A stretch of DNA of 64,000 bases, taken from NCBI RefSeq assembly GCF_000238595.1, contig NZ_AGTS01000159.1, forward strand, positions 1-64,000. The letters are read 5' to 3'. The stretch is from Acidovorax sp. NO-1. Its GTDB lineage: Bacteria; Pseudomonadota; Gammaproteobacteria; Burkholderiales; Burkholderiaceae_C. A model generated the notes under the pieces. The model had not been told where the DNA came from. It did no database searches and saw only the letters and a list, made by a program, of their open reading frames with translations. Shown piece by piece: positions 1-64,000 of this stretch. Both the position numbers and the translations under genes were made by a program. Each line of letters starts with the position of its first letter. The stretch's first letter is position 1.

Positions 1-1521
1 TTAAAGAGCCTGTTGCCCGAGTTCGAGGGCAAGGTGAAGTGCATCTATATCGATCCGCCCTACAACACCGGCAATGAGGGTTGGGTTTACAACGATGCCG
101 TCAATGATCCAAAGATCAAACGCTGGCTGGGCCAGGTGGTTGGCAAGGAGGGGGATGACCTGTCGCGTCATGACAAGTGGCTCTGCATGATGTATCCGCG
201 CCTGAAGTTGCTGCACCGACTTCTTCATCCGGAAGGTGTGCTGTTTGTCAGCATCGATGACGACGAGGCGCATACCCTTCGCTTGGTTCTGGACGAGATT
301 TTCGGAAGACATGGAAGGCTTGCGACGTTCGTTTGGCGCACTGACGGCAACTTCGACAACCAAGCAAAAATTAAGAATTGCCATGAGTACATTTACATGT
401 ACTCCAAGTCACCAGACGCTTTCCCATATCCCTCGGTGGTCGATCCCGCCACGCCAGCGGATAGCAAGCTGTTCCGCCCCGTCATTCGAAACACCGTAGT
501 GAAAAACGGTACGAAAAACCCGCCGTCAAAGATCACTCTACCGATCGGTTTCCCCGCAGATTTCGAGGCAGGGACGATCGCCCGAAGGACAGACAAGTGG
601 CCGCACTTCTTGAACGCTGCCAAGGTCGCAGGCGGTCACTTGACTAATGAGGTCACCATCAAGAGCGGCTGGAGTTCGCTCGATATGTTGCAGGCCTTCA
701 TATCAAATGGTTTTAAGCCGTTGCTTGATCGCAAGCAGCAAGAAACTGTCTTCCGGCTCATGCCTTCTGGTGCTATCGAGAGCGTGAAGACACGTAAGCC
801 GAGTCATGTCATCACTGTCTTGACGGGCCAAGGCAGCACCCAGGCAGCCTCGGTTGACTTGGCTGAGCATGGGATCACGTTTTCATACCCGAAACCGCGC
901 AGCTTAGTTCGATATCTCATCAGCATGATCGATGACGAAGAATGCATTGTTCTCGACTCCTTTGCTGGCTCCGGCACCACTGCGCATGCTGTGCTCGATC
1001 TCAATCTTCAAGAGGGCGAGAGGCGCCGCTTCATTCTTATTGAAATGGAAAGCTACGCGTCTTCATTGACTTCTGAACGCGTTAAAGCGGCCATCAGCGG
1101 GGACGTCGATACGTCAGATCGACCTGCGCTCGGCGGCGGCTTCGACTACTACACCGTCGGCGAGCCGATATTCCTGCCTGACGAAAATCTCAACGAGGCC
1201 GTCGGTACTGACGCTATCCGCGCCTATGTGGCTTACAGCGAAGGCATCCCGTCTGACGATCAAACCACGGCGGAGAACCCGCACAGCCCTTACCTTCTGG
1301 GGCTGAACCGGGAAACGGCCTGGATCTTCCACTACGAGCCCGAAAGGGCGACCCGTCTTGATATGGAGTTTTTGTCGGGCCTGCGTTTTGGTGCCGATAC
1401 GGGTGCCAGAAAGCCAGGCACGGTCATCATTTACGCCGACCGCTGCCTGTTGTCTGCGGCTTTCATGGCCAAGCACGGAATCATCTTCAAGAAGATTCCG
1501 CGCGACATCACGCGCTTCTGA
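1..1521 (+). CDS. mod: Type III restriction-modification methyltransferase (Mod), 5' partial
   Basis: Modification subunit of a type III R-M system, expected to methylate adenine with S-adenosylmethionine and to provide target recognition for the Res subunit. The frame is open to the left edge, so the true start lies outside the window; the TTG at 13 is internal. The catalytic motif DPPYNTG is at visible residues 18-24 and the SAM-binding motif FAGSGTT near residue 321. This order, with DPPY before FxGxG, is that of beta-class amino methyltransferases. The segment between them is the likely target-recognition region. The C-terminus IPRDITRF is typical of full-length Mod proteins. It is followed after 32 bases by res. 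Base composition is clearly lower in GC than the genes to the right, suggesting acquisition by transfer. Confidence 0.93.
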   Translation, partial: LKSLLPEFEGKVKCIYIDPPYNTGNEGWVYNDAVNDPKIKRWLGQVVGKEGDDLSRHDKWLCMMYPRLKLLHRLLHPEGVLFVSIDDDEAHTLRLVLDEIFGRHGRLATFVWRTDGNFDNQAKIKNCHEYIYMYSKSPDAFPYPSVVDPATPADSKLFRPVIRNTVVKNGTKNPPSKITLPIGFPADFEAGTIARRTDKWPHFLNAAKVAGGHLTNEVTIKSGWSSLDMLQAFISNGFKPLLDRKQQETVFRLMPSGAIESVKTRKPSHVITVLTGQGSTQAASVDLAEHGITFSYPKPRSLVRYLISMIDDEECIVLDSFAGSGTTAHAVLDLNLQEGERRRFILIEMESYASSLTSERVKAAISGDVDTSDRPALGGGFDYYTVGEPIFLPDENLNEAVGTDAIRAYVAYSEGIPSDDQTTAENPHSPYLLGLNRETAWIFHYEPERATRLDMEFLSGLRFGADTGARKPGTVIIYADRCLLSAAFMAKHGIIFKKIPRDITRF

Positions 1522-1553
1522 GCCAGACCACCACCACAGGGAATAGCGACACC

Positions 1554-4259
1554 ATGGAACTCAAGGATTACCAAGCGCGCGTACTGGTTGATTTGGCCGA
1601 CTATCTGGACGCACTGGACCGCACGCCCAATCTGGCGCAGGCCTTCGCGGAGTATTGGTCCAGCCGGGGTGTGCGCGTGGGCAGTACCGGTGCGCAGGCA
1701 GGTATGGAGCCGTACAAAAACACGGTGCCCGGTGTGCCGCACATCTGCGCCAAGGTGCCCACGGCGGGGGGCAAGACCTTTATTGCGGTGAATGCATTGG
1801 AGACGGTGTTTACCGCGCTGACCAAGCGAAGCCCCAGGCGGCCCAAGATGGTGGTGTGGCTTGTGCCATCGCTCACCATCTTGGACCAAACCGTGCAGGC
1901 GCTGGGTAACCCCGAGCATCCTTATCGCAGGCGGCTTGACCAGTTGTTCCGCCACCGCGTGGCGGTGTACGAAAAGCGCGACTTGCTGATGGGCGCGGGG
2001 TTCTCGTACGACACGGCCCAAGAACAACTGTCGATTGTGGTGATGAGCTTTGATTCGCTGCGCGCCAAGAACAAGGAAGACCGCAAGATTTACCAGGAGA
2101 ACGGCAATCTGGCCTCGTTCCTGCTGCCCGACCAGGGCGACGGCAGCGACTGGCTTTTGCCCGAGCATGACCCCTCAGCCCTTATCAATGTGATTCGCCG
2201 CATGCGGCCTGTGGTGGTGGTGGACGAGAGCCACAACGCAGAAAGCCAGTTGTCGGTGGAGATGATGAAGAACCTGAACCCGGACTTCATCCTGGACCTG
2301 ACGGCCACGCCGCGCAACAACAGCAACATCATCAGCTTCGTGGATGCGCTGGCGCTCAAAAAGCAGCACATGGTGAAGTTGCCGGTGATCGTGGCCAACC
2401 GCAGCAGCAAGACTGAGGTGATGGAGGCCGCGCTGATTTTGCGGGGGCAACTGGAGGCTATGGCCCAGAGGGAAGAGGCTGCTGGCGGCAAGCACATCCG
2501 GCCCATCGTGCTGTTCCAGGCGCAGCCTCGTACGGCCGATGACAACACGACGTTCGAGAAAATTCGTGAAACCTTGGTGCAGTGGAAGGTGCCTGCCGAG
2601 CAGATCAAGATCAAAACGGCCGACATTAATGAACTCAAGGGCATCGACTTGATGAGCCGGGATTGCCCGGTGCGCTACATCATCACCGTCAACGCGCTCA
2701 AGGAAGGTTGGGATTGCCCGAACGCATACATCCTGGCATCACTGGCCGACAAAACGTCTGCCGTGGACGTGGAGCAGATTTTGGGTCGCGTGCTGCGCAT
2801 GCCCCATGTGCAGCAACACAGCCATGATCTTTTAAACCTGTCGTACGTGTTTACGGCCAGCAATCGGTTCATGGACACCTTGCAAAGTGTGGTGAAAGGG
2901 TTGAACCGGGCGGGCTTTACCGACAAGGACTTTCGCGCGCTGGAGCAAGAATGCCTGGCCCCGGCTCCGGGCTGCGGAGTACCAGCGCCATCGCTGGGTT
3001 TGTTTGATGCCCTACCGGATGCGCAAGGTACCGATGCGCCAAGTCATGCCATTGACGAGTTGGATGCGAACGCTCTGGCGCCAGACTGGCAAGCCGCCGC
3101 CCAGTGGGACGAAAACGCAGCTCCTGCGGTAGCGGCTACAGGCGGGGATGCTTCGCCCTCTACGGCGTTTGTGGATCAAATCAAGGCGCAAGCCAAGGCG
3201 GAAAACCAGGCTTTTGAGGCCAAGGCGCAGGCTGCGGAAGAGGGCGTGACGCAAGAGCTGGAGGACAAGATGAATCGACACCGGTTGAAAGAACTGTTCC
3301 GCGACGAAGCCATGAATTTGGCGCTGCCGCAGTTTTTTATCAAAGTCCAGAACGGTGGTTTTTTTGATGCGGACCAGCCCTATCAAACCTTCGAGCGTGA
3401 GGAGCTTTTGAGGGATTTCCGCTTGTCGCAAGCCGACGCCACGATTTCCTTTGATGACGTGGAAACCGAGGTGTATCGCGTGGACTTGGAGCAGTTGGGC
3501 GTAGAGAACTATGCCCCCAAGGCCTTTAAGCTCGCAGTGAATGAACGCGCTCGGTTTACCGCTTACCTGCTGAGCCTGCCGCAAGAAAGCCAGATTGCCA
3601 ATCTGGTGAGCCGCATCACGGAGTTGATCGGCAACATGTATCCCATTACGGACCCCGAGGTGAAGGAGTATGTGGGGCGCATTGTGGTTGGCATGAGCGC
3701 GGAGCAGATGCGAGACTGCATCGAGCGCGACGTTGCCTATGTGCGCAAGATCAAAAAGAAGATTTCGGCGCTGGCCGATGTTCACGCAGTGAAAGCGTTT
3801 ACCGACCTGCTGGATGTTGACCGCATCGTGCTGCAGCCGGGGTTCAAGCTGCCCGAATCAATCACACCCAGCGCCAATGCCAGCGCAGTACCGAAGAGCT
3901 TGTATGTGACAGAGGCGGCCATGGGTGACTTTGAACGACGATTGATCAACGACATAGCCAACCTGGACAGCGTGCAGTGGTGGCACCGAAATCTGTCTCG
4001 GGGCAAGGGGTTCCGTATCAACGGCTTCCTCAATCACTACCCGGACTTCATTGTGAAGACCAAGGCAGGCAAGATCATCGCGCTGGAAACCAAAGGCGAT
4101 GACCGCGACAACAGTGACTCGGAGCTGAAGCTCAAGCTGGGCAAACTTTGGGAGGCCAAGGCAGGTCGGGACTACCGGTACATGATGGTGTTCGACAACA
4201 ACCCTATCGAAGGTGCAGAGCGGCTGTCAGATGCGCTGAAGAAGATTGGTCAGTTGTGA
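1554..4259 (+). CDS. res: Type III restriction endonuclease subunit (Res)
   Basis: ATP-dependent translocase and endonuclease of the type III R-M system, acting in complex with Mod. The 901 residues match the usual size. Helicase motifs are visible: Walker A-like TAGGKT near residue 70, DESHN (DExH box) near 223, LTATPR shortly after, and a motif VI-like region with GRVLRMP. The C-terminus carries a PD-(D/E)xK nuclease core, PDFIV followed by LETKG, near residues 830-850. The start ATG at 1554 follows the mod stop by 32 bases, so the pair is probably one operon. No frameshift or missing motif is seen, so the system could be active provided the 5' end of mod is intact. Confidence 0.93.
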   Translation: MELKDYQARVLVDLADYLDALDRTPNLAQAFAEYWSSRGVRVGSTGAQAGMEPYKNTVPGVPHICAKVPTAGGKTFIAVNALETVFTALTKRSPRRPKMVVWLVPSLTILDQTVQALGNPEHPYRRRLDQLFRHRVAVYEKRDLLMGAGFSYDTAQEQLSIVVMSFDSLRAKNKEDRKIYQENGNLASFLLPDQGDGSDWLLPEHDPSALINVIRRMRPVVVVDESHNAESQLSVEMMKNLNPDFILDLTATPRNNSNIISFVDALALKKQHMVKLPVIVANRSSKTEVMEAALILRGQLEAMAQREEAAGGKHIRPIVLFQAQPRTADDNTTFEKIRETLVQWKVPAEQIKIKTADINELKGIDLMSRDCPVRYIITVNALKEGWDCPNAYILASLADKTSAVDVEQILGRVLRMPHVQQHSHDLLNLSYVFTASNRFMDTLQSVVKGLNRAGFTDKDFRALEQECLAPAPGCGVPAPSLGLFDALPDAQGTDAPSHAIDELDANALAPDWQAAAQWDENAAPAVAATGGDASPSTAFVDQIKAQAKAENQAFEAKAQAAEEGVTQELEDKMNRHRLKELFRDEAMNLALPQFFIKVQNGGFFDADQPYQTFEREELLRDFRLSQADATISFDDVETEVYRVDLEQLGVENYAPKAFKLAVNERARFTAYLLSLPQESQIANLVSRITELIGNMYPITDPEVKEYVGRIVVGMSAEQMRDCIERDVAYVRKIKKKISALADVHAVKAFTDLLDVDRIVLQPGFKLPESITPSANASAVPKSLYVTEAAMGDFERRLINDIANLDSVQWWHRNLSRGKGFRINGFLNHYPDFIVKTKAGKIIALETKGDDRDNSDSELKLKLGKLWEAKAGRDYRYMMVFDNNPIEGAERLSDALKKIGQL

Positions 4260-4557
4260 GGTTCAAAACATCCGCGGATGCATCGGTGAACTTTTGCATG
4301 AACGGTTGGCGGGTTTCCCGCCGGGGCCGATCGGCCGAATTGGGTGGGCTGCTGAGGAAAAGAGGGATTTGCTATTGAAAGCGTAGCTTGCGGCGCTTGT
4401 ATTTCAAGCGCTGGAGGCCAATTTGGCTTGATAGGGACTGAGCGCCGTTTGCCTTGCCTGTGGAACTGGGAGAAGCAAGCGCCCTGGCTTCGACAGGCCC
4501 AACGCGCGGTGGCTGGGCATGCACCCATGGCCTCGGCGTTGGCCTGGGCGTGGAGCC
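4260..4557. other. Intergenic gap between res and recJ
   Basis: About 300 bases without a supported gene between the convergent res and recJ. It holds a perfect hairpin GGCGGG-TTT-CCCGCC at 4308-4322, an adjacent 12-base palindrome GGCCGATCGGCC at 4325-4336, and one copy of the R1 repeat at 4366-4432. The hairpin lacks a following T run, so it is at best a weak terminator for res. The remainder shows no feature I recognise. It also marks the change from lower-GC restriction genes to the high-GC chromosome. Confidence 0.6.
4366..4432 (+). repeat. R1 dispersed three-hairpin repeat, copy 1
   Basis: Forward-orientation copy of the R1 element. It shows the family layout: GCTA...TAGC arms, then GCGCTT-n7-AAGCGC (here 4394-4413 region), then GGCC...GGC. 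It is wholly intergenic, between res and recJ. The other ten copies in the window are listed separately. Confidence 0.75.
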
Positions 4558-6273
4558 CTACAGCTGCGCCCCCTCCACCAGAAACTGCACCTTGCGCTCG
4601 CCCTTCCATTCGTTCACATCCAGCCGGAAGGCCAGCAGCACGCGCGCAGGCAGCTGCTCGGTGTGACCGAACCAGATGGCGTCCACCGGGTTGCCCTGGT
4701 GGATGATCTTGATGGACAGGTGGTTTTTGGCCTCCCCCACCAGGCGCTGGCTCACGATTTGCACTTCTTCGCTGAAGGTGGGCGGCAAGAAGCCCTGGCC
4801 CCAGACCTCGCGGTGCAGGGTGTCCACGATGTCGGCGCGGCAGTATTCGGGCGCCAGCGGGCCGTCGGTTTCTATCTTGCGGGTGAGGGTGGCGGCGTCC
4901 AGCCATTCCTGCGCGACCTGGGCCAGCGCCTGCTCGAAGGTGTCGAACGCGTCGGCATCTACCGTGCAGCCCGCCGCCATGGCGTGGCCGCCAAACTTGA
5001 GCAGCACGCCCGGGTGGCGCTTGGCCACCAGGTCGAGCGCATCGCGCAGGTGAAAGCCGGGGATGGAGCGGCCGGAGCCCTTGAGCTCGTGCGCCTTGCC
5101 CGGCGCGCTGCTGGCGGCAAACACAAAGGTCGGGCGGTGCAGCTTGTCCTTGATGCGGCTGGCCACGATGCCCACCACGCCCTCGTGAAAGTCCGGGTCG
5201 AACACGCTGATGGCCGGCGGCGGCTCTTCGTCTTCCTGGAACAGGCTCTCGGCCATCAGCATGGCCTGGTCGCGCATGCCGCCCTCGATCTCGCGGCGTT
5301 CGCGGTTGATGCCGTCAAGCAGGCCCGCCAGCTCGGCGGCGCGGACTGCGTCGTCGGTCAGCAGGCATTCGATGCCCAGCGTCATGTCGGCCAGGCGCCC
5401 TGCGGCGTTGATGCGCGGGCCTAAGGCAAAGCCAAAGTCGAAGGTGGTGGCCACGGGCGCCTTGCGGCCGGCGGCGTGGAATAGGGCTGCAACCCCGGCA
5501 GGCATTTGCCCTGCGCGGATGCGCTTCAGGCCCTGGGCGACCAGGCGGCGGTTGTTGGCGTCGAGCTTGACCACGTCGGCCACGGTGCCCAGCGCGACCA
5601 GGGTGAGCAGCGGGTCGAGCTTGGGTTGGGTGGCGGCGTCGAAGTTTCCGCGCGCCCGCAGTTCGGCCCGCAGCGCCAGCAGCACGTAGAACATCACGCC
5701 CACACCGGCCATGGACTTGCTCTCGAAAGTGCAGCCGGGCTGGTTGGGGTTGACGATGGCATCGGCCGCGGGCAGCTCGGGGCCGGGCAGGTGGTGGTCG
5801 GTGACGACGACCGTGAGGCCCAGCGCCTTGGCTTCGGCCACGCCCTCCACGCTGGCGATGCCGTTGTCCACGGTGATCAGCACATCGGCCCCGCGCTCGG
5901 CCACGCGGCGGGCGATGGATGCGGTGAGGCCATAACCGTCCGTCACGCGGTCGGGCACCAGGTAGTCCACGTTGCGGGCGCCCAGCAAACGCAGGCCGCG
6001 CACGCCCACGGCGCAGGCGGTTGCGCCGTCGCAGTCATAGTCGGCCACGATGACGAGGCGCTGGTTTTGCGCGATGGCGTCGGCCAGCAGGCGGGCGGCG
6101 GTGTCAATGCCTTTGAGGCCCGAGGGGGGCAGCAATCGGCCCAGGCCGTCGTCCAGTTCGTCCTTGGCGCGCACGCCGCGTGCGGCGTACAGGCGGGCCA
6201 GCAGCGGGTGTACCCCGGCCTGCTCCAGCGCCCAGGCGGCGCGGGGAGGAATGTCTCTTGCTACTATTTTCAT
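4558..6273 (-). CDS. recJ: Single-stranded-DNA-specific exonuclease RecJ
   Basis: 5'-3' single-strand exonuclease of recombination and mismatch repair, 571 residues, the family's usual size. DHH-superfamily motifs appear in order: ADYDCDGAT, ITVDNG, TDHH, LGTVADV, and the DHHA1 motif GGHAMAAG. The start was set at ATG 6273 (MKIVARDIPP); an upstream in-frame extension exists but belongs to the preceding gene's region in another frame. The ATG overlaps the upstream stop as ATGA, implying translational coupling. Notably this overlap and the first five codons lie inside an R1 repeat copy, so the repeat supplies the coupling junction. Confidence 0.95.
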   Translation of the reverse strand: MKIVARDIPPRAAWALEQAGVHPLLARLYAARGVRAKDELDDGLGRLLPPSGLKGIDTAARLLADAIAQNQRLVIVADYDCDGATACAVGVRGLRLLGARNVDYLVPDRVTDGYGLTASIARRVAERGADVLITVDNGIASVEGVAEAKALGLTVVVTDHHLPGPELPAADAIVNPNQPGCTFESKSMAGVGVMFYVLLALRAELRARGNFDAATQPKLDPLLTLVALGTVADVVKLDANNRRLVAQGLKRIRAGQMPAGVAALFHAAGRKAPVATTFDFGFALGPRINAAGRLADMTLGIECLLTDDAVRAAELAGLLDGINRERREIEGGMRDQAMLMAESLFQEDEEPPPAISVFDPDFHEGVVGIVASRIKDKLHRPTFVFAASSAPGKAHELKGSGRSIPGFHLRDALDLVAKRHPGVLLKFGGHAMAAGCTVDADAFDTFEQALAQVAQEWLDAATLTRKIETDGPLAPEYCRADIVDTLHREVWGQGFLPPTFSEEVQIVSQRLVGEAKNHLSIKIIHQGNPVDAIWFGHTEQLPARVLLAFRLDVNEWKGERKVQFLVEGAQL

Positions 6274-6324
6274 AGCTGGTTGCGCAGATCTGTAAAGCGC
6301 TGGGGCCTGAAAAGGCTTTGAAAA
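6257..6324 (+). repeat. R1 dispersed repeat, copy 2, forming the recJ start junction
   Basis: Forward-orientation copy with GCTAC...TAGC arms, GCGC...AAGCGC core and GCCTGAAAAGGC as third hairpin. On the minus strand it encodes the last 17 or so residues of the upstream protein and the first residues of RecJ, including the ATGA stop-start overlap at 6270-6273. Confidence 0.75.
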
Positions 6325-7226
6325 CGCTGGGCCAGCGTGCGGGGGGCGGTGTGGAAGGCCAGCGTGTTGCGCTCGCCGCACAGGGTCAGTTGCACCGCCG
6401 CGCCGCTTTCGGCTGTGCGCAGCAGATCGGCCACCGGGCCTGCGTCCAGCGCCGTCCACGCAGCGGTCCAGGCGCGCCAGTCTTCGTTCAGTGCCGCGTC
6501 GTGCAAGGTGGTGGGCACCGTCGGTGCAGTGGCGGCAGAGGCCGGGGGAGAGACAAGAACGCCGGTGCCATGCACCCAGAACGAGTTGATCACCGGCAAC
6601 CCGCGCTCCGAGCGCTCGTCGTTGAAAGCGTGGGTGTAAAGCAGCATCTGCATCTCGCTGTGCAGGCGATGCAGGGTGCGGGCCGCTTTCGCATCGGGCA
6701 TCCAGGCGCGCACGTCGCGTTGCAGCACGCGCTCCAGCGAGGCGGTTGCCAGGTCGGCAAACAGCGGGCTGGTGGCCAGCCAGCGTGTGGGCTGGTCGTA
6801 GTGCAGGGTGATGCCGTCTTCGGCAAACCAGGGCGAGACGATGGCCAGCAGCGCGCGCGATGCGGCGTCATCCAGCGCGAGGTGCTCAGGGTTGCGCAGC
6901 GTGACGTGGTCGGTGCTGACCTGCCACTGGCAGGGGTTGACAAACGCCCAGGCGTCACTGCTGGGTGACTGGCCCTGCTGGTGGCGGTGCCACGCGGCCC
7001 AGGGGATGCGGCCGTCCTGCGCGGGCAGGCCGAGGGCGCACGCCAGGGCGCGTTCGTGGGGGGCGGAGAAGCTGGTCTCCTCGCCGCTGTCACTGTGGGT
7101 GGGATGGGGGCTGAGCCGGGCCAGGAGCCGGTCCAGGTGGGGCAGGGCCAGGCCCTGCAGGGCTTGCTGGCATCCGGTGGCTGCGCTGGCGGCGTAGGGA
7201 ATGAGCAAATGGTTGGTGTCCGACAT
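6270..7226 (-). CDS. Conserved protein upstream of recJ (COG4255-like, sometimes annotated phosphoglycerate mutase)
   Basis: 318 residues from ATG 7226 (MSDTNHLLIPYAAS); a longer in-frame extension to 7295 lacks support. It resembles a betaproteobacterial family that sits next to recJ and is often annotated, without proof, as a cofactor-independent phosphoglycerate mutase or regulatory protein. Features are a conserved LPVINSFWVHGTG segment and a central tract of acidic and aromatic residues; no membrane segment or signal peptide is seen. It ends by overlapping the recJ start as ATGA. Its last 17 residues are encoded by an R1 repeat. It is divergent from lolC, with an 80-base gap that must hold both promoters. 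Function remains unknown. Confidence 0.75.
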   Translation of the reverse strand: MSDTNHLLIPYAASAATGCQQALQGLALPHLDRLLARLSPHPTHSDSGEETSFSAPHERALACALGLPAQDGRIPWAAWHRHQQGQSPSSDAWAFVNPCQWQVSTDHVTLRNPEHLALDDAASRALLAIVSPWFAEDGITLHYDQPTRWLATSPLFADLATASLERVLQRDVRAWMPDAKAARTLHRLHSEMQMLLYTHAFNDERSERGLPVINSFWVHGTGVLVSPPASAATAPTVPTTLHDAALNEDWRAWTAAWTALDAGPVADLLRTAESGAAVQLTLCGERNTLAFHTAPRTLAQRFQSLFRPQRFTDLRNQL

Positions 7227-7306
7227 GGGCCTATTGTCCGGGATGCCACAATCTGCCCCGCCCGCGCCAGACATTCCGTCTGTTGCGGGCGCCACCTTAT
7301 TGATCC

Positions 7307-8560
7307 ATGCAAATCCCCTACGAACTGGCCCTGGGCTGGCGCTACACGCGCGCGGGCCGCGCCACGCGGCGCAACGGCTTTATCTCGTTCATCTCGGGCG
7401 TGTCCATGCTGGGCATTGCGCTCGGGGTGGCGGCGCTGATCATCGTGCTGAGCGTGATGAACGGTTTTCAGAAAGAGGTGCGCGACCGCATGCTCAGCGT
7501 GGTCTCGCACATCGAGATTTTTGCGCCCCAGGGCGCTGCGTTGGCCGACCCGGCGCTCACGCTGGCCGAGGCCAAACAAAACCCCAACGTGGTGGGCGCT
7601 GCACCCTTTGTGGCTGCGCAGGCGCTGCTGGCGCGCGGCGAGGACATGAAGGGCGCGCTGGTGCGCGGCATCGACCCGGCGCTGGAAGGCTCGGTGACGG
7701 ACTTGGCCGCCACCAATGAAAAAACGCTCAACCTGCTCGTGCCCGGTGAATTCCGCGTGGTGCTGGGCGGCGAGCTGGCCCGCGCTTTGGGCGTGCGCGC
7801 TGGCGATGTGGTCACCCTCATCGCCCCCGCTGGCCAGGTCACCCCGGCGGGCGTGGTGCCGCGCCTCAAGCAGATGACGGTGGCGGGCACGTTCGATTCG
7901 GGCCACTACGAATACGACTCGGCCCTGGTGCTGCTGCACCACGAGGATGCGCAGCGCATCTTCCGCCTCGAAGGCCCCACGGGCGTGCGGCTGAAGCTCA
8001 AAGACCTGCACCAGGCGCGCGAGGTGGCCCAGCAACTGGCGGGCACCCTGAGTGGCCAGCTGCTGATCCGCGACTGGACGCAGCAGAACCGCACCTGGTT
8101 TGCGGCCGTGCAGTTGGAAAAACGCATGATGTTTATCATCCTCACGCTCATCGTGGCGGTGGCGGCGTTCAACCTGGTATCGACCCTGGTGATGACGGTG
8201 ACCGACAAGCGTGCCGACATCGCCATCCTGCGCACCCTGGGCGCCAGCCCCAAAAGCATCATGGGCATCTTTGTGGTGCAGGGCGCCATGGTCGGCGTCA
8301 TCGGCACGGCCGTGGGCCTGCTGCTGGGCCTGGGCATCGCGTTCAACATCGACGTGATCGTGCCTGCCATCGAGAAGGCGCTGAACGCGAGCTTCTTGCC
8401 CAAGGACATCTACCTCATCAGCAAGATGCCGAGCGAGCCGCAAAGCAGCGATATCGTGCCTATCGGCGTCATCTCGCTGATCCTGGCTTTTGTGGCCACC
8501 CTGTACCCCAGCTGGCGTGCCAGCCGCGTCAACCCCGCCGAGGCTCTTCGCTATGAATGA
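7307..8560 (+). CDS. lolC: Lipoprotein-releasing ABC transporter permease (LolC/LolE family)
   Basis: Inner-membrane permease that extracts mature lipoproteins for transfer to LolA. 417 residues, with the family opening ([11 protein letters not shown], then [21 protein letters not shown] as first membrane segment), a large periplasmic domain, three C-terminal membrane segments (about residues 275-300, 320-345, 380-400) and the typical ending [10 protein letters not shown]. lolD lies downstream. No separate lolE is present here, so the permease may work as a homodimer of the LolF type; that is inference. The stop is immediately followed by an R2 repeat that fills the gap to lolD. Confidence 0.9.
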
Positions 8561-8709
8561 GAAACACCCCCCTGAGACGCTTCGCGTCTTCCCCCCGCTC
8601 TCGCATTGCTGCGCAATGCGGGCAGGGGGACGCAGCCAGCGCGGCGGGGCGGCCCTTGCGCGGCTGCCTTGGCCTGGCGAGCGCCAGTTTCATGCCATGG
8701 ATATCTGAG
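8561..8709 (+). repeat. R2 structured repeat, copy 1 (between lolC and lolD)
   Basis: Starts with GAAACACCCCCCTGAG directly after the lolC stop and runs to the lolD ATG. It contains two perfect hairpins: AGACGC-TTC-GCGTCT (8575-8589) and CGCATTGC-TGC-GCAATGCG (8602-8620), then a GGGGGACGCAGCCAGCGC tract. The second copy at 55250-55443 has the same layout with compensatory changes in both stems. Confidence 0.8.
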
Positions 8710-9396
8710 ATGAACACTGTAAATAACGCCGTGGTGCTCGAAGCCCGCGGCATCACCAAGCGCTTTACCGAAGGCCGTCTGGACGTGACGGTGCTGCAAG
8801 GCGTGGACCTGCAGATCCACGCGGGTGAAACGCTGGCCATCGTCGGCGCGTCGGGCTCGGGCAAGAGCACCCTGCTGCACCTGCTGGGTGGGCTGGATGC
8901 GCCCACGTCGGGCACAGTGCGGTTGAAGGGCGAAGAGATGTCTTCCCTCTCTGCCGAACGCCAGGGCCAGCTGCGCAACCAGCACCTGGGCTTCATCTAC
9001 CAGTTTCACCACCTGCTGCCCGAATTCAGCGCGCTGGACAACGTGGCCATGCCGCTGCGCATTCGCCGCCTGCCGTTGGATCAGTGCCATGCCGAGGCAG
9101 AGCGTGTGCTCACCTCGGTGGGTTTGAAAGAGCGCCTGATGCACCGCCCCGCCGAGCTGTCGGGCGGCGAGCGCCAGCGTGTGGCCATTGCGCGGGCGCT
9201 CGTCACCCGGCCCGCCTGCGTGTTGGCGGACGAGCCCACGGGCAACCTCGACCGCACCACGGCAGACGGCGTGTTCGATTTGATGCTGCAGCTCGCGCGG
9301 GACCAGGGCACGGCGTTTGTGATGGTCACGCACGATGAATCTCTGGCCGCGCGCTGCGACCGCGTGGTGCGGCTGGTGCTGGGGCGGCTGAGCTAG
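8710..9396 (+). CDS. lolD: Lipoprotein-releasing system ATP-binding protein LolD
   Basis: ATPase powering the LolC-type permease. 228 residues from ATG 8710 ([14 protein letters not shown]), the normal LolD length. Walker A is GASGSGKST, the signature is [14 protein letters not shown], Walker B is CVLADEPTG and the switch histidine lies in [20 protein letters not shown] is the characteristic LolD segment. An ATG at 8557 overlapping the lolC stop is in the same frame and would add 51 residues translated from the R2 repeat; I judge 8710 the real start because the extension has no family counterpart, but the open frame through the repeat is unusual. Confidence 0.94.
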
Positions 9397-9450
9397 CGCT
9401 GGGGGAACGCCGGCGGGAAGGCATTGCCGCCCGCCCGCCGGGCCTTGCAC

Positions 9451-9699
9451 TCAGAGGCCGAGGATCTTTTTGGCTTCGGCCAGCGACTTCATCGAGTCGT
9501 CGTGTTTGCCCGCCTTGTGCTGTGCCTCGCCATCGGCGCGCAGCTGTTTGACCTTGGCGGCGTTGTCGGCCGTCAGGCTGGGGTTGGTGGCCAGCCTGGC
9601 GTCGATGGCCTTCATCTCGTTGGGGCAGTTGTGGGCCATGGCGGCGCCCGCGGCCATGGAAAGCAGCACCAGGGCCGAGGCCCGGATCAATGAACGCAT
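9451..9699 (-). CDS. Small secreted protein, unknown function
   Basis: 82 residues from ATG 9699, preceded by a good ribosome site AGGAGA. The first 22 residues form a clear signal peptide ending AMA, so a periplasmic protein of about 60 residues is expected. The mature part is rich in Ala, Lys and Asp with a helical look (KVKQLRADGEAQHKAGKHDDSMKSL broken over two helices) and starts HNCPNE, with one cysteine. I do not recognise a characterised family. It stands alone between lolD (convergent) and the VWA operon (same strand, 37 bases downstream of that operon's stop). Confidence 0.75.
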   Translation of the reverse strand: MRSLIRASALVLLSMAAGAAMAHNCPNEMKAIDARLATNPSLTADNAAKVKQLRADGEAQHKAGKHDDSMKSLAEAKKILGL

Positions 9700-9736
9700 G
9701 AGAGTCTCCTGGGGTTGGAACATGTTGCCGACTTCA

Positions 9737-10779
9737 CTACATCACCCTCCCGTACCACCACACCGACAGCGCCGCCGCCAGCAGGGCCAGCGCAGCGCCG
9801 GCCAGGGCCAGCAGCGCAGAGATCTCGGTCTCCTTCTTTTCCACCGTCAGCCGTGAGCTGAGGGTTTCGTACACCTTTTTCAGGTCGGCCGCCGTTGCGG
9901 CATGGAAGTATTCGGCGTTGGTGCGGGTGGCCACGGCCTTCAGTGTTTCCTCGTCCAGCCGCACGCGCATCGACCAGCCCTCGAAGCCAATGGTTTCGCC
10001 CTGCACCGTGCCCACACCCACGGTGTACACACGCACGCCGCGATCAGCGGCCCACTTGGCGGCCTCCAGCGGGTCCACGCCGGTGGTGCGCTGGCCGTCG
10101 GTCAGCATGATGATGGCGGCGGAGTTGTACGAGCCCGGTGCCACGGGCGTGAAGCTCTTGGCCGGGTCCTGCTTGCCGATTTCGTCGATGGGCTGGGCAC
10201 GCATGGCCTGGCGGCCCCCCAGGGCGGAGATGTCGATGCCCGCGTCCGGAAAGATGGTGGCCAGCGACAGCATGATGCCGTTGCCCGTGGCGGTGCCGCG
10301 CTGCAGCTGGAAGCTGTCGATGGCTTTGACGAGGTCCTCACGGCTTTGCGTGGGCAGCTGGGCCAGTTGCGCGCTACCGGCAAACGCCACGATGCCCACG
10401 CGCACGTGGCGTGGCAGCTCGGCAATGAAGGCCTTGGCCGCGTTCTGCGCGGCCGTCAGGCGGTCGGGCTCCACGTCGGTTGCACGCATGCTGCCCGACA
10501 CATCCATGGCCAGCATGATGGTCTGGTCCTGCGAGGGCAGGGTGATCACCGCCAGCGGCCGTGCCGCCGCCAGCAGCAGGGCCACCAGCGCCAGCAGGAA
10601 CAGCGCAGGCGGTATGTGGCGGCGCAGACGCTGGCCGGGGCCCATGGCCTCGCGCACCAGCGACAGGCTGGAATAGCTGAGCGCGTTTTTTTGCGGCGAT
10701 GCAGAAGCCACCAGTACAGCAGCACCAGCACGGGGACTGCCAGCATCAGCCAGAGCAGGGTGGGCCAGAGAAAAACCAT
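9737..10779 (-). pseudogene. VWA (BatA-type) membrane protein, frameshifted near its N-terminus
   Basis: Membrane-anchored von Willebrand factor A protein of the MoxR-DUF58-VWA system. The start at 10779 (MVFLWPTLLWLML) gives an N-terminal membrane segment ending LLHRRKK; the rest continues in another frame from NALSYSSLSLVREAMG. Adding one base to the T7 run at 10686-10692 (A7 on the coding strand) joins them, giving about 347 residues. The second part has a membrane segment, the MIDAS motif DVSGSM, MLTDGQRTTG, and a C-terminal membrane segment. It is the last gene of the operon. The frameshift is probably a sequencing error, since the coding pattern is intact on both sides. Confidence 0.85.
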
Positions 10780-10842
10780 GGTGGCGTGTCCTAGGGGTGC
10801 ATGGGTTGGGGTGGGCGGTGGCGCGGGCTGTAAAGGGCGGGG

Positions 10843-11857
10843 TCAGGCGGCCACCGGCACGGAGGCCCATGGCAACGACGGGGTCGGGGGGCGGCGCACG
10901 CGGCGCTGGCGCATGTCCATGAAGCGCAGCAGCGCGTCCACCAGGTCGTCGTCGGTACACAGCTCCAGCGCGTCGGCGCCAGCTTTGGCCAGGCCCTCGC
11001 GCAGCACGGCTTCGCGCTGGGCGGCCAGGCGTGCAAAGCGGTGGCGAAAACCCGCGTCGTGCGTGTCCACCTGCAGCTGCTCGCCGCTTTCGGCATCGCG
11101 CAGCGTCACCAGGCCCACGTCGGGCAACTCCAGCTCCAGCGGGTCGAGCAGGCGCACGGCCACCACATCGTGGCGCTGCGCCAGCTGGGCCAGGGGCTTT
11201 TCCCAACCGGGTGCGCTGATGAAGTCGGACACCACAAACACCGTGGAGCGGCGGCGCAGGTTGGCCAGGCCGGTTTGCAGCAGCCGGTGCAGCTCGGTGG
11301 CGCCCCCCTGGGGGGCCTTGCCGTGCGCGGGGGCGGGGGCGCCAGCAGCCGGTGCACCAGATGCAGCACATGGGCGCGGCTGCTGCGGGGGGCAGCACGG
11401 TATCTACGGCGCGGTCTGCGGCGTTGCCCGCGCCGTAGAGCATGGCGCCCACCCGGTTGCCATGGCGTGTGAGCAGGCGCGACAGCACGGCCACAAAGCC
11501 GGTGAGGATGTCGCGCTTGGCGTTGCCCTGGGGCCCGAAATTGATGGACGGGCTCAGGTCCAGCAGGAACCAGGCGGACATCTCGCGGTCTTCGGTGAAC
11601 ACACGCACGTGGGGAATGCTCAGGCGCGCAGTCACGTTCCAGTCGATGTGGCGCACATCGTCATGGGGCTGGTATTCGCGCAGGTCCGCCAGATCCAGCC
11701 CCGCGCCGCGCATGAGCGTGCGGTAGTCGCCCTGCAGCAGACCATCCAGCCGGCGGATCACCTTCCATTCGAGCTCGCGCAGCAGCCGGTCGGCCTGCCC
11801 GGGCAGGGTGGGCAGGGTTCGGGGCGCAGCGTTTGGGGCGGACGGGGTGGGGCTCAT
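10843..11857 (-). pseudogene. DUF58 domain protein, two frameshifts
   Basis: Starts at ATG 11857 (MSPTPSAPN) and carries the DUF58 signature DDVRHIDWNVTARL with FTEDREM. Translation leaves the family frame at the G6 run 11387-11392 and again within the G5-C-G5 tract 11329-11339. One added C (coding strand) at each run restores a continuous protein through VLPPRSSRAHVLHLVHRLL and GGATELHRLLQTG to a C-terminal VWA-like half beginning VFVVSDFISAPGWEK and ending at 10843. Family members act with MoxR ATPases and VWA proteins, possibly in envelope or complex assembly. It lies 22 bases after moxR. Either a sequencing artefact or a recently inactivated gene. Confidence 0.85.
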
Positions 11858-11879
11858 GGTGGGGGCGCTCGGCGGGTGT

Positions 11880-12887
11880 TCAGGCGGCTTTCTTTTCGTG
11901 GTGCAGCGGCCGCGCAGGCGCGGGCACCTTGGCCATGATGCGGGAGATCAGTGCGTCGGCGTCCAGCCCTTCGGACAAGGCCTCGTACGACAGTGCCACA
12001 CGGTGGCGCAGCACATCGGCGGCCAGGTCGGTCATGTCTTCGGGCAGCACATAGTTGCGCCCGCGCAGCATGGCCAGCGCCTGGGCGCCCTCGGCGAGCG
12101 CAATGGTGGCACGCGGGCTGGCACCGCAGCTGATGTAGCCGGCCAGGTCCTTCAGGCCGTGGCGATCGGGATCCCGGGTGGCAGCCACCAGCTTCACGGC
12201 GTATTGCAGCATGGACGGGTCTACATACACCGTGCGGCATTCGGCCTGCAGCGCCGCCAGCTGTGCGGTGGTGGCCACGGGCAGCACCTGCACGGGCACA
12301 TCGAGCGCGCGCTGGGCGATCACGAATTCTTCCTCCTCGGTGGGGTAGCCCAGCAGCACCTTCATCATGAAGCGGTCCACCTGCGCCTCGGGCAGCGCGT
12401 AGGTGCCTTCGGTCTCGATGGGGTTTTGCGTGGCCATCACCAGGAAAGGCTCGGGCACCTTGTGCGTTTCTCCCGCAATGGTCACCTGGCGCTCCTGCAT
12501 CACCTCCAGCAGTGCGCTTTGCACCTTGGCCGGGGCGCGGTTGATCTCGTCGGCCAGCAGCAGGTGGGTGAACACCGGGCCCAGCGTAGTGCTGAATTCG
12601 CCGGTTTTCTGGTTGTACATGCGCGTGCCCACCAGGTCGGCGGGCACCAGGTCGGGCGTGAACTGGATGCGCTTGAAGCTGCCCTGGATGGTGTTCGCCA
12701 GCGTCTTCACCGTCAGCGTCTTGGCCAGGCCAGGCACGCCCTCGACCAGCAGGTGGCCCTGGGCCAGCATGGCGACCATGACGCGCTCCAGAAAGCGGTC
12801 CTGGCCGACCACCACGCGTTTGACTTCGTAGAGCACCTGCTCCATCAGGGTGGCGGTGGCGGCGGTGGGCGACGTGATGGGTTCCAT
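11880..12887 (-). CDS. MoxR family AAA+ ATPase
   Basis: Chaperone-like ATPase, 335 residues. Start ATG 12887 (MEPITSPTAA) is chosen over an upstream alternative because AAGGAG precedes it by 4 bases. Walker A is GVPGLAKT, Walker B LLADEINR, sensor 1 ATQNPIE with the MoxR hallmark ETEGTYALPEAQVDRF, and sensor 2 lies in the CGASPRA helix. The operon order protease, moxR, DUF58, VWA is the standard MoxR context. Spacing to the downstream DUF58 gene is 22 bases and to the upstream protease stop 35 bases. Confidence 0.93.
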   Translation of the reverse strand: MEPITSPTAATATLMEQVLYEVKRVVVGQDRFLERVMVAMLAQGHLLVEGVPGLAKTLTVKTLANTIQGSFKRIQFTPDLVPADLVGTRMYNQKTGEFSTTLGPVFTHLLLADEINRAPAKVQSALLEVMQERQVTIAGETHKVPEPFLVMATQNPIETEGTYALPEAQVDRFMMKVLLGYPTEEEEFVIAQRALDVPVQVLPVATTAQLAALQAECRTVYVDPSMLQYAVKLVAATRDPDRHGLKDLAGYISCGASPRATIALAEGAQALAMLRGRNYVLPEDMTDLAADVLRHRVALSYEALSEGLDADALISRIMAKVPAPARPLHHEKKAA

Positions 12888-12922
12888 GGTGCTCCTTGGG
12901 GCGGTTGGACAGAAAGATGCCG

Positions 12923-13864
12923 TCAAAACGGCGGCATGCCCACGGCCGAGGCCGCGTTTTCAATAGGTACTGCGAATCCGATGCCGATGAAGGTGCGTGC
13001 CGGCGTGGGGTTGAGAATGGCGGTGACAATGCCCACCACCTCGCCATCGAGCGTGATCAGGGGGCCGCCGGAATTGCCGGGGTTGGCGGCCGCGTCAAAC
13101 TGGATCAGGTTGCTGAGCTGGCGCTGCCCCTCGGGCGACGTGAACTCCCGCTTGAGCCCGGACACCACTCCCGCCGATGCCGAAGGCCCGATGCCGAAGG
13201 GAAAGCCCACTGCGACCACATGGTCGCCTGCGCGCAGATCCTGGGTGGAGCGCAGGGGCGCGGCCTCCAGGTCGTCGGGCACCTTGTGCGCCTGCAGCAC
13301 CGCCAGGTCGTTCTCGGGTTGGGCGCCGGTGATGCTGGCTGTGGTTTCCAGCCCGTCGTGGAAGGTGACGGTGATCCGGTCGGAGCCCGCCACCACATGC
13401 AGGTTGGTCAGGATGATGCCCTTGTCCACGATCACCACACCGGTGCCCACACCCCGTTCCACCTCCTGCTTGCCGTTCTTGCTGCGGCCATAGCCCACCA
13501 CCCGCACCACCGACGGGGCAATGGCGTTCGCCGCCCGCGCCGCGGCAGACGGCGGCGTGGTGGTCTCCAGAGTGCGCAGCACGGCCGCGTCGATGTCGTC
13601 CTGGGTGATGCGGCGGGGCCCCGGGCGCTGGTGCAGCCACAGGCTGTACACCAGCAGCGCGGCAAGCAGCGCAATCAGCGTCCAGAGAACCCTGACGTGG
13701 CGTTTGGAAAGGCTGGTGGTGGCGACTGCCGGGTTGGCGGGCGCCACGGGTGCAGGCGCATCGTGGCCGCCTGCAGGCGCTTGCGGCGCGCCCCCGCTGG
13801 CGGCCGACTCCTGCGCAGGGCGGCGGGCGGGGCGGGAGCTGCTGTAGAGGGCGGGCCGGGGCAT
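12923..13864 (-). CDS. Trypsin-like serine protease, membrane anchored (S1C/Deg-like, no PDZ)
   Basis: 313 residues. The first 55 are Pro/Ala-rich and cytoplasmic, followed by one membrane segment (about 58-80, VLWTLIALLAALLVYSLWL) and a periplasmic protease domain. The catalytic triad is visible: His in LTNLHVV, Asp in ENDLAVLQ, Ser in NPGNSGGPL. No PDZ domain follows, unlike DegP or DegS, so substrate choice must differ. It leads the operon with moxR. The divergent tatD gene starts 109 bases away, so the shared gap holds the promoters. Confidence 0.9.
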   Translation of the reverse strand: MPRPALYSSSRPARRPAQESAASGGAPQAPAGGHDAPAPVAPANPAVATTSLSKRHVRVLWTLIALLAALLVYSLWLHQRPGPRRITQDDIDAAVLRTLETTTPPSAAARAANAIAPSVVRVVGYGRSKNGKQEVERGVGTGVVIVDKGIILTNLHVVAGSDRITVTFHDGLETTASITGAQPENDLAVLQAHKVPDDLEAAPLRSTQDLRAGDHVVAVGFPFGIGPSASAGVVSGLKREFTSPEGQRQLSNLIQFDAAANPGNSGGPLITLDGEVVGIVTAILNPTPARTFIGIGFAVPIENAASAVGMPPF

Positions 13865-13973
13865 CCTGTCACCTTTTCTACGGATAACACCACTCCAGGT
13901 GGCGCACGGTTTTTACGTTAGCACGGATCGCCGGGAAGTGCACTTGCAAGGTTTCATGGGGCATCATCCCCGC

Positions 13974-14798
13974 ATGACTGCCTGGATAGACACCCATTGC
14001 CATCTGGATGCGCCTGAGTTTGACCCCGACCGCGACGCCGTGCGTGATCTGGCGCGAAGCCGGGGCGTCATCCACTGCGTGATTCCTGCGGTGGAGCGCA
14101 GCAACTGGGCCGCCGTGCGCGGGCTGGCACACCGACACGGCGACAGCTATGCGCTGGGCATCCACCCCCTGTACACGGGGCATGCGCTTGACGCCGATCT
14201 GGAGCTTCTGGAGCACGAACTGACAGAGCAACACGCAGACCCGCGGCTGGTGGCCATCGGCGAGGTGGGGCTGGATTTTTTCGCTCCTGGTCTCGATCCG
14301 GACCGCCAGGAACGGTTTTACCGGGCCCAGCTGTCGCTGGCCCGCCGCTTTGACCTGCCCGTAGTGCTGCATGTGCGGCGTTCGGCCGACCGCCTGCTCA
14401 AGGGCCTGCGCGAATTGCCCGTGCGGGGAGGCATTGCGCATGCATTCAACGGCAGCCTGCAGCAGGCGCGTGCGTTTGTGGGCATGGGTTTCAAGCTGGG
14501 GTTTGGTGGTGCACTCACCTTTGACCGCGCGCTGCACCTGCACCGCCTGGCCACTGAGCTGCCCCTGGATGCGCTGGTGCTGGAAACCGACGCACCCGAC
14601 ATCCCGCCCCACTGGTTGTATGCCACCGCTGCCCAGCGCGCCGCCGGACTGCCGCAGGGCCGCAACACGCCGGGCGAATTGCCGCGCATTGCCCAGGAGG
14701 CCGCGCGCCTGCGCCACCTTTCCCTGGACCAGCTGGCGCAGGCCACGCGGGCCAATGCCGTGCAGGCGCTGCCGCGGCTGGCGGCGCTGGGGATTTGA
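13974..14798 (+). CDS. tatD: TatD family metal-dependent hydrolase
   Basis: Cytoplasmic metal-dependent deoxyribonuclease family, 274 residues from ATG 13974 (MTAWIDTHCHLD); a longer upstream frame from 13899 is unsupported. Metal ligands are visible in DTHCHLD, IGEVGLDF, VLHVRRS and ETDAPDIPP. The substrate of members with this divergence could be 3' DNA ends or D-aminoacyl compounds; motifs alone do not decide. It is followed after 114 bases by the DUF2062 gene. Confidence 0.9.
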   Translation: MTAWIDTHCHLDAPEFDPDRDAVRDLARSRGVIHCVIPAVERSNWAAVRGLAHRHGDSYALGIHPLYTGHALDADLELLEHELTEQHADPRLVAIGEVGLDFFAPGLDPDRQERFYRAQLSLARRFDLPVVLHVRRSADRLLKGLRELPVRGGIAHAFNGSLQQARAFVGMGFKLGFGGALTFDRALHLHRLATELPLDALVLETDAPDIPPHWLYATAAQRAAGLPQGRNTPGELPRIAQEAARLRHLSLDQLAQATRANAVQALPRLAALGI

Positions 14799-14912
14799 AA
14801 ATACCTGCGAGAGATGGCGATTTTTGCAAAGGGGCAATAGGCGCTGGGTAGGATGCAAAACTTGGCGGGGGTGTTGCCCCCAGAATTTGTTGGATGATGT
14901 TTTGAAGACCCC

Positions 14913-15479
14913 ATGAAACAACGCCTGCTGGGCCTGATGCCCTCCCCCGAAGCGCTGCGCGGCAACCGCTGGTTGCGCTGGCTGGGGCCAGCATTGCACC
15001 ACCCTCGCCTGTGGCACATGAGTCGCCGGGGCATCGCGCTCGGGATGGCGCTCGGCGTGTTCTTTGGTCTCCTCATCCCTATCGCCCAGATCCCGTTTGC
15101 GGCCGGGGCTGCCGTGGCGCTGCGCGCGAATGTGCCGGCTGCGGTGGCAAGCACGCTGGTGACCAACCCGGTCACGTTTGGCCCCGTCTACTATGCGGCC
15201 TGGCGCCTGGGCAGCGCCATTCTGGGCGACCCGGTGCTGCCGGGGCAGGAGCTCCCCTTGCCCGATGACGTTATCGTCGAATCACCCGAACGCAGCTGGT
15301 GGGAGACCCTGGTGTTGCGCCTTCGCAGTGTGGGCAAACCGCTCATGCTGGGGCTTGCGCTGGTGGCCACGGGTGTGGGGTTGTTGACCTACGTGCTGGT
15401 GACGTGGATCTGGTTTGCCAAGGTGAAATGGTCGCGCCACAAGCGGCGCGCCGCACCCGGCCGGGCTGCCGCGGATTAA
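14913..15479 (+). CDS. DUF2062 domain membrane protein
   Basis: 188 residues with the DUF2062 pattern: RRGIALGMALGVFFGLLIPIAQIPFA as first membrane hairpin, then TLVTNPVTFGPVYYAAWRLG, and a last membrane segment near residues 145-170 followed by a basic tail (KRRAAPGRAA). The function of the family is not known. The start ATG 14913 lies after a short gap from tatD; no strong ribosome site is seen. Confidence 0.88.
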   Translation: MKQRLLGLMPSPEALRGNRWLRWLGPALHHPRLWHMSRRGIALGMALGVFFGLLIPIAQIPFAAGAAVALRANVPAAVASTLVTNPVTFGPVYYAAWRLGSAILGDPVLPGQELPLPDDVIVESPERSWWETLVLRLRSVGKPLMLGLALVATGVGLLTYVLVTWIWFAKVKWSRHKRRAAPGRAAAD

Positions 15480-15579
15480 CCGCCGCGAGCATGCACGCCC
15501 TCGCCCCTTCCTGTTACCCACCCGCTGTGCAACGCGGCCCGCTCTTTGCCTGCAGTGGCGGCAGGCTGAGTCCTCCGTC

Positions 15580-16629
15580 ATGAACATCGCCCCTTTGGCC
15601 CGCCTGGCGATGTGCGCGGCGCTTGCAGCGATCGCTGCCTGGTCGGTCCCGGCGCAGGGACAGCTGCGGGAAGGCATTGCGCTGTTTGTAATCATCGGCG
15701 GGCTGTGGATGACACAGGCCCTTCCGTTGGCGGTGACCGCTTTGGCCGTACCGCTGCTGGCCGTTTTGGCAGGGATCATGTCGGTGCGCCAGGCGCTAAA
15801 CAGCAGCAACATGCCCCATTGCACGTTCTGCTCAACGTCCTTCCAGGTAAGCACGCCGGTGAGTGACAGCGCAACGATCGCGGCGAGCGCCACCAGGGTG
15901 TCGATGTCGGCGCCAATGCCCCACCACGCGGCCAGGGGCGCCCCGCCCACCTACGGGATCACCGGCGCGGTAGCGCTGGTGCTTCTGCCCTGGCTGGTGC
16001 CAGGCATCGCCGTAGCGCGGGAGGCGCTGGAGATGGAGGTGGCACGCATGGGGTACGCCGCCGTGCGGCTCGCGCGCTCGGTCCTGTATGGAACGCCACT
16101 GCGCGAGCTGGAGCGCGATCAATATGTGGTTGCCCAGCTGGATGCCGCTGCAGACGCCTTTGTCGAGCGCATGAATCGCACAGCCATGGCCCAGGGCACC
16201 AGTGAGAGGCTGGCCCAGGTACTGAGAGTGCAACGCTATTACCAGACGACCGCGCAGCGCGCATTGGACGCTGCCCGTCTGGCCCCCATGCCCGGAGAAC
16301 CCGTGCGCACGCAGCACACCGCGTTTGTGGAGAAGGCGGATGCCGTGTTGGCCCTGTGCGATCCGCTGGCGGGCCATGTCAGCCTGGCCGAAGTCCTGGC
16401 TTGCGCAGACGCCATGGAAGCGTCGTACCAGAGTGTGAAGGCTGCATTGCTGGCCGCTGGTGCCCAGGGCCAGTTCCGTCTTGTTTCCATGGAGGATTCG
16501 CTGGGGCACCTCAGCGCCCTGCGGCACGCCGCGCAGCAGGCCGTGAAGGCGCGCAAGCACCAGCGCAACGGGGTGGAGCAGGAGGTTGCTGGCGAACCGG
16601 CCGGGCCGTCGCCGACCGTGCTGTCATGA
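15580..16629 (+). pseudogene. Rearranged transporter relic: DASS anion-transporter start, inverted internal piece, PhoU-like tail
   Basis: One open frame of 349 codons made of three unrelated pieces. Residues 1-72 match the start of an SLC13/DASS anion transporter (LWMTQALPLAVTALAVPLLAVLAG, MSVRQAL). From about 15797 to 15950 the sequence makes sense only on the other strand, where it reads ADIDTLVALAA and TWKDVEQNVQWGMLLLF, a typical internal DASS segment; thus it is inverted. From about 15952 the plus strand encodes YGITGAVALVLLPWLVP and a helical tail resembling the PhoU-like C-terminus of Na/Pi-cotransporter proteins. A functional protein is unlikely. The stop overlaps the next start as ATGA, so the tail's original operon link survives. 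Confidence 0.75.
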
Positions 16630-17174
16630 CGGAGCGCCCCAGTCCGGCTGATCGCTTGGAAGGTTTGCCGGCCGTGGTGTCGCCCCGCACACGGGTTCTG
16701 GTGCTGGGCAGTTTTCCCGGAGCGGCCTCGCTGCGCATGCAGCAGTACTACGCGCACCCGCAGAACCACTTCTGGCGCATCTTGCAGGCGCTGTGGCCGC
16801 GCCATCCCCTTCCCGCCGTTTACGACGGTCGGTGCCAGTGGCTGCTGGATCGCGGTTTGGGGGTGTGGGACGTGTATGCGAGTTGCGTGCGCGCGGGCAG
16901 CCTTGATGCATCGATACGCGACGCCGCCATGAACGACTTTGTGTCGCTGCGGGTGCACTGCCCCCGGCTCAGCGCGGTTGCTCACAATGGTGCGGAGAGC
17001 TTCGGGCACGCGCCTGCGGTGCTGCGCGGCCTGCAGGGCGGCGCCGGGCAGCATGCAGGGGCGTCTATCGAATCCATTAAGCTGCCGTCCACTAGTCCGG
17101 CAAATGCCGCCTGGAATTTTGATCGTAAATTGGCCGCCTGGACCGATGTGATGGCCCGGCACGGATTGCTGTGA
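16626..17174 (+). CDS. DNA-deoxyinosine glycosylase (uracil-DNA glycosylase family 6 type)
   Basis: Base-excision repair glycosylase, 182 residues from ATG 16626, which overlaps the preceding stop as ATGA. The opening motif VLGSFPGAASLRMQQYYAHP with NHFW is that of hypoxanthine-DNA glycosylases, and the C-terminal LPSTSPANA corresponds to the UDG-superfamily motif 2 loop. Expected action is removal of hypoxanthine (deaminated adenine) from DNA. Uracil activity is not expected for this subfamily. The spermidine-synthase-like gene follows directly (TGAATG). Confidence 0.85.
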   Translation: MTERPSPADRLEGLPAVVSPRTRVLVLGSFPGAASLRMQQYYAHPQNHFWRILQALWPRHPLPAVYDGRCQWLLDRGLGVWDVYASCVRAGSLDASIRDAAMNDFVSLRVHCPRLSAVAHNGAESFGHAPAVLRGLQGGAGQHAGASIESIKLPSTSPANAAWNFDRKLAAWTDVMARHGLL

Positions 17175-17942
17175 ATGACCCGCAAGAAAGAAAACAAATT
17201 GGCCGAACTGCCGGAAGTCAGTGTGTCGGACGACGGCGAAGTCCGGCACCTGCATTTGGGCACGCCCTGGATACAGGGCTCCATGCGGGTCGACCAGCCC
17301 TTTGATATCGAGCTGGAATATGTACAGCGCATGATGGCCTGGCTCCTTTTTGTGGACCCTGCCCAGGTGTCCAAAGGCCACGCGATGCAGCTGGGTCTGG
17401 GCGCGGGAGCCATCACCAAGTTCTGCCACAAGAAGCTGCGCGTGTGCACCACCACCATCGAACTCAATCCCCAGGTGCTGGCGGTGTGCCGACAGTGGTT
17501 CAAGCTGCCGCCGGATGGTCCCAAGCTGCGGGTGGTGATCGCCGACGCTGCGCAGGAGATCCGCAACCCCATGTGGCTGGGAACGGTGGACGCCCTGGCG
17601 GTGGACCTGTACGACCACGAGGCCGCCGCGCCCGTGCTCGACAGTGCGGCGTTTTATGCCGACTGCCGGGCCCTGCTGTCGGACACCGGGAGCATGACCG
17701 TGAACCTGTTTGGCCGCGCGTCCAGCTTTGACCGCAGTCTCAAAAGCATGGCGCAGGCGTTTGGCGACGATGCCCTCTGGGCATTCAAACCCACGCGGGA
17801 GGGCAATACCGTGGTGCTGGCCCAGCGCACGGCATCCCGCCCCAAGCGGGCTGAGCTGGTCGCCCGCGCCGAAGCCGTACAAGACCGCTGGGGCCTGCCC
17901 GCCAGCAAGTGGCTTCGGGTGTTCAAGCCTGTAGCCGCCTGA
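17175..17942 (+). CDS. Spermidine synthase-like protein
   Basis: 255 residues with a Rossmann methyltransferase-like fold: AMQLGLGAGAITKF (nucleotide-binding loop), TIELNPQVLAVCRQWF, VVIADAAQEI and VDALAVDLYDHEA. These are the spermidine synthase/SpeE-family landmarks, with D in AVDLYD at the catalytic aspartate position. It lacks the full N-terminal beta domain seen in true SpeE, so polyamine synthesis is uncertain. The start codon follows the glycosylase stop with no gap. Confidence 0.8.
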   Translation: MTRKKENKLAELPEVSVSDDGEVRHLHLGTPWIQGSMRVDQPFDIELEYVQRMMAWLLFVDPAQVSKGHAMQLGLGAGAITKFCHKKLRVCTTTIELNPQVLAVCRQWFKLPPDGPKLRVVIADAAQEIRNPMWLGTVDALAVDLYDHEAAAPVLDSAAFYADCRALLSDTGSMTVNLFGRASSFDRSLKSMAQAFGDDALWAFKPTREGNTVVLAQRTASRPKRAELVARAEAVQDRWGLPASKWLRVFKPVAA

Positions 17943-17985
17943 TATTTGGGCCTGCGGTGCGCTGCATGCCTTTGAAAGGATTGAA

Positions 17986-19779
17986 ATGAAAGCTGATTCG
18001 GACCTCGCCACTGCCGCGAACGCGGCGCCCTACCGCGGTCCGGTGGACTGGCGCCGCGTGGTGGAGTGGCTCAGCGACGACGGCGTGATTTCGCGCGAGG
18101 AGGCCAGGCGCACGATTTCGCGTTGCTCGCAGGCCGAGAGCTCGCAGCACGCACTGGTGCGGCTGGCCAACGTCGCCATGGAGCGGGTGAGCGACGGCAA
18201 ACCGCTGGACATCGAGGCCTTGTCCGAATACCTGGCGAAGCGGGCCGGTCTGCCCTATTTGCGCATTGACCCGCTCAAGGTGGATGTGGGCCGTGTCTCC
18301 GACACCATGAGCGCCACCTATGCAGAGCGCCACAAGGTGCTGCCGGTCCAGGTGACTACCAAGGAAGTGGTGGTAGCCACTTCCGAGCCGTTCATTGATG
18401 ACTGGGTGGCCGAGGTGGAGCGGCAGTCCCGCCGCTCGGTACGCCGTGTGGTGGCTAGCCCGCTGGACATTCACCGGTTTACCGCCGAATTTTTTGCCCT
18501 CGCCAAATCCGTGCGCGCCGCCCAGAAGGCGGGCGGCAACTCCGGCGGCAGCAGCTTCGAGCAGCTGGTAGAACTGGGCAAGAGCAACAAGCAGCTCGAC
18601 GCCAACGACCAGGGCGTGGTCAAGGTGGTGGACTGGCTCTGGCAATATGCCTTTGACCAGCGTGCCAGCGACATCCACCTGGAACCCCGGCGCGACCAGG
18701 GCGTGATCCGCTTTCGCATTGACGGCGTGTTGCACCCCGTCTACCAGATGCCCATGGGTGTGCACAACGCCATGGTCTCGCGCATCAAGCTCCTGGGCCG
18801 CATCGACGTGGTGGAAAAGCGCCGTCCGCAGGATGGCCGCATCAAGACGCGCAACCAGCGCGGGGACGAGGTGGAAATGCGCCTGTCCACGCTGCCCACG
18901 GCGTTTGGCGAGAAGATGGTCATGCGGATCTTTGACCCCGACAACGCGGTCAAGGATCTGGACGCCCTGGGCTTTGCCCAGCACGATGCCGAGCGCTGGG
19001 AAAGCCTGGTCAAGCGCCCGCACGGCATCATTCTCGTGACGGGGCCCACGGGCTCGGGCAAGACCACCACGCTGTATTCCACCTTGAAGCGCGTGGCGAC
19101 CGAAGAGGTGAACGTGAGCACGGTGGAAGACCCGATCGAAATGATCGAGCCCAGCTTCAACCAGACCCAGGTGCAGCCCCAGCTCGACTTCAACTTTGCC
19201 GAGGGCCTGCGTGCCCTCATGCGCCAGGACCCGGACATCATCATGGTGGGCGAAATCCGCGACCTGGAGACGGCCGAGATGGCCATCCAGGCCGCCCTGA
19301 CCGGGCATCTGGTGTTCTCCACGCTGCACACCAACGATGCCCCGTCGGCCATCACCCGCATGATGGAACTGGGCGTCCCCCCCTATCTGCTCAATGCCAC
19401 GCTGCTGGGGGTGCTGGCCCAGCGGCTGGTGCGCACGCTGTGCAAGCAGTGCAAGCAGAAGGACGAAGCGGCACAGCGCGAAACCCTGGCGGCGGTGGTC
19501 AAACCCTGGAAACTCAGCGGCGGGTACCACCCCTACAAGCCGGTGGGTTGCGTGGACTGCCGCATGGGCGGCTTTCGCGGACGCATGGGTTTGTATGAGC
19601 TGCTGACGGTGACTGAAGCGCTCAAGGACAAGATCAACCAGGCTCCGTCGATCGACCAGCTGCGCCGCCAGGCGGTACAAGATGGCATGCGCCCCTTGCG
19701 GCTGGCGGGCGCGCTGCGGGTGGCCGAGGGCTTGACCACCCTGGAAGAGGTGATTGCGGCGACGCCCCCGCTGGAATAG
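17986..19779 (+). CDS. Type II/IV secretion ATPase, GspE/PilB-like
   Basis: Hexameric secretion ATPase, 597 residues. An N-terminal MshEN-like region (about 60-200) is followed by the motor domain: Walker A GPTGSGKTTT near residue 352, Asp box and Walker B around VEDPIEMIEP and MVGEIRDLETAEMA, His box GHLVFSTLHTNDA, and a zinc-site pair CKQC ... CVDC. The architecture fits GspE or PilB. No other pilus or secretion genes are next to it, so its partner machine cannot be assigned. It is 43 bases downstream of the spermidine-synthase-like gene with a good ribosome site GAAAGGA. Confidence 0.88.
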   Translation: MKADSDLATAANAAPYRGPVDWRRVVEWLSDDGVISREEARRTISRCSQAESSQHALVRLANVAMERVSDGKPLDIEALSEYLAKRAGLPYLRIDPLKVDVGRVSDTMSATYAERHKVLPVQVTTKEVVVATSEPFIDDWVAEVERQSRRSVRRVVASPLDIHRFTAEFFALAKSVRAAQKAGGNSGGSSFEQLVELGKSNKQLDANDQGVVKVVDWLWQYAFDQRASDIHLEPRRDQGVIRFRIDGVLHPVYQMPMGVHNAMVSRIKLLGRIDVVEKRRPQDGRIKTRNQRGDEVEMRLSTLPTAFGEKMVMRIFDPDNAVKDLDALGFAQHDAERWESLVKRPHGIILVTGPTGSGKTTTLYSTLKRVATEEVNVSTVEDPIEMIEPSFNQTQVQPQLDFNFAEGLRALMRQDPDIIMVGEIRDLETAEMAIQAALTGHLVFSTLHTNDAPSAITRMMELGVPPYLLNATLLGVLAQRLVRTLCKQCKQKDEAAQRETLAAVVKPWKLSGGYHPYKPVGCVDCRMGGFRGRMGLYELLTVTEALKDKINQAPSIDQLRRQAVQDGMRPLRLAGALRVAEGLTTLEEVIAATPPLE

Positions 19780-19910
19780 CCGCACTTTCCCCGGCGGTTT
19801 CTCCTCTCCGAGCGGCCATGCGTTACCAGGTGTAGGTGGAATCCACATCTGTTTGGCCCCCCGTTGCACGCACAATCGCGCAGTCGAGATTCCCGCCAAG
19901 GAGACAATTC

Positions 19911-20399
19911 GTGAAAATCAAAAGTCAAAAAGACTTCTTTGCCGGCCTCATGTTCATGGGGGTGGGCGTGGCGTTTGCGTGGGGTGCCACCACGTACAAC
20001 GTCGGAACCGGTGCGCGCATGGGCCCCGGGTACTTTCCACTGATGCTGGGTATCCTGCTCGCCTTTATCGGCGGCTTGATCACCTTCAAGGCCATGACGG
20101 TGGAAACCCAGGACGGCGACAAGATCGGCAAGTGGGCCTGGAAGCCGCTGTTCTTCGTTCTGGCTGCCAACTTCGTGTTTGGCATTCTGCTGGCAGGCCT
20201 TCCCAGCTTCGGAGTTCCGGCGATGGGCCTTATCGTCGCGATTTATGCCCTGACCTTCATTTCAAGCCTGGCGGGTCAGGAGTTCAACGCGAAGTCCGTG
20301 TTCATCCTGGCCACCATACTCGCAGTGGGCAGTTACGTGGCATTCGTCTGGGCGCTCAAGCTGCAGTTCCCTGTGTGGCCGAGTTTCATCACGGGTTAA
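19911..20399 (+). CDS. tctB: Tripartite tricarboxylate transporter small subunit TctB
   Basis: Small membrane subunit, 162 residues. The start is GTG 19911 (MKIKSQKDFF), chosen because AAGGAGAC lies 4-5 bases upstream; the open frame extends upstream without support. Four membrane segments are seen (about 8-30, 38-56, 75-100, 115-150), as in TctB. tctA follows after 15 bases. No tctC binding-protein gene adjoins the pair. Confidence 0.88.
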   Translation: MKIKSQKDFFAGLMFMGVGVAFAWGATTYNVGTGARMGPGYFPLMLGILLAFIGGLITFKAMTVETQDGDKIGKWAWKPLFFVLAANFVFGILLAGLPSFGVPAMGLIVAIYALTFISSLAGQEFNAKSVFILATILAVGSYVAFVWALKLQFPVWPSFITG

Positions 20400-20414
20400 G
20401 CAGGAGCACCGACC

Positions 20415-21926
20415 ATGGATCTTATTGACAACCTATCGCTGGGTTTTGGTGTTGCGTTCACCTTCCAGAACCTCATTTACTGCTTCGTGGGCTGCCTGCT
20501 GGGCACGCTGATCGGTGTGTTGCCCGGCATCGGCCCGGTGGCAACCATCGCCATGCTGCTGCCTGCCACCTACGCGCTGCCCCCGGTGGCTGCGCTGATC
20601 ATGCTGGCAGGTATCTATTACGGCGCCCAGTACGGCGGCTCCACCACGGCCATTCTGGTGAACCTGCCGGGTGAGTCATCGTCGGTGGTCACCGTGATTG
20701 ACGGCTACCAGATGGCGCGCAAGGGCCGTGCGGGGCCGGCGCTGGCTGCTGCCGGTCTGGGTTCGTTCTTTGCAGGGTGCGTGGGCACGCTGATCCTGGC
20801 AGCCTTCGCGCCGCCACTGACCGAGGTAGCGTTCAAGTTCGGCCCTGCTGAATATTTCTCGCTGATGGTGCTGGGCCTGATTGGTGCCGTGGTGCTGGCC
20901 TCTGGCTCGCTGCTCAAGGCCGTGGCCATGATCGTGCTGGGCCTGCTGATGGGCCTGGTGGGTACCGACGTGAACTCCGGCGTTGCCCGCTTCAGCTTCG
21001 ATGTGCCCGAACTGACCGACGGCATTGGTTTCGTCACCATTGCGATGGGCGTGTTCGGCTACGGTGAAATCATTGCCAACCTGTCCCGTCCGGAGGACGA
21101 GCGTGAGGTTTTCACCGCCAAGGTGGAAGGCCTGTTCCCCACCAAGGAAGACTTCAAGCGGATGCTGCCCGCAGTGATCCGCGGTACCGCTCTGGGTTCT
21201 GCCCTGGGCATCCTGCCGGGCGGTGGCGCTCTGCTGTCGGCTTTTGCTGCCTACACGATCGAAAAGAAGACCAAGCTGCACCCCGGTGAAGTTCCTTTTG
21301 GCCAAGGCAACATCCGCGGTGTCGCTGCGCCTGAAGCTGCCAACAATGCCGGATCGCAGACGTCCTTCATTCCCCTGCTGACACTGGGCATTCCACCCAA
21401 TGCGGTGATGGCGCTGATGGTGGGTGCCATGACCATCCACAACATCCAGCCCGGCCCGCAGGTGATGACCAGCAACCCCGAGTTGTTCTGGGGCCTGATC
21501 GCCTCGATGTGGATTGGTAACGCGATGCTGGTAGTGCTGAACCTGCCGCTGATCGGCATCTGGATCAAGCTGCTGACGGTGCCTTACCGCTGGCTGTTCC
21601 CCTCCATCGTGCTGTTCTGTGCGGTGGGCGTGTATTCCACCAACAACAACACGTGGGATATCTGGATGGTGGGCCTGTTCGGACTGGTGGGTTACATCTT
21701 CCACAAGCTGGGTACCGAACCTGCGCCCTTGCTGCTGGGCTTCATTCTGGGCCCGATGATGGAAGAGAACCTGCGCCGCGCGCTGCTGCTCTCGCGCGGC
21801 GATTGGAGCGTGTTTGTCACGCGTCCGCTGTCGGCGGGCCTGCTGGCTGCAGCGTTACTGCTGCTCATCATCGTGCTGCTGCCTTCAGTGAAGAGCAAGC
21901 GCGAGGAAGCCTTCGTGGAAGACTGA
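20415..21926 (+). CDS. tctA: Tripartite tricarboxylate transporter large subunit TctA
   Basis: Large membrane subunit, 503 residues with about 12 membrane segments. Family motifs include GVLPGIGPVATIAMLLP, IYYGAQYGGSTTAIL with NLPGE, and the second half GILPGGGALLSAFAAY with APEAANNA and PLLTLGIPPNAVMALM. With TctB it forms the membrane part of a TTT importer; the substrate-binding TctC is missing locally, so substrate is unknown (citrate-like carboxylates in characterised members). A strong terminator follows. Confidence 0.93.
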   Translation: MDLIDNLSLGFGVAFTFQNLIYCFVGCLLGTLIGVLPGIGPVATIAMLLPATYALPPVAALIMLAGIYYGAQYGGSTTAILVNLPGESSSVVTVIDGYQMARKGRAGPALAAAGLGSFFAGCVGTLILAAFAPPLTEVAFKFGPAEYFSLMVLGLIGAVVLASGSLLKAVAMIVLGLLMGLVGTDVNSGVARFSFDVPELTDGIGFVTIAMGVFGYGEIIANLSRPEDEREVFTAKVEGLFPTKEDFKRMLPAVIRGTALGSALGILPGGGALLSAFAAYTIEKKTKLHPGEVPFGQGNIRGVAAPEAANNAGSQTSFIPLLTLGIPPNAVMALMVGAMTIHNIQPGPQVMTSNPELFWGLIASMWIGNAMLVVLNLPLIGIWIKLLTVPYRWLFPSIVLFCAVGVYSTNNNTWDIWMVGLFGLVGYIFHKLGTEPAPLLLGFILGPMMEENLRRALLLSRGDWSVFVTRPLSAGLLAAALLLLIIVLLPSVKSKREEAFVED

Positions 21927-21957
21927 CCGGGCGCGCTTCCAGCTTCCGACATGAACA

Positions 21958-21984
21958 ACGGCACCCTCGGGTGCCGTTTTTTTT
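21958..21984 (+). terminator. Rho-independent terminator after tctA
   Basis: Perfect 8-bp stem ACGGCACC / GGTGCCGT with a CTCG loop, followed by eight T residues (21977-21984). It ends the tctBA transcript before the DUF3422 gene. Confidence 0.9.
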
Positions 21985-22010
21985 GGAGAGGCGATTCAGT
22001 TTCACGGGCG

Positions 22011-22024
22011 GTGTACCAGTACAC
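22011..22024. promoter_or_regulatory. Palindrome GTGTAC-CA-GTACAC upstream of the DUF3422 gene
   Basis: Perfect 6-2-6 inverted repeat 20 bases before the ATG at 22045 and after the tctA terminator. The position fits an operator for a dimeric regulator, but no regulator is assigned and no second copy was noticed. Confidence 0.35.
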
Positions 22025-22044
22025 AATCGCGCACCGAGGTCCGC

Positions 22045-23349
22045 ATGCCCATACCGTTTCACCCCCGGCAGCATCCCCACCGGGCGATGCTGCACAACGA
22101 AATCCACGCCCGCCCGCCCGAGGCGATCACGTCGCCCGTGGCCATCGTGCACATTGTCATGCTGGCCGATGCCGCCGGGCGTGAGGCGAGCCGGGCGCAT
22201 GTGGCCGCCCTTTTGCGCAACCACCACCTGGCCCTGCCCGATGCGGATACCAACCACCTGCGCATGGACCTGGGGGCCTACCGCCTGCGCTGGGAGCTGC
22301 ACACCGAGTTTGTCTCCTGGACCTTCATGGTGCCCATGAGCGCCGAGGCCTTTGGCGAGCGCGAGCCCGCCAGCGCCGCCGATGTGGTGCCGCGGGACTG
22401 GCTGGCCGCATTGCCCGGGCAGTGCCTGTGCAGCCTCAACCTGTGGGTGCTGCCCACGCACACGTTCGGATCGGGTTCGCTGGTCAGGCATGTGCTGCAT
22501 GAGGACACGCTGGTGGCCTCCACCGTGGCCGATGGGCATGGCGAGGTGTACACCGACTTTGCGATCCACGCCGATGGGTTCTCGCGCATGGTGCTGCTGG
22601 CCGGCGGCATGACCCAGCGGCGCCTGGGCCGCCTGGTGCAGCGCCTGCTCGAAATCGAAACCTACCGCATGGCCGCGCTGCTGGGCCTGCCCGCCGCACG
22701 CGAGGCGGCCAGCGCACTGGCCTTTGCCGAGCGGGAGCTCGCTGCGCTGGCGGACGCGATCCGCACCGCCAACCGCGATGCCGAGCCCGCACTGCTGGAC
22801 CGGCTCACCCGGCTGGCCGGGCAGGTGGAGAGCCAGTATGCAGCCACGCACTCGCGTTTTTCGGCCAGCAGTGCCTACTTTGAATTGCTGGACCGCCGCA
22901 TCCAGGACATCGCCGAATCGCGCCTGGCCGGCATGCAGACCATCCGCGAGTTCATGGACCGGCGCCTCACGCCCGCACGCAGCACCTGTGAATGGGCTGC
23001 CCGGCGGCAGGATGCGCTGTCGCAACGGGTATCGCGCATGAGCAACCTGCTGCGCACACGGGTGGAGATTGAGCAGCAGCAAAGCAGCCAGTCGCTGCTG
23101 ACCGCGATGAACCACCGGCAGGATCTGCAGCTGCAGATGCAGTCCACCGTGGAGGGGCTGTCGGTGGCGGCCATCACTTACTACATCGTGGGCCTGGTCA
23201 GTTATCTGGCGAAGGCCGCGCAGGCGCTGGGCTGGCCCCTGTCGCCCGAAACCACGGCGGCGCTGGCGATCCCGGTGGTGGCGGCCGGTGTGTGGTGGTC
23301 GCTGCGGCGCCTGCACCACCGGGTGTTTCGCAAGCCCCCGGCGGGCTGA
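22045..23349 (+). CDS. DUF3422 family protein
   Basis: 434 residues. The opening PHRAMLHNEIHARPPEAI and the central VPRDWLAALPGQCLCSLNLWVLP region match DUF3422. A coiled-coil region runs from about residue 215 to 370, and two C-terminal membrane segments (about 373-395 and 405-425) separated by a short loop end in a basic tail. The protein is thus a C-terminally anchored membrane protein with a large cytoplasmic part. Its role is unknown. Confidence 0.88.
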   Translation: MPIPFHPRQHPHRAMLHNEIHARPPEAITSPVAIVHIVMLADAAGREASRAHVAALLRNHHLALPDADTNHLRMDLGAYRLRWELHTEFVSWTFMVPMSAEAFGEREPASAADVVPRDWLAALPGQCLCSLNLWVLPTHTFGSGSLVRHVLHEDTLVASTVADGHGEVYTDFAIHADGFSRMVLLAGGMTQRRLGRLVQRLLEIETYRMAALLGLPAAREAASALAFAERELAALADAIRTANRDAEPALLDRLTRLAGQVESQYAATHSRFSASSAYFELLDRRIQDIAESRLAGMQTIREFMDRRLTPARSTCEWAARRQDALSQRVSRMSNLLRTRVEIEQQQSSQSLLTAMNHRQDLQLQMQSTVEGLSVAAITYYIVGLVSYLAKAAQALGWPLSPETTAALAIPVVAAGVWWSLRRLHHRVFRKPPAG

Positions 23350-23445
23350 CAGACCCCGGCCGCTATCGCCGTGCCATCGTGCATGGCGGTGCCACCCGCA
23401 CGCAGCGTCGATGGCGCGGGGCTGGGCCCCGTGCGACACTGGGCC

Positions 23446-24444
23446 ATGCCTGCCACGTGGGCCATCGCCGCAGCGGCCGGGTACGGCCGTGCCGTCATTC
23501 TCTTGCGAAAATTCTCATCAAAATTGGTTCAAACGCAATCTGGTAAAGCGCAAGTAGCTACTAAAAATGTAGCGACTGGCATCACGCTGGCCCTCCTGGG
23601 CTCCATCGCCTTCAGTGGCAAGGCCATCATCGTGAAGCTGGCATACCGCCATGGGGTGGATGCGGTCACGCTCATCATGTACCGCATGCTGTTTGCACTG
23701 CCCATCTTTGCCGTGATGGCCTGGTGGGCCAGCCGGGGTAAGCCGCCGCTCACCCGCAAGGACTGGCTGGGCGTGCTGGGGCTGGGGCTCACCGGTTACT
23801 ACCTGGCGAGCTTTCTCGACTTCGCAGGGCTGGCCTACATCAGCGCCAGCCTGGAACGCCTGATCCTGTACCTCAACCCCACCCTGGTGGTGATGCTTGG
23901 CTGGGTGCTGTACCGGCGCGGCATTCGCTGGGGGCAGGCGCTGGGCATGCTCATCAGCTATGCCGGGGTGGTGCTGGTATTCGGCCACGAAGCCAACCTG
24001 CAGGGTGCTGACGCCGCATGGGGTGCGCTGCTGGTGTTCATGAGCGCGGTCAGCTATGCCATCTATCTGGTCTACAGCGGTGAGCTGGTGCAGCGCCTGG
24101 GCGCATTGCGCCTGGTGGGCCTGGCCACCACCGTGGCCTGCCTGCTGTGCCTGCTGCAGTTCGTGCTGCTGCGCCCTTTGAGCGCCGCGGTGGTGGCCCC
24201 GGAGGTGATCTGGCTGTCCGTCCTCAACGCCACGCTGTGCACCGCGGCACCGGTGCTGATGGTGATGATGGCCATCGAGCGCATCGGCGCGGGCACCACC
24301 GCGCAGACCGGCATGGTGGGGCCGCTGTCCACCATCCTCATGGGGGTGTGGATTCTGGGGGAGCCGTTCACCGTGTGGGTGGCTGCCGGTACGGCCCTGG
24401 TTCTGGTGGGCATCTTTGTGTTCACCCAGCTGGCGCGCCGCTGA
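23446..24444 (+). CDS. EamA family (DMT) transporter
   Basis: Drug/metabolite-type exporter with ten membrane segments and two EamA repeats (GITLALLGSIAFSGKA onward, and WGALLVFMSAVSYAIYLVY onward). The start is uncertain: ATG 23446 gives 332 residues, TTG 23524 gives 306, which is closer to the family norm, and neither has a good ribosome site. The first residues before the first membrane segment (about LVQTQSGKAQVATKNVA) are encoded by an R1 repeat, so the N-terminus has been replaced or extended by it. Substrate unknown. Confidence 0.82.
   Translation: MPATWAIAAAAGYGRAVILLRKFSSKLVQTQSGKAQVATKNVATGITLALLGSIAFSGKAIIVKLAYRHGVDAVTLIMYRMLFALPIFAVMAWWASRGKPPLTRKDWLGVLGLGLTGYYLASFLDFAGLAYISASLERLILYLNPTLVVMLGWVLYRRGIRWGQALGMLISYAGVVLVFGHEANLQGADAAWGALLVFMSAVSYAIYLVYSGELVQRLGALRLVGLATTVACLLCLLQFVLLRPLSAAVVAPEVIWLSVLNATLCTAAPVLMVMMAIERIGAGTTAQTGMVGPLSTILMGVWILGEPFTVWVAAGTALVLVGIFVFTQLARR
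23516..23573 (-). repeat. R1 dispersed repeat, copy 3, at the N-terminus of the EamA gene
   Basis: Reverse-orientation copy: CAAAATTGG, ACGCAA...AAAGCGC core, AGCTA...TGTAGC arms. It lies in frame across the likely translation start of the EamA transporter and is more diverged than the intergenic copies. Confidence 0.6.
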
Positions 24445-24472
24445 TACCAGGCACCAGGCGCAAAAACTACGC

Positions 24473-25456
24473 TCAGCCGGATTTGCGGGCCGCAGCGGGC
24501 CGGGCAGGTGGCGCGGGGGCAGGGCGGAGGGGCGGCGCGGCAAGGCGTTCGGCAAGGGTGGCGCGCGAGCCGCCCAGCCCGTCGAGCTGGCGGCCCATCG
24601 ATTGCTCCAGGTACTCCATGCGCGCCTGCGCGGCGGGGTGGGTGGACATCTGCAGCGTGAACAGCGGGTTGTCGGGCGTCACGGTGCGCAGATGCTGCAG
24701 CACCGACACCAGGCCGTAGGGGTCAAACCCCGCCTTGGCCGCCAGCGATACGCCGGTGCGGTCGGCTTCGAACTCGTCCGTTTGGCTCAGGCCCTTGGTG
24801 TAGACGGTGCGGAACAGCGACAGCAGCTGGTCGCGCACGAGCTGGCCGGCCACATTGCTGGTGCGGATCTGCGAGGCCAGCACCCGGGTGCCCAGCCCGG
24901 CCATCGCGCTCTGGCGGATGGCCTGCAGATGGTGCCTGGAGGTGACGTGTGTGATCTCGTGCGCGAGGATGCCCGCCAGTTCGGACTCGTCGGCGCAGCG
25001 GTCAATGAGCCCCTTGGTCACGAACACATAACCGCCGGGTGCGGCAAAGGCGTTGTAGCCGTTGTCGTCCAGCACCACAAAGGTCCAGGGCAGGCCGGGG
25101 CGCGGCGAGTGCAGGCTGATCCAGCGGCCCAGGCGGTTCACGTAGCCCTGCAGCGCCATGTCGGGATGCGCGGGCTTGGCGCCCAGCAGCAACGCGGCCA
25201 GCTGGCGGCCGATCTCGATCTCCCTGGGTTCATCGATGTTCTCCATCGACTGGGTCAGCAAGCTGATGAGGTCATCACCCTGCGCAGGTGGCGCACCCGC
25301 AGCACCGGTGAGGGCCGAGCCCAGCCCGCCGCCCAGGGAGTTCAGGATGTTCATCACGTTCTGGCTGTGGGCCAGCAGCGGGGCTGCCGCCAGCGCCGCC
25401 GCCAGCGTTGCCAGGCGGGCACAGCGCGTCCATGCGGGAGTTCGGGGCACGTTCAT
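24473..25456 (-). CDS. M48 family zinc metalloprotease
   Basis: Secreted M48 peptidase, 327 residues: signal peptide in residues 1-37, zinc motif HEITH in ILAHEITHV, third ligand in DEFEADRTG. The N-terminal mature part carries a Gly-rich SLGGGLGSALTG segment. Compared with the BepA type it lacks an evident TPR tail, ending in a Pro/Ala-rich stretch. Start choice: ATG 25456 sits directly against GAGGAG, whereas the in-frame GTG at 25450 has a normal 6-base spacing and may be the used start. It is 4 bases downstream of the SH3 gene, so the two are an operon. Confidence 0.88.
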   Translation of the reverse strand: MNVPRTPAWTRCARLATLAAALAAAPLLAHSQNVMNILNSLGGGLGSALTGAAGAPPAQGDDLISLLTQSMENIDEPREIEIGRQLAALLLGAKPAHPDMALQGYVNRLGRWISLHSPRPGLPWTFVVLDDNGYNAFAAPGGYVFVTKGLIDRCADESELAGILAHEITHVTSRHHLQAIRQSAMAGLGTRVLASQIRTSNVAGQLVRDQLLSLFRTVYTKGLSQTDEFEADRTGVSLAAKAGFDPYGLVSVLQHLRTVTPDNPLFTLQMSTHPAAQARMEYLEQSMGRQLDGLGGSRATLAERLAAPPLRPAPAPPARPAAARKSG

Positions 25457-25460
25457 CTCC

Positions 25461-26072
25461 TCAGTTGGGGCTGTGGTTGGGGTCCGACGGGCTGCTGAAG
25501 CTGCCGCCGGAGCGTCCGCTGGAGGTGGGCAGGGGGGGCTGGGCCAGCGCAGGCACATCGCGCGCCTTCAGCGACGCCGTGCTGGCAAACTGCCGCGCCT
25601 GGTCGGCATTGACGCGCAGTGCCTCGGCCCGGCCGACGGCGGCCGGGTTGGGCTGCGCGTTGGCAATGTCTTCGGCGCCCAGCCCGCGGATACCTACCGT
25701 CGAAGTGGCGGTGGTGGTGGGCCCGCTGTTGCCGCCAAACAACCCGCCCAGCCCGCGCAAGCCACTGGTGGCCGCGTTGTTGGCGGGTGCCGCTGAGCCG
25801 GATGACGGGCCCAGGTCAAACATGTGCACCCAGCCTGATGCGCCCTGCGGTGTGGTGACCCGCGTCCAAGGGCCCTTGCGCTCGTTGCTGCGCGTGACCA
25901 CCGCGTTGGCCTCCAGCGCCGCCACGCTCGCGCCGCTGTCGGCGGGGGTGTCGCGCAGCTGCGTGGCACGCTTGACCACTGCGGCCTCCTGCGCCTGCGC
26001 ACCGCCTGCCAGCAGCGCCAGCGCAGGCAATGACAGCCAGAGGGCAAGGGCTCCACGGGGCAGCCAGTTCAT
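25461..26072 (-). CDS. Secreted SH3-domain protein
   Basis: 203 residues from ATG 26072, preceded by GGAGAG at 8 bases. Signal peptide 1-28 ending AQA, then a bacterial SH3-like domain (about 30-90, VVKRATQLRDTPADSGASVAAL split by VTRSNERKGPWTRVTTPQGASGWVHMFDL in the usual RGxxS-GWV pattern), then a low-complexity Gly/Ser/Thr/Asn tail. Such domains bind peptidoglycan or proteins in the periplasm. Co-transcribed with the M48 protease, which suggests a shared envelope role. Confidence 0.82.
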   Translation of the reverse strand: MNWLPRGALALWLSLPALALLAGGAQAQEAAVVKRATQLRDTPADSGASVAALEANAVVTRSNERKGPWTRVTTPQGASGWVHMFDLGPSSGSAAPANNAATSGLRGLGGLFGGNSGPTTTATSTVGIRGLGAEDIANAQPNPAAVGRAEALRVNADQARQFASTASLKARDVPALAQPPLPTSSGRSGGSFSSPSDPNHSPN

Positions 26073-26137
26073 CGTCGTGCTCTCCAATTATGATTTGGGC
26101 GAAAGCACATGTATCAGTGTGCAACTTGGAGATTGTT

Positions 26138-26967
26138 ATGGATTTGGGTATCGCAGGCAAATGGGCGCTGGTGTGCGGCGCCAGCAAGGGGCTGGGCTAT
26201 GGCTGCGCGCAAGCGCTGGTGCGCGAGGGCGTGAACGTGGTCATCAATGCGCGCAACGCCCAGGCGTTGGATGAGGCTGCTGCAAAATTAATAGCTGAAG
26301 GCGCAGAACTGGCAAGCGCTGGAGGCCAAGAACACTCTCAACCCGTGGTGCTGGCGGTGGCCGCAGACATCACCACCGCCGAGGGGCGGGCCGCCGTGTT
26401 CTCGGTGGCCGGTGGCCCGGGGCGCGACTTCGACATCGTGGTGACCAATGCCGGCGGCCCCCCACCGGCGACTTCCGCGACTGGGACCGCGACGCCTGGA
26501 TCAAGGCGGTGGATGCCAACATGCTGACCCCCATCGAGCTCATCCAGGCCACGGTGGACGGCATGGCCGCACGCGGCTTTGGCCGCATCGTCAACATCAC
26601 ATCGAGCGCGGTGAAGGCACCCATCGACATCCTGGGCCTGTCCAACGGCGCGCGCAGCGGGCTGACCGGCTTTGTTGCCGGGGTTTCGCGCAGCAATATC
26701 GCCGCCCGTGGCGTGACCATCAACAACCTGCTGCCCGGCAAGTTCGACACCGACCGGCTGGCCGCCACCGTGAACGCCGCCGCCAGCAAGGCCGGCAAGA
26801 ACGTTGAGGACGTGCGGGCCGCGCAGCAGGCGCAGATCCCGGCCGGGCGTTATGGCCGCGCCGACGAGTTCGGCGCTATCTGCGCGTTTCTGTGCAGTGT
26901 GCACGCTGGCTACATGACGGGGCAGAATGTGCTGGCGGACGGGGGCGCCTACCCCGGCACGTTCTAG
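26138..26967 (+). pseudogene. SDR family oxidoreductase, frameshifted and carrying an R1 repeat
   Basis: NAD(P)-dependent short-chain dehydrogenase-like protein. Start ATG 26138 (MDLGIAGKWALVCGASKGLG, the cofactor-binding TGxxxGxG region). One C added to the C6 run 26458-26463 joins TNAGGPP to GDFRDWDRDAWIKAVDAN and restores 276 residues. The usual catalytic YxxxK is replaced: the aligned segment reads LGLSNGARSG, with Ser for Tyr and Arg for Lys, so activity may differ from classical SDRs. Residues about 47-66 (KLIAEGAELASAGGQE) come from an in-frame R1 repeat. The frameshift is probably a sequencing artefact. Confidence 0.82.
26278..26338 (+). repeat. R1 dispersed repeat, copy 4, inside the SDR gene
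   Basis: Forward copy: GCTGCAAAATTAATAGC arms, GCGCAGAACTGGCAAGCGC core, GGAGGCCAAGA tail. It is wholly inside the coding region and read in frame without a stop. Confidence 0.72.
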
Positions 26968-27102
26968 CGGTGGCAGGCTGCGCCCGTGTCTGCGCAGGGG
27001 CGCGGCCCCGGTGCGGCGCGATGCATGAGCCTCACCCGTGGCGTTTTGCCGACAGCGCTTCCGGTCTGCGGAAGAACTTGATCAAGAATGGGGCCGGAGA
27101 CA

Positions 27103-28223
27103 ATGCCAATGCACATCTTGCCTGCCTTAATCCCTGCGATGCGCCGCAGCACTGCGTGGCTGTGTGCGGCGCTGGCATTGGCCGGGAGCCTGCATGCACA
27201 GACCCCGCCCCCTGCACCCGATGCCTCTGTGGCAGCGTCTGCGGCACCTTACAAACTGCGCATCGTGGGGGGGCTGGCGGGCCTGAACCAGTACACCCGC
27301 CAGGAAGAACCATTCTGGAGCAAGGAGCTGCGGCGCCTGAGCAACGGGCGCTTCGAGGCCGAGATCGTCCCCTTCGACCGCGCCGGCGTGCCCGGCACCG
27401 AGATGCTGCGCCTGCTGCAGCTCGGGGTGGTGCCTTTTGGTACCACGCTCATGAGCTCGCTCACGGCCCAGTATCCGGAGTACACCGCGCCCGATCTTGC
27501 GGGCCTGAACCCGGACATCGCCACGCTCAAGTCCACGCTTGCGGCGTTTCGCCCCTATCTTGAAAAAAGCCTGCGCGACCAGTTTGGCGTCGAGATGCTG
27601 GCGGTGTATGTGTACCCGGCCCAGGTGGTGTACTGCAAGAAGCCGTTGCGGGGCCTGGCTGACCTGTCGGGCCGGCGCATCCGCGTGTCTTCGTCCACCC
27701 AGGCCGATTTTGTCGGGGCGCTGGGGGGCGTTGCGGTGCTCACGGACTTTGCGCAGATCGTGCCCAGCCTGACGGCAGGCAATACCGAATGCGCCATCAC
27801 CGGCACCATGTCCGGCAACACGCTGGGCCTGCATACGCTCACCTCGCACATGCATGCACTGCCCGTGACCTGGGGGCTCGCGCTGTTTGGGGTGAACCGC
27901 GCAGCCTGGGAGTCGCTGCCCCCGACCTGCGGGCGCTGCTGCGGCACGAACTGCCCCGGCTGGAGGCCGCCATCTGGCAGGAGTCCGAGCGCGAAACCTC
28001 TGACGGCATGGCCTGCAACCGGGGCAGCAACGACTGCGTGGGCGGGCGCAAGGGCAGCATGGTGTTGGTGCCCGTGTCGGCGCAGGACGAGCGCAGCCGC
28101 CGCGAGATCCTGGAGACCACCGTGCTGCCGCGCTGGGTGCAGCGCTGCGGTGCGCGCTGTGCCCAGGTGTGGAACCAGACCATCGGCCCCGTGCGCGCCC
28201 TGGTCGCGATCCCGGCGAAATGA
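27103..28223 (+). pseudogene. TRAP-type (DctP-like) periplasmic binding protein, frameshifted
   Basis: Periplasmic solute-binding protein, about 373 residues once repaired. Start ATG 27103 follows GGAGA by 4 bases; a signal peptide ends near LHAQ. Family features are FWSKELRRLSNGRFEAEIVP, LLQLGVVPFGTTLMSS, VYVYPAQVVYCKKPL and GRRIRVSSSTQADFV. One C added to the C5 run 27919-27923 restores the frame from WESLPP to DLRALLRHELPRLEAA. No TRAP permease genes are nearby. Its stop overlaps the start of the GGDEF-EAL gene as ATGA, so it may be a sensor subunit rather than a transporter subunit. Confidence 0.83.
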
Positions 28224-30903
28224 AGGAAGCCGCTTCCCAGCCGCGCATCAGGGCCTTTGTCTGGGCCGGGGCATCGGTGTTCATGGCAGCCGTGGTGCTG
28301 GTGTCTGCCGCCCTGGTGTGGAACGCCCGCGACGTGGCGCTGGCCGACAACGAAGCCCAGGCCACGCGTTTTGTTGCGGGTGCGGAGGCTGCGCTCAACC
28401 GGTCCCTGCTGGCGGTGGATGTGCTCCTGGCCAGCATGGACGAGCTGATGGGCCTGTCGGGCATCATGACCGACTGGATTGACCCCGAGTTGGCCAGCCA
28501 GCGCCTGCGCAGCGGTGCCCGGCAGAACCTGATGGTGCGCTACGTGGCCCTGCTCGACGCCCAGGGCAAGACGCTCGCATCCTCTGATACGTCGGGCAGT
28601 GCACTGCAGGTGCAGTTGCCCCCGGGTTTTCTGTCCGCCGTGCTGGAGCAGCCCGTCTCCACACTGATGATCAGCCCGCCCGTGGTGAGCTTTGCGACAG
28701 CCGAGCGTGTGCTTTACATTGCGCGCCACCTGCGCATGGCCGACAGCTCGCGTGTGGTCGCACTCGCCGAGTTGCCTGTGGGCGCGCTCAGCTCGGTGCT
28801 GGTGCAAGGCGTGGACATCCGCGGCCTGCAGGTGACGCTGGAGCGCGCTGGTGGCCAGCTGCTGCTGAGCGTGCCCCACCGCGAGGAAGCCATCGCACCC
28901 ACGCTCACCCCCCGCTGCAGGAGATCGAAGCCCGGGGTGCGCAGTGGAAGGCGCCAGCGCGCCTGAGCGGCGCGAACGCGCTGGTGGTGTATCGCCCCAT
29001 CCTCTACCAGGATCTGCGCATCTCGGCCAGCATCCCGCTGCGCGACGCGCTGGAGGGCTGGCGCGGCCAGCGCAACGCCATCACGCTCACCGGCCTGCTG
29101 TTCGTGGCCATGATCGTCGCGGCAGGCAACCTGGCGCTGCGCTATCTGCACCGCATCTCGCAGGCGCGCCTGGCGATCGCGCAGTCCAAGGCCACGCTCG
29201 ACCAGGCGCTGGAATCCATGGTCAGCGGCTTTTTGCTGCTCGATGGCGAGCAACGCGTGGTGCAGTGGAACAGCCGGTTCGAGGAGATCTTCCCGTGGCT
29301 GCGCAGCGTGATGGCGCCGTCGGTGCCGTTTCGGCGCGTGATGGAAGAAACCTCCCGCCACCACCTGCCCGGTGCCAGCGAGGAGGAGCGCATGCGCTGG
29401 GTCGATCTGCGCCTTCTCAAGCAGCGGCAGCACCAGGAGCCGCACGAACAGGTGCTGCCCAACGGGCTGACCATCCAGATCACCGAGCGGCCCACGCCCG
29501 ATGGCGGGCTGGTGATTTCGTACCACGACGTCACGGCCCTGCGCCGCGCCAGCGCCGAAATCGAAAACCTGGCCTTCTACGACCCGCTGACCAACCTGCC
29601 CAACCGCCGCCTGCTGATGGACCGCATGCAGCAGGTGATTGCCGCCAGCGTGCGCAGCGGGCAGTACGGGGCGTTGCTGTTTCTCGACCTGGACCACTTC
29701 AAGACGCTGAACGACACCCGTGGCCATGAGGTGGGCGACATGCTGCTGCGCCAGGTGGCCGAGCGCCTGAAGACCTGCGTGCGCCGCGAGGACACGGTGG
29801 CGCGCCTGGGCGGTGACGAGTTTGTGGTCATGCTGCACGAGTTGTCCACCCGCAGCGACGAGGCGGCCGCCTTTGCACGCCGCGTCGGAGAAAAAATCCT
29901 GCGCGCGCTGAACATGCCGTACTCGCTCGACGGAATCATCCACCACAGCACGCCCAGCATCGGCGTCACGCTGCTGGGGGGCACGCTGCAGCCGTCGGTG
30001 GATTTGCTCAAGCAGGCCGACATTGCCATGTACCAGGTCAAGTCTCAGGGGCGCAATGCGCTGTGCTTTTTTGACCCGAAGATGCAGATCGCCATCAGCG
30101 CCCGTGCGCAGCTGGAGGTGGACCTGCAGGCCGCGCTCTCGGCACGGCAGTTCGTGCTGCACTACCAGCCCCAGTTCCATCTGGACGGGCGCATCGTGGG
30201 CGCCGAGGCGCTGATCCGCTGGAACCACCCGGAGCGTGGCCTGATTGCACCGGGCAGTTTCATCAGCGTGGCGGAGGAGAGCGAACTCATCGTGCCCATG
30301 GGCCACTGGGTGCTGCGCACCGCGTGCGAGCAACTGGCGGCGTGGGCGCAGGATGAGCGCTTTCGGCACATACAGCTGTCGGTCAACGTGAGCGCCCGGC
30401 AGTTTCGCCAGCGGGACTTTGTGGCCCGTGTGGTCGAGGTGCTGCGGGGCACGGGGGCGCGCCCGCACCTGCTCAAGCTGGAGCTGACCGAGTCGCTGGT
30501 GCTGGACGACGTGGACGACACGGTGGCCAAGATGGGCCTGCTCAAGACCAAGGGCGTGCGCTTTTCGGTGGACGACTTCGGCACCGGCTATTCGTCGCTG
30601 GCCTACCTCACGCGGCTTCCTCTGGACCAGCTCAAGATCGACCAGTCTTTTGTGCACAACCTGGGCGTGCGCCATACGGATGACGTGATCGTGCAGACCA
30701 TCATCGGCATGGCGCGCAATCTGGAGCTGGATGTGATTGCCGAAGGCGTGGAAACGCAGGAGCAGAAGGACTTTCTGGCCGAACATGGTTGCCAGCTGTT
30801 TCAGGGCTACCTGCTGGGCCACCCCATGCCCGTGGCGGATCTGGAGTCTGTGCTCGACTGGGCTGCTGCGCATCCTTCGGCCTTCCCACCCCTTGCGCCA
30901 TGA
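28220..30903 (+). pseudogene. Membrane GGDEF-EAL cyclic-di-GMP protein, frameshifted
   Basis: About 894 residues once one C is added to the C6 run 28908-28913. Layout: N-terminal membrane segment (10-35), periplasmic sensor region to about 280, second membrane segment (TLTGLLFVAMIVAAGNLAL), PAS-like domain, GGDEF domain (GGDEF intact near residue 530, preceded by an RxxD inhibitory site RRED) and EAL domain (EALIRW near 663, DDFGTGYSS near 784). Both active sites look complete, so synthesis and breakdown of c-di-GMP are possible. The start overlaps the binding-protein stop (ATGA) and its stop overlaps the next start (ATGA): a tightly coupled three-gene operon. Confidence 0.88.
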
Positions 30904-31472
30904 CACGATCTCCCTCAATACCCCGACTCTTTCGCACAGGCATCCGTGCGCTGCTGCTGGGTGGCGCCGCCATCTTTGCTGCGGCCCATGCCGCGCCTGT
31001 CGATGTGCAAACCCCCAGCGGAACGCTGCGATTGCAGGCGCCACCCGGCTACACCGCGCTCGACGCCGAGGAAATGCACGCCAAGTTCGGCCGCCATGGG
31101 CGGCGCCCCCTGGCCGCCTGGGGCAATGCACGCCGCACAAGCACCGTGGCCGTCACCTGGTCGCGCATGGTGCAAAAGCCGCTGACCAGCGATCAGTTGC
31201 CTGCGTTCAAAGCTTCGCTGGAGTCCACCCTGCTCAGGCTCACACCGGGCATGGTGATGCACGATGCATCGCTGGTGACCATCGCGGGACGAAGCTGGGT
31301 GCGCATGGACAGCACGGCGCCCGCAGTGGACACGTCCATCCGCAACCTCATGTACGTCACCGACCTCGGCGGGCACATGGTGGCCGTGAATTTCAACGCG
31401 ACCGAGGCGGAATTTCCTGCGCAGGAGGCAGGCTTTGGCAGCGCCGCCGCCACGCTGAAGGCCGAACCGTAA
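30900..31472 (+). CDS. Secreted protein of unknown function, third gene of the c-di-GMP operon
   Basis: 190 residues from ATG 30900, which overlaps the GGDEF-EAL stop as ATGA. Signal peptide 1-34 ending AHA. The mature part looks globular (TPSGTLRLQAPPGYTAL, WGNARRTSTVAVTWSRM, VTIAGRSWVRMDSTAP, LGGHMVAVNFNATEAEF) and shows no motif I recognise. Translational coupling with the binding protein and the c-di-GMP enzyme suggests a shared pathway in the periplasm. Confidence 0.75.
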   Translation: MTRSPSIPRLFRTGIRALLLGGAAIFAAAHAAPVDVQTPSGTLRLQAPPGYTALDAEEMHAKFGRHGRRPLAAWGNARRTSTVAVTWSRMVQKPLTSDQLPAFKASLESTLLRLTPGMVMHDASLVTIAGRSWVRMDSTAPAVDTSIRNLMYVTDLGGHMVAVNFNATEAEFPAQEAGFGSAAATLKAEP

Positions 31473-31489
31473 CGCGCGCGGATCGCGGC

Positions 31490-32389
31490 CTACCGCCGCG
31501 ACGACACCACAATCCCGCCCACGATGAGCGCAAACGCCACACCGTGAAACACCTGCGGCGTCTCGCCCAGGAACGCTGCCGACAGGATGCCCGCGAACAG
31601 CGGCGTGAGATTGATGAAGAACCCCGCCACCGCAGGCCCCGCGCGCTGCACGCCCACGCCCCAGCAGCGGTAGGCCAGCACGGCCGGGCCCACTGCGATG
31701 AACACGAGCGCGGCAATCAGCGGCCAGCCCCATTCGATGTGGGTGCGGCCCACGGCCCATTCCACACCCGCAAAGCTGCCCGACCACGCGAGGCCAAACA
31801 CCATCTGGGCCATCAGGAACGCCGCCCAGTCGCTGCGCAGGCGGGCGGGCTCGCTGGTGCGTGCCAGCAGCCAGCTGTAAAACGCCCACGAGATGGTGGC
31901 CAGCAGCATGAACACATCGCCCGGCACCAGGCGGAAAGCCAGCAGCTGCGACCACTCGCCCCGGCTGAGCACCAGCAGCACGCCACACACCGACAGCAGA
32001 GCGCCCACCACCTGCCGCCGCGTGACGGTCGCACCGAAGAAAAGTGCCCCCACTGCCAGCATCCACACCGGCATGCTCGCGCCCACCAGTGTCACGTTGA
32101 TGGGCGTGGACGTCTGCAGTGCCATGTATTGCAGGGCGTTGTACAGCCCGATGCCCAGCAGCCCCAGCATCGCGTAGCGGCGCCAGTGCGCCCACAGCGG
32201 GCTGTCGGCACGCAGCACGCTGTGGGCCAGCGGCAGCAGGATGGCAAACGCCAGCACCCAGCGAATGAAATTGAGCGTGATGGGCGGGATGAGGTCATGC
32301 ACCATCCGCCCCACCACGGCGTTGCCAGCCCACAGCAGCGGCGGTATCACCAGCAGCGCCGCCGTGCCGGGCGTGAGTCTTTGCGTCAT
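31490..32389 (-). CDS. EamA family (DMT) transporter
   Basis: 299 residues from ATG 32389 (MTQRLTPGTAALL); the frame upstream is unsupported. Ten membrane segments in two EamA repeats: LLVIPPLLWAGNAVVGRMVHD, and GDVFMLLATISWAFYSWLLART. Ends VSSRR. It converges on the preceding secreted-protein gene with a 17-base gap and is divergent from the quinone oxidoreductase. Substrate unknown. Confidence 0.88.
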   Translation of the reverse strand: MTQRLTPGTAALLVIPPLLWAGNAVVGRMVHDLIPPITLNFIRWVLAFAILLPLAHSVLRADSPLWAHWRRYAMLGLLGIGLYNALQYMALQTSTPINVTLVGASMPVWMLAVGALFFGATVTRRQVVGALLSVCGVLLVLSRGEWSQLLAFRLVPGDVFMLLATISWAFYSWLLARTSEPARLRSDWAAFLMAQMVFGLAWSGSFAGVEWAVGRTHIEWGWPLIAALVFIAVGPAVLAYRCWGVGVQRAGPAVAGFFINLTPLFAGILSAAFLGETPQVFHGVAFALIVGGIVVSSRR

Positions 32390-32541
32390 GGGCTGCACTG
32401 TAACGGTGCAGGGCAGGGCAAGGCTTTCAAATTCATGGCAGGATGGCCGCCGTTTGTCTCGCCCGTTACAGGCCTTGTGCATGGCTGTTCGAGATCCCCT
32501 TCAAAACCCCTTCAAAACCCGTTATCCAGGAGCGTTTAACC

Positions 32542-33525
32542 ATGAGCCTTGCCGTCCAGATCCGCCAGCACGGCGGTCCCGAAGAACTCCACCTTGTTGA
32601 CGTTGCCGTGGGCGAGCCCGGCCCGGGCGAGATCCGCATCCGCCACCACGCCATCGGCCTCAATTTCATCGACGTCTACCACCGCACGGGGCTGTATCCC
32701 CTGAACATGCCCGCCACCATCGGCATGGAAGGTGCGGGTGTGGTCGAGGCGGTGGGCGAGGGCGTCACGCACCTGAAGGTGGGCGACCGCGCCGCATACG
32801 CCAGCAACCCGCCCGGTGCCTACTGCGAAGTGCGCGTGATGCCCGCCAAGTGCGTGTGCAAGCTGCCGGACGCCATCAGCTTTGAAACCGGCGCGGCCAT
32901 GATGCTCAAGGGCCTGACGGCGCAATACCTGCTCAAGAAAACGCTGCCCGTGGAAGGCCTGCAAAGCGGCGACCATGTGCTGTTCCATGCTGCGGCGGGT
33001 GGTGTGGGCCTGATCGCCTGCCAGTGGGCGAAAGCGCTGGGCCTGCAGCTCATCGGCACCGCAGGCAGTGATGCCAAGTGCCAGCTGGCCCTGGCCAACG
33101 GCGCGGCGCACGCCATCAACTACAGCACCGAAGACTTTGCCGCCCGGGTGAAGGAGATCACCGGCGGCAAGGGCGTGAAGGTGGTGTACGACTCGGTGGG
33201 CAAGGACACCTGGGACAAGTCGCTCGAATGCCTGCGCCCCTTCGGCCTGATGGCCAGCTTCGGCAACGCATCGGGCCCGGTGGCTCCGTTTGCGCCGGGC
33301 AGCCTGGGTGCCAAGGGCTCGCTTTATGTCACGCGCCAGACGCTGTTCACCCACATCGCCACGCGCGAGGCCACGCAGGCCATGGCCGACGACCTGTTTG
33401 CCGTGGTGGCCAGCGGGCAGGTGAAGATCCACATCGACCAGCGCTACCCGCTGGCCGAGGTGCAGCAGGCGCACCGCGACCTGGAAGCGCGCAAGACCAC
33501 CGGCTGCACCATCCTCACGCTGTGA
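32542..33525 (+). CDS. qorA: NADPH:quinone oxidoreductase (QorA-type, zinc-independent MDR)
   Basis: 327 residues from ATG 32542, preceded by CCAGGAG at about 9 bases. N-terminal GroES-like fold with GLNFIDVYHRTGLYP, characteristic of quinone oxidoreductases; NADPH loop AAAGGVGLIACQWAKALG; GAAHAINYSTEDF and YDSVGKDTWDKSL. Zinc-binding cysteines of alcohol dehydrogenases are absent. It reduces quinones by one electron in characterised homologues. The stop overlaps the GTG start of the NUDIX gene. Confidence 0.92.
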   Translation: MSLAVQIRQHGGPEELHLVDVAVGEPGPGEIRIRHHAIGLNFIDVYHRTGLYPLNMPATIGMEGAGVVEAVGEGVTHLKVGDRAAYASNPPGAYCEVRVMPAKCVCKLPDAISFETGAAMMLKGLTAQYLLKKTLPVEGLQSGDHVLFHAAAGGVGLIACQWAKALGLQLIGTAGSDAKCQLALANGAAHAINYSTEDFAARVKEITGGKGVKVVYDSVGKDTWDKSLECLRPFGLMASFGNASGPVAPFAPGSLGAKGSLYVTRQTLFTHIATREATQAMADDLFAVVASGQVKIHIDQRYPLAEVQQAHRDLEARKTTGCTILTL

Positions 33526-34355
33526 GCGCCCTGGCCCCGCCGGCAACCTTCGACGACTGGCTGGCGCGTGCGCGCCGCGCTGCGCAGCAGCCACCCGCCC
33601 AGCCGCGCCTGCCGCTGGTGGTGGGTGGGCAGGGCGTGGGCTCGGTGGCGCATGGTTTTCTTGATCAAATCGGCCCCCAGCGCTTGTGGGGTAAGCGCTA
33701 CCAGCTATTGAAAAGCGAGCAATCAGAGGGCCTGGCGTGGCACATCGATGGGCTGCACGGTGGTATCACGGGCGCGCTCAACGCCCTGGCGCACGCCCTG
33801 CGCGAGCACGGCTTGTGCGGCCCCTGGCGCGACGAGCAGCTGGCCGTTTGCAACCCGGCGGGCGAGGTGGTGGGAACGGTGGAGCGTGGCGCCGTGCGCG
33901 TGCTGGGCATTGCCACGCGCGCCGTGCACCTGGTGGGCACCGCGCCCGACGGGCGCATGTGGGTGCAAAAGCGCTCACTGACCAAGCCCAACAACCCCGG
34001 CCTGTGGGACACGCTGATGGGGGGCATGGTGGCGGCTGCCGATTCGCTGCCACAGGCCCTGGCGCGCGAGACCTGGGAAGAGGCCGGCCTGCGGGTTGAC
34101 GCGCTGCACGGCCTGCAGCACGGCGGCCATGTGGATTTCAGCCGCCCCAGCCGCGAAGGCGGCGGCGCAGGTTACATGCGCGAGCGCATCGACTGGTTCA
34201 GCGCACAGGTGCCCGAAGGCCTGGTGCCCGAGAACCAGGACGGCGAAGTCGAACGCTTTGAGTTGCAGCCCCTGGCCACCGTGCGCGAGCAGGTGGCGCA
34301 GGGGCAGTTCACGCTCGAAGCGGGCCTGGTGATCGGCGGATTCCTGGGCCTGTAA
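33522..34355 (+). CDS. NUDIX hydrolase with DUF4743-type N-terminal domain
   Basis: 277 residues from GTG 33522, overlapping the qorA stop (GTGA). Residues 1-110 resemble DUF4743, found fused to NUDIX domains in thiamine-pyrophosphokinase-related hydrolases; residues 115-270 are the NUDIX domain with the box GMVAAADSLPQALARETWEEAG. In that box the first Glu position is Asp (GX5D), a mild deviation. Residues about 46-68 (LDQIGPQRLWGKRYQLLKSEQ) are translated from an R1 repeat inserted in frame. Substrate unknown; a nucleoside-diphosphate derivative is expected. Confidence 0.85.
   Translation: MSALAPPATFDDWLARARRAAQQPPAQPRLPLVVGGQGVGSVAHGFLDQIGPQRLWGKRYQLLKSEQSEGLAWHIDGLHGGITGALNALAHALREHGLCGPWRDEQLAVCNPAGEVVGTVERGAVRVLGIATRAVHLVGTAPDGRMWVQKRSLTKPNNPGLWDTLMGGMVAAADSLPQALARETWEEAGLRVDALHGLQHGGHVDFSRPSREGGGAGYMRERIDWFSAQVPEGLVPENQDGEVERFELQPLATVREQVAQGQFTLEAGLVIGGFLGL
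33660..33722 (-). repeat. R1 dispersed repeat, copy 5, inside the NUDIX gene
   Basis: Reverse-orientation copy with a perfect core AGCGCTT-GTGGGGT-AAGCGCT (33679-33699 region) and the AGCTATTGAAAAGCGAGC arm. It is read in frame in the DUF4743-like part of the protein. Confidence 0.78.
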
Positions 34356-34366
34356 GTACGCTATTA

Positions 34367-34440
34367 TTTCGCTATTGAAAATATAGCTGTATGCGCAATG
34401 CTGTAAAGCGCTGAAGCCTGTTTTGGCTCAATTTTTCAAA
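34367..34440 (+). repeat. R1 dispersed repeat, copy 6, between NUDIX and xdhB genes
   Basis: Forward copy: GCTATTGAAAATATAGC arms, GCGCAATGCTGTAAAGCGC core, AGCCTGTTTTGGCT third hairpin. It lies in the convergent gap and its tail reaches across the xdhB stop (34428-34430), so it may end both transcripts. Confidence 0.8.
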
Positions 34441-36845
34441 CGCCCCAGCGCCCGCAGCACATTCTCTGCCGTCGCTGGTGCGGTCAGCACCACGGGCGCA
34501 GCTGCATCGCCGCCTCGCCCCGCGGCCACGGCATTGCGCAGTGCCTCGTACACGCTGATCGCCAGCATGAACGGTGGCTCGCCCACGGCCTTGCTGCCGC
34601 CCACGTTGTCCTCGCGGTTGGCCTCCGGCCACAAGTCCACCTTGAAGTGCCGGGGGATGTCGCCCGTGGCCGGAATCTTGTAGGTGCTGGGGGCGTGGGT
34701 GGCCAGATACCCTTTGTCGTTCCACACCAGCTGCTCGGTGGTGAGCCAGCCCATGCCCTGCACAAAGCCGCCTTCGATCTGGCCGATGTCGATGGCCGGG
34801 TTGATGCTGTGGCCCACGTCGTGCAGGATGTCCACGCGCATCACGCGGCTCTCGCCGGTGAGGGTGTCGATGACGACCTCGGAGCACGCTGCGCCGTAGC
34901 TGAAGTAGTAGAACGGCCGCCCCGTGAGCGTGGCCTTGTCGTAGTGGATCTTGGGCGTGCGGTAAAAGCCGTCGCTCCACAGCTGGATGCGGTTGGCATA
35001 GGCCTCTTTCACCACGTCGCCCCACGCGCGCACCTTCTTGGGCGAGATGACCTGGCCGCCCTCGAAGCGGATGGCGCCCGCGCCGCAGCCATCGAGCCCG
35101 CACACGAACGAGGCCAGGTTGTCCCGCACATTGCGGGCTGCGAACTGCGCAGCGCGGCCGTTCAGGTCGGTGCCGCTGCTGGCGGCGGTGGCGCTGGCGT
35201 TGGGCACCTTGCTGGTGTCGCTGGCGGTGACCAGCACGCGGGGCAGCGGCACGCCCAGCTCGTCGGCCACGATCTGCGCCACCTTGGTGTGCAGGCCCTG
35301 GCCCATTTCGGTGCCGCCGTGGTTCACCTGCACGCTGCCGTCGGTGTACACATGCACCAGCGCGCCGGCCTGGTTGAACAGCGTGGCCGTGAAGCTGATG
35401 CCGAACTTGACGGGCGTGATGGCGAGGCCACGCTTGAGCACCGGGTTGGTGGCGTTCCACGCCGCGATGGTGGCCTGGCGGCGGCGGTAGTCGGCATTGC
35501 GCTCCAGCTGCGGCATCAGTGCGTGCAGGATGTTGTCCTCCACCGTCATCTGGTAGTGGGTGACGTTGCGGCCTTCCGAGCCGTCCTTGCCGTACAGGTT
35601 GACCATGCGCACATCCTGCGCATCGCGGCCCAGCGCGCGCGCGATGTCGCCCAGGATGGCCTCGATCACGATCACGCCCTGCGGCCCGCCGAAGCCGCGA
35701 AACGCCGTGTGGCTCTGCGTATTCGTTTTGCAGCGGTAGGATGCGATTTCCACATCGCTCAGGTAGTACGCGTTGTCGGCATGGAACACGGCGCGGTCGG
35801 CCACGGGGCCGGACAGGTCGGCGCTGAAGCCGCAGTTGGCCGCCATCTGGAGCTTGAGGCCCGTGATGCGGCCGGTGTCGTCAAATCCCACGTCGTACTC
35901 GTACGCAAACGGGTGGCGCTTGCCGGTGACCATGAAGTCTTCGTCGCGGTCCAGCCGCAGCTTGACGGCGCGGCCGAACTTATTGGCAGCCACGGCGGCC
36001 CACACGGCCAGATGACCGGCCTGCGTCTCCTTGCCGCCAAAGCCGCCGCCCATGCGGCGGCATTCCACCTTGACCGCGTGGTTGTCGATGCCCAGCGCGT
36101 GCGCCACCCAGTGCTGCACCTCGCCGGGGTGCTGGGTGCTGGAGTAGATCCACCACTGCTTTTGCTCCAGCGGCAGCGCGTAGGCGATCTGGCCTTCCAG
36201 ATAAAAGTGCTCTTGCCCGCCCACCTCGAACGCGCCTTGCAGGCGGTGTGCCGATTGCGCAAGACCCTGCGCCGCGTCGCCCCGGCGCACGAACACGGGG
36301 GGCAGCACGTAGCTTTCGGCTTTCAGTGCCTCGTGCACGGAAAGCACGGCGGGCAGTGGGGTGATGTCCAGCTGCACGGCACGCACGGCGCGGCGCGCCT
36401 GCATCACCGAGTCGGCCACCACCAGGCCGATGACCTGGCCGATGTGCTGCACGGTGTCGATGGCGAACACGGGCTCGTCGTGCGCGAAGGCGGCCAGCAG
36501 CTTGTCGCCGGGCACGTCTGCGGCCAGCACCACGCCGCGCACGCCGGGCAGGGCGAGGGCCGCGCTGGCATCCACGCTGTTCAACGTGCCGTGGGCCACG
36601 GTGGCGAGGATGGGGGCGGCATACAGCGTGCCCTTTACCTCCGGCAGGTCGTCGATGTAGTGGGCGGCACCGGCCACTTGGGCGCGGGCGCTTTCGTGGA
36701 TGTGCGACTGGCCCATGGCGCGCGTGTTGGCTGGCGAGCCGGGCTGTGGCGCGGGGGTGTGCGCGCTCGCTTTGGCGTCGGCAGCAGCAACTGCGGGGTC
36801 GTTCACCGCGTCGCGGCTGACGGGAAGGGGGCCGCGCTGGTTCAT
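34428..36845 (-). CDS. xdhB: Xanthine dehydrogenase molybdopterin-binding subunit XdhB
   Basis: Large molybdenum subunit that oxidises hypoxanthine to xanthine to urate. 805 residues from ATG 36845, with GGAGG 7 bases upstream, overlapping the xdhA stop as ATGA. Motifs: QEHFYLEGQIAYAL, RMGGGFGGKETQ (Mo-cofactor contacts), TAFRGFGGPQG (substrate-site Arg and Phe), NHGGTEMGQGLHTK, and VGGSKAVGEPPFMLA with the catalytic Glu in GEPP. The sequence appears intact. The stop lies within the end of an R1 copy. No xdhC chaperone gene follows, although xdhABC is the common order. Confidence 0.95.
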   Translation of the reverse strand: MNQRGPLPVSRDAVNDPAVAAADAKASAHTPAPQPGSPANTRAMGQSHIHESARAQVAGAAHYIDDLPEVKGTLYAAPILATVAHGTLNSVDASAALALPGVRGVVLAADVPGDKLLAAFAHDEPVFAIDTVQHIGQVIGLVVADSVMQARRAVRAVQLDITPLPAVLSVHEALKAESYVLPPVFVRRGDAAQGLAQSAHRLQGAFEVGGQEHFYLEGQIAYALPLEQKQWWIYSSTQHPGEVQHWVAHALGIDNHAVKVECRRMGGGFGGKETQAGHLAVWAAVAANKFGRAVKLRLDRDEDFMVTGKRHPFAYEYDVGFDDTGRITGLKLQMAANCGFSADLSGPVADRAVFHADNAYYLSDVEIASYRCKTNTQSHTAFRGFGGPQGVIVIEAILGDIARALGRDAQDVRMVNLYGKDGSEGRNVTHYQMTVEDNILHALMPQLERNADYRRRQATIAAWNATNPVLKRGLAITPVKFGISFTATLFNQAGALVHVYTDGSVQVNHGGTEMGQGLHTKVAQIVADELGVPLPRVLVTASDTSKVPNASATAASSGTDLNGRAAQFAARNVRDNLASFVCGLDGCGAGAIRFEGGQVISPKKVRAWGDVVKEAYANRIQLWSDGFYRTPKIHYDKATLTGRPFYYFSYGAACSEVVIDTLTGESRVMRVDILHDVGHSINPAIDIGQIEGGFVQGMGWLTTEQLVWNDKGYLATHAPSTYKIPATGDIPRHFKVDLWPEANREDNVGGSKAVGEPPFMLAISVYEALRNAVAAGRGGDAAAPVVLTAPATAENVLRALGRLKN

Positions 36846-38350
36846 GCTGTTTCCTCCAGGCGGAAGTTTTCCACGCTCACCGCGTCTTCGCCCTGGCTTT
36901 CGAGCCAGAACCGCTGCCACAGGCTGGCCAGCACCGCGCTGCGGTAGGCGCCACTGGCGCGCATGTCGGAGATGGGGCTGAACTCGGCCTGCAGCGTGTG
37001 TGCTGCGCGGGCGATGGTGTCGGCGGTCCAGGGCTGGCCGGTGAGTGCGGCCTCGGTCTGGCGCGCGCGGGCCGGGGTGGCAGCCACACCGCCCGCGCCG
37101 ATGCTGGCGCGGCGCACCACGTCGGCTTCGATGTCCAGATTGATGACAAGGCAGACGGCAGAAATATCGTCGTCGAAGCGCTTGGAAATCTTGTAAGCCC
37201 GAAGCACTTCCGTGACGCCCGGCCTGGGCACCACGATGCGCACCAGCAGCTCGTCGGGCGCCATCACGTTCTGGCGGTAGCCGGTGTACAGGTCTTCCAG
37301 CGCCAGCGTGCGCTCGCCGCGCACGCTGGCCAGCACCACCTGGGCACGCAGCGCGATGAGCAGCGGCATGGAATCGCCAATGGGCGAGCCATTGGCCACG
37401 TTGCCCCCCAGCGTGCCCGAGTTGCGCACCGGCAGGCCCGCAAAGCGCGTGGCAAAGCTGTGCAGCTGCGGCCATTGCGCGGTGAGGGCGGCAAACGCAT
37501 CCGTCAGCGTGACGGCTGCGCCGAGGGTGATGGCGCGTGTGTCCTGCTGCACCTGGCGCAGCTCGGCCACACGGGTCACGTCCAGGATGCGCCCGTACTG
37601 CTTGTGCTGCTTGGTGATCCACAGGCCCACGTCGGTGCAGCCGGCCACCACCTGCGCCGTGGGGTGCGCCGCGCGCGCGGCCAGAAGGTCGGGCAGGGTG
37701 GTGGGGGAAATATAGGAAGAATTGGCCTCCAGCGCTTGCTGGTCAAGCGCAAGAAGCTCCAGTTTTTGTAGCAACTGAGCCTCGTTCACCGCCATGGCGG
37801 GCAGGGCGGCCATCTGCTGCGCGGCATCGAGGATGGGACGGTAGCCGGTGCAGCGGCACAGGTTGCCCGAGAGTTCTTCCTGCGCCAGTTCGCGGGTGAT
37901 GGGTTCACCGTGGCAAACGTGGTTCTGGTACATGCCGAAGAGGCTCATGACGAACCCCGGTGTGCAGAAGCCGCACTGCGAGCCGTGGCACTGGACCATC
38001 GCCTCCTGTGCCGGATGGAGCGTGATGGTTTGTTGTGCAGCGGGCGCCGTATCACCCACCGGCTGGATCAGCGGGTCCTCGGCCAGGTCCTCCACCGTCC
38101 ACAGCGCCATGCCATCCACCGAATGCGCCAGGCGGATGCAGCTGTTCACCGCGCTGTAGTGCACCTTGCCGCCGCGCGCCTCGCCCAGCACCACGGTGCA
38201 GGCGCCGCAGTCGCCTTCGCCGCAGCCTTCCTTGGTGCCGGTGCAGCCCAGGTCTTCGCGCAGCACCTCCAGCAGGGTGCGGTCGGGTGGTACATTGCCC
38301 AGCGCCACGGGCTGGCCTCGGCGCAGGAATTGCAAGGGTCTTGTTGTCAT
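36842..38350 (-). CDS. xdhA: Xanthine dehydrogenase iron-sulfur/FAD subunit XdhA
   Basis: 502 residues from ATG 38350. Residues 1-165 form the two [2Fe-2S] domains (CTGTKEGCGEGDCGACTVV; CGFCTPG with CRCTGYRP), residues about 200-380 the FAD-binding domain (VVAGCTDVGLWITK, LPVRNSGTLGGNVANGSPIGD), then the flavoprotein C-terminal domain. The linker between the iron-sulfur and FAD domains (NEAQLLQKLELLALDQQAL region) is encoded by an R1 repeat in frame. The start codon lies inside a perfect palindrome at 38344-38355. Divergent from the LysR gene, which probably regulates it. Confidence 0.95.
   Translation of the reverse strand: MTTRPLQFLRRGQPVALGNVPPDRTLLEVLREDLGCTGTKEGCGEGDCGACTVVLGEARGGKVHYSAVNSCIRLAHSVDGMALWTVEDLAEDPLIQPVGDTAPAAQQTITLHPAQEAMVQCHGSQCGFCTPGFVMSLFGMYQNHVCHGEPITRELAQEELSGNLCRCTGYRPILDAAQQMAALPAMAVNEAQLLQKLELLALDQQALEANSSYISPTTLPDLLAARAAHPTAQVVAGCTDVGLWITKQHKQYGRILDVTRVAELRQVQQDTRAITLGAAVTLTDAFAALTAQWPQLHSFATRFAGLPVRNSGTLGGNVANGSPIGDSMPLLIALRAQVVLASVRGERTLALEDLYTGYRQNVMAPDELLVRIVVPRPGVTEVLRAYKISKRFDDDISAVCLVINLDIEADVVRRASIGAGGVAATPARARQTEAALTGQPWTADTIARAAHTLQAEFSPISDMRASGAYRSAVLASLWQRFWLESQGEDAVSVENFRLEETA
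37716..37774 (-). repeat. R1 dispersed repeat, copy 7, inside xdhA
   Basis: Reverse-orientation copy: AATTGGCCTCCAGCGCTT, GCTGGT loop, AAGCGC, then TTTTTGTAGC arm. It is translated in frame as the interdomain linker of XdhA. Confidence 0.78.
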
Positions 38351-38355
38351 GACAA
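38344..38355. promoter_or_regulatory. Palindrome TTGTCATGACAA over the xdhA start codon
   Basis: Perfect 12-base palindrome whose centre is the xdhA ATG (complement of 38348-38350). It lies in the 104-base gap shared with the divergent LysR gene. A repressor or LysR-type contact site is possible, but chance cannot be excluded for 12 bases. Confidence 0.35.
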
Positions 38356-38454
38356 ACGCCACTTCGATCTTGGATGGAAAGGTTCAGCAGAGGGTAGAAC
38401 GCAGTCCCGCTACCGGCATATGCGCAAGCTTATGGCACCCATGCCCCCACCGCT

Positions 38455-39387
38455 ATGAGAGACCACGCCCTTTTCGACAAGATAGACCTCCATCTCATAA
38501 GGGTCTTGCACACCGTGCTCACAGAACGCAGCGTATCGAGGGCCGCCGTCCGCCTGGGCATGCACCAGCCGGCGGTGTCGGCTGCGCTCAAGCGCCTGCG
38601 CGACCTGGCAGGCGACCCGCTCTTGGTGCGCTCTGGCGCCAGCATGATGCCCACCGATGCCGCGCTGCGCATGGTGGAGCCCGCAGGGGCCATCCTGCGC
38701 GCGGCCGAGGCGCTGTTTTCGGATGCGCGGGGGTTTGATCCGCGCACGGCCACCCGCACCTTCCGTGTGGCGGCCAGCGACTACCTCGACCCACTTTTTT
38801 TACCCCAGCTCGTGGCGCGCATCAAGGTCGAAGCCCCTTTGTGCCCGATCGAAATCCTGCCCCTGTCGGCCGACGCGCACTACCACGCGCACCTGGCACA
38901 GGGCGAGGTGGATGTGGTGATCGGCAACTGGCCCCAGCCGCCGGATGACCTGCACATGGGCCGCCTGTTTGGCGACGAGGTGGTGTGCCTGGTCAGCAAG
39001 GACCACCCCGCCGTGCGGCGCGGCTGGGACGTGGAAAGCTGGCTGGCCGCCGAGCACATTGCGCCCACGCCCACCCACCCCGGCGCGCGCGGCGTGATCG
39101 ACGCCCACCTGGACAGTCTCTCCATGCAGCGTCACATCACGGCGCGCTGTGCGCATTTCAGCCTGATCCCCAGCATCGTGGCATCGAGCTTGCTTGTGCT
39201 GACCACCGGCCGCCAGTACTGCGAACGGTATGTCGAGCAACTGCCGCTGGCCATCCTGCCGTGCCCGGTGCCGTTTCCCCGGCTCATGTATTACCAGCTG
39301 TGGCATGCACGCACGCACCACTCGGCCGCGGCGGCCTGGTTGCGCGAATGTGTGAAAACCGTGGCTGCTTCGCTACGAAAAGAATAG
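38455..39387 (+). CDS. LysR-family transcriptional regulator, likely of xdhAB
   Basis: 310 residues. N-terminal helix-turn-helix (DLHLIRVLHTVLTERSVSRAA, LGMHQPAVSAALKRLRD) in residues 9-66 and a substrate-binding LysR domain from about 90. Divergent orientation from xdhA with a 104-base gap fits the usual LysR arrangement, suggesting control of xanthine dehydrogenase and perhaps of the purine importer downstream; that is inference. The last residues (ASLRKE) and the stop are encoded by an R1 repeat that continues into the gap. Confidence 0.9.
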   Translation: MRDHALFDKIDLHLIRVLHTVLTERSVSRAAVRLGMHQPAVSAALKRLRDLAGDPLLVRSGASMMPTDAALRMVEPAGAILRAAEALFSDARGFDPRTATRTFRVAASDYLDPLFLPQLVARIKVEAPLCPIEILPLSADAHYHAHLAQGEVDVVIGNWPQPPDDLHMGRLFGDEVVCLVSKDHPAVRRGWDVESWLAAEHIAPTPTHPGARGVIDAHLDSLSMQRHITARCAHFSLIPSIVASSLLVLTTGRQYCERYVEQLPLAILPCPVPFPRLMYYQLWHARTHHSAAAAWLRECVKTVAASLRKE

Positions 39388-39429
39388 CTGTTGGCGCATG
39401 CTGAATAAGCGCAAGAAGGTGTTTTGATT
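39367..39429 (+). repeat. R1 dispersed repeat, copy 8, across the LysR stop codon
   Basis: Forward copy: CGCTACGAAAAGAATAGCTG, GCGCATGCTGAATAAGCGC core, then GAAGGTGTTTTG. It supplies the last codons and the TAG stop of the LysR gene. Confidence 0.75.
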
Positions 39430-39467
39430 CTTATAACAAGTTGTAAAACTGAGAGACAATCCCCCGC

Positions 39468-41054
39468 ATGAGTTCTCCCCCCAATCCTTTAGCGCCTGGT
39501 GCGGCGCCGCCACGGCTGCAGCTGGTGGGCATCACCAAACGCTACCCGGCCGTGGTGGCCAACAGCGGCGTGTCGCTCACGGTGCTGCCGGGCGAAATCC
39601 ACGCCGTGCTGGGCGAAAACGGCGCGGGCAAGTCCACGCTGATGAAAATCATCTACGGCTCGGTCAAGCCCGACGAAGGCAGCGTGTTCTTCAACGGCCA
39701 GGCCGTGCAGGTGCGCAACCCGCAAGAGGCGCGGGCCCTGGGCATTGCCATGGTGTTCCAGCATTTCAGCCTGTTTGACACCCTCACCGTGGCCGAGAAC
39801 GTGTGGCTGGGGCTGGACAAGAGCCTGACGCTGGCCGAAGTGACCAGCCGCATCACCGCCAAGGCGGCCGAATACGGCCTCGACATCGACCCCCTGCGCC
39901 CCGTGCACACGCTGAGTGTGGGCGAGATGCAGCGCGTGGAGATCATCCGCGCGCTGCTCACCGCGCCCAAGGTGCTGATCCTGGACGAGCCCACTTCGGT
40001 GCTCACGCCCCAGGCGGTCGAAAAGCTCTTTGTGGTGCTGCGCAAGCTCGCCAGTGAGGGCTGCAGCATCCTCTACATCAGCCACAAGCTGCACGAAATT
40101 CGGGCGCTGTGCACCGCCTGCACCGTGCTGCGCGGCGGCAAGGTCACGGGCGTGTGCAACCCGGCCGAGGAATCCAATGCGTCCCTGTCGCGGCTGATGA
40201 TCGGCGCCGAGCCGCCCGCGCTGGAGCACCGTGCCGTGCAGACCGGCGCCACCGTGCTGCGCGTGCAGGGCCTGTCGCTGCCGCGCGCCGACCAGTTTGG
40301 GGTGGACTTGATCGACCTGCAGTTCGAGGTGAAGGCAGGCGAAGTGGTGGGCATTGCTGGCGTGTCGGGCAACGGGCAGAGAGAGTTGCTCTATGCCCTG
40401 TCGGGCGAAGACCAGCGCGCGGAGCCCGCCAGCATCCAGGTCTCCGGCCAGAACGCAGGCCGCATGGCGCCCAACCAGCGCCGCGCCTTGGGCCTGCACT
40501 TTGTGCCCGAAGAGCGCCTGGGGCGCGGCGCCGTGCCCACCATGGGCCTGGCGCACAACCTGCTGCTCACGCGCACCAATGCGGTCAGCGGCAGTGGCTG
40601 GATCAAGGTGGGTGCGCTGCAAAAGCATGCCGAAGACATCATCCGGCGTTTCAATGTGAAGGCGGGTGGCCCCAACGCGGCGGCCAAGTCGCTGTCGGGC
40701 GGCAACCTGCAGAAGTTCATCGTGGGGCGCGAGATCGATGCCAACCCGAAGCTGCTCATCGTCTCGCAGCCCACCTGGGGCGTGGACGTGGGCGCAGCCG
40801 CGCAGATTCGCGGCTCCATCCTGGCCTTGCGTGATGCGGGCTGCGCGGTGCTGGTGGTCAGTGAGGAGCTGGACGAATTGTTTGAAATCTGCGACCGGCT
40901 GCATGTGGTGGCCAAGGGGCATCTGTCGCCCTCCGTGGACCGCGCAGACGCGACGGTGGAGCGCATTGGTGAATGGATGAGCGGGCTGTGGCATGCCGAT
41001 GTGCAGGCCCACCTGGCGCACAAGGCGCAGGCTGGGGAGGTGCACCATGCTTAA
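39468..41054 (+). CDS. BMP-type purine/nucleoside ABC transporter, ATP-binding protein
   Basis: 528-residue double ATPase of the sugar-transporter-like family used by BMP-dependent nucleoside importers. First domain: Walker A GENGAGKST near residue 50, signature LSVGEMQRVEI, Walker B VLILDEPTSVLTP. Second domain: degenerate Walker A GVSGNGQREL, signature LSGGNLQKF, and SQPTWGVDVGAA in place of the usual DEPTRGVDVGA, so the second site is probably non-hydrolytic. First gene of the importer operon; its end overlaps the next start by 8 bases. Confidence 0.9.
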   Translation: MSSPPNPLAPGAAPPRLQLVGITKRYPAVVANSGVSLTVLPGEIHAVLGENGAGKSTLMKIIYGSVKPDEGSVFFNGQAVQVRNPQEARALGIAMVFQHFSLFDTLTVAENVWLGLDKSLTLAEVTSRITAKAAEYGLDIDPLRPVHTLSVGEMQRVEIIRALLTAPKVLILDEPTSVLTPQAVEKLFVVLRKLASEGCSILYISHKLHEIRALCTACTVLRGGKVTGVCNPAEESNASLSRLMIGAEPPALEHRAVQTGATVLRVQGLSLPRADQFGVDLIDLQFEVKAGEVVGIAGVSGNGQRELLYALSGEDQRAEPASIQVSGQNAGRMAPNQRRALGLHFVPEERLGRGAVPTMGLAHNLLLTRTNAVSGSGWIKVGALQKHAEDIIRRFNVKAGGPNAAAKSLSGGNLQKFIVGREIDANPKLLIVSQPTWGVDVGAAAQIRGSILALRDAGCAVLVVSEELDELFEICDRLHVVAKGHLSPSVDRADATVERIGEWMSGLWHADVQAHLAHKAQAGEVHHA

Positions 41055-42120
41055 GCTGGAACCGCGCCCCCAGGCGTCCAGGCTCTGGACCTACGGCTCG
41101 CCCTTGCTGGCGCTGGCGTTTACGGTGTTGATCGGTATCGCGCTGTTTGTGGCGCTGGGTAAAGACCCGGTGCGCGGGCTGCAGGTGTTCTTCTGGGAGC
41201 CCGTCAAGTCGCAGTACGCCATCGGTGAACTCATGGTCAAGGCCACGCCGCTGTTATTGATTGCGCTGGGGTTGGCCGTGTGCTTTCGCTCCAACGTGTG
41301 GAACATCGGGGCCGAAGGGCAGTTTGTGATCGGCGCGGTCACGGCCGGGGGCATGGCGCTGCTGGCCGACAAGACCACGGGCCCGTGGATCGTGCCCGCC
41401 ATCCTGCTTGCGGGTGTGCTGGGCGGCATGGTGTGGGCGGGGCTTACGGCCTTGCTGCGCGACAAGTTCAACGCCAACGAGATCCTGGTGAGCCTGATGC
41501 TGGTCTATGTGGCCACGCTGGTGCTGGGCTACCTGGTCTATGGCCCGTGGAAGGACCCCATGGGCTACAACTTTCCGCAGACCAAGACGTTCGAGAAAGT
41601 GACGCAGATCCCGCGCCTGATGCAGGGCTCGAGAGTGTCCATCGGCCTTTTGCTGGCGCTGGCTGGGGCGGCCGCGCTGTGGGTGTTCCTGTTCCGCACA
41701 CGTGCGGGTTTTGCGCAGCAGGTGGGCGGCCTGGCGCCGGCGGCGGCACGCTATGCGGGCTTTTCGTCGCGCAAGGCGCTGTGGACGGCGCTGCTCATCT
41801 CGGGTGGCGCAGCGGGCCTGGCGGGCGCGCTGGAGGTGGCCGGGCCCATCGGCCAGCTCACACCGTACGTGCCCGCAGGCTACGGCTTTGCGGCCATCAT
41901 CGTGGCGTTTGTGGGGCGCCTGCACCCTGTTGGAATGATCCTTTCGGCCATCCTGATGAGCATGTTCTACATCGGTGGGGAGCTGGCGCAGTCGCGCCTG
42001 GGCCTGCCCAAGTCGCTCACGGGCGTGTTCCAGGGCCTGCTGCTGTTCACGTTGCTCGCGTGTGACACGCTGATCGCCTACCGCATCCGCTGGGTGGGCC
42101 GCAAGAAAGGAGGTGTCTGA
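41047..42120 (+). CDS. BMP-type purine/nucleoside ABC transporter, permease 1
   Basis: 357 residues from ATG 41047, overlapping the ATPase gene by 8 bases. About nine membrane segments; diagnostic motifs CFRSNVWNIGAEGQFVIGAV and ALLRDKFNANEILVSLMLVY, as in the larger permease of BmpA-linked importers. The end AYRIRWVGRKKGGV overlaps the next start (TGATG). Confidence 0.92.
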   Translation: MLKLEPRPQASRLWTYGSPLLALAFTVLIGIALFVALGKDPVRGLQVFFWEPVKSQYAIGELMVKATPLLLIALGLAVCFRSNVWNIGAEGQFVIGAVTAGGMALLADKTTGPWIVPAILLAGVLGGMVWAGLTALLRDKFNANEILVSLMLVYVATLVLGYLVYGPWKDPMGYNFPQTKTFEKVTQIPRLMQGSRVSIGLLLALAGAAALWVFLFRTRAGFAQQVGGLAPAAARYAGFSSRKALWTALLISGGAAGLAGALEVAGPIGQLTPYVPAGYGFAAIIVAFVGRLHPVGMILSAILMSMFYIGGELAQSRLGLPKSLTGVFQGLLLFTLLACDTLIAYRIRWVGRKKGGV

Positions 42121-43040
42121 TGGAGTCGTATGCACTGCTCATCGGCGCCACGCTCAGCGCGGGCACGGTGCTGGCCATTGCGGCCCTGGGCCTGCTCATC
42201 AACGAGAAGGCGGGCATCGTTAACCTGGGGGCTGAGGGCATGATGCTCTGCGCCGCCATTGCCGGCTTTGCCACCGTGGTGCACACGGGCAACACCTGGC
42301 TGGGGTTTGCGGCCGGCATGGCCGCCGGGGCACTGCTGGCCGCCATCTTTGGCGTGCTGGTGATCTGGCTCAACACCAACCAGTACGCCACGGGGCTCGC
42401 GCTCAGCCTGTTTGGTGTGGGCTTCTCGGCGTTTGCCGGTATCAGCTACGTGCAGGCCAAGTTGCCAGAGCTGCCCAAGTACACCATTCCGGTGCTCGGC
42501 GACATTCCGCTGGTGGGCCCTGCGCTGTTCCGCCAGCACCCGCTGGTGTACCTCACCATGCTGCTGGTGGCGGGGATGATCTGGTTTTTGTACCGCTCGC
42601 GCGCGGGGCTGGTGCTGCGCTCGGTGGGCGAGTCGCCCGAGTCGGCGCATGCGCTGGGCTACCCGGTGCGCCGCATTCGCCTGGCGGCGGTGGTGGCCGG
42701 GGGCGCGCTGTGCGGGCTGGCCGGGGCGTATATCTCCACTGTCTACACCCCGCTGTGGGTCGAAGGCATGGTGGCCGGTCGCGGCTGGATCGCCCTGGCA
42801 CTCACCACCTTTGCCACCTGGCGCCCGGCACGGGTATTGCTTGGTGCTTATCTGTTTGGCGGCGTGACCATGCTGCAGTTCCACTTGCAGGCCACGGGCG
42901 TGCAGGTGGCCAGCCAATTGCTCTCCATGCTGCCGTATGTGGCCACCATCGTGGTGCTGGCGCTGATCTCGCGCAATCCGGCGTGGATTCGCATCAACAT
43001 GCCTGCGTCACTGGGCAAGCCGTTTTATCCCGGCTCATAA
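42120..43040 (+). CDS. BMP-type purine/nucleoside ABC transporter, permease 2
   Basis: 306 residues from ATG 42120 (TGATG overlap). About eight membrane segments, with the family motif GLLINEKAGIVNLGAEGMML near the N-terminus and SVGESPESAHALGYPV with RGWIALALTTFATWRP. Together with permease 1 it forms the heterodimeric membrane channel. Confidence 0.93.
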   Translation: MESYALLIGATLSAGTVLAIAALGLLINEKAGIVNLGAEGMMLCAAIAGFATVVHTGNTWLGFAAGMAAGALLAAIFGVLVIWLNTNQYATGLALSLFGVGFSAFAGISYVQAKLPELPKYTIPVLGDIPLVGPALFRQHPLVYLTMLLVAGMIWFLYRSRAGLVLRSVGESPESAHALGYPVRRIRLAAVVAGGALCGLAGAYISTVYTPLWVEGMVAGRGWIALALTTFATWRPARVLLGAYLFGGVTMLQFHLQATGVQVASQLLSMLPYVATIVVLALISRNPAWIRINMPASLGKPFYPGS

Positions 43041-43090
43041 TTATTGTTTTCGCGTGTTTCAACCCCCAACGTTCTCAAGAAGGAACCGAC

Positions 43091-44257
43091 ATGACTGATC
43101 TGCAGAAACGCTCCATGCTCAAGGTGGCAGCGCTCTCCGCCGTTGCTGCTGCCGCGCTCGTGGGCTGTGGCAAGAAGGAAGAACCGGCACCGGCCCCTGC
43201 GCCTGCGCCGGCCCCTGTGGCAGAAGCCCCGGCCCCCAAGCCCGAGCCGCTGAAGATCGCCTTTGCCTATGTCGGCCCGGTGGGCGACGGCGGCTGGACC
43301 TTCGCGCACGACAACGGACGCAAGGCCATCGAAAAGGAATTCGGCGACAAGGTCGTCACCAGTTTTGTCGAGAGCGTGCCCGAATCCGCTGACGCCGAGC
43401 GTGTGCTGCGCGACCTGGCCGGCCAGGGCAACAAGCTGATCTTTGGCACCACCTTCGGCTACATGGAATCCATGCTCAAGGTGGCAGCCGACAACCCTGG
43501 CATCAAGTTCGAGCATGCCACCGGCTACAAGACGGCCGATAACCTGCGTACCTATGACAGCCGCACCTACGAAGGCGCGTACATGGCCGGTGTGATCGCG
43601 GGCGCCATGACCAAGTCCAACACGCTGGGCGTGGTCGGCTCGGTGCCCATCCCCGAAGTGATCCGCAACATCAACAGCTTCACCATGGGCGCCCAGTCGG
43701 TCAACCCCAAGGTCAAGACCAAGGTGGTGTGGGTGAACGAGTGGTTCAGCCCACCGAAGGAAACCGAAGCCGCCACCAGCCTGATCAACGGCGGCGCTGA
43801 CGTGCTGTTCCAGAACACCGATTCGCCCGCCGTGCTGAAGACAGCGCAGGAAAAGGGCAAGCGCGCCTTCGGCTGGGACAGCGACATGACCGCCTACGGC
43901 CCCAAGGCGCACCTGGCATCGGCCGTGATCAACTGGGGCCCGTACTACGTGAAGGCCACCAAGGACGCGCTGGAAGGCACCTGGAGCACCAGCCAGAGCT
44001 GGTGGGGCGTGAAGGAAGGCGCGATCGACATCGTTTCCATCGCCGAAGACGTGCCTGCCGACATCAAGGCCAAGGTCGAAGAGATCAAGAAGGGCCTGGC
44101 CGATGGCACCTACCAGATCTGGAAGGGCCCTATCGTGGGTCAGGACGGCAAGGAAGTGCTCGCCAAAGACATGGTGGCCGATGACAAGTTCCTGGGCGGT
44201 GTGAACTTCTACGTCAAGGGCGTGGAAGGCAAGATCCCCGGCGGTGAAAAGAAGTAA
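43091..44257 (+). CDS. BMP family lipoprotein, purine/nucleoside-binding (copy 1)
   Basis: 388 residues; lipobox LVGC with lipidated Cys26, followed by an (AP)n linker (EPAPAPAPAPAP) and the BMP fold: IAFAYVGPVGDGGWTFAHDNGRKA, TTFGYMESMLKVA, HATGYKTADNL, YEGAYMAGVIAGAMTKSN and GSVPIPEVIRNINSF. It is the binding protein of the importer encoded just upstream. Ribosome site AAGGAA lies 6 bases before ATG 43091. A short GGGCC...GGCCC stem with TTTT around 44284-44327 may end the transcript. Confidence 0.92.
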   Translation: MTDLQKRSMLKVAALSAVAAAALVGCGKKEEPAPAPAPAPAPVAEAPAPKPEPLKIAFAYVGPVGDGGWTFAHDNGRKAIEKEFGDKVVTSFVESVPESADAERVLRDLAGQGNKLIFGTTFGYMESMLKVAADNPGIKFEHATGYKTADNLRTYDSRTYEGAYMAGVIAGAMTKSNTLGVVGSVPIPEVIRNINSFTMGAQSVNPKVKTKVVWVNEWFSPPKETEAATSLINGGADVLFQNTDSPAVLKTAQEKGKRAFGWDSDMTAYGPKAHLASAVINWGPYYVKATKDALEGTWSTSQSWWGVKEGAIDIVSIAEDVPADIKAKVEEIKKGLADGTYQIWKGPIVGQDGKEVLAKDMVADDKFLGGVNFYVKGVEGKIPGGEKK

Positions 44258-44360
44258 GCAAGTCGAAAAATGAGTGGGCCTATGGGCCTGCTGCGCTTGG
44301 AGAGGGTCGCCTGCGGGGGGCCCTTTTCCATTTCTGTTCTGGATTTATAGGTGCTGGCAG

Positions 44361-45341
44361 ATGGTCGAATCAGGCTTTTGGCATCCGGTGGCGTTGGTGG
44401 GCGATGTGGCGCAGGCGCCTGTTGCCGTTCAGCTTCTGGAGCAACCCGTGGTGGTGTGGCGCGACGCAGCGGGTGCGGTGCAAGCGTTTGCCGACCAGTG
44501 TCCGCACCGTGGAGCCCGCCTGTCGCTGGGCCGCGTGACACCGCAAGGCCAACTGGAGTGCCCGTACCACGGCTGGCAGTTTGCGTCGGGCGGCCGCTGC
44601 ACCCATGTGCCCGCGCTACCCGCGTTTGTGCCGCCGCCCGGGCACTGCGCGCGTGCTTTCGAGGCGCGCGAAGCCCATGGCCTGGTCTGGGTGCGCATGG
44701 AGCAGGGCACCACGGCGCTGCCCGCATTCAAGGCCGAAGATGACGCGCGCCTGCGCAAGCTCAACTGCGGGCCTTACGACGTGGCGGCCAGCGCGCCGCG
44801 CATCATCGAAAATTTTCTGGACATGTCGCACTTCGGCTTTGTGCACGAAGGCTGGCTGGGCAGCCGCGATGCCACGGCCATCGACGACTACCGTGTGGAG
44901 GCCACGCCCACCGGGTTGCTTGCCAACGGCTGCAAGGCCTGGCAGCCGCAGTCCAACCTGCACTCCACGGCCCCGGCGCAGGTCGAGTACGCCTACGAAG
45001 TCACGGCGCCCTATGCGGCCGTGCTGACCAAGGTGCCCGAGGCGGGCACCACGGCCGTGGATGGCTGGCGCGAGTCCATTGCGCTGTTCATCTGCCCGGT
45101 CACCCCGGTGCGCAGCCGGGTGTGGTTTCGCCTGGCGGTGGCAGATTTTGAGTCGCCCGACGAGAAGCTGCAGGCCTTTCAGCACACCATCTTCACGCAG
45201 GACCAGCCGGTGCTGGAGTCGCAGGTGCCGCAGTGTCTGCCGCTGGACCTGCGCGCAGAGTTGCATACCGCTGCCGACAAGGCATCATCTGCCTACCGCC
45301 GCTTTTTGCGCCAGAGCGGTATCACCTTTGGAGTCTGCTGA
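44361..45341 (+). CDS. Rieske-type oxygenase alpha subunit in purine cluster
   Basis: Ring-hydroxylating or N/O-demethylating oxygenase terminal component, 326 residues from ATG 44361. Rieske [2Fe-2S] ligands CPHRGARL and CPYHGWQF; the catalytic-domain iron motif in [14 protein letters not shown] (Asp, two His). Size and layout resemble vanillate demethylase and methylxanthine demethylase oxygenases rather than heteromultimeric dioxygenases. No reductase gene is adjacent. Its stop overlaps the adenine deaminase start (TGATG), so it probably acts on a purine or on an N-substituted adenine; this is inference from context. Confidence 0.85.
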
Positions 45342-46393
45342 TGTTTAAAGTGCCCCCCATTTCCGCCGAGCGCCTGCCGGGCCTGTTGCGCGCCATGCCC
45401 AAGGCCGAGCTGCACATCCACATCGAGGGCTCGCTGGAGCCCGAGCTGATTTTTGCGCTCGCGCAGCGCAACGGGCTGACCTTGCCACATGCCAGCGTGC
45501 AAGAGCTGCGCAACGCCTACGCGTTTACCAACCTGCAGAGCTTTCTGGACATCTACTACGCGGGGGCCAGCGTGCTGTTGCACGAGCAGGATTTTTATGA
45601 CATGGCGCGCGCCTACTTGGGGCGCGCGGCGCGCGACAACGTGCTGCACACCGAAATCTTCTTTGACCCGCAAACCCATACCGAGCGCGGCGTGGCAATG
45701 GAAACCGTGATCAACGGCCTGCACCGCGCCTGCGAAGACGCGCGCACCGAGCTGGGCATCAGCGCCACGCTGATCCTGTGTTTCCTGCGCCACCTGAGCG
45801 AGGAATCCGCGTTTGAAACGCTGGAGCAGGCCATGCCGCTCATCGACAAGATCGTTGGTGTGGGCCTGGATTCCAGCGAACTGGGTCACCCGCCGGAAAA
45901 GTTTGCCCGCGTGTTCGCCCGCTGCAGTGAGCTGGGCCTGCACCTGGTCGCCCACGCGGGCGAGGAGGGCCCTGCGGCCTACATCTGGAGCGCGCTCGAT
46001 GTATTGAAGGTCGAGCGCATCGACCACGGCGTGCAGGCGGTGCACGACGCGGCGCTGATGCAACGCCTGGCGCAGGACCGCATTGCACTGACGGTGTGCC
46101 CGCTGTCGAACCAGAAGCTGTGCGTGTTCCCTAACCTCGCAGACCACAATCTGGGAAAGCTGCTGGATGCAGGCCTGGCGGCCACCGTCAATTCAGACGA
46201 CCCGGCGTACTTTGGCGGCTACATCAACGACAACTTCACGCAGGTGTTTGCCGCAACCGGGCTCACGGTGCGCAATGCCTACCAGCTGGCCTTCAACAGC
46301 TTTGAGGCGAGTTTTGCCAGCAACGCGGACAAACGCGTGTGGGAGCACAAGCTCAAGGAGACCTTCGAGCGCTACGTCGAGCACGACTACTGA
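45341..46393 (+). CDS. Adenine deaminase (adenosine-deaminase superfamily)
   Basis: Zinc or iron-dependent deaminase, 350 residues from ATG 45341. Metal-site motif [71 protein letters not shown] with the catalytic His and Glu; IDHGVQA; and [11 protein letters not shown]. These segments match the adenine (base) deaminase subgroup rather than adenosine deaminase, giving hypoxanthine for xanthine dehydrogenase. Translationally coupled to the Rieske gene. Its end overlaps the convergent HIT gene by 7 bases. Confidence 0.9.
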
Positions 46394-46857
46394 CTGGCGG
46401 CGCGCGGCCCCGGCGTGGACGCCAGAGCGCCGCGCAGTTGCAGCGCGTAACCCTGCAGCACCTGTGCACCGGGTTCCTTGCGGGGCCAGCTCAGTGCGAT
46501 TCCGTCTTGCGCATGGCGGGGCACCACGTGCATGTGGAAATGGAACACGGTCTGGTCGCCTTCGCGGCCATTGGCCTGCAGCAGCGTGAGCCCCGGAGGG
46601 TTGAAGATGGTCTGCACCGCATGGGCCACGCGCCGGGCCGTCTGCATGACGGCGGCGGCCTCTTCGGCGGTGATATCCAGCAAGGTGGCGGCGTGGCGCT
46701 TGGTGGCCACCAGCACATGGCCGGGGTTCACCTGGCCGATGTCCATAAAGGCGATGGTCAGGGCATCCTCATAGACATCGGCATACGGGATCTCGCCAGC
46801 CACCAGGCGGCAGAAAATGCACTGTCCCGGGGGCGAGGTGTCTACAAACATGGGCAT
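46387..46857 (-). CDS. HIT family hydrolase
   Basis: 156 residues from ATG 46857, with AAGGAG 7 bases upstream; a second ATG lies two codons later. The histidine triad is HFHMHVVP, and [12 protein letters not shown] is the opening zinc-type motif common in this family. Expected to hydrolyse phosphoramidates or dinucleotides of purines, such as AMP derivatives. It lies on the opposite strand inside the purine region, convergent with adenine deaminase. Confidence 0.9.
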
Positions 46858-46943
46858 GCAGTGGCTCCTTGGCAATGGCAATTCAGTCGGCATCGTATCC
46901 GGGGCTGCGTGTCGGCCACGGCTGCTGCGGTAAAATCCGCCGC

Positions 46944-46975
46944 AAAGACCGCTGTCCCGGCGGTCTTTTTGTTTT
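46944..46975 (+). terminator. Terminator-like hairpin in the leader of the second BMP gene
   Basis: Perfect 9-bp stem AAAGACCGC / GCGGTCTTT (46944-46952 and 46960-46968) with a 7-base loop, followed by T-rich TTTTTGTTTT. It is only about 30 bases before the ATG at 47004 and no plus-strand gene precedes it closely, so it may act as an attenuator rather than an end-of-gene terminator. Confidence 0.7.
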
Positions 46976-47003
46976 GCCTTCCGGGACCATGTAGAGGAAC
47001 ACC

Positions 47004-48134
47004 ATGTACAAAAACCTCGCCACCGCACTGCGTGCGGCTTGTGTGAGTGCGCTTGCGGGCGCCGTATTCATCTCCCCCGTTTTCCCCCAGTCGGGTGCCC
47101 CCAGCGCCAGGGTGCAGCCAGCCCCGCCGATCAAGGCAGGGTTTGTCTATGTCACGCCGGTCACCGAAGCGGGCTGGACGCGCCAGCACGATGAGGGGCG
47201 CAAGGCGGTGCAAGCCGCACTGGGCGGCCAGGTCACAACCACCTTTGTCGAGAACGTGGCCGAAGGCGCCGATGCCGAGCGCGTGATCCGCGATCTGGCG
47301 GCCACGGGCCACCAGATCATCTTCACCCCCAGCTTTGGCTACATGGAGCCCACGCTCAAGGTGGCGCAGGACTATCCCAACGTCAAGTTTGAATCCATCA
47401 CCGGCTACAAGCAGTCCGCCAATGTGGCCACCGCCAACGCGCGGTACTACGAAGGCCGTTACCTGGCCGGCATGGCGGCAGGGCGCATGAGCAAGACTGG
47501 CGTGGCCGGGTTCGTGGCCGGCTTTCCCATCCCCGAAGTGCTGCAGGGTATCAACGCGTTCACGCTCGGTATGCGATCGGTCAACCCGCAGGCCACCGTC
47601 AAGGTGGTGTGGCTCAACGTCTGGTTTGACCCGCCCAGGGAGCGTGATGCCGCGATGGCATTGTTCAACCAGGATGTGGACGTGATTGCCTTTCACACCG
47701 GCTCTACGGCCGTGATGGCGGCCGCACAGGAGCGCGGAAAGATGGCAGTGGCCTACCACTCCGACATGCGGCGTACCGGGCCGGACGCGCAGATCGTGGC
47801 CGTCACGCACCAGTGGGGCCGCTATTACACCGAGCGCGTTCGTGCTGCGGCCAACGGCACCTGGAAAAGCGGCGACCTGTGGGGCGGTGTGCGCGAGGGC
47901 ATGATCCGCGTCGGCGACTTTGGCACCCGTGTGCCGGCGGCGGTGCAGCAGGAGGTGCTGAACGCGCAAAAGGCCATTGGAGCGGGCACGCTCCAGCCTT
48001 TCCGTGCGGGCAAGACCCCTGTGCGCGACAACGACGGGCAAGAGCGCATCGCCGCAGGCCAGGCGCTGGGTGATGCTCAGATCCTGCAGATGAACTGGCT
48101 GGTGGAAGGCGTGGTGGGCAAGCTGGCGCGTTGA
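47004..48134 (+). CDS. BMP family purine/nucleoside-binding protein (copy 2)
   Basis: 376 residues with a signal peptide to about residue 30 (no lipobox, unlike copy 1) and the BMP fold: GFVYVTPVTEAGWTRQHDEGRKAV, TPSFGYMEPTLKVAQDYP, ITGYKQSANVATANARYYEGRYLAGMAAGRMS and AGFPIPEVLQGINAF. It is a clear paralogue of the lipoprotein at 43091 and probably feeds the same importer with different specificity, being soluble and separately expressed. A terminator-like hairpin stands in its leader. Confidence 0.9.
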   Translation: MYKNLATALRAACVSALAGAVFISPVFPQSGAPSARVQPAPPIKAGFVYVTPVTEAGWTRQHDEGRKAVQAALGGQVTTTFVENVAEGADAERVIRDLAATGHQIIFTPSFGYMEPTLKVAQDYPNVKFESITGYKQSANVATANARYYEGRYLAGMAAGRMSKTGVAGFVAGFPIPEVLQGINAFTLGMRSVNPQATVKVVWLNVWFDPPRERDAAMALFNQDVDVIAFHTGSTAVMAAAQERGKMAVAYHSDMRRTGPDAQIVAVTHQWGRYYTERVRAAANGTWKSGDLWGGVREGMIRVGDFGTRVPAAVQQEVLNAQKAIGAGTLQPFRAGKTPVRDNDGQERIAAGQALGDAQILQMNWLVEGVVGKLAR

Positions 48135-48163
48135 GCGCCCCTTGCTGTCACATACTGCCCGGG

Positions 48164-48222
48164 CCCATGCCCCGCAAACTGCATCCATAGCCACTATGGG
48201 ATGCGCCGTATGCGGGCATGGG
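48164..48222. other. Long imperfect hairpin between BMP copy 2 and guaD
   Basis: Arms 48164-48190 and 48194-48222 pair over 21 bp: CCCATG/CATGGG, CCCGC/GCGGG, GCATCC/GGATGC and ATAG/CTAT, with a 3-base loop, one internal loop (AAACT against GCCGTAT) and single-base bulges. No T run follows, so it is not a classic terminator. It could stabilise mRNA, act as a translational control element for guaD (start 48246) or be a protein-binding cruciform. Confidence 0.65.
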
Positions 48223-48245
48223 AGGGTGCCGGTAAGCTAGTGCCC

Positions 48246-49556
48246 ATGTCCGTATACCGTTCTGCCCTTTTGCGCTTTGCCGATGATGGCCGCGCCCTGT
48301 ATGACGAAGATGGCCTGCTGGCGATCGGCCCGGATGCGCAGGGCCGCCAGCGGGTGCTGGCCGCAGGTTCGTGGCAGGCACTGGGCGCGCAATACGCAGA
48401 CCAGCCCGTGACCCACCTTCCGGGGCGCATCCTTGCGCCCGGGTTTGTGGACATGCACATCCACTTCCCGCAGACGGACGTGATCGGCTCGCCCGCCGAC
48501 GGGTTGCTGCCCTGGCTGGAGAACTACACTTTTCCGCATGAAAAACGCTTTGCAGCGCCCGACTACAGTGCGCAGATAGCTCAGTTTTTCATAGCAGAGC
48601 TGTTGCGCAACGGCGTGACCACGGCGCTGGCTTTTTCCACCTCTCACCCCGCGTCGGCTGAGGCTCTGTTCGCAGAGGCCCAGCGGCACCAGATGCGCCT
48701 GATAACCGGCAAGGTGCTGCAGGACCGCCACTCGCCCGACGGCGTGCGCGACGACACCGAGCAAAGCCTCATCGATACCGAAGCGCTGATCCAGCGCTGG
48801 CATGGTGTGGACCGCTTGGGCTATGCCATCACGCCGCGGTTTGCGCCCACCAGCACCCCCGCGCAGCTGCGCGGCGCTGGCGAGCTGGCGGCGCGATACC
48901 CCGATGTGTGGATCCAGTCGCATGTGGCGGAGAACCTGGATGAAATCCGCTGGGCGCGCGAGCTGTTCCCGCGCTCGCGCAGCTACCTGGGCGTGTACGA
49001 CGATTTCGGCCTGATGCGCGAGCGAGCCGTGTATGCCCATTGCATCCACTTTGACGACGACGACCGCGCCCTGATGCGCGACACGGGCGCGGTGGCAGCC
49101 ATCAGCCCCACGAGCAACCTCTTTCTGGGAAGCGGTTTTTTCGACTACGCCAGCGCCGACCGGGTGGGGTTTGGCTACGGCCTGGCCAGCGATGTGGGCG
49201 GTGGCACGAGCTTCAGCCCCTTCCATACGATGCTGGCGGCCTATTACGTGGGGCGCACCACCGTCGAAGGTCCGCAGACCAAGCAGGGCCTGAGCCTCTC
49301 GCCCCAGCAGCTGTGGTGGCAACACACCGCGGGTGCGGCCCGGGCGCTGGGCCTTGCGGGCGTGGTGGGCAACCTGCAGCCCGGGTGCGAGGCCGACTTT
49401 CTGGTGCTCAACCCCGCAGCCACGCCGCTGCTGGCGCGCAAGACCCGCCAGGCCCGCAACCTCGATGAGCTGTTGTTTGCGCTGATCGTGCTCGGCGATG
49501 ACCGCGTTGTGGAAAAAACCGTGATTTCTCAAGCAAAATACGGCTCCAGCGCATGA
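48246..49556 (+). CDS. guaD: Guanine deaminase
   Basis: Amidohydrolase converting guanine to xanthine, 436 residues from ATG 48246 ([15 protein letters not shown]). Metal ligands and signature: [44 protein letters not shown] and [12 protein letters not shown]-terminal [11 protein letters not shown] closes the barrel. It completes the purine route to xanthine with adenine deaminase and XdhAB. The last codons (after VEKTV) and the stop derive from an R1 repeat. Confidence 0.94.
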
Positions 49557-49589
49557 TCATCAAGCGCCAATAGCTACAAAATTAATAGC
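49525..49589 (-). repeat. R1 dispersed repeat, copy 9, across the guaD stop codon
   Basis: Reverse-orientation copy: TCAAGCAAAATACGGCTCC, AGCGCATGATCATCAAGCGCC core and TAGCTACAAAATTAATAGC arm. It encodes the last 10 or so residues of guanine deaminase and extends into the gap before dcd. Confidence 0.78.
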
Positions 49590-49635
49590 GCCCCGGGTTT
49601 TTCGGCCCTGGGGCCACAGCGCAGGGACTTCAGCC

Positions 49636-50208
49636 ATGAGCATCAAGAGCGACAAATGGATCCGCCGCATGGCGGCCGAGCACGGCATGATCGAACCGTT
49701 CGAACCCGGCCAGGTGCGTGAGGCCGAGGGCAAGAAGATCATCAGCTACGGTACCAGCAGCTACGGCTACGACATCCGCTGCGCGCCAGAATTCAAGGTG
49801 TTCACCAACATCCACAGCACGGTGGTGGACCCCAAGAACTTCGACGAAAAGAGCTTTGTCGATTTTGAGGGCGACAGCTGCATCATCCCGCCCAACAGCT
49901 TTGCGCTGGCGCGCACCGTGGAGTACTTTCGCATCCCGCGCAACGTGCTCACCATCTGCCTGGGCAAAAGCACCTACGCCCGCTGCGGCATCATCGTCAA
50001 CGTGACGCCCTTTGAGCCCGAATGGGAGGGCTATGTGACGCTGGAGTTTTCCAATACCACCCCGCTGCCTGCGCGCATCTACGCGGGTGAGGGCTGTGCC
50101 CAGGTGTTGTTCTTCGAAAGCGACAAGGACGATGTGTGCGAGGTGAGCTACCGCGACCGCGGCGGCAAGTACCAGGGGCAGGTGGGCGTGACACTGCCCA
50201 AGGCTTGA
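49636..50208 (+). CDS. dcd: dCTP deaminase
   Basis: Deaminates dCTP to dUTP in dTTP synthesis; 190 residues, the normal bacterial length. Motifs: [26 protein letters not shown] with conserved Ser and Arg, and the catalytic Glu in [18 protein letters not shown]-terminal YQGQ segment is present. It is alone, downstream of the R1 copy at the end of guaD. Confidence 0.95.
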
Positions 50209-50356
50209 TCGCTCGCACGCCAGGGCAACTTGGCGGCGCCTGTGCAAAGCCGGTGTCCTACAAGGCCTCGTTCCTTTGGCTGAAGTGTTGCGAGAGGACA
50301 CATCCGTAGCATCTGGTCATGCCATCGGATGGTCCGGTGGCCAGAAGGAGTCCACC

Positions 50357-50740
50357 ATGCTGACCTTTGCTGCAACATCTGCACCCGCCAAGGCCCGGGA
50401 TGATGTGCTTTCTCATTTGCCAGTGCGCGATGCGCGCGAAAGTCGTGCACTGTGCGGAACGGCGCTCATGGAGCACCCGGCGCACGTTCAGTCGCACTCA
50501 CACTCGCACTCGCACTATTGGCCCTGTGATCTGCTCAACGCCTTCATCCTCCGGATGGCAGCAGCGGGCCGCTGCGTGAACACCGCGATGATGCTGGGCC
50601 ACAAGCCGTATGCCTTGGAGCAGCTGGCCGCTGCGCGTGCCGTGCCGGATGAAGGTCTGCACGCTGCTGCAAACCGCCTGCAGGCCTACTTCGAGGTAGC
50701 AGCGCCACGGGGGTGCGAAGTGGTGGCGGCGATCGACTAG
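50357..50740 (+). CDS. Hypothetical protein with a His-Ser repeat
   Basis: 127 residues from ATG 50357, with AAGGAG 6 bases upstream. The middle contains HSHSHSHSHYWPCDLLNAF, a possible metal-binding stretch, and the second half is helical (LNAFILRMAAAGRCVNTAMML, LEQLAAARAVPDEGLHAAANRLQAYF split here into two helices). No signal peptide or membrane segment. I recognise no family. It is convergent with the diguanylate cyclase gene. Confidence 0.6.
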   Translation: MLTFAATSAPAKARDDVLSHLPVRDARESRALCGTALMEHPAHVQSHSHSHSHYWPCDLLNAFILRMAAAGRCVNTAMMLGHKPYALEQLAAARAVPDEGLHAAANRLQAYFEVAAPRGCEVVAAID

Positions 50741-50803
50741 TGCCAAGGCGCCCCGTGGGGAGCGGGCCTCTATTCATCGGCGAGCTGCCCAGGCGCCTGG
50801 CGA

Positions 50804-52501
50804 TCACTCTTCCACGCAGACCCTGTTGCGCCCCCGGCGCTTTGCTTCGTACAGCGCGGCATCCGCCCGCCGCAGCATGTCGGCGCCGGTGTCCTGCAGG
50901 TCCCGCAGGGTGCCCACCCCGGCACTCACGGTGATGTGCCCGACCACGGGATCGTGCTGTTCCGCCATGGAGTCGATCAGAGTCTGAGCGATGGCCTGGG
51001 CGCCTGCCAGGTCTGTATCCGGCAGCAGCGCCACAAATTCCTCGCCTCCCAGGCGCGCCACCACGTCCGAGCTGCGCAGCCGCGTCTCCAGCGTTTGCCC
51101 AAGCCGGCGCAGCACTTCGTCGCCGACCTCGTGGCCGTAGGTGTCGTTGACCCGCTTGAAGTGGTCCACATCGACGGCAATCAGGCTCAACGGGCGTTGG
51201 CTGCGCCGTGCCAGCGCCATGGCAAAGGCCATCTGGGTTTCAAAGCCCCGGCGGTTGAGCAGGCCCGTGAGCGCGTCGGTACGCGCCTGCAGATCCAGCG
51301 CGCGGTTGGCCGCCTCGAGCTCCAGCGTGCGCAGGCGCACTTTCTCTTCCATGGCGCCGCGCGCGGCAATGAGCCGGTGGGTCATGCGGCCGAGCGCCCC
51401 CGAAAGCTGCCGCACCTCACGGCTGCTGTGCGCCTGGGGAATGTGCGTATCTTGCCGATCTGCCTCCACGGCGCTGGCGGCGTGCGCCAGGGCATACAGA
51501 TCTTCGCTGAGGCGGCGTGCGGCCAGCCACGCCAGGACCGACGCGAAGAGTGCGGCGGCCAGCCCGATCATCAACGCCATGCGCACCGCTTTGTTGGCTT
51601 CGGCAAAGGCCAGTTCCACCGGCTCGCGCGCAACCACATACCAGCCCAGATCGCTCTCGGGGTTGCGCGCCGGCAGCGGTGTGATGGCGGTGAGGTACAG
51701 GCGTCCATCGGCCCACCGGGTCACCGCTGCGGGGTTTTTTTCACGCCGCAGGCCTTGTCGCCGGTCGGAACCTACCGGCAGGCGCTGCCCGGCGTCCTGC
51801 AGGGCACGGGTCTTGCCATTGGGGGCATAGATTAGCGCTTCCTGCTGGTCAAACACGAATAGCTCCACCGCAGTCTCATTGGTGCGCTCAGGGGTCAGGC
51901 TTTCGATCACCTCCCGCGTCCACTCCCAGCTGCCATGAATGCCCAGCACGCCCACCGTGGTGGGTCCCAGCCGGATGGGTGCTGAAAAATCGACAAAGCG
52001 GTGGGGCTCGCCCGACGCCGTGGGGGGCAGCAACTTCTCGAGCAATTTGGCAGGGTGCACGTCGCCCACATACAGATGCTTCAGACCTTCCTGGAACCAG
52101 GGGCGCTCGGCCACGTTCTGGCCCACCAGGAGGCTGCCGGTGGCGGCGCGCACCACGCCCTGCGCGTCGGCCACACCGATCCACACGCTGTGGGGTTGGG
52201 TGGCCTGGCTGCGTGCCAGCATGTGGTGCGCCTCGGCAGAGTCCAGCCCCTTGCTCCAGATGACCTCGGACGCCGCCAGCACCTCGACCTCGCGGCTGCG
52301 CTCGTGCAGACCATTGCTGAGCAGTCTGCCCGCGTTGTGGGCAATCACTTGCAGTGACGAGCCGGCGTCGCGTTCGATGCGGTACTTGAGCAGTTCGCCA
52401 AACCCCAGCGACAGCAGCACGGCCAGGCCGACCACCAGCGTGCCGAACACCAGCGCGATCTGTGTGCGCAGGCTGTAGTCGGAAAACCGCTTGAAGTTCA
52501 T
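50804..52501 (-). CDS. Membrane diguanylate cyclase (sensor-HAMP-like-GGDEF)
   Basis: 565 residues. First membrane segment at 14-33, periplasmic Cache-like sensor (to about 295), second membrane segment (MALMIGLAAALFASVLAWLAA), HAMP-like linker with coiled coil, and a GGDEF domain with GGEEF near residue 485, preceded by the RxxD inhibitory site (RSSD). All catalytic features are present, so it should make c-di-GMP; no EAL domain. Its start overlaps the ornithine-cyclodeaminase-like gene's stop as ATGA. Confidence 0.92.
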   Translation of the reverse strand: MNFKRFSDYSLRTQIALVFGTLVVGLAVLLSLGFGELLKYRIERDAGSSLQVIAHNAGRLLSNGLHERSREVEVLAASEVIWSKGLDSAEAHHMLARSQATQPHSVWIGVADAQGVVRAATGSLLVGQNVAERPWFQEGLKHLYVGDVHPAKLLEKLLPPTASGEPHRFVDFSAPIRLGPTTVGVLGIHGSWEWTREVIESLTPERTNETAVELFVFDQQEALIYAPNGKTRALQDAGQRLPVGSDRRQGLRREKNPAAVTRWADGRLYLTAITPLPARNPESDLGWYVVAREPVELAFAEANKAVRMALMIGLAAALFASVLAWLAARRLSEDLYALAHAASAVEADRQDTHIPQAHSSREVRQLSGALGRMTHRLIAARGAMEEKVRLRTLELEAANRALDLQARTDALTGLLNRRGFETQMAFAMALARRSQRPLSLIAVDVDHFKRVNDTYGHEVGDEVLRRLGQTLETRLRSSDVVARLGGEEFVALLPDTDLAGAQAIAQTLIDSMAEQHDPVVGHITVSAGVGTLRDLQDTGADMLRRADAALYEAKRRGRNRVCVEE

Positions 52502-53469
52502 GGCGTCGTCCGTGCGGCCGGGTGGGTGGCGCCTGCGGGGTGCGGGCGCATGGCCAGCCGGGCGGCTGCAAGGTCCCAGCCCGCCCAGCCGCAGCTTTTG
52601 AACAGCACCGGGCCGGTGGCAGGGGGGAAGCCGTTGCGCACAAGTTGGCCCAGCGTTGGCAATGGATTTGCATCCAGCCCCGCCTGGAGCAAATCACCGG
52701 CTTCGTACCGCGCATCGTCGCTGTCCAGCACGATGCGCCCGTGCGCTGCCACATGGTGGCAGAACGATGGAGAAAGCTCGGCCATGTTCTCGGTGAACGC
52801 GCCCACTGCCGCCACGAATGCGTCGGCCCGTGGCGGCGCACTCAGCACCACCGCTTGCGCGGGCGTGCACACCGCGACCAGGGGGCAATGGGGCAGGGCG
52901 GCATCCGCATCGGTCACGGTGTGGGCCTGGGCACCGACCGTCGCGGCATGCCGGGCGAGCTTTTGGGCGCTGGCCGCGCTGCGCGATGCGATCCAGACTT
53001 CTGTCACCCCCAGGCCTTCCACGAACGCCTCCAGGTGCGCCAGGCCCTGGACACCCGCACCCACGATGAGCAGCGGACCCGCAGGCTTTTGCGCAAGATG
53101 CCGGGCAGCCAGCAGCGAGACAGCGGCCGTCCGGCGTGCCGTGATCGTGGGGCCGTCCAGTACAAGGCGGCGTTCGCCCGTCAGAACATCAAACACCACG
53201 ACATCGCCCTGGATCGCGGGCCGGTGGGTACCGGCGTTGGCGGGCGTGAGCGTGATCAGCTTGGTCATCGCCACCTGGCTGTCGGTGGCGGGCATCACGA
53301 ACAGGCTGCCGCCGCCGGGCAGAGGCAGTACCGTGCGGGCGGGCACTGACACCGTATCGTCCCGCAGCAGGGCCCCGATTTCGTCGGCCAGCGCGTTCCA
53401 GGGAAGGCAGGCCCGGGTGGCGGTGGCGTCGAGCGCGCCGGCTGTCAGGGAGGATGGTTGCACAGGCAT
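52498..53469 (-). CDS. Ornithine cyclodeaminase / delta1-pyrroline-2-carboxylate reductase family protein
   Basis: 323 residues from ATG 53469 (MPVQPSSLTAGALD). NAD(P)-binding loop LLIVGAGVQGLAHLEAF, SLFVMPATDSQVAMTKLITLTP split region near 55-75 with the conserved Lys, and FVAAVGAFTENMAELSP. The family includes ornithine cyclodeaminase and reductases of cyclic imino acids; the missing residues of true ornithine cyclodeaminase cannot be judged by eye. Its end overlaps the diguanylate cyclase start (ATGA), an unexpected coupling of an imino-acid enzyme with c-di-GMP signalling. Confidence 0.82.
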   Translation of the reverse strand: MPVQPSSLTAGALDATATRACLPWNALADEIGALLRDDTVSVPARTVLPLPGGGSLFVMPATDSQVAMTKLITLTPANAGTHRPAIQGDVVVFDVLTGERRLVLDGPTITARRTAAVSLLAARHLAQKPAGPLLIVGAGVQGLAHLEAFVEGLGVTEVWIASRSAASAQKLARHAATVGAQAHTVTDADAALPHCPLVAVCTPAQAVVLSAPPRADAFVAAVGAFTENMAELSPSFCHHVAAHGRIVLDSDDARYEAGDLLQAGLDANPLPTLGQLVRNGFPPATGPVLFKSCGWAGWDLAAARLAMRPHPAGATHPAARTTP

Positions 53470-53578
53470 GGCGGAACTGTACACAGGCTGGCTACGCGGT
53501 GGGAGCGGACAAGCCCCAGTCGCGCGCGGGATGTTGCCCGGGTAACTTGTGGCTGCAAGCGGCTGCCGGTGTTGGGGG

Positions 53579-54265
53579 TCAGTGGGTTGCGCCCGCGCCG
53601 AGGGCAATGTCTTCTGGCGTCAAGACGGCGGCCCATAAAGCGGCGTGGGTGCCGCGCACCATGTCTCGCAGCGCCAGGTGGGGCACGCCCTGGCCCGGCA
53701 GCCAGGGGACATGGATAAATCCGCCCCGGGCGCCCGCCGCGCCCGCACCCTGCGTTTGCAGCAGGTGCAGCAGGCCATACAGCACATGGTTGCAGACAAA
53801 GGTCCCGGCGGTCTGTGAAACCTCGCAGGGCACCCCGGCGCGCAGCACGCCCTGCAGAATGGCCTTGACGGGCAGACTGGAGAAATATGCAGCAGGCCCG
53901 CCGGGCACCACCGGCGTGTCGATCGGCTGGTGGCCTGCGTTGTCGGGGATGCGGGCGTCGTTGATGTTGATCCCCACCCGCTCCAGTGACAGGGCATTGC
54001 GCCCCCCGGCCTGGCCGAGGCAGACGACCAGCGCTGGCCGGTGTGTGGCCACCAGCGTTTCCAGTTGCTGCAGCGACTTGCCAAACACCGTGGACAGTTG
54101 CGCAGCCACCACGCGGCGCCCGGCAATGCGCTGTCCGTCCAGTGCTTGGGCCACCAGCCAGCTGGGGTTCAGGGTGTCTGTGCCAAAAGGGTCGAAGCCC
54201 GTGAGCAGGATCACGCCGGTGCTGTCAGCGGTGCGTGTGGACTGTGGATTTGATGGGTGCGCCAT
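53579..54265 (-). CDS. pcp: Pyrrolidone-carboxylate peptidase
   Basis: Removes N-terminal pyroglutamate; 228 residues from ATG 54265 (MAHPSNPQST). Family motifs: LLTGFDPFG, catalytic Glu in LERVGININDARIPDN, catalytic Cys in AGTFVCNHVLYG, catalytic His in GFIHVPWLP. The gene is separated by 109 bases from the ornithine-cyclodeaminase-like gene on the same strand and is divergent from the zinc metallopeptidase. Confidence 0.94.
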   Translation of the reverse strand: MAHPSNPQSTRTADSTGVILLTGFDPFGTDTLNPSWLVAQALDGQRIAGRRVVAAQLSTVFGKSLQQLETLVATHRPALVVCLGQAGGRNALSLERVGININDARIPDNAGHQPIDTPVVPGGPAAYFSSLPVKAILQGVLRAGVPCEVSQTAGTFVCNHVLYGLLHLLQTQGAGAAGARGGFIHVPWLPGQGVPHLALRDMVRGTHAALWAAVLTPEDIALGAGATH

Positions 54266-54376
54266 GAGGGACTGTAGGGTTTCTTCCCGAGCCATGGTAG
54301 TGGCTGCGCCGGGTACGTGCACGGCGCGTAATATGGCGGCATGGCCGTTCTTTCGGGATGGCACCGGAGGCACCGT

Positions 54377-55252
54377 ATGAAGTGGGAAGGCAATCGCGAG
54401 TCGGACAACGTGGAAGACCGGCGCCAGGGCGGGGGCGGTGGTTCGCCGATCTTCGGTGGGCGCAGCATCGGCATCGGAACCATTGTGATTGCACTGGTGG
54501 GTGGCTGGGTGCTGGGTATCAACCCGCTGACCATTCTGGGACTGCTCAGTGGCGGCGGGCCGCCGGCACAGGTGCAATCGCAGGGGCCTGCACAACGCCC
54601 CCCGGCCGACGACACCATGGCCCGTTTTGTGTCGACCGTGCTGGCCGACACCGAAGACGTGTGGCAGGGCGTGTTCCGCCAGGGCGGCGGCACCTACCAG
54701 GAGCCGCGCCTTGTGCTGTTTCGGGGTGCCACACCCACGGCCTGTGGCACCGGGCAGGCGGCGATGGGCCCGTTTTACTGCCCGGCAGACCAGAAGGTGT
54801 ACATCGACCTCGGGTTTTACGAAACCCTCAAGAACCGCCTGGGAGCGCCGGGCGACTTTGCCCAGGCCTATGTGATTGCCCATGAGGTGGGCCACCATGT
54901 GCAGAACCAGCTGGGCATCAGTGGCAAGGTCGACCAGATGCGCGGCCGCGTGAGCAAGGCGGAATACAACGCGCTGTCGGTGCGGCTGGAGCTGCAGGCC
55001 GACTGCTTCGCTGGCGTGTGGGCACATCATGCGCAGAACGCGCGGCAGGTTCTGGAGCAGGGCGACGTCGAGGAAGCCATGAACGCGGCCGCCAGGATCG
55101 GCGACGATGCACTGCAGCGCTCGAGCGGCGGGGCGATCGTGCCCGAAAGCTTCACCCACGGCACCAGTGCGCAGCGCCAGCGGTGGTTCCACACCGGTTT
55201 GCAAAATGGCAGCGTGAAGGCCTGCGACACCTTCGCCGCCCGGAGTCTTTGA
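54377..55252 (+). CDS. Neutral zinc metallopeptidase (YpfJ family)
   Basis: 291 residues from ATG 54377, with GGAGG 6 bases upstream. N-terminal cytoplasmic head [16 protein letters not shown], one membrane segment (about 32-58), then a periplasmic peptidase domain with zinc motif AHEVGHHVQ and downstream [15 protein letters not shown]. Both are hallmarks of this family of unknown substrate. The stop codon forms the first base pairs of an R2 repeat. Confidence 0.92.
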
Positions 55253-55443
55253 AACACCCCCCTGAGCCGCTTCGCGGCTTCCCCCGCTCTCGCAACGCTG
55301 CGCGTTGCGGGCAGGGGGACGCAGCCAGCGCACGCAAGCGAAGCGCTGGCTACGCAGCTTGGCGGCCCTTGCGCAGCTGCCCGGGCATGGGCCGCGCCGG
55401 TTTTGTGGGGTGTGGGTGACATACGGCGCCATGGAGAACTGAG
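55250..55443 (+). repeat. R2 structured repeat, copy 2 (between the metallopeptidase and SulP genes)
   Basis: Begins TGAAACACCCCCCTGAG at the metallopeptidase stop and ends at the SulP ATG. Hairpins AGCCGC-TTC-GCGGCT (55265-55279) and CGCAACGC-TGC-GCGTTGCG (55291-55309) match copy 1 in shape, with paired substitutions in both stems. A third palindromic stretch, CGCAAGCGAAGCGCTGGCTACGC region, is extra here. The last bases before the ATG (ATGGAGAACTGAG) also resemble copy 1 (ATGGATATCTGAG). Confidence 0.8.
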
Positions 55444-57579
55444 ATGTCCCCTGCTGAGTCCCTGCAGCCTCTCCGGTCGCCGGGCATCGCCGCCGCGTGG
55501 TCGGCGGCGGCGGTCACGGTCCCGCATGCCGTCGGCCTGGGCCTGCTGGCTTTTGCGCCCTTGGCGGCAGACCATTCCCTGGCAGCACTGGCGTTGTGGT
55601 CGGCAGCCCTGCCGGGGCTGCTTCTCACGCTGGCGTTGCGGCGCGCGGGGGTGGTCTATGCGCCCACCACCGTGGTGGCGCTGCTGTTTGCGGCGGTGCT
55701 GGCCACCGCCCATGGCGCGGCGCCTGCGCTGGGCCTGAGTGCGCGCCAGGTACTGGCGGTGAGCGGGGCCACGGTGGCACTGGCGTTTGTGTTTCAGTGG
55801 CTGCTGGGGGTGCTGCGCCTGGCCTCGGTGGCGCGTTTCCTGCCCGTCTCGGTCACGCATGGCTTTGCGGCCGGGGTGGGGCTGTCGATGGTGGTGGGGC
55901 AGGTGCGCAACGGCTTTGGCGCGGGCGCAGATGCCTCGTGGGACGCGCGCACCGGTTGGCACCTGTTGGCGGCAGTCGCGGTAGTGGGGCTGGCGTGGGG
56001 TCTGCGCCGGCGCTGGCCCCGCATGCCGGGGCTGATGACCGCTGTGGCCGTGGTGGCGCTGGCCGTGGCAGCGGCGGGGCTCTGGGGCCGCGGGCTGGGG
56101 GATGTGTTTGCTCCTGCCGTGCAGCCCAGCGTGTTTGCCGGCCCGATGTGGCCGGACTGGACGGGCGTTCCCTGGGTGGCGCTGGCGCAGCGGTACGGGT
56201 CGGAGCTGGTGGTGCTGGCGCTGTTGATGGCGTTGGTCAACAGCCTGGAGATCCTGGTGTTCAACCAGGAGCTGGAGCTGGACCACGGCCTGCGCGGCAA
56301 TGCCAACCTGACCCTGCGCCGCGAGAGCCTGCTGGGCGTGTTGTGCGGGCTGGCCGGGATGATTCCCGCATCCACCAGCGCATCGCGTTCGCGCATCGTG
56401 CTGGCGCAGGCGGGTGCGTCCCGCGACGCACCGCGCTGGCATGCCGGCATCATGCTGGGCGTGGCCCTGACGGGCGCCTGGTGGCTGCACTGGGTGCCCA
56501 TGGCCTGTCTGGCGGGGGGGCTGGTGCTGGCGGGGCTCATGCAGGTTCCGGGGCTCATGTGGTCGCTGCGCTATGCACAACGCTCGCGGGTGACCTGGGC
56601 GCAAAGCTGGCTGGTGGCGCTGGTGTTTGCGGTGATGGGCGGCGTGGGCGCGCTGGTGGCGGGGCTGGTGGTGGCCACCTTCGTGCTGCTGCACGACTCT
56701 GCGGCCAAGGTGCTGCGCCATGTGCGGCTCGATGGCGAGCTGCGCTCGCGCCGGCTGCGGCGCGCGGGGTCGGACACCTGGCTCTCGCCGCGCATGAACC
56801 AGGTGGCCGTGTTTGAACTGCAGGGCGTGATGTCGTTTGGCGTGGCGGCCCACCTGGCCGAGCAGGTGCGCCTGCTGCTGCAGCCGCGCCACCGCTGGGT
56901 GATTCTGGATGCAGGCCGCGTGCCCGCCTGGGACAGCACGGCCTTGGCGCAGCTGCGTGCGCTGGTGCGTGATCTGGACCAGCAGGGCATTGCCGCCGCC
57001 GTGGCCTCGCTGGACCCGGTGGCGGCCGAGCAGGCGGGCGAGCCGGTGCGCGCCTTTGCCGACCTCGACCGCGCCCTGGAATGGGCCGAGGCCGGCATCC
57101 TCGCGCAGCGCCCCATCGAGCAGCGCCCGGCCCGCCCGGAGCGGGACCTGCTGGGCGAGATGGGCGAGGGCGTGCCCCGGGCAGCAGCCGAGGCCCTGAT
57201 GGCGGTGCTGGAGCCACTGGCCGTGCCGCCCCATGGGGTGGTGTTCCGCGCGGGTGATACCGACCACGACCTGCTGGTGGTGAAGTCGGGCCACATCACG
57301 CTGGTGACCCAGTGGCCGCCGGACAAGGGGCTGCGCCTGGCCACGGTGGGGCCGGGCATGGCGTTTGGCGAGATGGCGTTTCTCAATGGTGCGGCCCGCA
57401 GCGCCTGCGCGGGCTCCGAGCGGGGGCCCGCGCACCTGGTGCGCCTGTCTCGGGCGCACTTTGACGCCTGGGCCCGGCAATACCCCGAGGCAGCGCTCAC
57501 GGTGATGAATAACCTCGCCCAGATCGGGGCGAGGCGGCTGGCGGTGACCACACGGCAATTGCGGGCCGTACTGGAATAA
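55444..57579 (+). CDS. SulP-type anion transporter fused to STAS and cyclic-nucleotide-binding domains
   Basis: 711 residues. Residues 1-420 are a SulP-like membrane domain (VTVPHAVGLGLLAFAPLA, LPVSVTHGFAAGVGLSMV, IPASTSASRSRIVLAQAGA); 450-545 a STAS domain (VFELQGVMSFGVAAHLAEQ, WDSTALAQLRALV); 590-690 a cyclic-nucleotide-binding fold with VVFRAGDTDHDLLVVKSG and a phosphate-binding cassette FGEMAFLNGAARSA that keeps the key Glu and Arg. Transport of sulfate, bicarbonate or a dicarboxylate could therefore be gated by cAMP or a related ligand. The start follows an R2 repeat; an R1 copy follows the stop. Confidence 0.88.
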   Translation: MSPAESLQPLRSPGIAAAWSAAAVTVPHAVGLGLLAFAPLAADHSLAALALWSAALPGLLLTLALRRAGVVYAPTTVVALLFAAVLATAHGAAPALGLSARQVLAVSGATVALAFVFQWLLGVLRLASVARFLPVSVTHGFAAGVGLSMVVGQVRNGFGAGADASWDARTGWHLLAAVAVVGLAWGLRRRWPRMPGLMTAVAVVALAVAAAGLWGRGLGDVFAPAVQPSVFAGPMWPDWTGVPWVALAQRYGSELVVLALLMALVNSLEILVFNQELELDHGLRGNANLTLRRESLLGVLCGLAGMIPASTSASRSRIVLAQAGASRDAPRWHAGIMLGVALTGAWWLHWVPMACLAGGLVLAGLMQVPGLMWSLRYAQRSRVTWAQSWLVALVFAVMGGVGALVAGLVVATFVLLHDSAAKVLRHVRLDGELRSRRLRRAGSDTWLSPRMNQVAVFELQGVMSFGVAAHLAEQVRLLLQPRHRWVILDAGRVPAWDSTALAQLRALVRDLDQQGIAAAVASLDPVAAEQAGEPVRAFADLDRALEWAEAGILAQRPIEQRPARPERDLLGEMGEGVPRAAAEALMAVLEPLAVPPHGVVFRAGDTDHDLLVVKSGHITLVTQWPPDKGLRLATVGPGMAFGEMAFLNGAARSACAGSERGPAHLVRLSRAHFDAWARQYPEAALTVMNNLAQIGARRLAVTTRQLRAVLE

Positions 57580-57643
57580 TTTTTGTAAGAAAAACGGCTG
57601 CAGCGCTTTATGGGTAAGCGCTATAAGCTATCAAATATGAAGC
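57580..57643 (-). repeat. R1 dispersed repeat, copy 10, after the SulP gene
   Basis: Reverse-orientation copy directly after the stop: AAAAACGGCTGC, AGCGCTTTATGGGTAAGCGCT core and TAGCTATCAAATATGAAGC-type arm. Intergenic. Confidence 0.8.
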
Positions 57644-57816
57644 ATTCGAGCCGAAAATTGCCCTCGAAAGAATGCGCTCTGTACCACGCCGACTGGGTGA
57701 AAAATCGCTTTTCGGGCCACCGGTGCGACAATAGGCAGCTCAGGCAACGCTGAACAAGTCATTTGCGCAATGCGCATTCCCCGCACAGGGGCCGGTTTGT
57801 GGCGTTGCAAATCCTT

Positions 57817-57836
57817 GCGATAACCCCGGTTATCGC
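57817..57836. promoter_or_regulatory. Perfect inverted repeat in the rhlE leader
   Basis: GCGATAACC-CC-GGTTATCGC: 9-base arms with a 2-base spacer, about 87 bases before the rhlE start. As DNA it suits a dimeric regulator; as RNA the 2-base loop would need fraying. No T run follows. Confidence 0.45.
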
Positions 57837-57922
57837 TGCGGTTTGCGCCTTGCAGCCAGCCCTTCCCAGGGGCGTGCCACATTGCTCAGACAATTTCAGC
57901 GTCGCCTACAGACACGCTTTTA

Positions 57923-59440
57923 ATGACAAGTTCCTTTTCCAATCTATCGCTGGCTGAGCCGCTGGCGCGTGCCGTAGCCGAAATGGGCTACGAGTCCATG
58001 ACGCCCATCCAGGCGCAGGCCATTCCGGTGGTACTCACCGGCCAGGACGTGATGGGTGCCGCCCAGACGGGCACCGGCAAGACCGCCGCGTTCTCGCTGC
58101 CCTTGCTGCAGCGCCTGCTCAAGCACGAGAGCAGTTCCACATCCCCGGCCCGCCACCCCGTGCGCGCCCTGGTGCTGTTGCCCACGCGCGAGCTGGCCGA
58201 CCAGGTGGCCCAGCAGATTGCGCTGTATGCCAAATACACCAAGCTGCGCAGCACCGTGGTGTTTGGCGGCATGGACATGAAGCCCCAGACCATCGAGCTG
58301 AAAAAAGGCGTCGAAGTGCTGGTGGCCACGCCTGGCCGTTTGCTGGACCACATCGAAGCCAAGAATGCGGTGCTCAACCAGGTCGAGTACGTGGTGCTCG
58401 ACGAGGCCGACCGCATGCTGGACATCGGTTTCCTGCCCGACCTGCAGCGCATCCTCTCGTTCCTGCCCAAGCAGCGCACCACGCTGCTGTTCAGCGCCAC
58501 GTTCTCTCCCGAGATCAAGCGCCTGGCCAGCAGCTACCTGCAAAACCCCGTCACCATCGAGGTGGCCCGCCCGAACGAAACGGCCTCCACCGTGGAGCAG
58601 CGCTTTTACAGCGCGGGCGACGACGACAAGCGCCGCGCCATCCACCAGGTGCTCAAGAGCCGGGGCATCAAGCAGGCATTCATCTTCGTGAACAGCAAGC
58701 TCGGTTGTGCCCGTCTGGCGCGCAGCCTGGAGCGCGAAGGCCTCAAGACCACCGCGCTGCATGGCGACAAGAGCCAGGACGAGCGCCTGAAGGCGCTCGA
58801 AGCCTTCAAGAGCGGCGAGGTCGATCTGCTGGTGTGTACCGATGTGGCCGCGCGTGGCCTGGACATCAAGGACGTGCCGGCGGTGTTCAACTTTGACGTG
58901 CCGTTCAACGCCGAAGACTACGTGCACCGCATTGGCCGCACGGGCCGTGCGGGCGCATCGGGCCTGGCGGTCACGCTGGTGTCGGGCAGCGATGCCCGCC
59001 TGGTGGCCGACATCGAGAAGCTGATCAAGAAGAAGATCGAACTCGAAGCCATCGAATACGAAGAAGACCAGCCAAGCATTCGGAATCAAGGCCGCATCAA
59101 CGACGGCCGCCGCGCCTGGCGCGAAGCTGGCGAGACGGGCGATGGACGCGATGCCATCCCGGCGGCCCCGCGCCGCGAGCGCGAACGCGAACGCGAACAC
59201 CGTGGTGGCCGCGAAGCCCGCGAGCCGCGTGAACAGCACCGGGGCTTCCGCCCGGCCGTTGCCTCGCGCGATCCGTTTTTTGAAAAGCCGTATGAAGCCA
59301 GTGCGCCTGCCGATGCGGCGCCCGCCTGGGAAGCGGCCAAGTCGGCACCGCGCAGCAGCGTGTCGGCCAACATCAAGCCCAAGCGCAAGGTGGCTGCCCT
59401 CTTCAAGGCGGCCCAGCCGGAAACCTCGGCGCAGGGATGA
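57923..59440 (+). CDS. rhlE: DEAD-box RNA helicase RhlE-type
   Basis: 505 residues. Q motif with F in SFSNLSLAEPL and TPIQAQAIP; Walker A AQTGTGKT; PTRELA; TPGRLLD; DEAD box VLDEADRMLD; SAT in LFSATF; HRIGRTGRAG motif VI. The C-terminal 130 residues are basic and low-complexity (REREREREHRGGREAREPREQ split in repeats), ending KPKRKVAALFKAAQPE, the RhlE-type RNA-binding tail. It unwinds structured RNA, often in ribosome assembly or cold growth. A terminator follows. Confidence 0.93.
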   Translation: MTSSFSNLSLAEPLARAVAEMGYESMTPIQAQAIPVVLTGQDVMGAAQTGTGKTAAFSLPLLQRLLKHESSSTSPARHPVRALVLLPTRELADQVAQQIALYAKYTKLRSTVVFGGMDMKPQTIELKKGVEVLVATPGRLLDHIEAKNAVLNQVEYVVLDEADRMLDIGFLPDLQRILSFLPKQRTTLLFSATFSPEIKRLASSYLQNPVTIEVARPNETASTVEQRFYSAGDDDKRRAIHQVLKSRGIKQAFIFVNSKLGCARLARSLEREGLKTTALHGDKSQDERLKALEAFKSGEVDLLVCTDVAARGLDIKDVPAVFNFDVPFNAEDYVHRIGRTGRAGASGLAVTLVSGSDARLVADIEKLIKKKIELEAIEYEEDQPSIRNQGRINDGRRAWREAGETGDGRDAIPAAPRREREREREHRGGREAREPREQHRGFRPAVASRDPFFEKPYEASAPADAAPAWEAAKSAPRSSVSANIKPKRKVAALFKAAQPETSAQG

Positions 59441-59445
59441 GGACC

Positions 59446-59468
59446 AGGCCTTGTTCAAGGCCTTTTTT
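59446..59468 (+). terminator. Rho-independent terminator after rhlE
   Basis: Stem AGGCCTTG / CAAGGCCT with a TT loop, followed by six T residues (59463-59468). It lies 5 bases after the rhlE stop and just before an R1 copy. Confidence 0.88.
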
Positions 59469-59477
59469 CATGGTTTC

Positions 59478-59542
59478 ATAGTCTTTTTGGCCTCTCGCGC
59501 TTGCTGTGCAAGCGCAGTCAGCTACAAAATTGGTAGCTAAAG
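59478..59542 (-). repeat. R1 dispersed repeat, copy 11, between rhlE and the nos cluster
   Basis: Reverse-orientation copy in the convergent gap: TTTTTGGCCTCTCGCGCTTGCTGTGCAAGCGC core region and a perfect terminal hairpin AGCTAC-AAAATTG-GTAGCT. Intergenic. Confidence 0.82.
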
Positions 59543-59549
59543 CATCCCG

Positions 59550-60224
59550 TCAACCCGCGTGTTGACGGTGGTCTGCCCGCAGGTTGGGTGCCAGCCCGCG
59601 CAGCAGGGCCGCATCGATGGCGTTGAATGCAAGCGCCCGTCCGCCGCGCTGCTGCACAAACTGCTGCGCAGCGTCCGTACTTGCAAAGGCGGGAAGGTTG
59701 CCCGCCCGCATCGGGCCCATGGCCGAAGACCCCGCCACATACACCGCCTCCTGGGCGTTCAGCCACTGCCCCGTAGCCGTGTCGGTGACATACCGGGCCA
59801 CAAGTGAATCGGCTGTGCGGCCGCGTGTGTAGTGGGCCACGTTGCCCTGGTAGAGCATCAGGCTGAGCGGCGAGTCGAAAAAGAAGGCGTCTCCGTCTGA
59901 AAAGATCACCTGCGCCGCCCATGCCCGCGCGCGGGCGGGGTACATGCCGCACACGGGGCAGCGCGCGTCGGCGGGCACTTCGCGTGCGTCAGCTACGGCC
60001 TGGCCCAAGGCCGGGTCGTAGGGCGTAGGCGGAGCCACCACACAGACATCGTCGCCGACGCCGTCCAGCGCCGATGCGCTGCTGCGCCCGGATGGCCCGC
60101 GCTGGTGCAGCGTCCAGCCCACCAGCCCTGCCGAACCCAGCAACAGGGCCGCCACCGCACGGCGCCGTGATGGCGAGTGCGGCGGATGGTGTGCCTGCTG
60201 GCGCGATGGAGCGGGAGTGGGCAT
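59550..60224 (-). CDS. NosL-like copper-binding protein, second copy
   Basis: 224 residues from ATG 60224 (MPTPAPSRQQ); a GTG at 60236 overlapping the nosL stop is an alternative. The N-terminus SPSRRRAVAALLLGSAGL resembles a Tat-type or membrane-anchor signal. The NosL fold follows, with copper-site motif ARCPVCGMYPARARAW (CxxCGM), DSPLSLMLYQGN and GSSAMGPM. It differs from the adjacent NosL, which has CxLDGM and a lipobox. The two are coupled head to tail and may divide copper delivery to nitrous oxide reductase or another copper enzyme. Confidence 0.78.
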   Translation of the reverse strand: MPTPAPSRQQAHHPPHSPSRRRAVAALLLGSAGLVGWTLHQRGPSGRSSASALDGVGDDVCVVAPPTPYDPALGQAVADAREVPADARCPVCGMYPARARAWAAQVIFSDGDAFFFDSPLSLMLYQGNVAHYTRGRTADSLVARYVTDTATGQWLNAQEAVYVAGSSAMGPMRAGNLPAFASTDAAQQFVQQRGGRALAFNAIDAALLRGLAPNLRADHRQHAG

Positions 60225-60232
60225 GGCCGTGG

Positions 60233-60820
60233 TCACATGCGCGTGTCGTGCAGGGCGCCCCCGCTCAGGTCCACCATGTCGGCCTTGATGTCGCCAAAAC
60301 GCAGCACCTTGCCGCCATATTCGGTGGCGAATTTCTGGGCGTCGGCCTCCTGCGCAAAGCTGCCGATGGTGGGGCCCATGGAGCCGTGGCGCTTGCTGCC
60401 CACCACGTACACCGCCGCCTTTGCGTCGATCCAGTGGCCTTTGGGCGCATCCCAGTCGGCCTGGCCCATATCCTGCACATAGACGGCGCGCACGGCACGC
60501 ACCTGCTCGCCGGCCAGGAGCGTGCTGAACAGCTCCACGGTGTCGCAAAAGAAGGAAGGCTGGCTTTGCCCGACAAAATGCACCTGTGCCTTGGGGCCGG
60601 GGTAGTCGGCCAGGAGCATGCCGTCCAGCTCACAGCTGGTGGAGCGGTCGATCTCCACGGGGGCGAGCGATTGCGCCTCGCCGGCCCGCTCGCCGCAACC
60701 GGCCAGCAGGCCCAGCGACCCCAGCGCCGCCAGCGCGGCCAGGCCGAGAACGTGGCGACGGTCGCCACAGGCATCAGAGTTGTCGGCGTGGCGCCGGCGG
60801 CAGGAACAGGTGTATTTCAT
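60233..60820 (-). CDS. nosL: Nitrous oxide reductase copper chaperone NosL
   Basis: 195 residues from ATG 60820, overlapping the nosY stop (ATGA). Lipobox LLAGC with lipidated Cys42; mature protein has SCELDGMLLADYPGPKAQVHFV, FFCDTVELFSTLL and GSKRHGSMGPTIGSF. These are the NosL landmarks, with the Cu(I)-site Met and His in the second half. It supplies copper to NosZ in the periplasm. Upstream order nosD-nosF-nosY fits the usual cluster. Confidence 0.92.
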   Translation of the reverse strand: MKYTCSCRRRHADNSDACGDRRHVLGLAALAALGSLGLLAGCGERAGEAQSLAPVEIDRSTSCELDGMLLADYPGPKAQVHFVGQSQPSFFCDTVELFSTLLAGEQVRAVRAVYVQDMGQADWDAPKGHWIDAKAAVYVVGSKRHGSMGPTIGSFAQEADAQKFATEYGGKVLRFGDIKADMVDLSGGALHDTRM

Positions 60821-61632
60821 GGTTTGAATCTCCAGTTGGCCAGGGCCAGGGGGACGATGATCCAGGCCAGCATCACGCCACCCATGGTGGTGGGGCTGCC
60901 CATGGACGACGGCACGACACTGGCCAGTCCATAGAGCGTGCGCACATCATCGAGCGAGAACACGTTGAGAATGCGGAACACATCGGCGGGGTTGAGCAGC
61001 AGCAGCCACGCGAACACCTCGCCGCCAAAGCGGCCACCCGTGCCCACCAGCGCCCCGAGCAAGAGCAGGTCGAACACCAGCACGAAGAAGAACCAGGTGG
61101 CGATGGCCAGGCCCGAGGCGCGCGTGCGGTCGCGCGCCAGCACCGACAGCAGCACCGCCAGGCTCAGAAACGCCAGGCCGAGCAGCACCGAGCTGAGCAT
61201 GAACCCGAAGTAGTGGTACATGCCGGCCCAGCTCATCTGCCGCGACAGCAGCACCGCCACCAGGCCAAAGCCCGCCAGCGTGGACAGCGTGAGCGCGGCC
61301 GCCAGGCCAAGGTATTTGCCCAGCAGCAGCTCGAAGCGGGTGATTGGCAGGGACAGCAGCAGGTCGAGCGAGCCGCGTTCGCGCTCGCCCACGATGGCAT
61401 CAAAGCCCAGCAGCAGCGCGATGAGCGGGATGAGGTAGATCACCAGGCTGACCAGGCTGGCGATGGTGAACTCGATCGAGCGAAAACCCACGGCGCCCTG
61501 CTGCGCGCCGCCAAAGTAGGCGATGACGAGCGAGAACACGGTGAAGACCAGCGCAACCGCCAGCACCCAGCGGTTGCGCATGCGGTCGCGGAATTCTTTC
61601 GCGGCGATGGTGAGGATTTGCGTCAGTTCCAT
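60817..61632 (-). CDS. nosY: Nos cluster ABC transporter permease NosY
   Basis: 271 residues, six membrane segments, ABC-2 type permease. Opening LTQILTIAAKEFRDRMRNRWVLAVAL and the GFDAIVGERERGSLDLLLSLPITR segment are typical of NosY. With NosF and NosD it forms the NosDFY complex required for CuZ-site assembly in nitrous oxide reductase. Starts 8 bases after the nosF stop and overlaps nosL (ATGA). Confidence 0.94.
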   Translation of the reverse strand: MELTQILTIAAKEFRDRMRNRWVLAVALVFTVFSLVIAYFGGAQQGAVGFRSIEFTIASLVSLVIYLIPLIALLLGFDAIVGERERGSLDLLLSLPITRFELLLGKYLGLAAALTLSTLAGFGLVAVLLSRQMSWAGMYHYFGFMLSSVLLGLAFLSLAVLLSVLARDRTRASGLAIATWFFFVLVFDLLLLGALVGTGGRFGGEVFAWLLLLNPADVFRILNVFSLDDVRTLYGLASVVPSSMGSPTTMGGVMLAWIIVPLALANWRFKP

Positions 61633-61640
61633 AGCGTCTT

Positions 61641-62582
61641 TCAGTCGGCAAACCCGAAGAACACGTCTTCAAGCGACGGCTCCAGCATCTTGAGGTCGTG
61701 CACACGCGCGCCAAACGGCGCCAGCGCCGCCAGCACGGCCATTTTTTGCGCGCGCGGGCAGCGCAGGCGCAGGCCGGTCGGCAAGGTTTCGGGCGATGCG
61801 CCCGTGACGGCCTCCAGTGCCTGGGCCACGGCGGGGGCGTCTTCGGCACCCAGCTGCAATTCGAACACCAGCGGCATCTGCGTCTGCTCGCGCAGCGCCT
61901 GCACGCTGCCCACGGCCTGGACCTTGCCGGCCGACATGATGGCCAGGCGGTCCACGCGCTCTTGCAGCTCGGCCAGGATGTGCGAGGTGATGATCACCGT
62001 CACGCCCTGGGCCTGCAGCCCGCGCAATGTGGCATAAAAATCGCGGATGGCCTGGGGGTCGAGCCCGTTGGTGGGCTCGTCTAGAAACAGCACCTGGGGC
62101 GCGCCCAGCAAGGCCTGCGCAAACCCGAGGCGCTGGCGCATGCCTTTGGAGTACTCGCGCACCGGGCGATTGCCGGCATGCGCCAGACCCACACGCTCGA
62201 GCACCGGCTGGCACTGCGCCAGCGGCGCATGCTTGAGCCGGGCAAAGAAACGCAGGGTTTCCAGGCCGTTCAGGTTGTCGTAGAGCACAACGTTCTCGGG
62301 CAGATAGCCCAGGTGGCGCCGCGCGGCCCGAAAGCCCCGCCCGCCGACCTGCGCACCGCCGATCCGAATCTCGCCCTGCGTCAGCGGCACCAGGCCCAGC
62401 ATCATCTTGAACAGCGTGCTCTTGCCCGCGCCGTTGTGCCCGATCAGGCCGAAAATTTCGCCGCGCGGAATCTCCAGATCGACGCCATCGACGGCATGCA
62501 GCGCGCCATAGTGCTTGCTCACGCCGCGCAGCGAGACCGCTGGGCCGTCACTGGCCGGAAAAGTGCTTGCCACGCCATTCAC
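61641..62582 (-). CDS. nosF: Nos cluster ABC transporter ATP-binding protein NosF
   Basis: 313 residues from GTG 62582 (read as MNGVASTFPASD). Walker A GHNGAGKST, signature YSKGMRQRLGFAQALLG, Walker B VLFLDEPTNGLDP, and switch His in TSHILAEL. C-terminal domain ends SLEDVFFGFAD. The start lies 35 bases inside the 3' end of nosD, so translation is coupled. The start codon is uncertain, as another GTG is three codons downstream. Confidence 0.93.
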   Translation of the reverse strand: MNGVASTFPASDGPAVSLRGVSKHYGALHAVDGVDLEIPRGEIFGLIGHNGAGKSTLFKMMLGLVPLTQGEIRIGGAQVGGRGFRAARRHLGYLPENVVLYDNLNGLETLRFFARLKHAPLAQCQPVLERVGLAHAGNRPVREYSKGMRQRLGFAQALLGAPQVLFLDEPTNGLDPQAIRDFYATLRGLQAQGVTVIITSHILAELQERVDRLAIMSAGKVQAVGSVQALREQTQMPLVFELQLGAEDAPAVAQALEAVTGASPETLPTGLRLRCPRAQKMAVLAALAPFGARVHDLKMLEPSLEDVFFGFAD

Positions 62583-63834
62583 TCCATTGTTGGTGGGTTG
62601 GTTGCATGCGCGGCTTGGGGTCCACCACCGAAGGCACGCGCAGGACCGGAAACTGCTGGCCCACCAGGCGCAGGGCCTGCACCGCGGGGCTGGCCAGCAG
62701 CAGCTTCATGCTGGGATGGCGCCAGGTCAGGCGGTCCACCATGTCGTTGGCCTCGTAGGGTACGTCGCCCGTTCCGTTGCCGTCACGGTCCCAGCCGAGG
62801 TAGTTGCTCCAGTGGTTGCCGCTCTTGGTGCCCCAGCGCTCGTCGCGCGCGCCCACGTAGCGCACCTGCTCGCGGTTGCCGATGAAGTCGTTGCCCTCCA
62901 CCTCGTTGCGCGTGGAGCCGGCCGCCAGGTGCACGCCCACCACGTTGTCCACCACCAGGTTGCCATTGAGCTTGATGTACTCGACGTCGTAAATGAAAAA
63001 GCCCCGGTTGTTGCCGGCCACGATGTTGTTCTCGATCACCGAGTCCTGCAGGGTGCGCAGCATGATGCCGTGGTCGGAATTGCCCCAGGCGCGGTTGTTG
63101 CGCACCACCTGGTCGCGCACTTCCATCAGCGCCAGGCCGCCCCGGTTGTAGTAGGTGTCGTTGTCTTCCCACAGGTTGTGGTACGAGTTCATGTAGTGCG
63201 TGCCGTAGCGGCTGTGGTGCAGCCGGTTGCCCCTGAACACGGCGTGGTGCGACACATCGACATACAGCGCATCGCGCACGAAGCTGATGTTGTTGCTGAA
63301 AATGCGCGCACGCTGGGTGTTGTAGAGCTGGATGCCGTTGCCACGCTGCGACGAACCGTATTCGCGCTTGCCGGTGATGGTGTTGCGCTCGATGAGCACA
63401 TCATCGGCCTTCTCGATCCACAGGCCGAACAGGTTGTAGGTCAGGTCGCAGTTGCGCACCACGGCCCGATGCGCGCCGGGGAAAAGGTAAATACCGGCGT
63501 TCTGGTGCTTGAGGCTGTCGCCCGAGTCGCGCACGATCAGGCCCTCGATCACCACATCCGGGGCGGTGACCCGGATGGTGTCGCCCTGGTTGCCACCGCT
63601 CAGGGTGGGGCGGTCGATGCCGCGCAGCGTGAGCGGCTTGTCGATCAGCAGGTTGACCGGGTACAGGCCGCGCGCCACCTCGATCACATCGCCCGGTGCG
63701 GCGGCCTTCACGGCGGCGGCCAGGTCCTGGCCGGGCTGGACCGACACCGTGGCGGCACCGGCCAGGCATGCCCCGCCCAGCCCCGCCAGCACGATCAGCG
63801 CGGCGCGCACAGAGCGCATGAACAAAGGCCTCAT
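62548..63834 (-). CDS. nosD: Nitrous oxide reductase maturation protein NosD
   Basis: 428 residues from ATG 63834 (MRPLFMRSVRAAL), overlapping the upstream stop as ATGA. Signal peptide to about residue 29, then a right-handed parallel beta-helix with CASH-type repeats (GIYLFPGAHRAVVRNCDL, GLWIEKADDVLIERNTITG, YGTHYMNSYHNLWEDNDTY, NSDHGIMLRTLQDSVIENNI) and the C-terminal GNHWSNYLGWDRDGNGTGD. It is the periplasmic part of NosDFY. Confidence 0.95.
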   Translation of the reverse strand: MRPLFMRSVRAALIVLAGLGGACLAGAATVSVQPGQDLAAAVKAAAPGDVIEVARGLYPVNLLIDKPLTLRGIDRPTLSGGNQGDTIRVTAPDVVIEGLIVRDSGDSLKHQNAGIYLFPGAHRAVVRNCDLTYNLFGLWIEKADDVLIERNTITGKREYGSSQRGNGIQLYNTQRARIFSNNISFVRDALYVDVSHHAVFRGNRLHHSRYGTHYMNSYHNLWEDNDTYYNRGGLALMEVRDQVVRNNRAWGNSDHGIMLRTLQDSVIENNIVAGNNRGFFIYDVEYIKLNGNLVVDNVVGVHLAAGSTRNEVEGNDFIGNREQVRYVGARDERWGTKSGNHWSNYLGWDRDGNGTGDVPYEANDMVDRLTWRHPSMKLLLASPAVQALRLVGQQFPVLRVPSVVDPKPRMQPTHQQWSEWRGKHFSGQ

Positions 63835-64000
63835 AAGTTCAGCAAGCCCAGGGCCTTGAGTGCAAGGAAGAGGGTGGCCCCGATCAGCAGGTTCTTGAAG
63901 CCCACATAGCTCAGCATGTCCATCACGCTGGCCGCGCGGTAGTTGCCGCGCCACCAGACGCCGTCCTTCACGTAGCGGCGGCCGGACAGGCGGATCAGCA
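63831..64000 (-). CDS. C-terminal end of an unidentified membrane protein upstream of nosD, 5' partial
   Basis: Only the last 55 residues are in the window, too short for a routine gene call. The frame ends TGA overlapping the nosD ATG (ATGA), which makes it a real gene. The visible part reads SGRRYVKDGVWWRGNYRAAS and a terminal membrane helix (FKNLLIGATLFLALKALGLLN). It does not look like the copper-binding end of NosZ, the usual neighbour of nosD; a NosR-, NosH- or NosB-like membrane protein is possible, but I cannot decide. Confidence 0.6.
   Translation of the reverse strand, partial: LIRLSGRRYVKDGVWWRGNYRAASVMDMLSYVGFKNLLIGATLFLALKALGLLNL

Follow-up and report, generated by a model that had tools for sequence, protein, structure and literature searches.

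The dispersed repeat found in the window (the whole 64-kb stretch of Acidovorax sp. NO-1 DNA that was analysed) is probably a non-autonomous palindromic DNA element of Comamonadaceae, REP-like in kind, old and now quiet, a reading to which we assign a probability of about 0.6. A column profile built from 92 copies gives a unit of 70 bp with sharp ends, outside of which information drops to background level, and the length of about 60 bp suggested in an earlier note on this DNA is corrected accordingly. The unit has a GC content of 43% and its consensus starts ATTGCTATTAAATTGATAGCTGCTAGCGCTT. When 464 kb of the strain's own DNA was searched with a profile, 77 copies reached at least 15 bits, and Markov-shuffled or reversed sequence gave none, even at 10 bits or more. 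In the 5.01 Mb genome a 36-nt pattern, allowed 2 mismatches at most, matched 355 times and its reversed version 0 times. The further copies elsewhere in the genome that the earlier note proposed to look for are therefore present. By extrapolation there are ~830 copies per genome, or about 1% of it (830 x 70 bp of 5 Mb), a sizeable repeat family for which no published description was found in the literature searched for it. Rfam gave no match for the whole window at gathering scores or for positions 34300-39500 at E <= 5, and phages gave no match to a repeat consensus.

Copies in the window and their genomic context

All eleven copies listed in the earlier note are real, with covariance-model (CM) E-values from 8.5e-9 to 2.5e-13 given by a model that was partly built from these same copies, and they lie in both orientations as it had stated (5 plus and 7 minus, counting in a weak twelfth copy). 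Convergent gaps hold the copies at 4368..4437 (+), between genes called at 1554-4259 (+) and 4558-6273 (-) (profile 57 bits, CM E 1.6e-11), at 34368..34437 (+), 12 bp past the plus-strand gene and with a 10-bp overlap with the end of the minus-strand gene as called (63 bits, CM E 2.2e-11), and at 59471..59540 (-), between 57983-59440 (+) and 59550-60155 (-) (63 bits, CM E 3.3e-12). The copy at 6257..6326 (+) sits at the junction of two called minus-strand genes, 4558-6273 and 6270-7226 (62 bits, CM E 3e-11), the one at 23507..23576 (-) lies between the tandem genes 22087-23349 (+) and 23632-24444 (+) (63 bits, CM E 8.5e-9), and the one at 26276..26345 (+) lies in a gap that is divergent as called, between 25461-26072 (-) and 26509-26967 (+) (52 bits, CM E 1.3e-10). 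Gene ends are touched by the copy at 49523..49592 (-), which overlaps the 3′ end of gene 48240-49556 (+) (72 bits, CM E 2.5e-13), by the copy at 57577..57646 (-), at the stop codon of gene 55444-57579 (+) (71 bits, CM E 3.7e-12), and by the copy at 39369..39438 (+), which supplies the TAG stop codon of a LysR-type gene (38455-39387, Pfam; 68 bits). Both flanks of this last copy were found in 14 of 30 loci, and all 14 carry a copy of 36-68 bits. Within genes are the copy at 33654..33723 (-), read antisense in ORF 33078-34355 (+) for a NUDIX-domain protein (Pfam; 66 bits), and the copy at 37706..37775 (-), which is in frame within gene 36842-38308 (-), where it encodes LLQKLELLALDQQALEAN in the linker that precedes the FAD domain (70 bits; 30 orthologous loci); the Pfam domains of this gene are Fer2, Fer2_2, FAD_binding_5 and CO_deh_flav_C. 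The twelfth copy, weak, degenerate and absent from the earlier list, is at 48528-48598 (-) within a plus-strand gene (profile 22.7 bits; CM 20.8 bits, E 0.008).

Copies typically lie where a gene has its 3′ end, whichever way they themselves point, and they avoid gaps of the divergent type. A gene stop is found within 30 bp of the copy in 232 of 372 cases, and the 306 non-genic copies include 17 in divergent gaps vs 73 expected by length and 83 in convergent gaps vs 45 expected; these counts are limited to copies with a called gene on both sides, and the genes were called with a home-made codon-usage caller, by which some stretches are poorly covered. Clustering or pairing of copies, as in BIMEs, was rejected, with fewer close pairs than expected (10 pairs within 400 bp vs 15). 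One tandem-like group of strict matches was seen in G262.

About an eighth of placed copies (41/347) lie within called genes. In a count of 123 copies this was the case for 20, of which 19 have a positive coding signal, on which the gene caller also relies, on both sides of the copy; one in-frame copy within a gene is confirmed by orthologues. Rickettsia palindromic elements are palindromic repeats that lie in frame inside protein genes, and in-frame copies in genuine genes occur likewise here, though in other bacteria, with another sequence and in a repeat that is mostly intergenic. The first ~22 positions of Pfam DUF1010 (PF06231) are an antisense reading of the repeat in 17 of 20 loci, whereas the remainder of the 66-position model is sequence other than the repeat. 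The annotation is thereby corrected, in that most DUF1010 matches examined in these genomes are antisense readings of the repeat.

Hairpins and the possibility of an RNA element

In 50 copies, 88% of pair cells form in hairpin H1 (GCTA-N9-TAGC) and 87% in H2 (GCGCTT-N7-AAGCGC), with three outer pairs of weaker pairing counted in the latter. The earlier note had described three conserved hairpins, and two of these are borne out, but in H3 (GCC..GGC) 49% of cells pair and it is not a conserved feature. Its observation that loops vary while stems are kept also holds, but the stems are kept by sequence identity, and its suggestion that the structure is selected is not supported. Compensatory changes in the stems were not detected (covariation score 0.111 vs 0.100 in shuffled alignments, with 62 of 500 shuffles as high), and the RNAalifold covariation term for the repeat alignment is 0.02. 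Since H1 and H2 are without compensatory change, an RNA-structure reading, including a structured RNA of an Rfam-type class, is not supported.

The location at gene 3′ ends, at sites common to different species, would fit a functional RNA 3′-end element (a terminator, Rho-site or mRNA stabiliser) under selection there, and so would an RNA fold more stable than that of shuffles (mean z -1.8; 80/305 copies) and a TTTT within 16 nt past H2 on the plus strand in 108 of 305 copies vs 12 on the minus strand (within 14 nt). However, tandem copies show only a weak orientation bias with respect to the gene upstream (116 sense, 90 antisense), neither the T/A tail type (73/26 vs 55/19, p 1.0) nor TTTT (p 0.31) depends on this orientation, and an intrinsic terminator was rejected on these grounds. 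Covariation no higher than in shuffles, the missing Rfam match, the copies within called genes and the absence of the repeat from many genera of Comamonadaceae also argue against such an element, and we consider it unlikely. The earlier idea of an RNA processing or termination signal thus finds no support for termination in orientation or T-run tail, and selection on RNA structure is not shown.

Distribution, stability and the RAYT transposase

Matches are confined to one family, which agrees with the earlier note's mention of similar sequences in Comamonadaceae genomes. The strict pattern is present in 79 of 299 genomes of this family, and in an order-wide sample under stricter filters 4 of 200 genomes match the model, all of them Comamonadaceae. 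As a family-specific mark, the repeat can show the origin of mobile DNA found elsewhere. A chromosomal protein-binding palindrome that selection has seeded and maintained for a role in the nucleoid, in supercoiling or in segregation would account for the invariant TAGCT/GCGC core with free loops and for the even spread and stable positions of the copies, but at 70 bp and with two hairpins the unit would be a long one for such a site, and strict counts run from 1 to 419 between genomes of the same genus and are nil in many Comamonadaceae genera, making this explanation highly improbable.

The copies appear to stay in place. All 60 sites compared with the conspecific genome G040 (window plus 300 kb) are occupied, repeat sites are shared between species, and no whole-element inversion was seen in 391 orthologous pairs, most of them non-independent. 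No clean-flanked empty site, target duplication or insertion difference pointing to a transposition event was found in the genomes and loci compared, and among the loci examined for a target-site duplication, as left by a MITE of a DDE transposon, no clean empty site was available for comparison. For an old and now quiet REP-like element, we suggest that copies would have spread in the past by means of a hairpin-recognising single-strand transposase (the resident RAYT being the sole candidate looked for), would have survived where they were harmless, directly past stop codons, and would since then have been inherited vertically with drift in loops and spacers.

The strain's own genome has one RAYT gene (Y1 transposase; NCBIfam NF047646, 85 bits at a cut-off of 80), which is open and carries the HFH motif. 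The earlier note had proposed to look for a RAYT gene flanked by the same palindromes, but no flanking copy of at least 10 bits was found at this gene, where just a half motif of 15 bits is present. Among relatives, 8 of the 15 loci that could be read have a copy or remnant of 10 bits or more directly against the stop codon of rayt (mostly weak, one at 62), a copy lies upstream of rayt in G228, G249 and G314, and several have copies or remnants beside rayt in an inverted arrangement. Because a copy or remnant abuts rayt in some relatives, we keep RAYT as a possible former mover, and the repeat was perhaps once moved by the resident RAYT. Homologues of rayt (E <= 0.001) are present in all 30 genomes searched, 15 repeat-rich and 15 repeat-free, with 8/15 and 6/15, respectively, over the family cut-off, and rayt presence showed no correlation with repeat abundance across the 30. 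A GTAG/GTGG or CGTC-type head is absent from the repeat consensus. The earlier proposal of a REP-like element moved by a RAYT therefore stands as far as the high copy number, the REP-like abundance and placement and the presence of a RAYT gene are concerned, but not in the flanks of the strain's own rayt or in any tracking of copy number.

A canonical REP/RAYT system, with a resident RAYT that even now recognises the repeat and mobilises it, is quite unlikely. The open gene with its HFH motif and the inverted arrangement beside rayt in relatives are in its favour, together with a slight leading-strand bias of copies (89 to 55, p 0.006), as from a single-strand target, which is confounded with gene direction and comes largely from one contig. 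Against this, the own rayt lacks a flanking pair, the repeat has no GTAG head and does not cluster, its abundance does not correlate with rayt, and full occupancy in the conspecific genome gives no sign of recent movement.

The old, quiet element that we favour resembles REP/RAYT systems, as characterized by Nunvar et al. 2010 (PMC2817692), in its short palindromes, hundreds of mostly extragenic copies and a RAYT gene in the genome, and in some relatives in repeat copies beside rayt. It differs in its 70-bp length, its two hairpins, the lack of a GT(A/G)G head and of BIME clusters, the unflanked rayt of its own genome and the rayt homologues found also where the repeat is absent. That paper reports qualifying RAYTs for gammaproteobacteria only, save one in Thauera that had been transferred. 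The palindromes tagged GTAG or CGTC (PMC3733652) are likewise high-copy palindromic repeats of prokaryotes, whereas the repeat here has no such tag, and the text describing them makes no mention of Comamonadaceae, Delftia, Comamonas or Verminephrobacter. The beta-proteobacterial repeat element BRE is 75-91 bp long, has about 69% GC in Bordetella, is often tandem and reaches at most 29 copies, according to Hot et al. 2011 (PMC3110155). It is alike in being betaproteobacterial, including Comamonadaceae, and mostly intergenic with some copies in genes, but the repeat here is single, 70 bp, 43% GC and present in hundreds of copies; identity with BRE was rejected by length, GC and copy number, a separation made by the published description of BRE.

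Two orientations of the hairpin loops

The loops of H1 and H2 both occur in both orientations. For 127 of 305 H2 loops the reverse complement is itself present in the set, compared with a column-permuted mean of 28 and maximum of 45, and the controls gave 4 for reverse only and 2 for complement only. The set was drawn from 123 copies in two genomes and 196 in 114 named loci, at a 30-bit limit with identical rows removed; an exact pattern of the core that left the loop positions free served to find the named loci, and the set may include orthologues. Modelling the loops with two orientations brings a gain of 188 log units in H2 and of 87 in H1, with permuted nulls of at most 1.4, and the flips of the two hairpins are independent of each other (Fisher p 0.88).

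In-situ loop inversion was looked for at orthologous sites and not demonstrated. Inversion at the same site was seen in 0 of 52 G000/G040 pairs and 1 of 11 H1 loops of G001/G037, and in 328 non-independent pairs of 30 loci 69 H2 loops fit better reversed, as 7-nt loops may do by chance, with 5 pairs at two sites passing a strict criterion. Since no same-site inversion was demonstrated, the flips may have arisen when the copies were made and not through later mutation. Each hairpin could have been turned around on its own by template switching between its short inverted arms at replication, or alternatively by resolution of the hairpin during copying, either of which would leave loops in both orientations and arms that are still complementary. 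Template switching is described as inverting a loop between complementary arms while keeping the arms by Monttinen and Loytynoja 2022 (PMC8794818) and in PMC8604942. The events described there are scattered ones in RNA genes, whereas here a whole repeat family has two orientations at two hairpins.

We tentatively propose, with the odds somewhat against the proposal as a whole, that the hairpins invert singly and independently, their arms being preserved at the DNA level through mutation or copying rather than by RNA selection, and that the family also gave rise to in-frame segments of proteins and to the beginning of DUF1010, and identifies integron cassettes on enterobacterial plasmids as descended from Comamonadaceae. 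Hundreds of copies with two-way loops provide material for testing whether palindromes are kept up by selection or by template switching. In the 3′ tail, the mixture test gained nothing by reverse complement; complement only gave a gain of 80.8, which reflects the AAA and TTT tail types.

Copies of R1 and where they occur

All eleven positions listed in the earlier note hold copies of R1, a palindromic element present in hundreds of copies per genome, and a 70-column position profile made from core matches finds twelve copies in the window, these eleven and a weak one at 48529-48598. A covariance model built from 50 copies, the eleven included, gave the same picture of the window. The further copies expected elsewhere in the genome are present: the profile finds 77 in 464 kb of Acidovorax sp. 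NO-1 DNA (the window, 300 kb of contig C84 and 100 kb of contig C19), giving about 830 in the 5.01 Mb genome by extrapolation, and 46 in 400 kb of a relative (G010). No profile match at 10 bits was seen in Markov-shuffled or reversed sequence. A strict pattern has 355 matches in the NO-1 genome (169 plus, 186 minus), and the reversed pattern has none. R1 is real and widespread, and the repeat first put at about 60 bp stands with a corrected length of 70 columns, the information borders of the column profile being sharp on both sides.

Within the family, strict matches were found in 79 of 299 genomes and 41 of 126 genera, with up to 420 matches. The named records listed with the strict core (at least 114 rows, with genera named from 80 of them) are mostly Acidovorax, the others being Simplicispira, Giesbergeria, Ottowia, Comamonas, Paenacidovorax, Extensimonas, Ramlibacter and Rhodoferax, along with some loosely labelled MAGs. 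In an order-wide sample of 200 genomes, where tighter filtering sacrifices the weak matches, four match the R1 model and all belong to the same family as NO-1. The consensus matches 10 plasmid records, three of them from Comamonadaceae, and no phage record searched with it.

We found no published description of R1, an absence that is unproven since most subscription papers were not covered, and six stretches of its sequence did not occur in papers of the literature collection searched; R1 is apparently undescribed. The nearest published repeat is BRE, a beta-proteobacterial repeat element whose length, composition and copy number are unlike those of R1. The window also holds another repeat, rich in GC (CCCCCGCTCTCGC...GCGGGCAGGGGGACGCAGCCAGCGC), at 8592-8690 and 55281-55403; a 25-nt piece of it has 10 matches in the NO-1 genome. 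Its composition resembles that of BRE.

Hairpins and inverted loops

The consensus of 305 copies is ATTGCTATTAAATTGATAGCTGCTAGCGCTTGATGGATAAGCGCTAGAGGCCAATTTGACTTAAAATTCT. In the first hairpin (H1) GCTA pairs with TAGC around 9 nt, and in the second (H2) GCGCTT pairs with AAGCGC around 7 nt. Three conserved hairpins had been described, and H1 and H2 hold up, with 88% and 87% of pair cells formed, while the third, at 49%, does not. The earlier note also suggested that the structure is selected. No measure of covariation in the stems was clear of shuffles (the observed score was reached by 62 of 500), and RNAalifold retained only the four GCGC pairs with a covariation of 0.02; the stems are conserved as sequence. 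With covariation indistinguishable from shuffles, a structured RNA is unsupported as the identity of R1. Its reading as a termination signal is likewise unsupported in the overall verdict. Columns 55-57 carry two tail types, TTT (~70%) and AAA (roughly 20-25%), which switch as a block, are independent of gene orientation and are perhaps subfamilies.

The most unusual feature of R1 is loop inversion. Of 305 distinct copies, 180 can confidently be given a GATGGAT-like state of the H2 loop and 73 the reverse complement of that state. The exact reverse complement of a copy's loop was found among the H2 loops for 127 of the 305, compared with 28 (maximum 45) after column permutation; control matches numbered 4 for reversed-only and 2 for complement-only loops. 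Allowing two orientations in the model raised the log-likelihood by 188 units for H2 and by 87 for H1, where 15 permuted nulls gained at most 1.4 and an unpaired spacer nothing. The two hairpins take their orientations independently of each other (Fisher p 0.88). Because the arms are palindromic, a turned loop is equivalent to a turned hairpin. We liken these loops to template-switch loop inversions, for which PMC8794818 and PMC8604942 provide precedents. Orthologous copies retain their loops, with 0 of 52 changed between NO-1 and the conspecific genome G040, 1 of 11 H1 loops changed between genomes G001 and G037, and two doubtful sites among 30 orthologous loci, which counts against a continuing inversion process.

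Placement and stability

Placement was scored for 306 non-genic copies from NO-1, relatives and named loci. These comprised 116 tandem sense, 90 tandem antisense, 83 convergent and 17 divergent copies, where intergenic length predicts 188 tandem, 45 convergent and 73 divergent; a smaller set, largely contained in this one, was concordant (p 2e-8). R1 lies within 30 bp of the gene stop in 232 of 372 cases and of the gene start in 110 of 240, and some copies, such as that at 39369, provide the stop codon. Copies within called genes make up 41 of 347 placed copies. In the smaller set they were 20 of 123, 19 having coding signal on both sides (the same signal the gene caller uses), and they encode recurring peptides according to frame. 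The copy at 37706 lies in frame within a gene encoding Fer2, Fer2_2 and FAD_binding_5 domains. At this site, 24 of 30 orthologous loci reach at least 28 bits as repeat, two (L210, L222) keep the length with scores of 8 and -2, and four (L214, L217, L221, L233) have an ordinary linker of 61 nt.

All 60 R1 sites of the window and C84 are occupied in G040, 58 at normal spacing and two with indels in or beside the copy. In the reverse comparison, the NO-1 stretches contain 59 of the 73 copies of G040; 12 lack flanks there, one occurs beside a different flank and one occupies a site where NO-1 has a repeat of the GC-rich type in its place. Between G001 and G037, 14 of 28 copies were found again with unchanged orientation (two doubtfully, as they lie in gaps of 698 and 875 bp), two are absent (a visible remnant in one case, a weak copy in the other), 11 lack flanks and one is too distant. 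The R1 family is therefore old and quiet. At C84:187280, strain identity between NO-1 and G040 breaks within an R1 copy, as though that copy had served for recombination.

The RAYT gene and DUF1010

A single Y1 transposase is encoded in the NO-1 genome; NCBIfam classes it as a RAYT, and it is a candidate mover of R1. The flanking palindromes sought around its gene (rayt) were not there, the 3′ flank holding a half motif resembling H1. Of 15 readable loci in same-genus genomes, 8 have a copy or remnant of at least 10 bits abutting the stop codon of rayt; one of these scores 62 bits and the rest 10-27. At a sixteenth locus outside these 15 (L299), the model places a 52-bit copy downstream of the rayt match, on the other strand. 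In a family set of 30 loci, 13 of them without readable frame, searches limited to fetched flanks found R1 (at least 12 bits) at 8 of 10 readable-frame loci from repeat-rich genomes and at none of the 7 from genomes free of the repeat. Such placement is general, R1 being antisense to the neighbouring gene's stop at 54 of ~698 called genes, and the rayt loci share ancestry, so the adjacent copies in relatives are only suggestive of a link with rayt. All 15 repeat-rich and all 15 repeat-free genomes compared have rayt homologues, above the family cut-off in 8 and 6 of them respectively. R1 is REP-like in behaviour, but NO-1 rayt is unflanked and homologues also occur in repeat-free genomes, and membership of the REP/RAYT class was rejected by the tests made. 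Downstream of rayt (L286-L301), most relatives read have motifs resembling TGATRTGTCCCC and AATCTGACCCCAATTAAT after the stop codon, as do several repeat-free genomes; these motifs are possibly the true rayt end.

In 5 of the 10 matching plasmid records, those of enterobacteria, R1 lies under ORFs named DUF1010 (PF06231). In the first plasmid array read, an array of resistance genes (L322, NZ_KJ541071.1), two such ORFs at 1655-1945 and 2833-3150 each have one antisense copy, scoring 67 and 59 bits; an Acinetobacter record has a similar array without DUF1010 annotation. The PF06231 model has matches in 10 of 21 genomes, above cut-off in 5. At 17 of 20 loci examined, out of 32 matches listed, the match coincides in a single register with an opposite-strand R1 copy spanning about model positions 1-22, and the other three, one of them outside the family, have no copy. 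The start of DUF1010 is therefore an antisense reading of R1, and we infer that the DUF1010-bearing cassettes probably derive from Comamonadaceae. In the NO-1 genome itself, DUF1010 is matched over its full length at C82:25497-25697; this match begins on an R1 copy and contains an internal stop.
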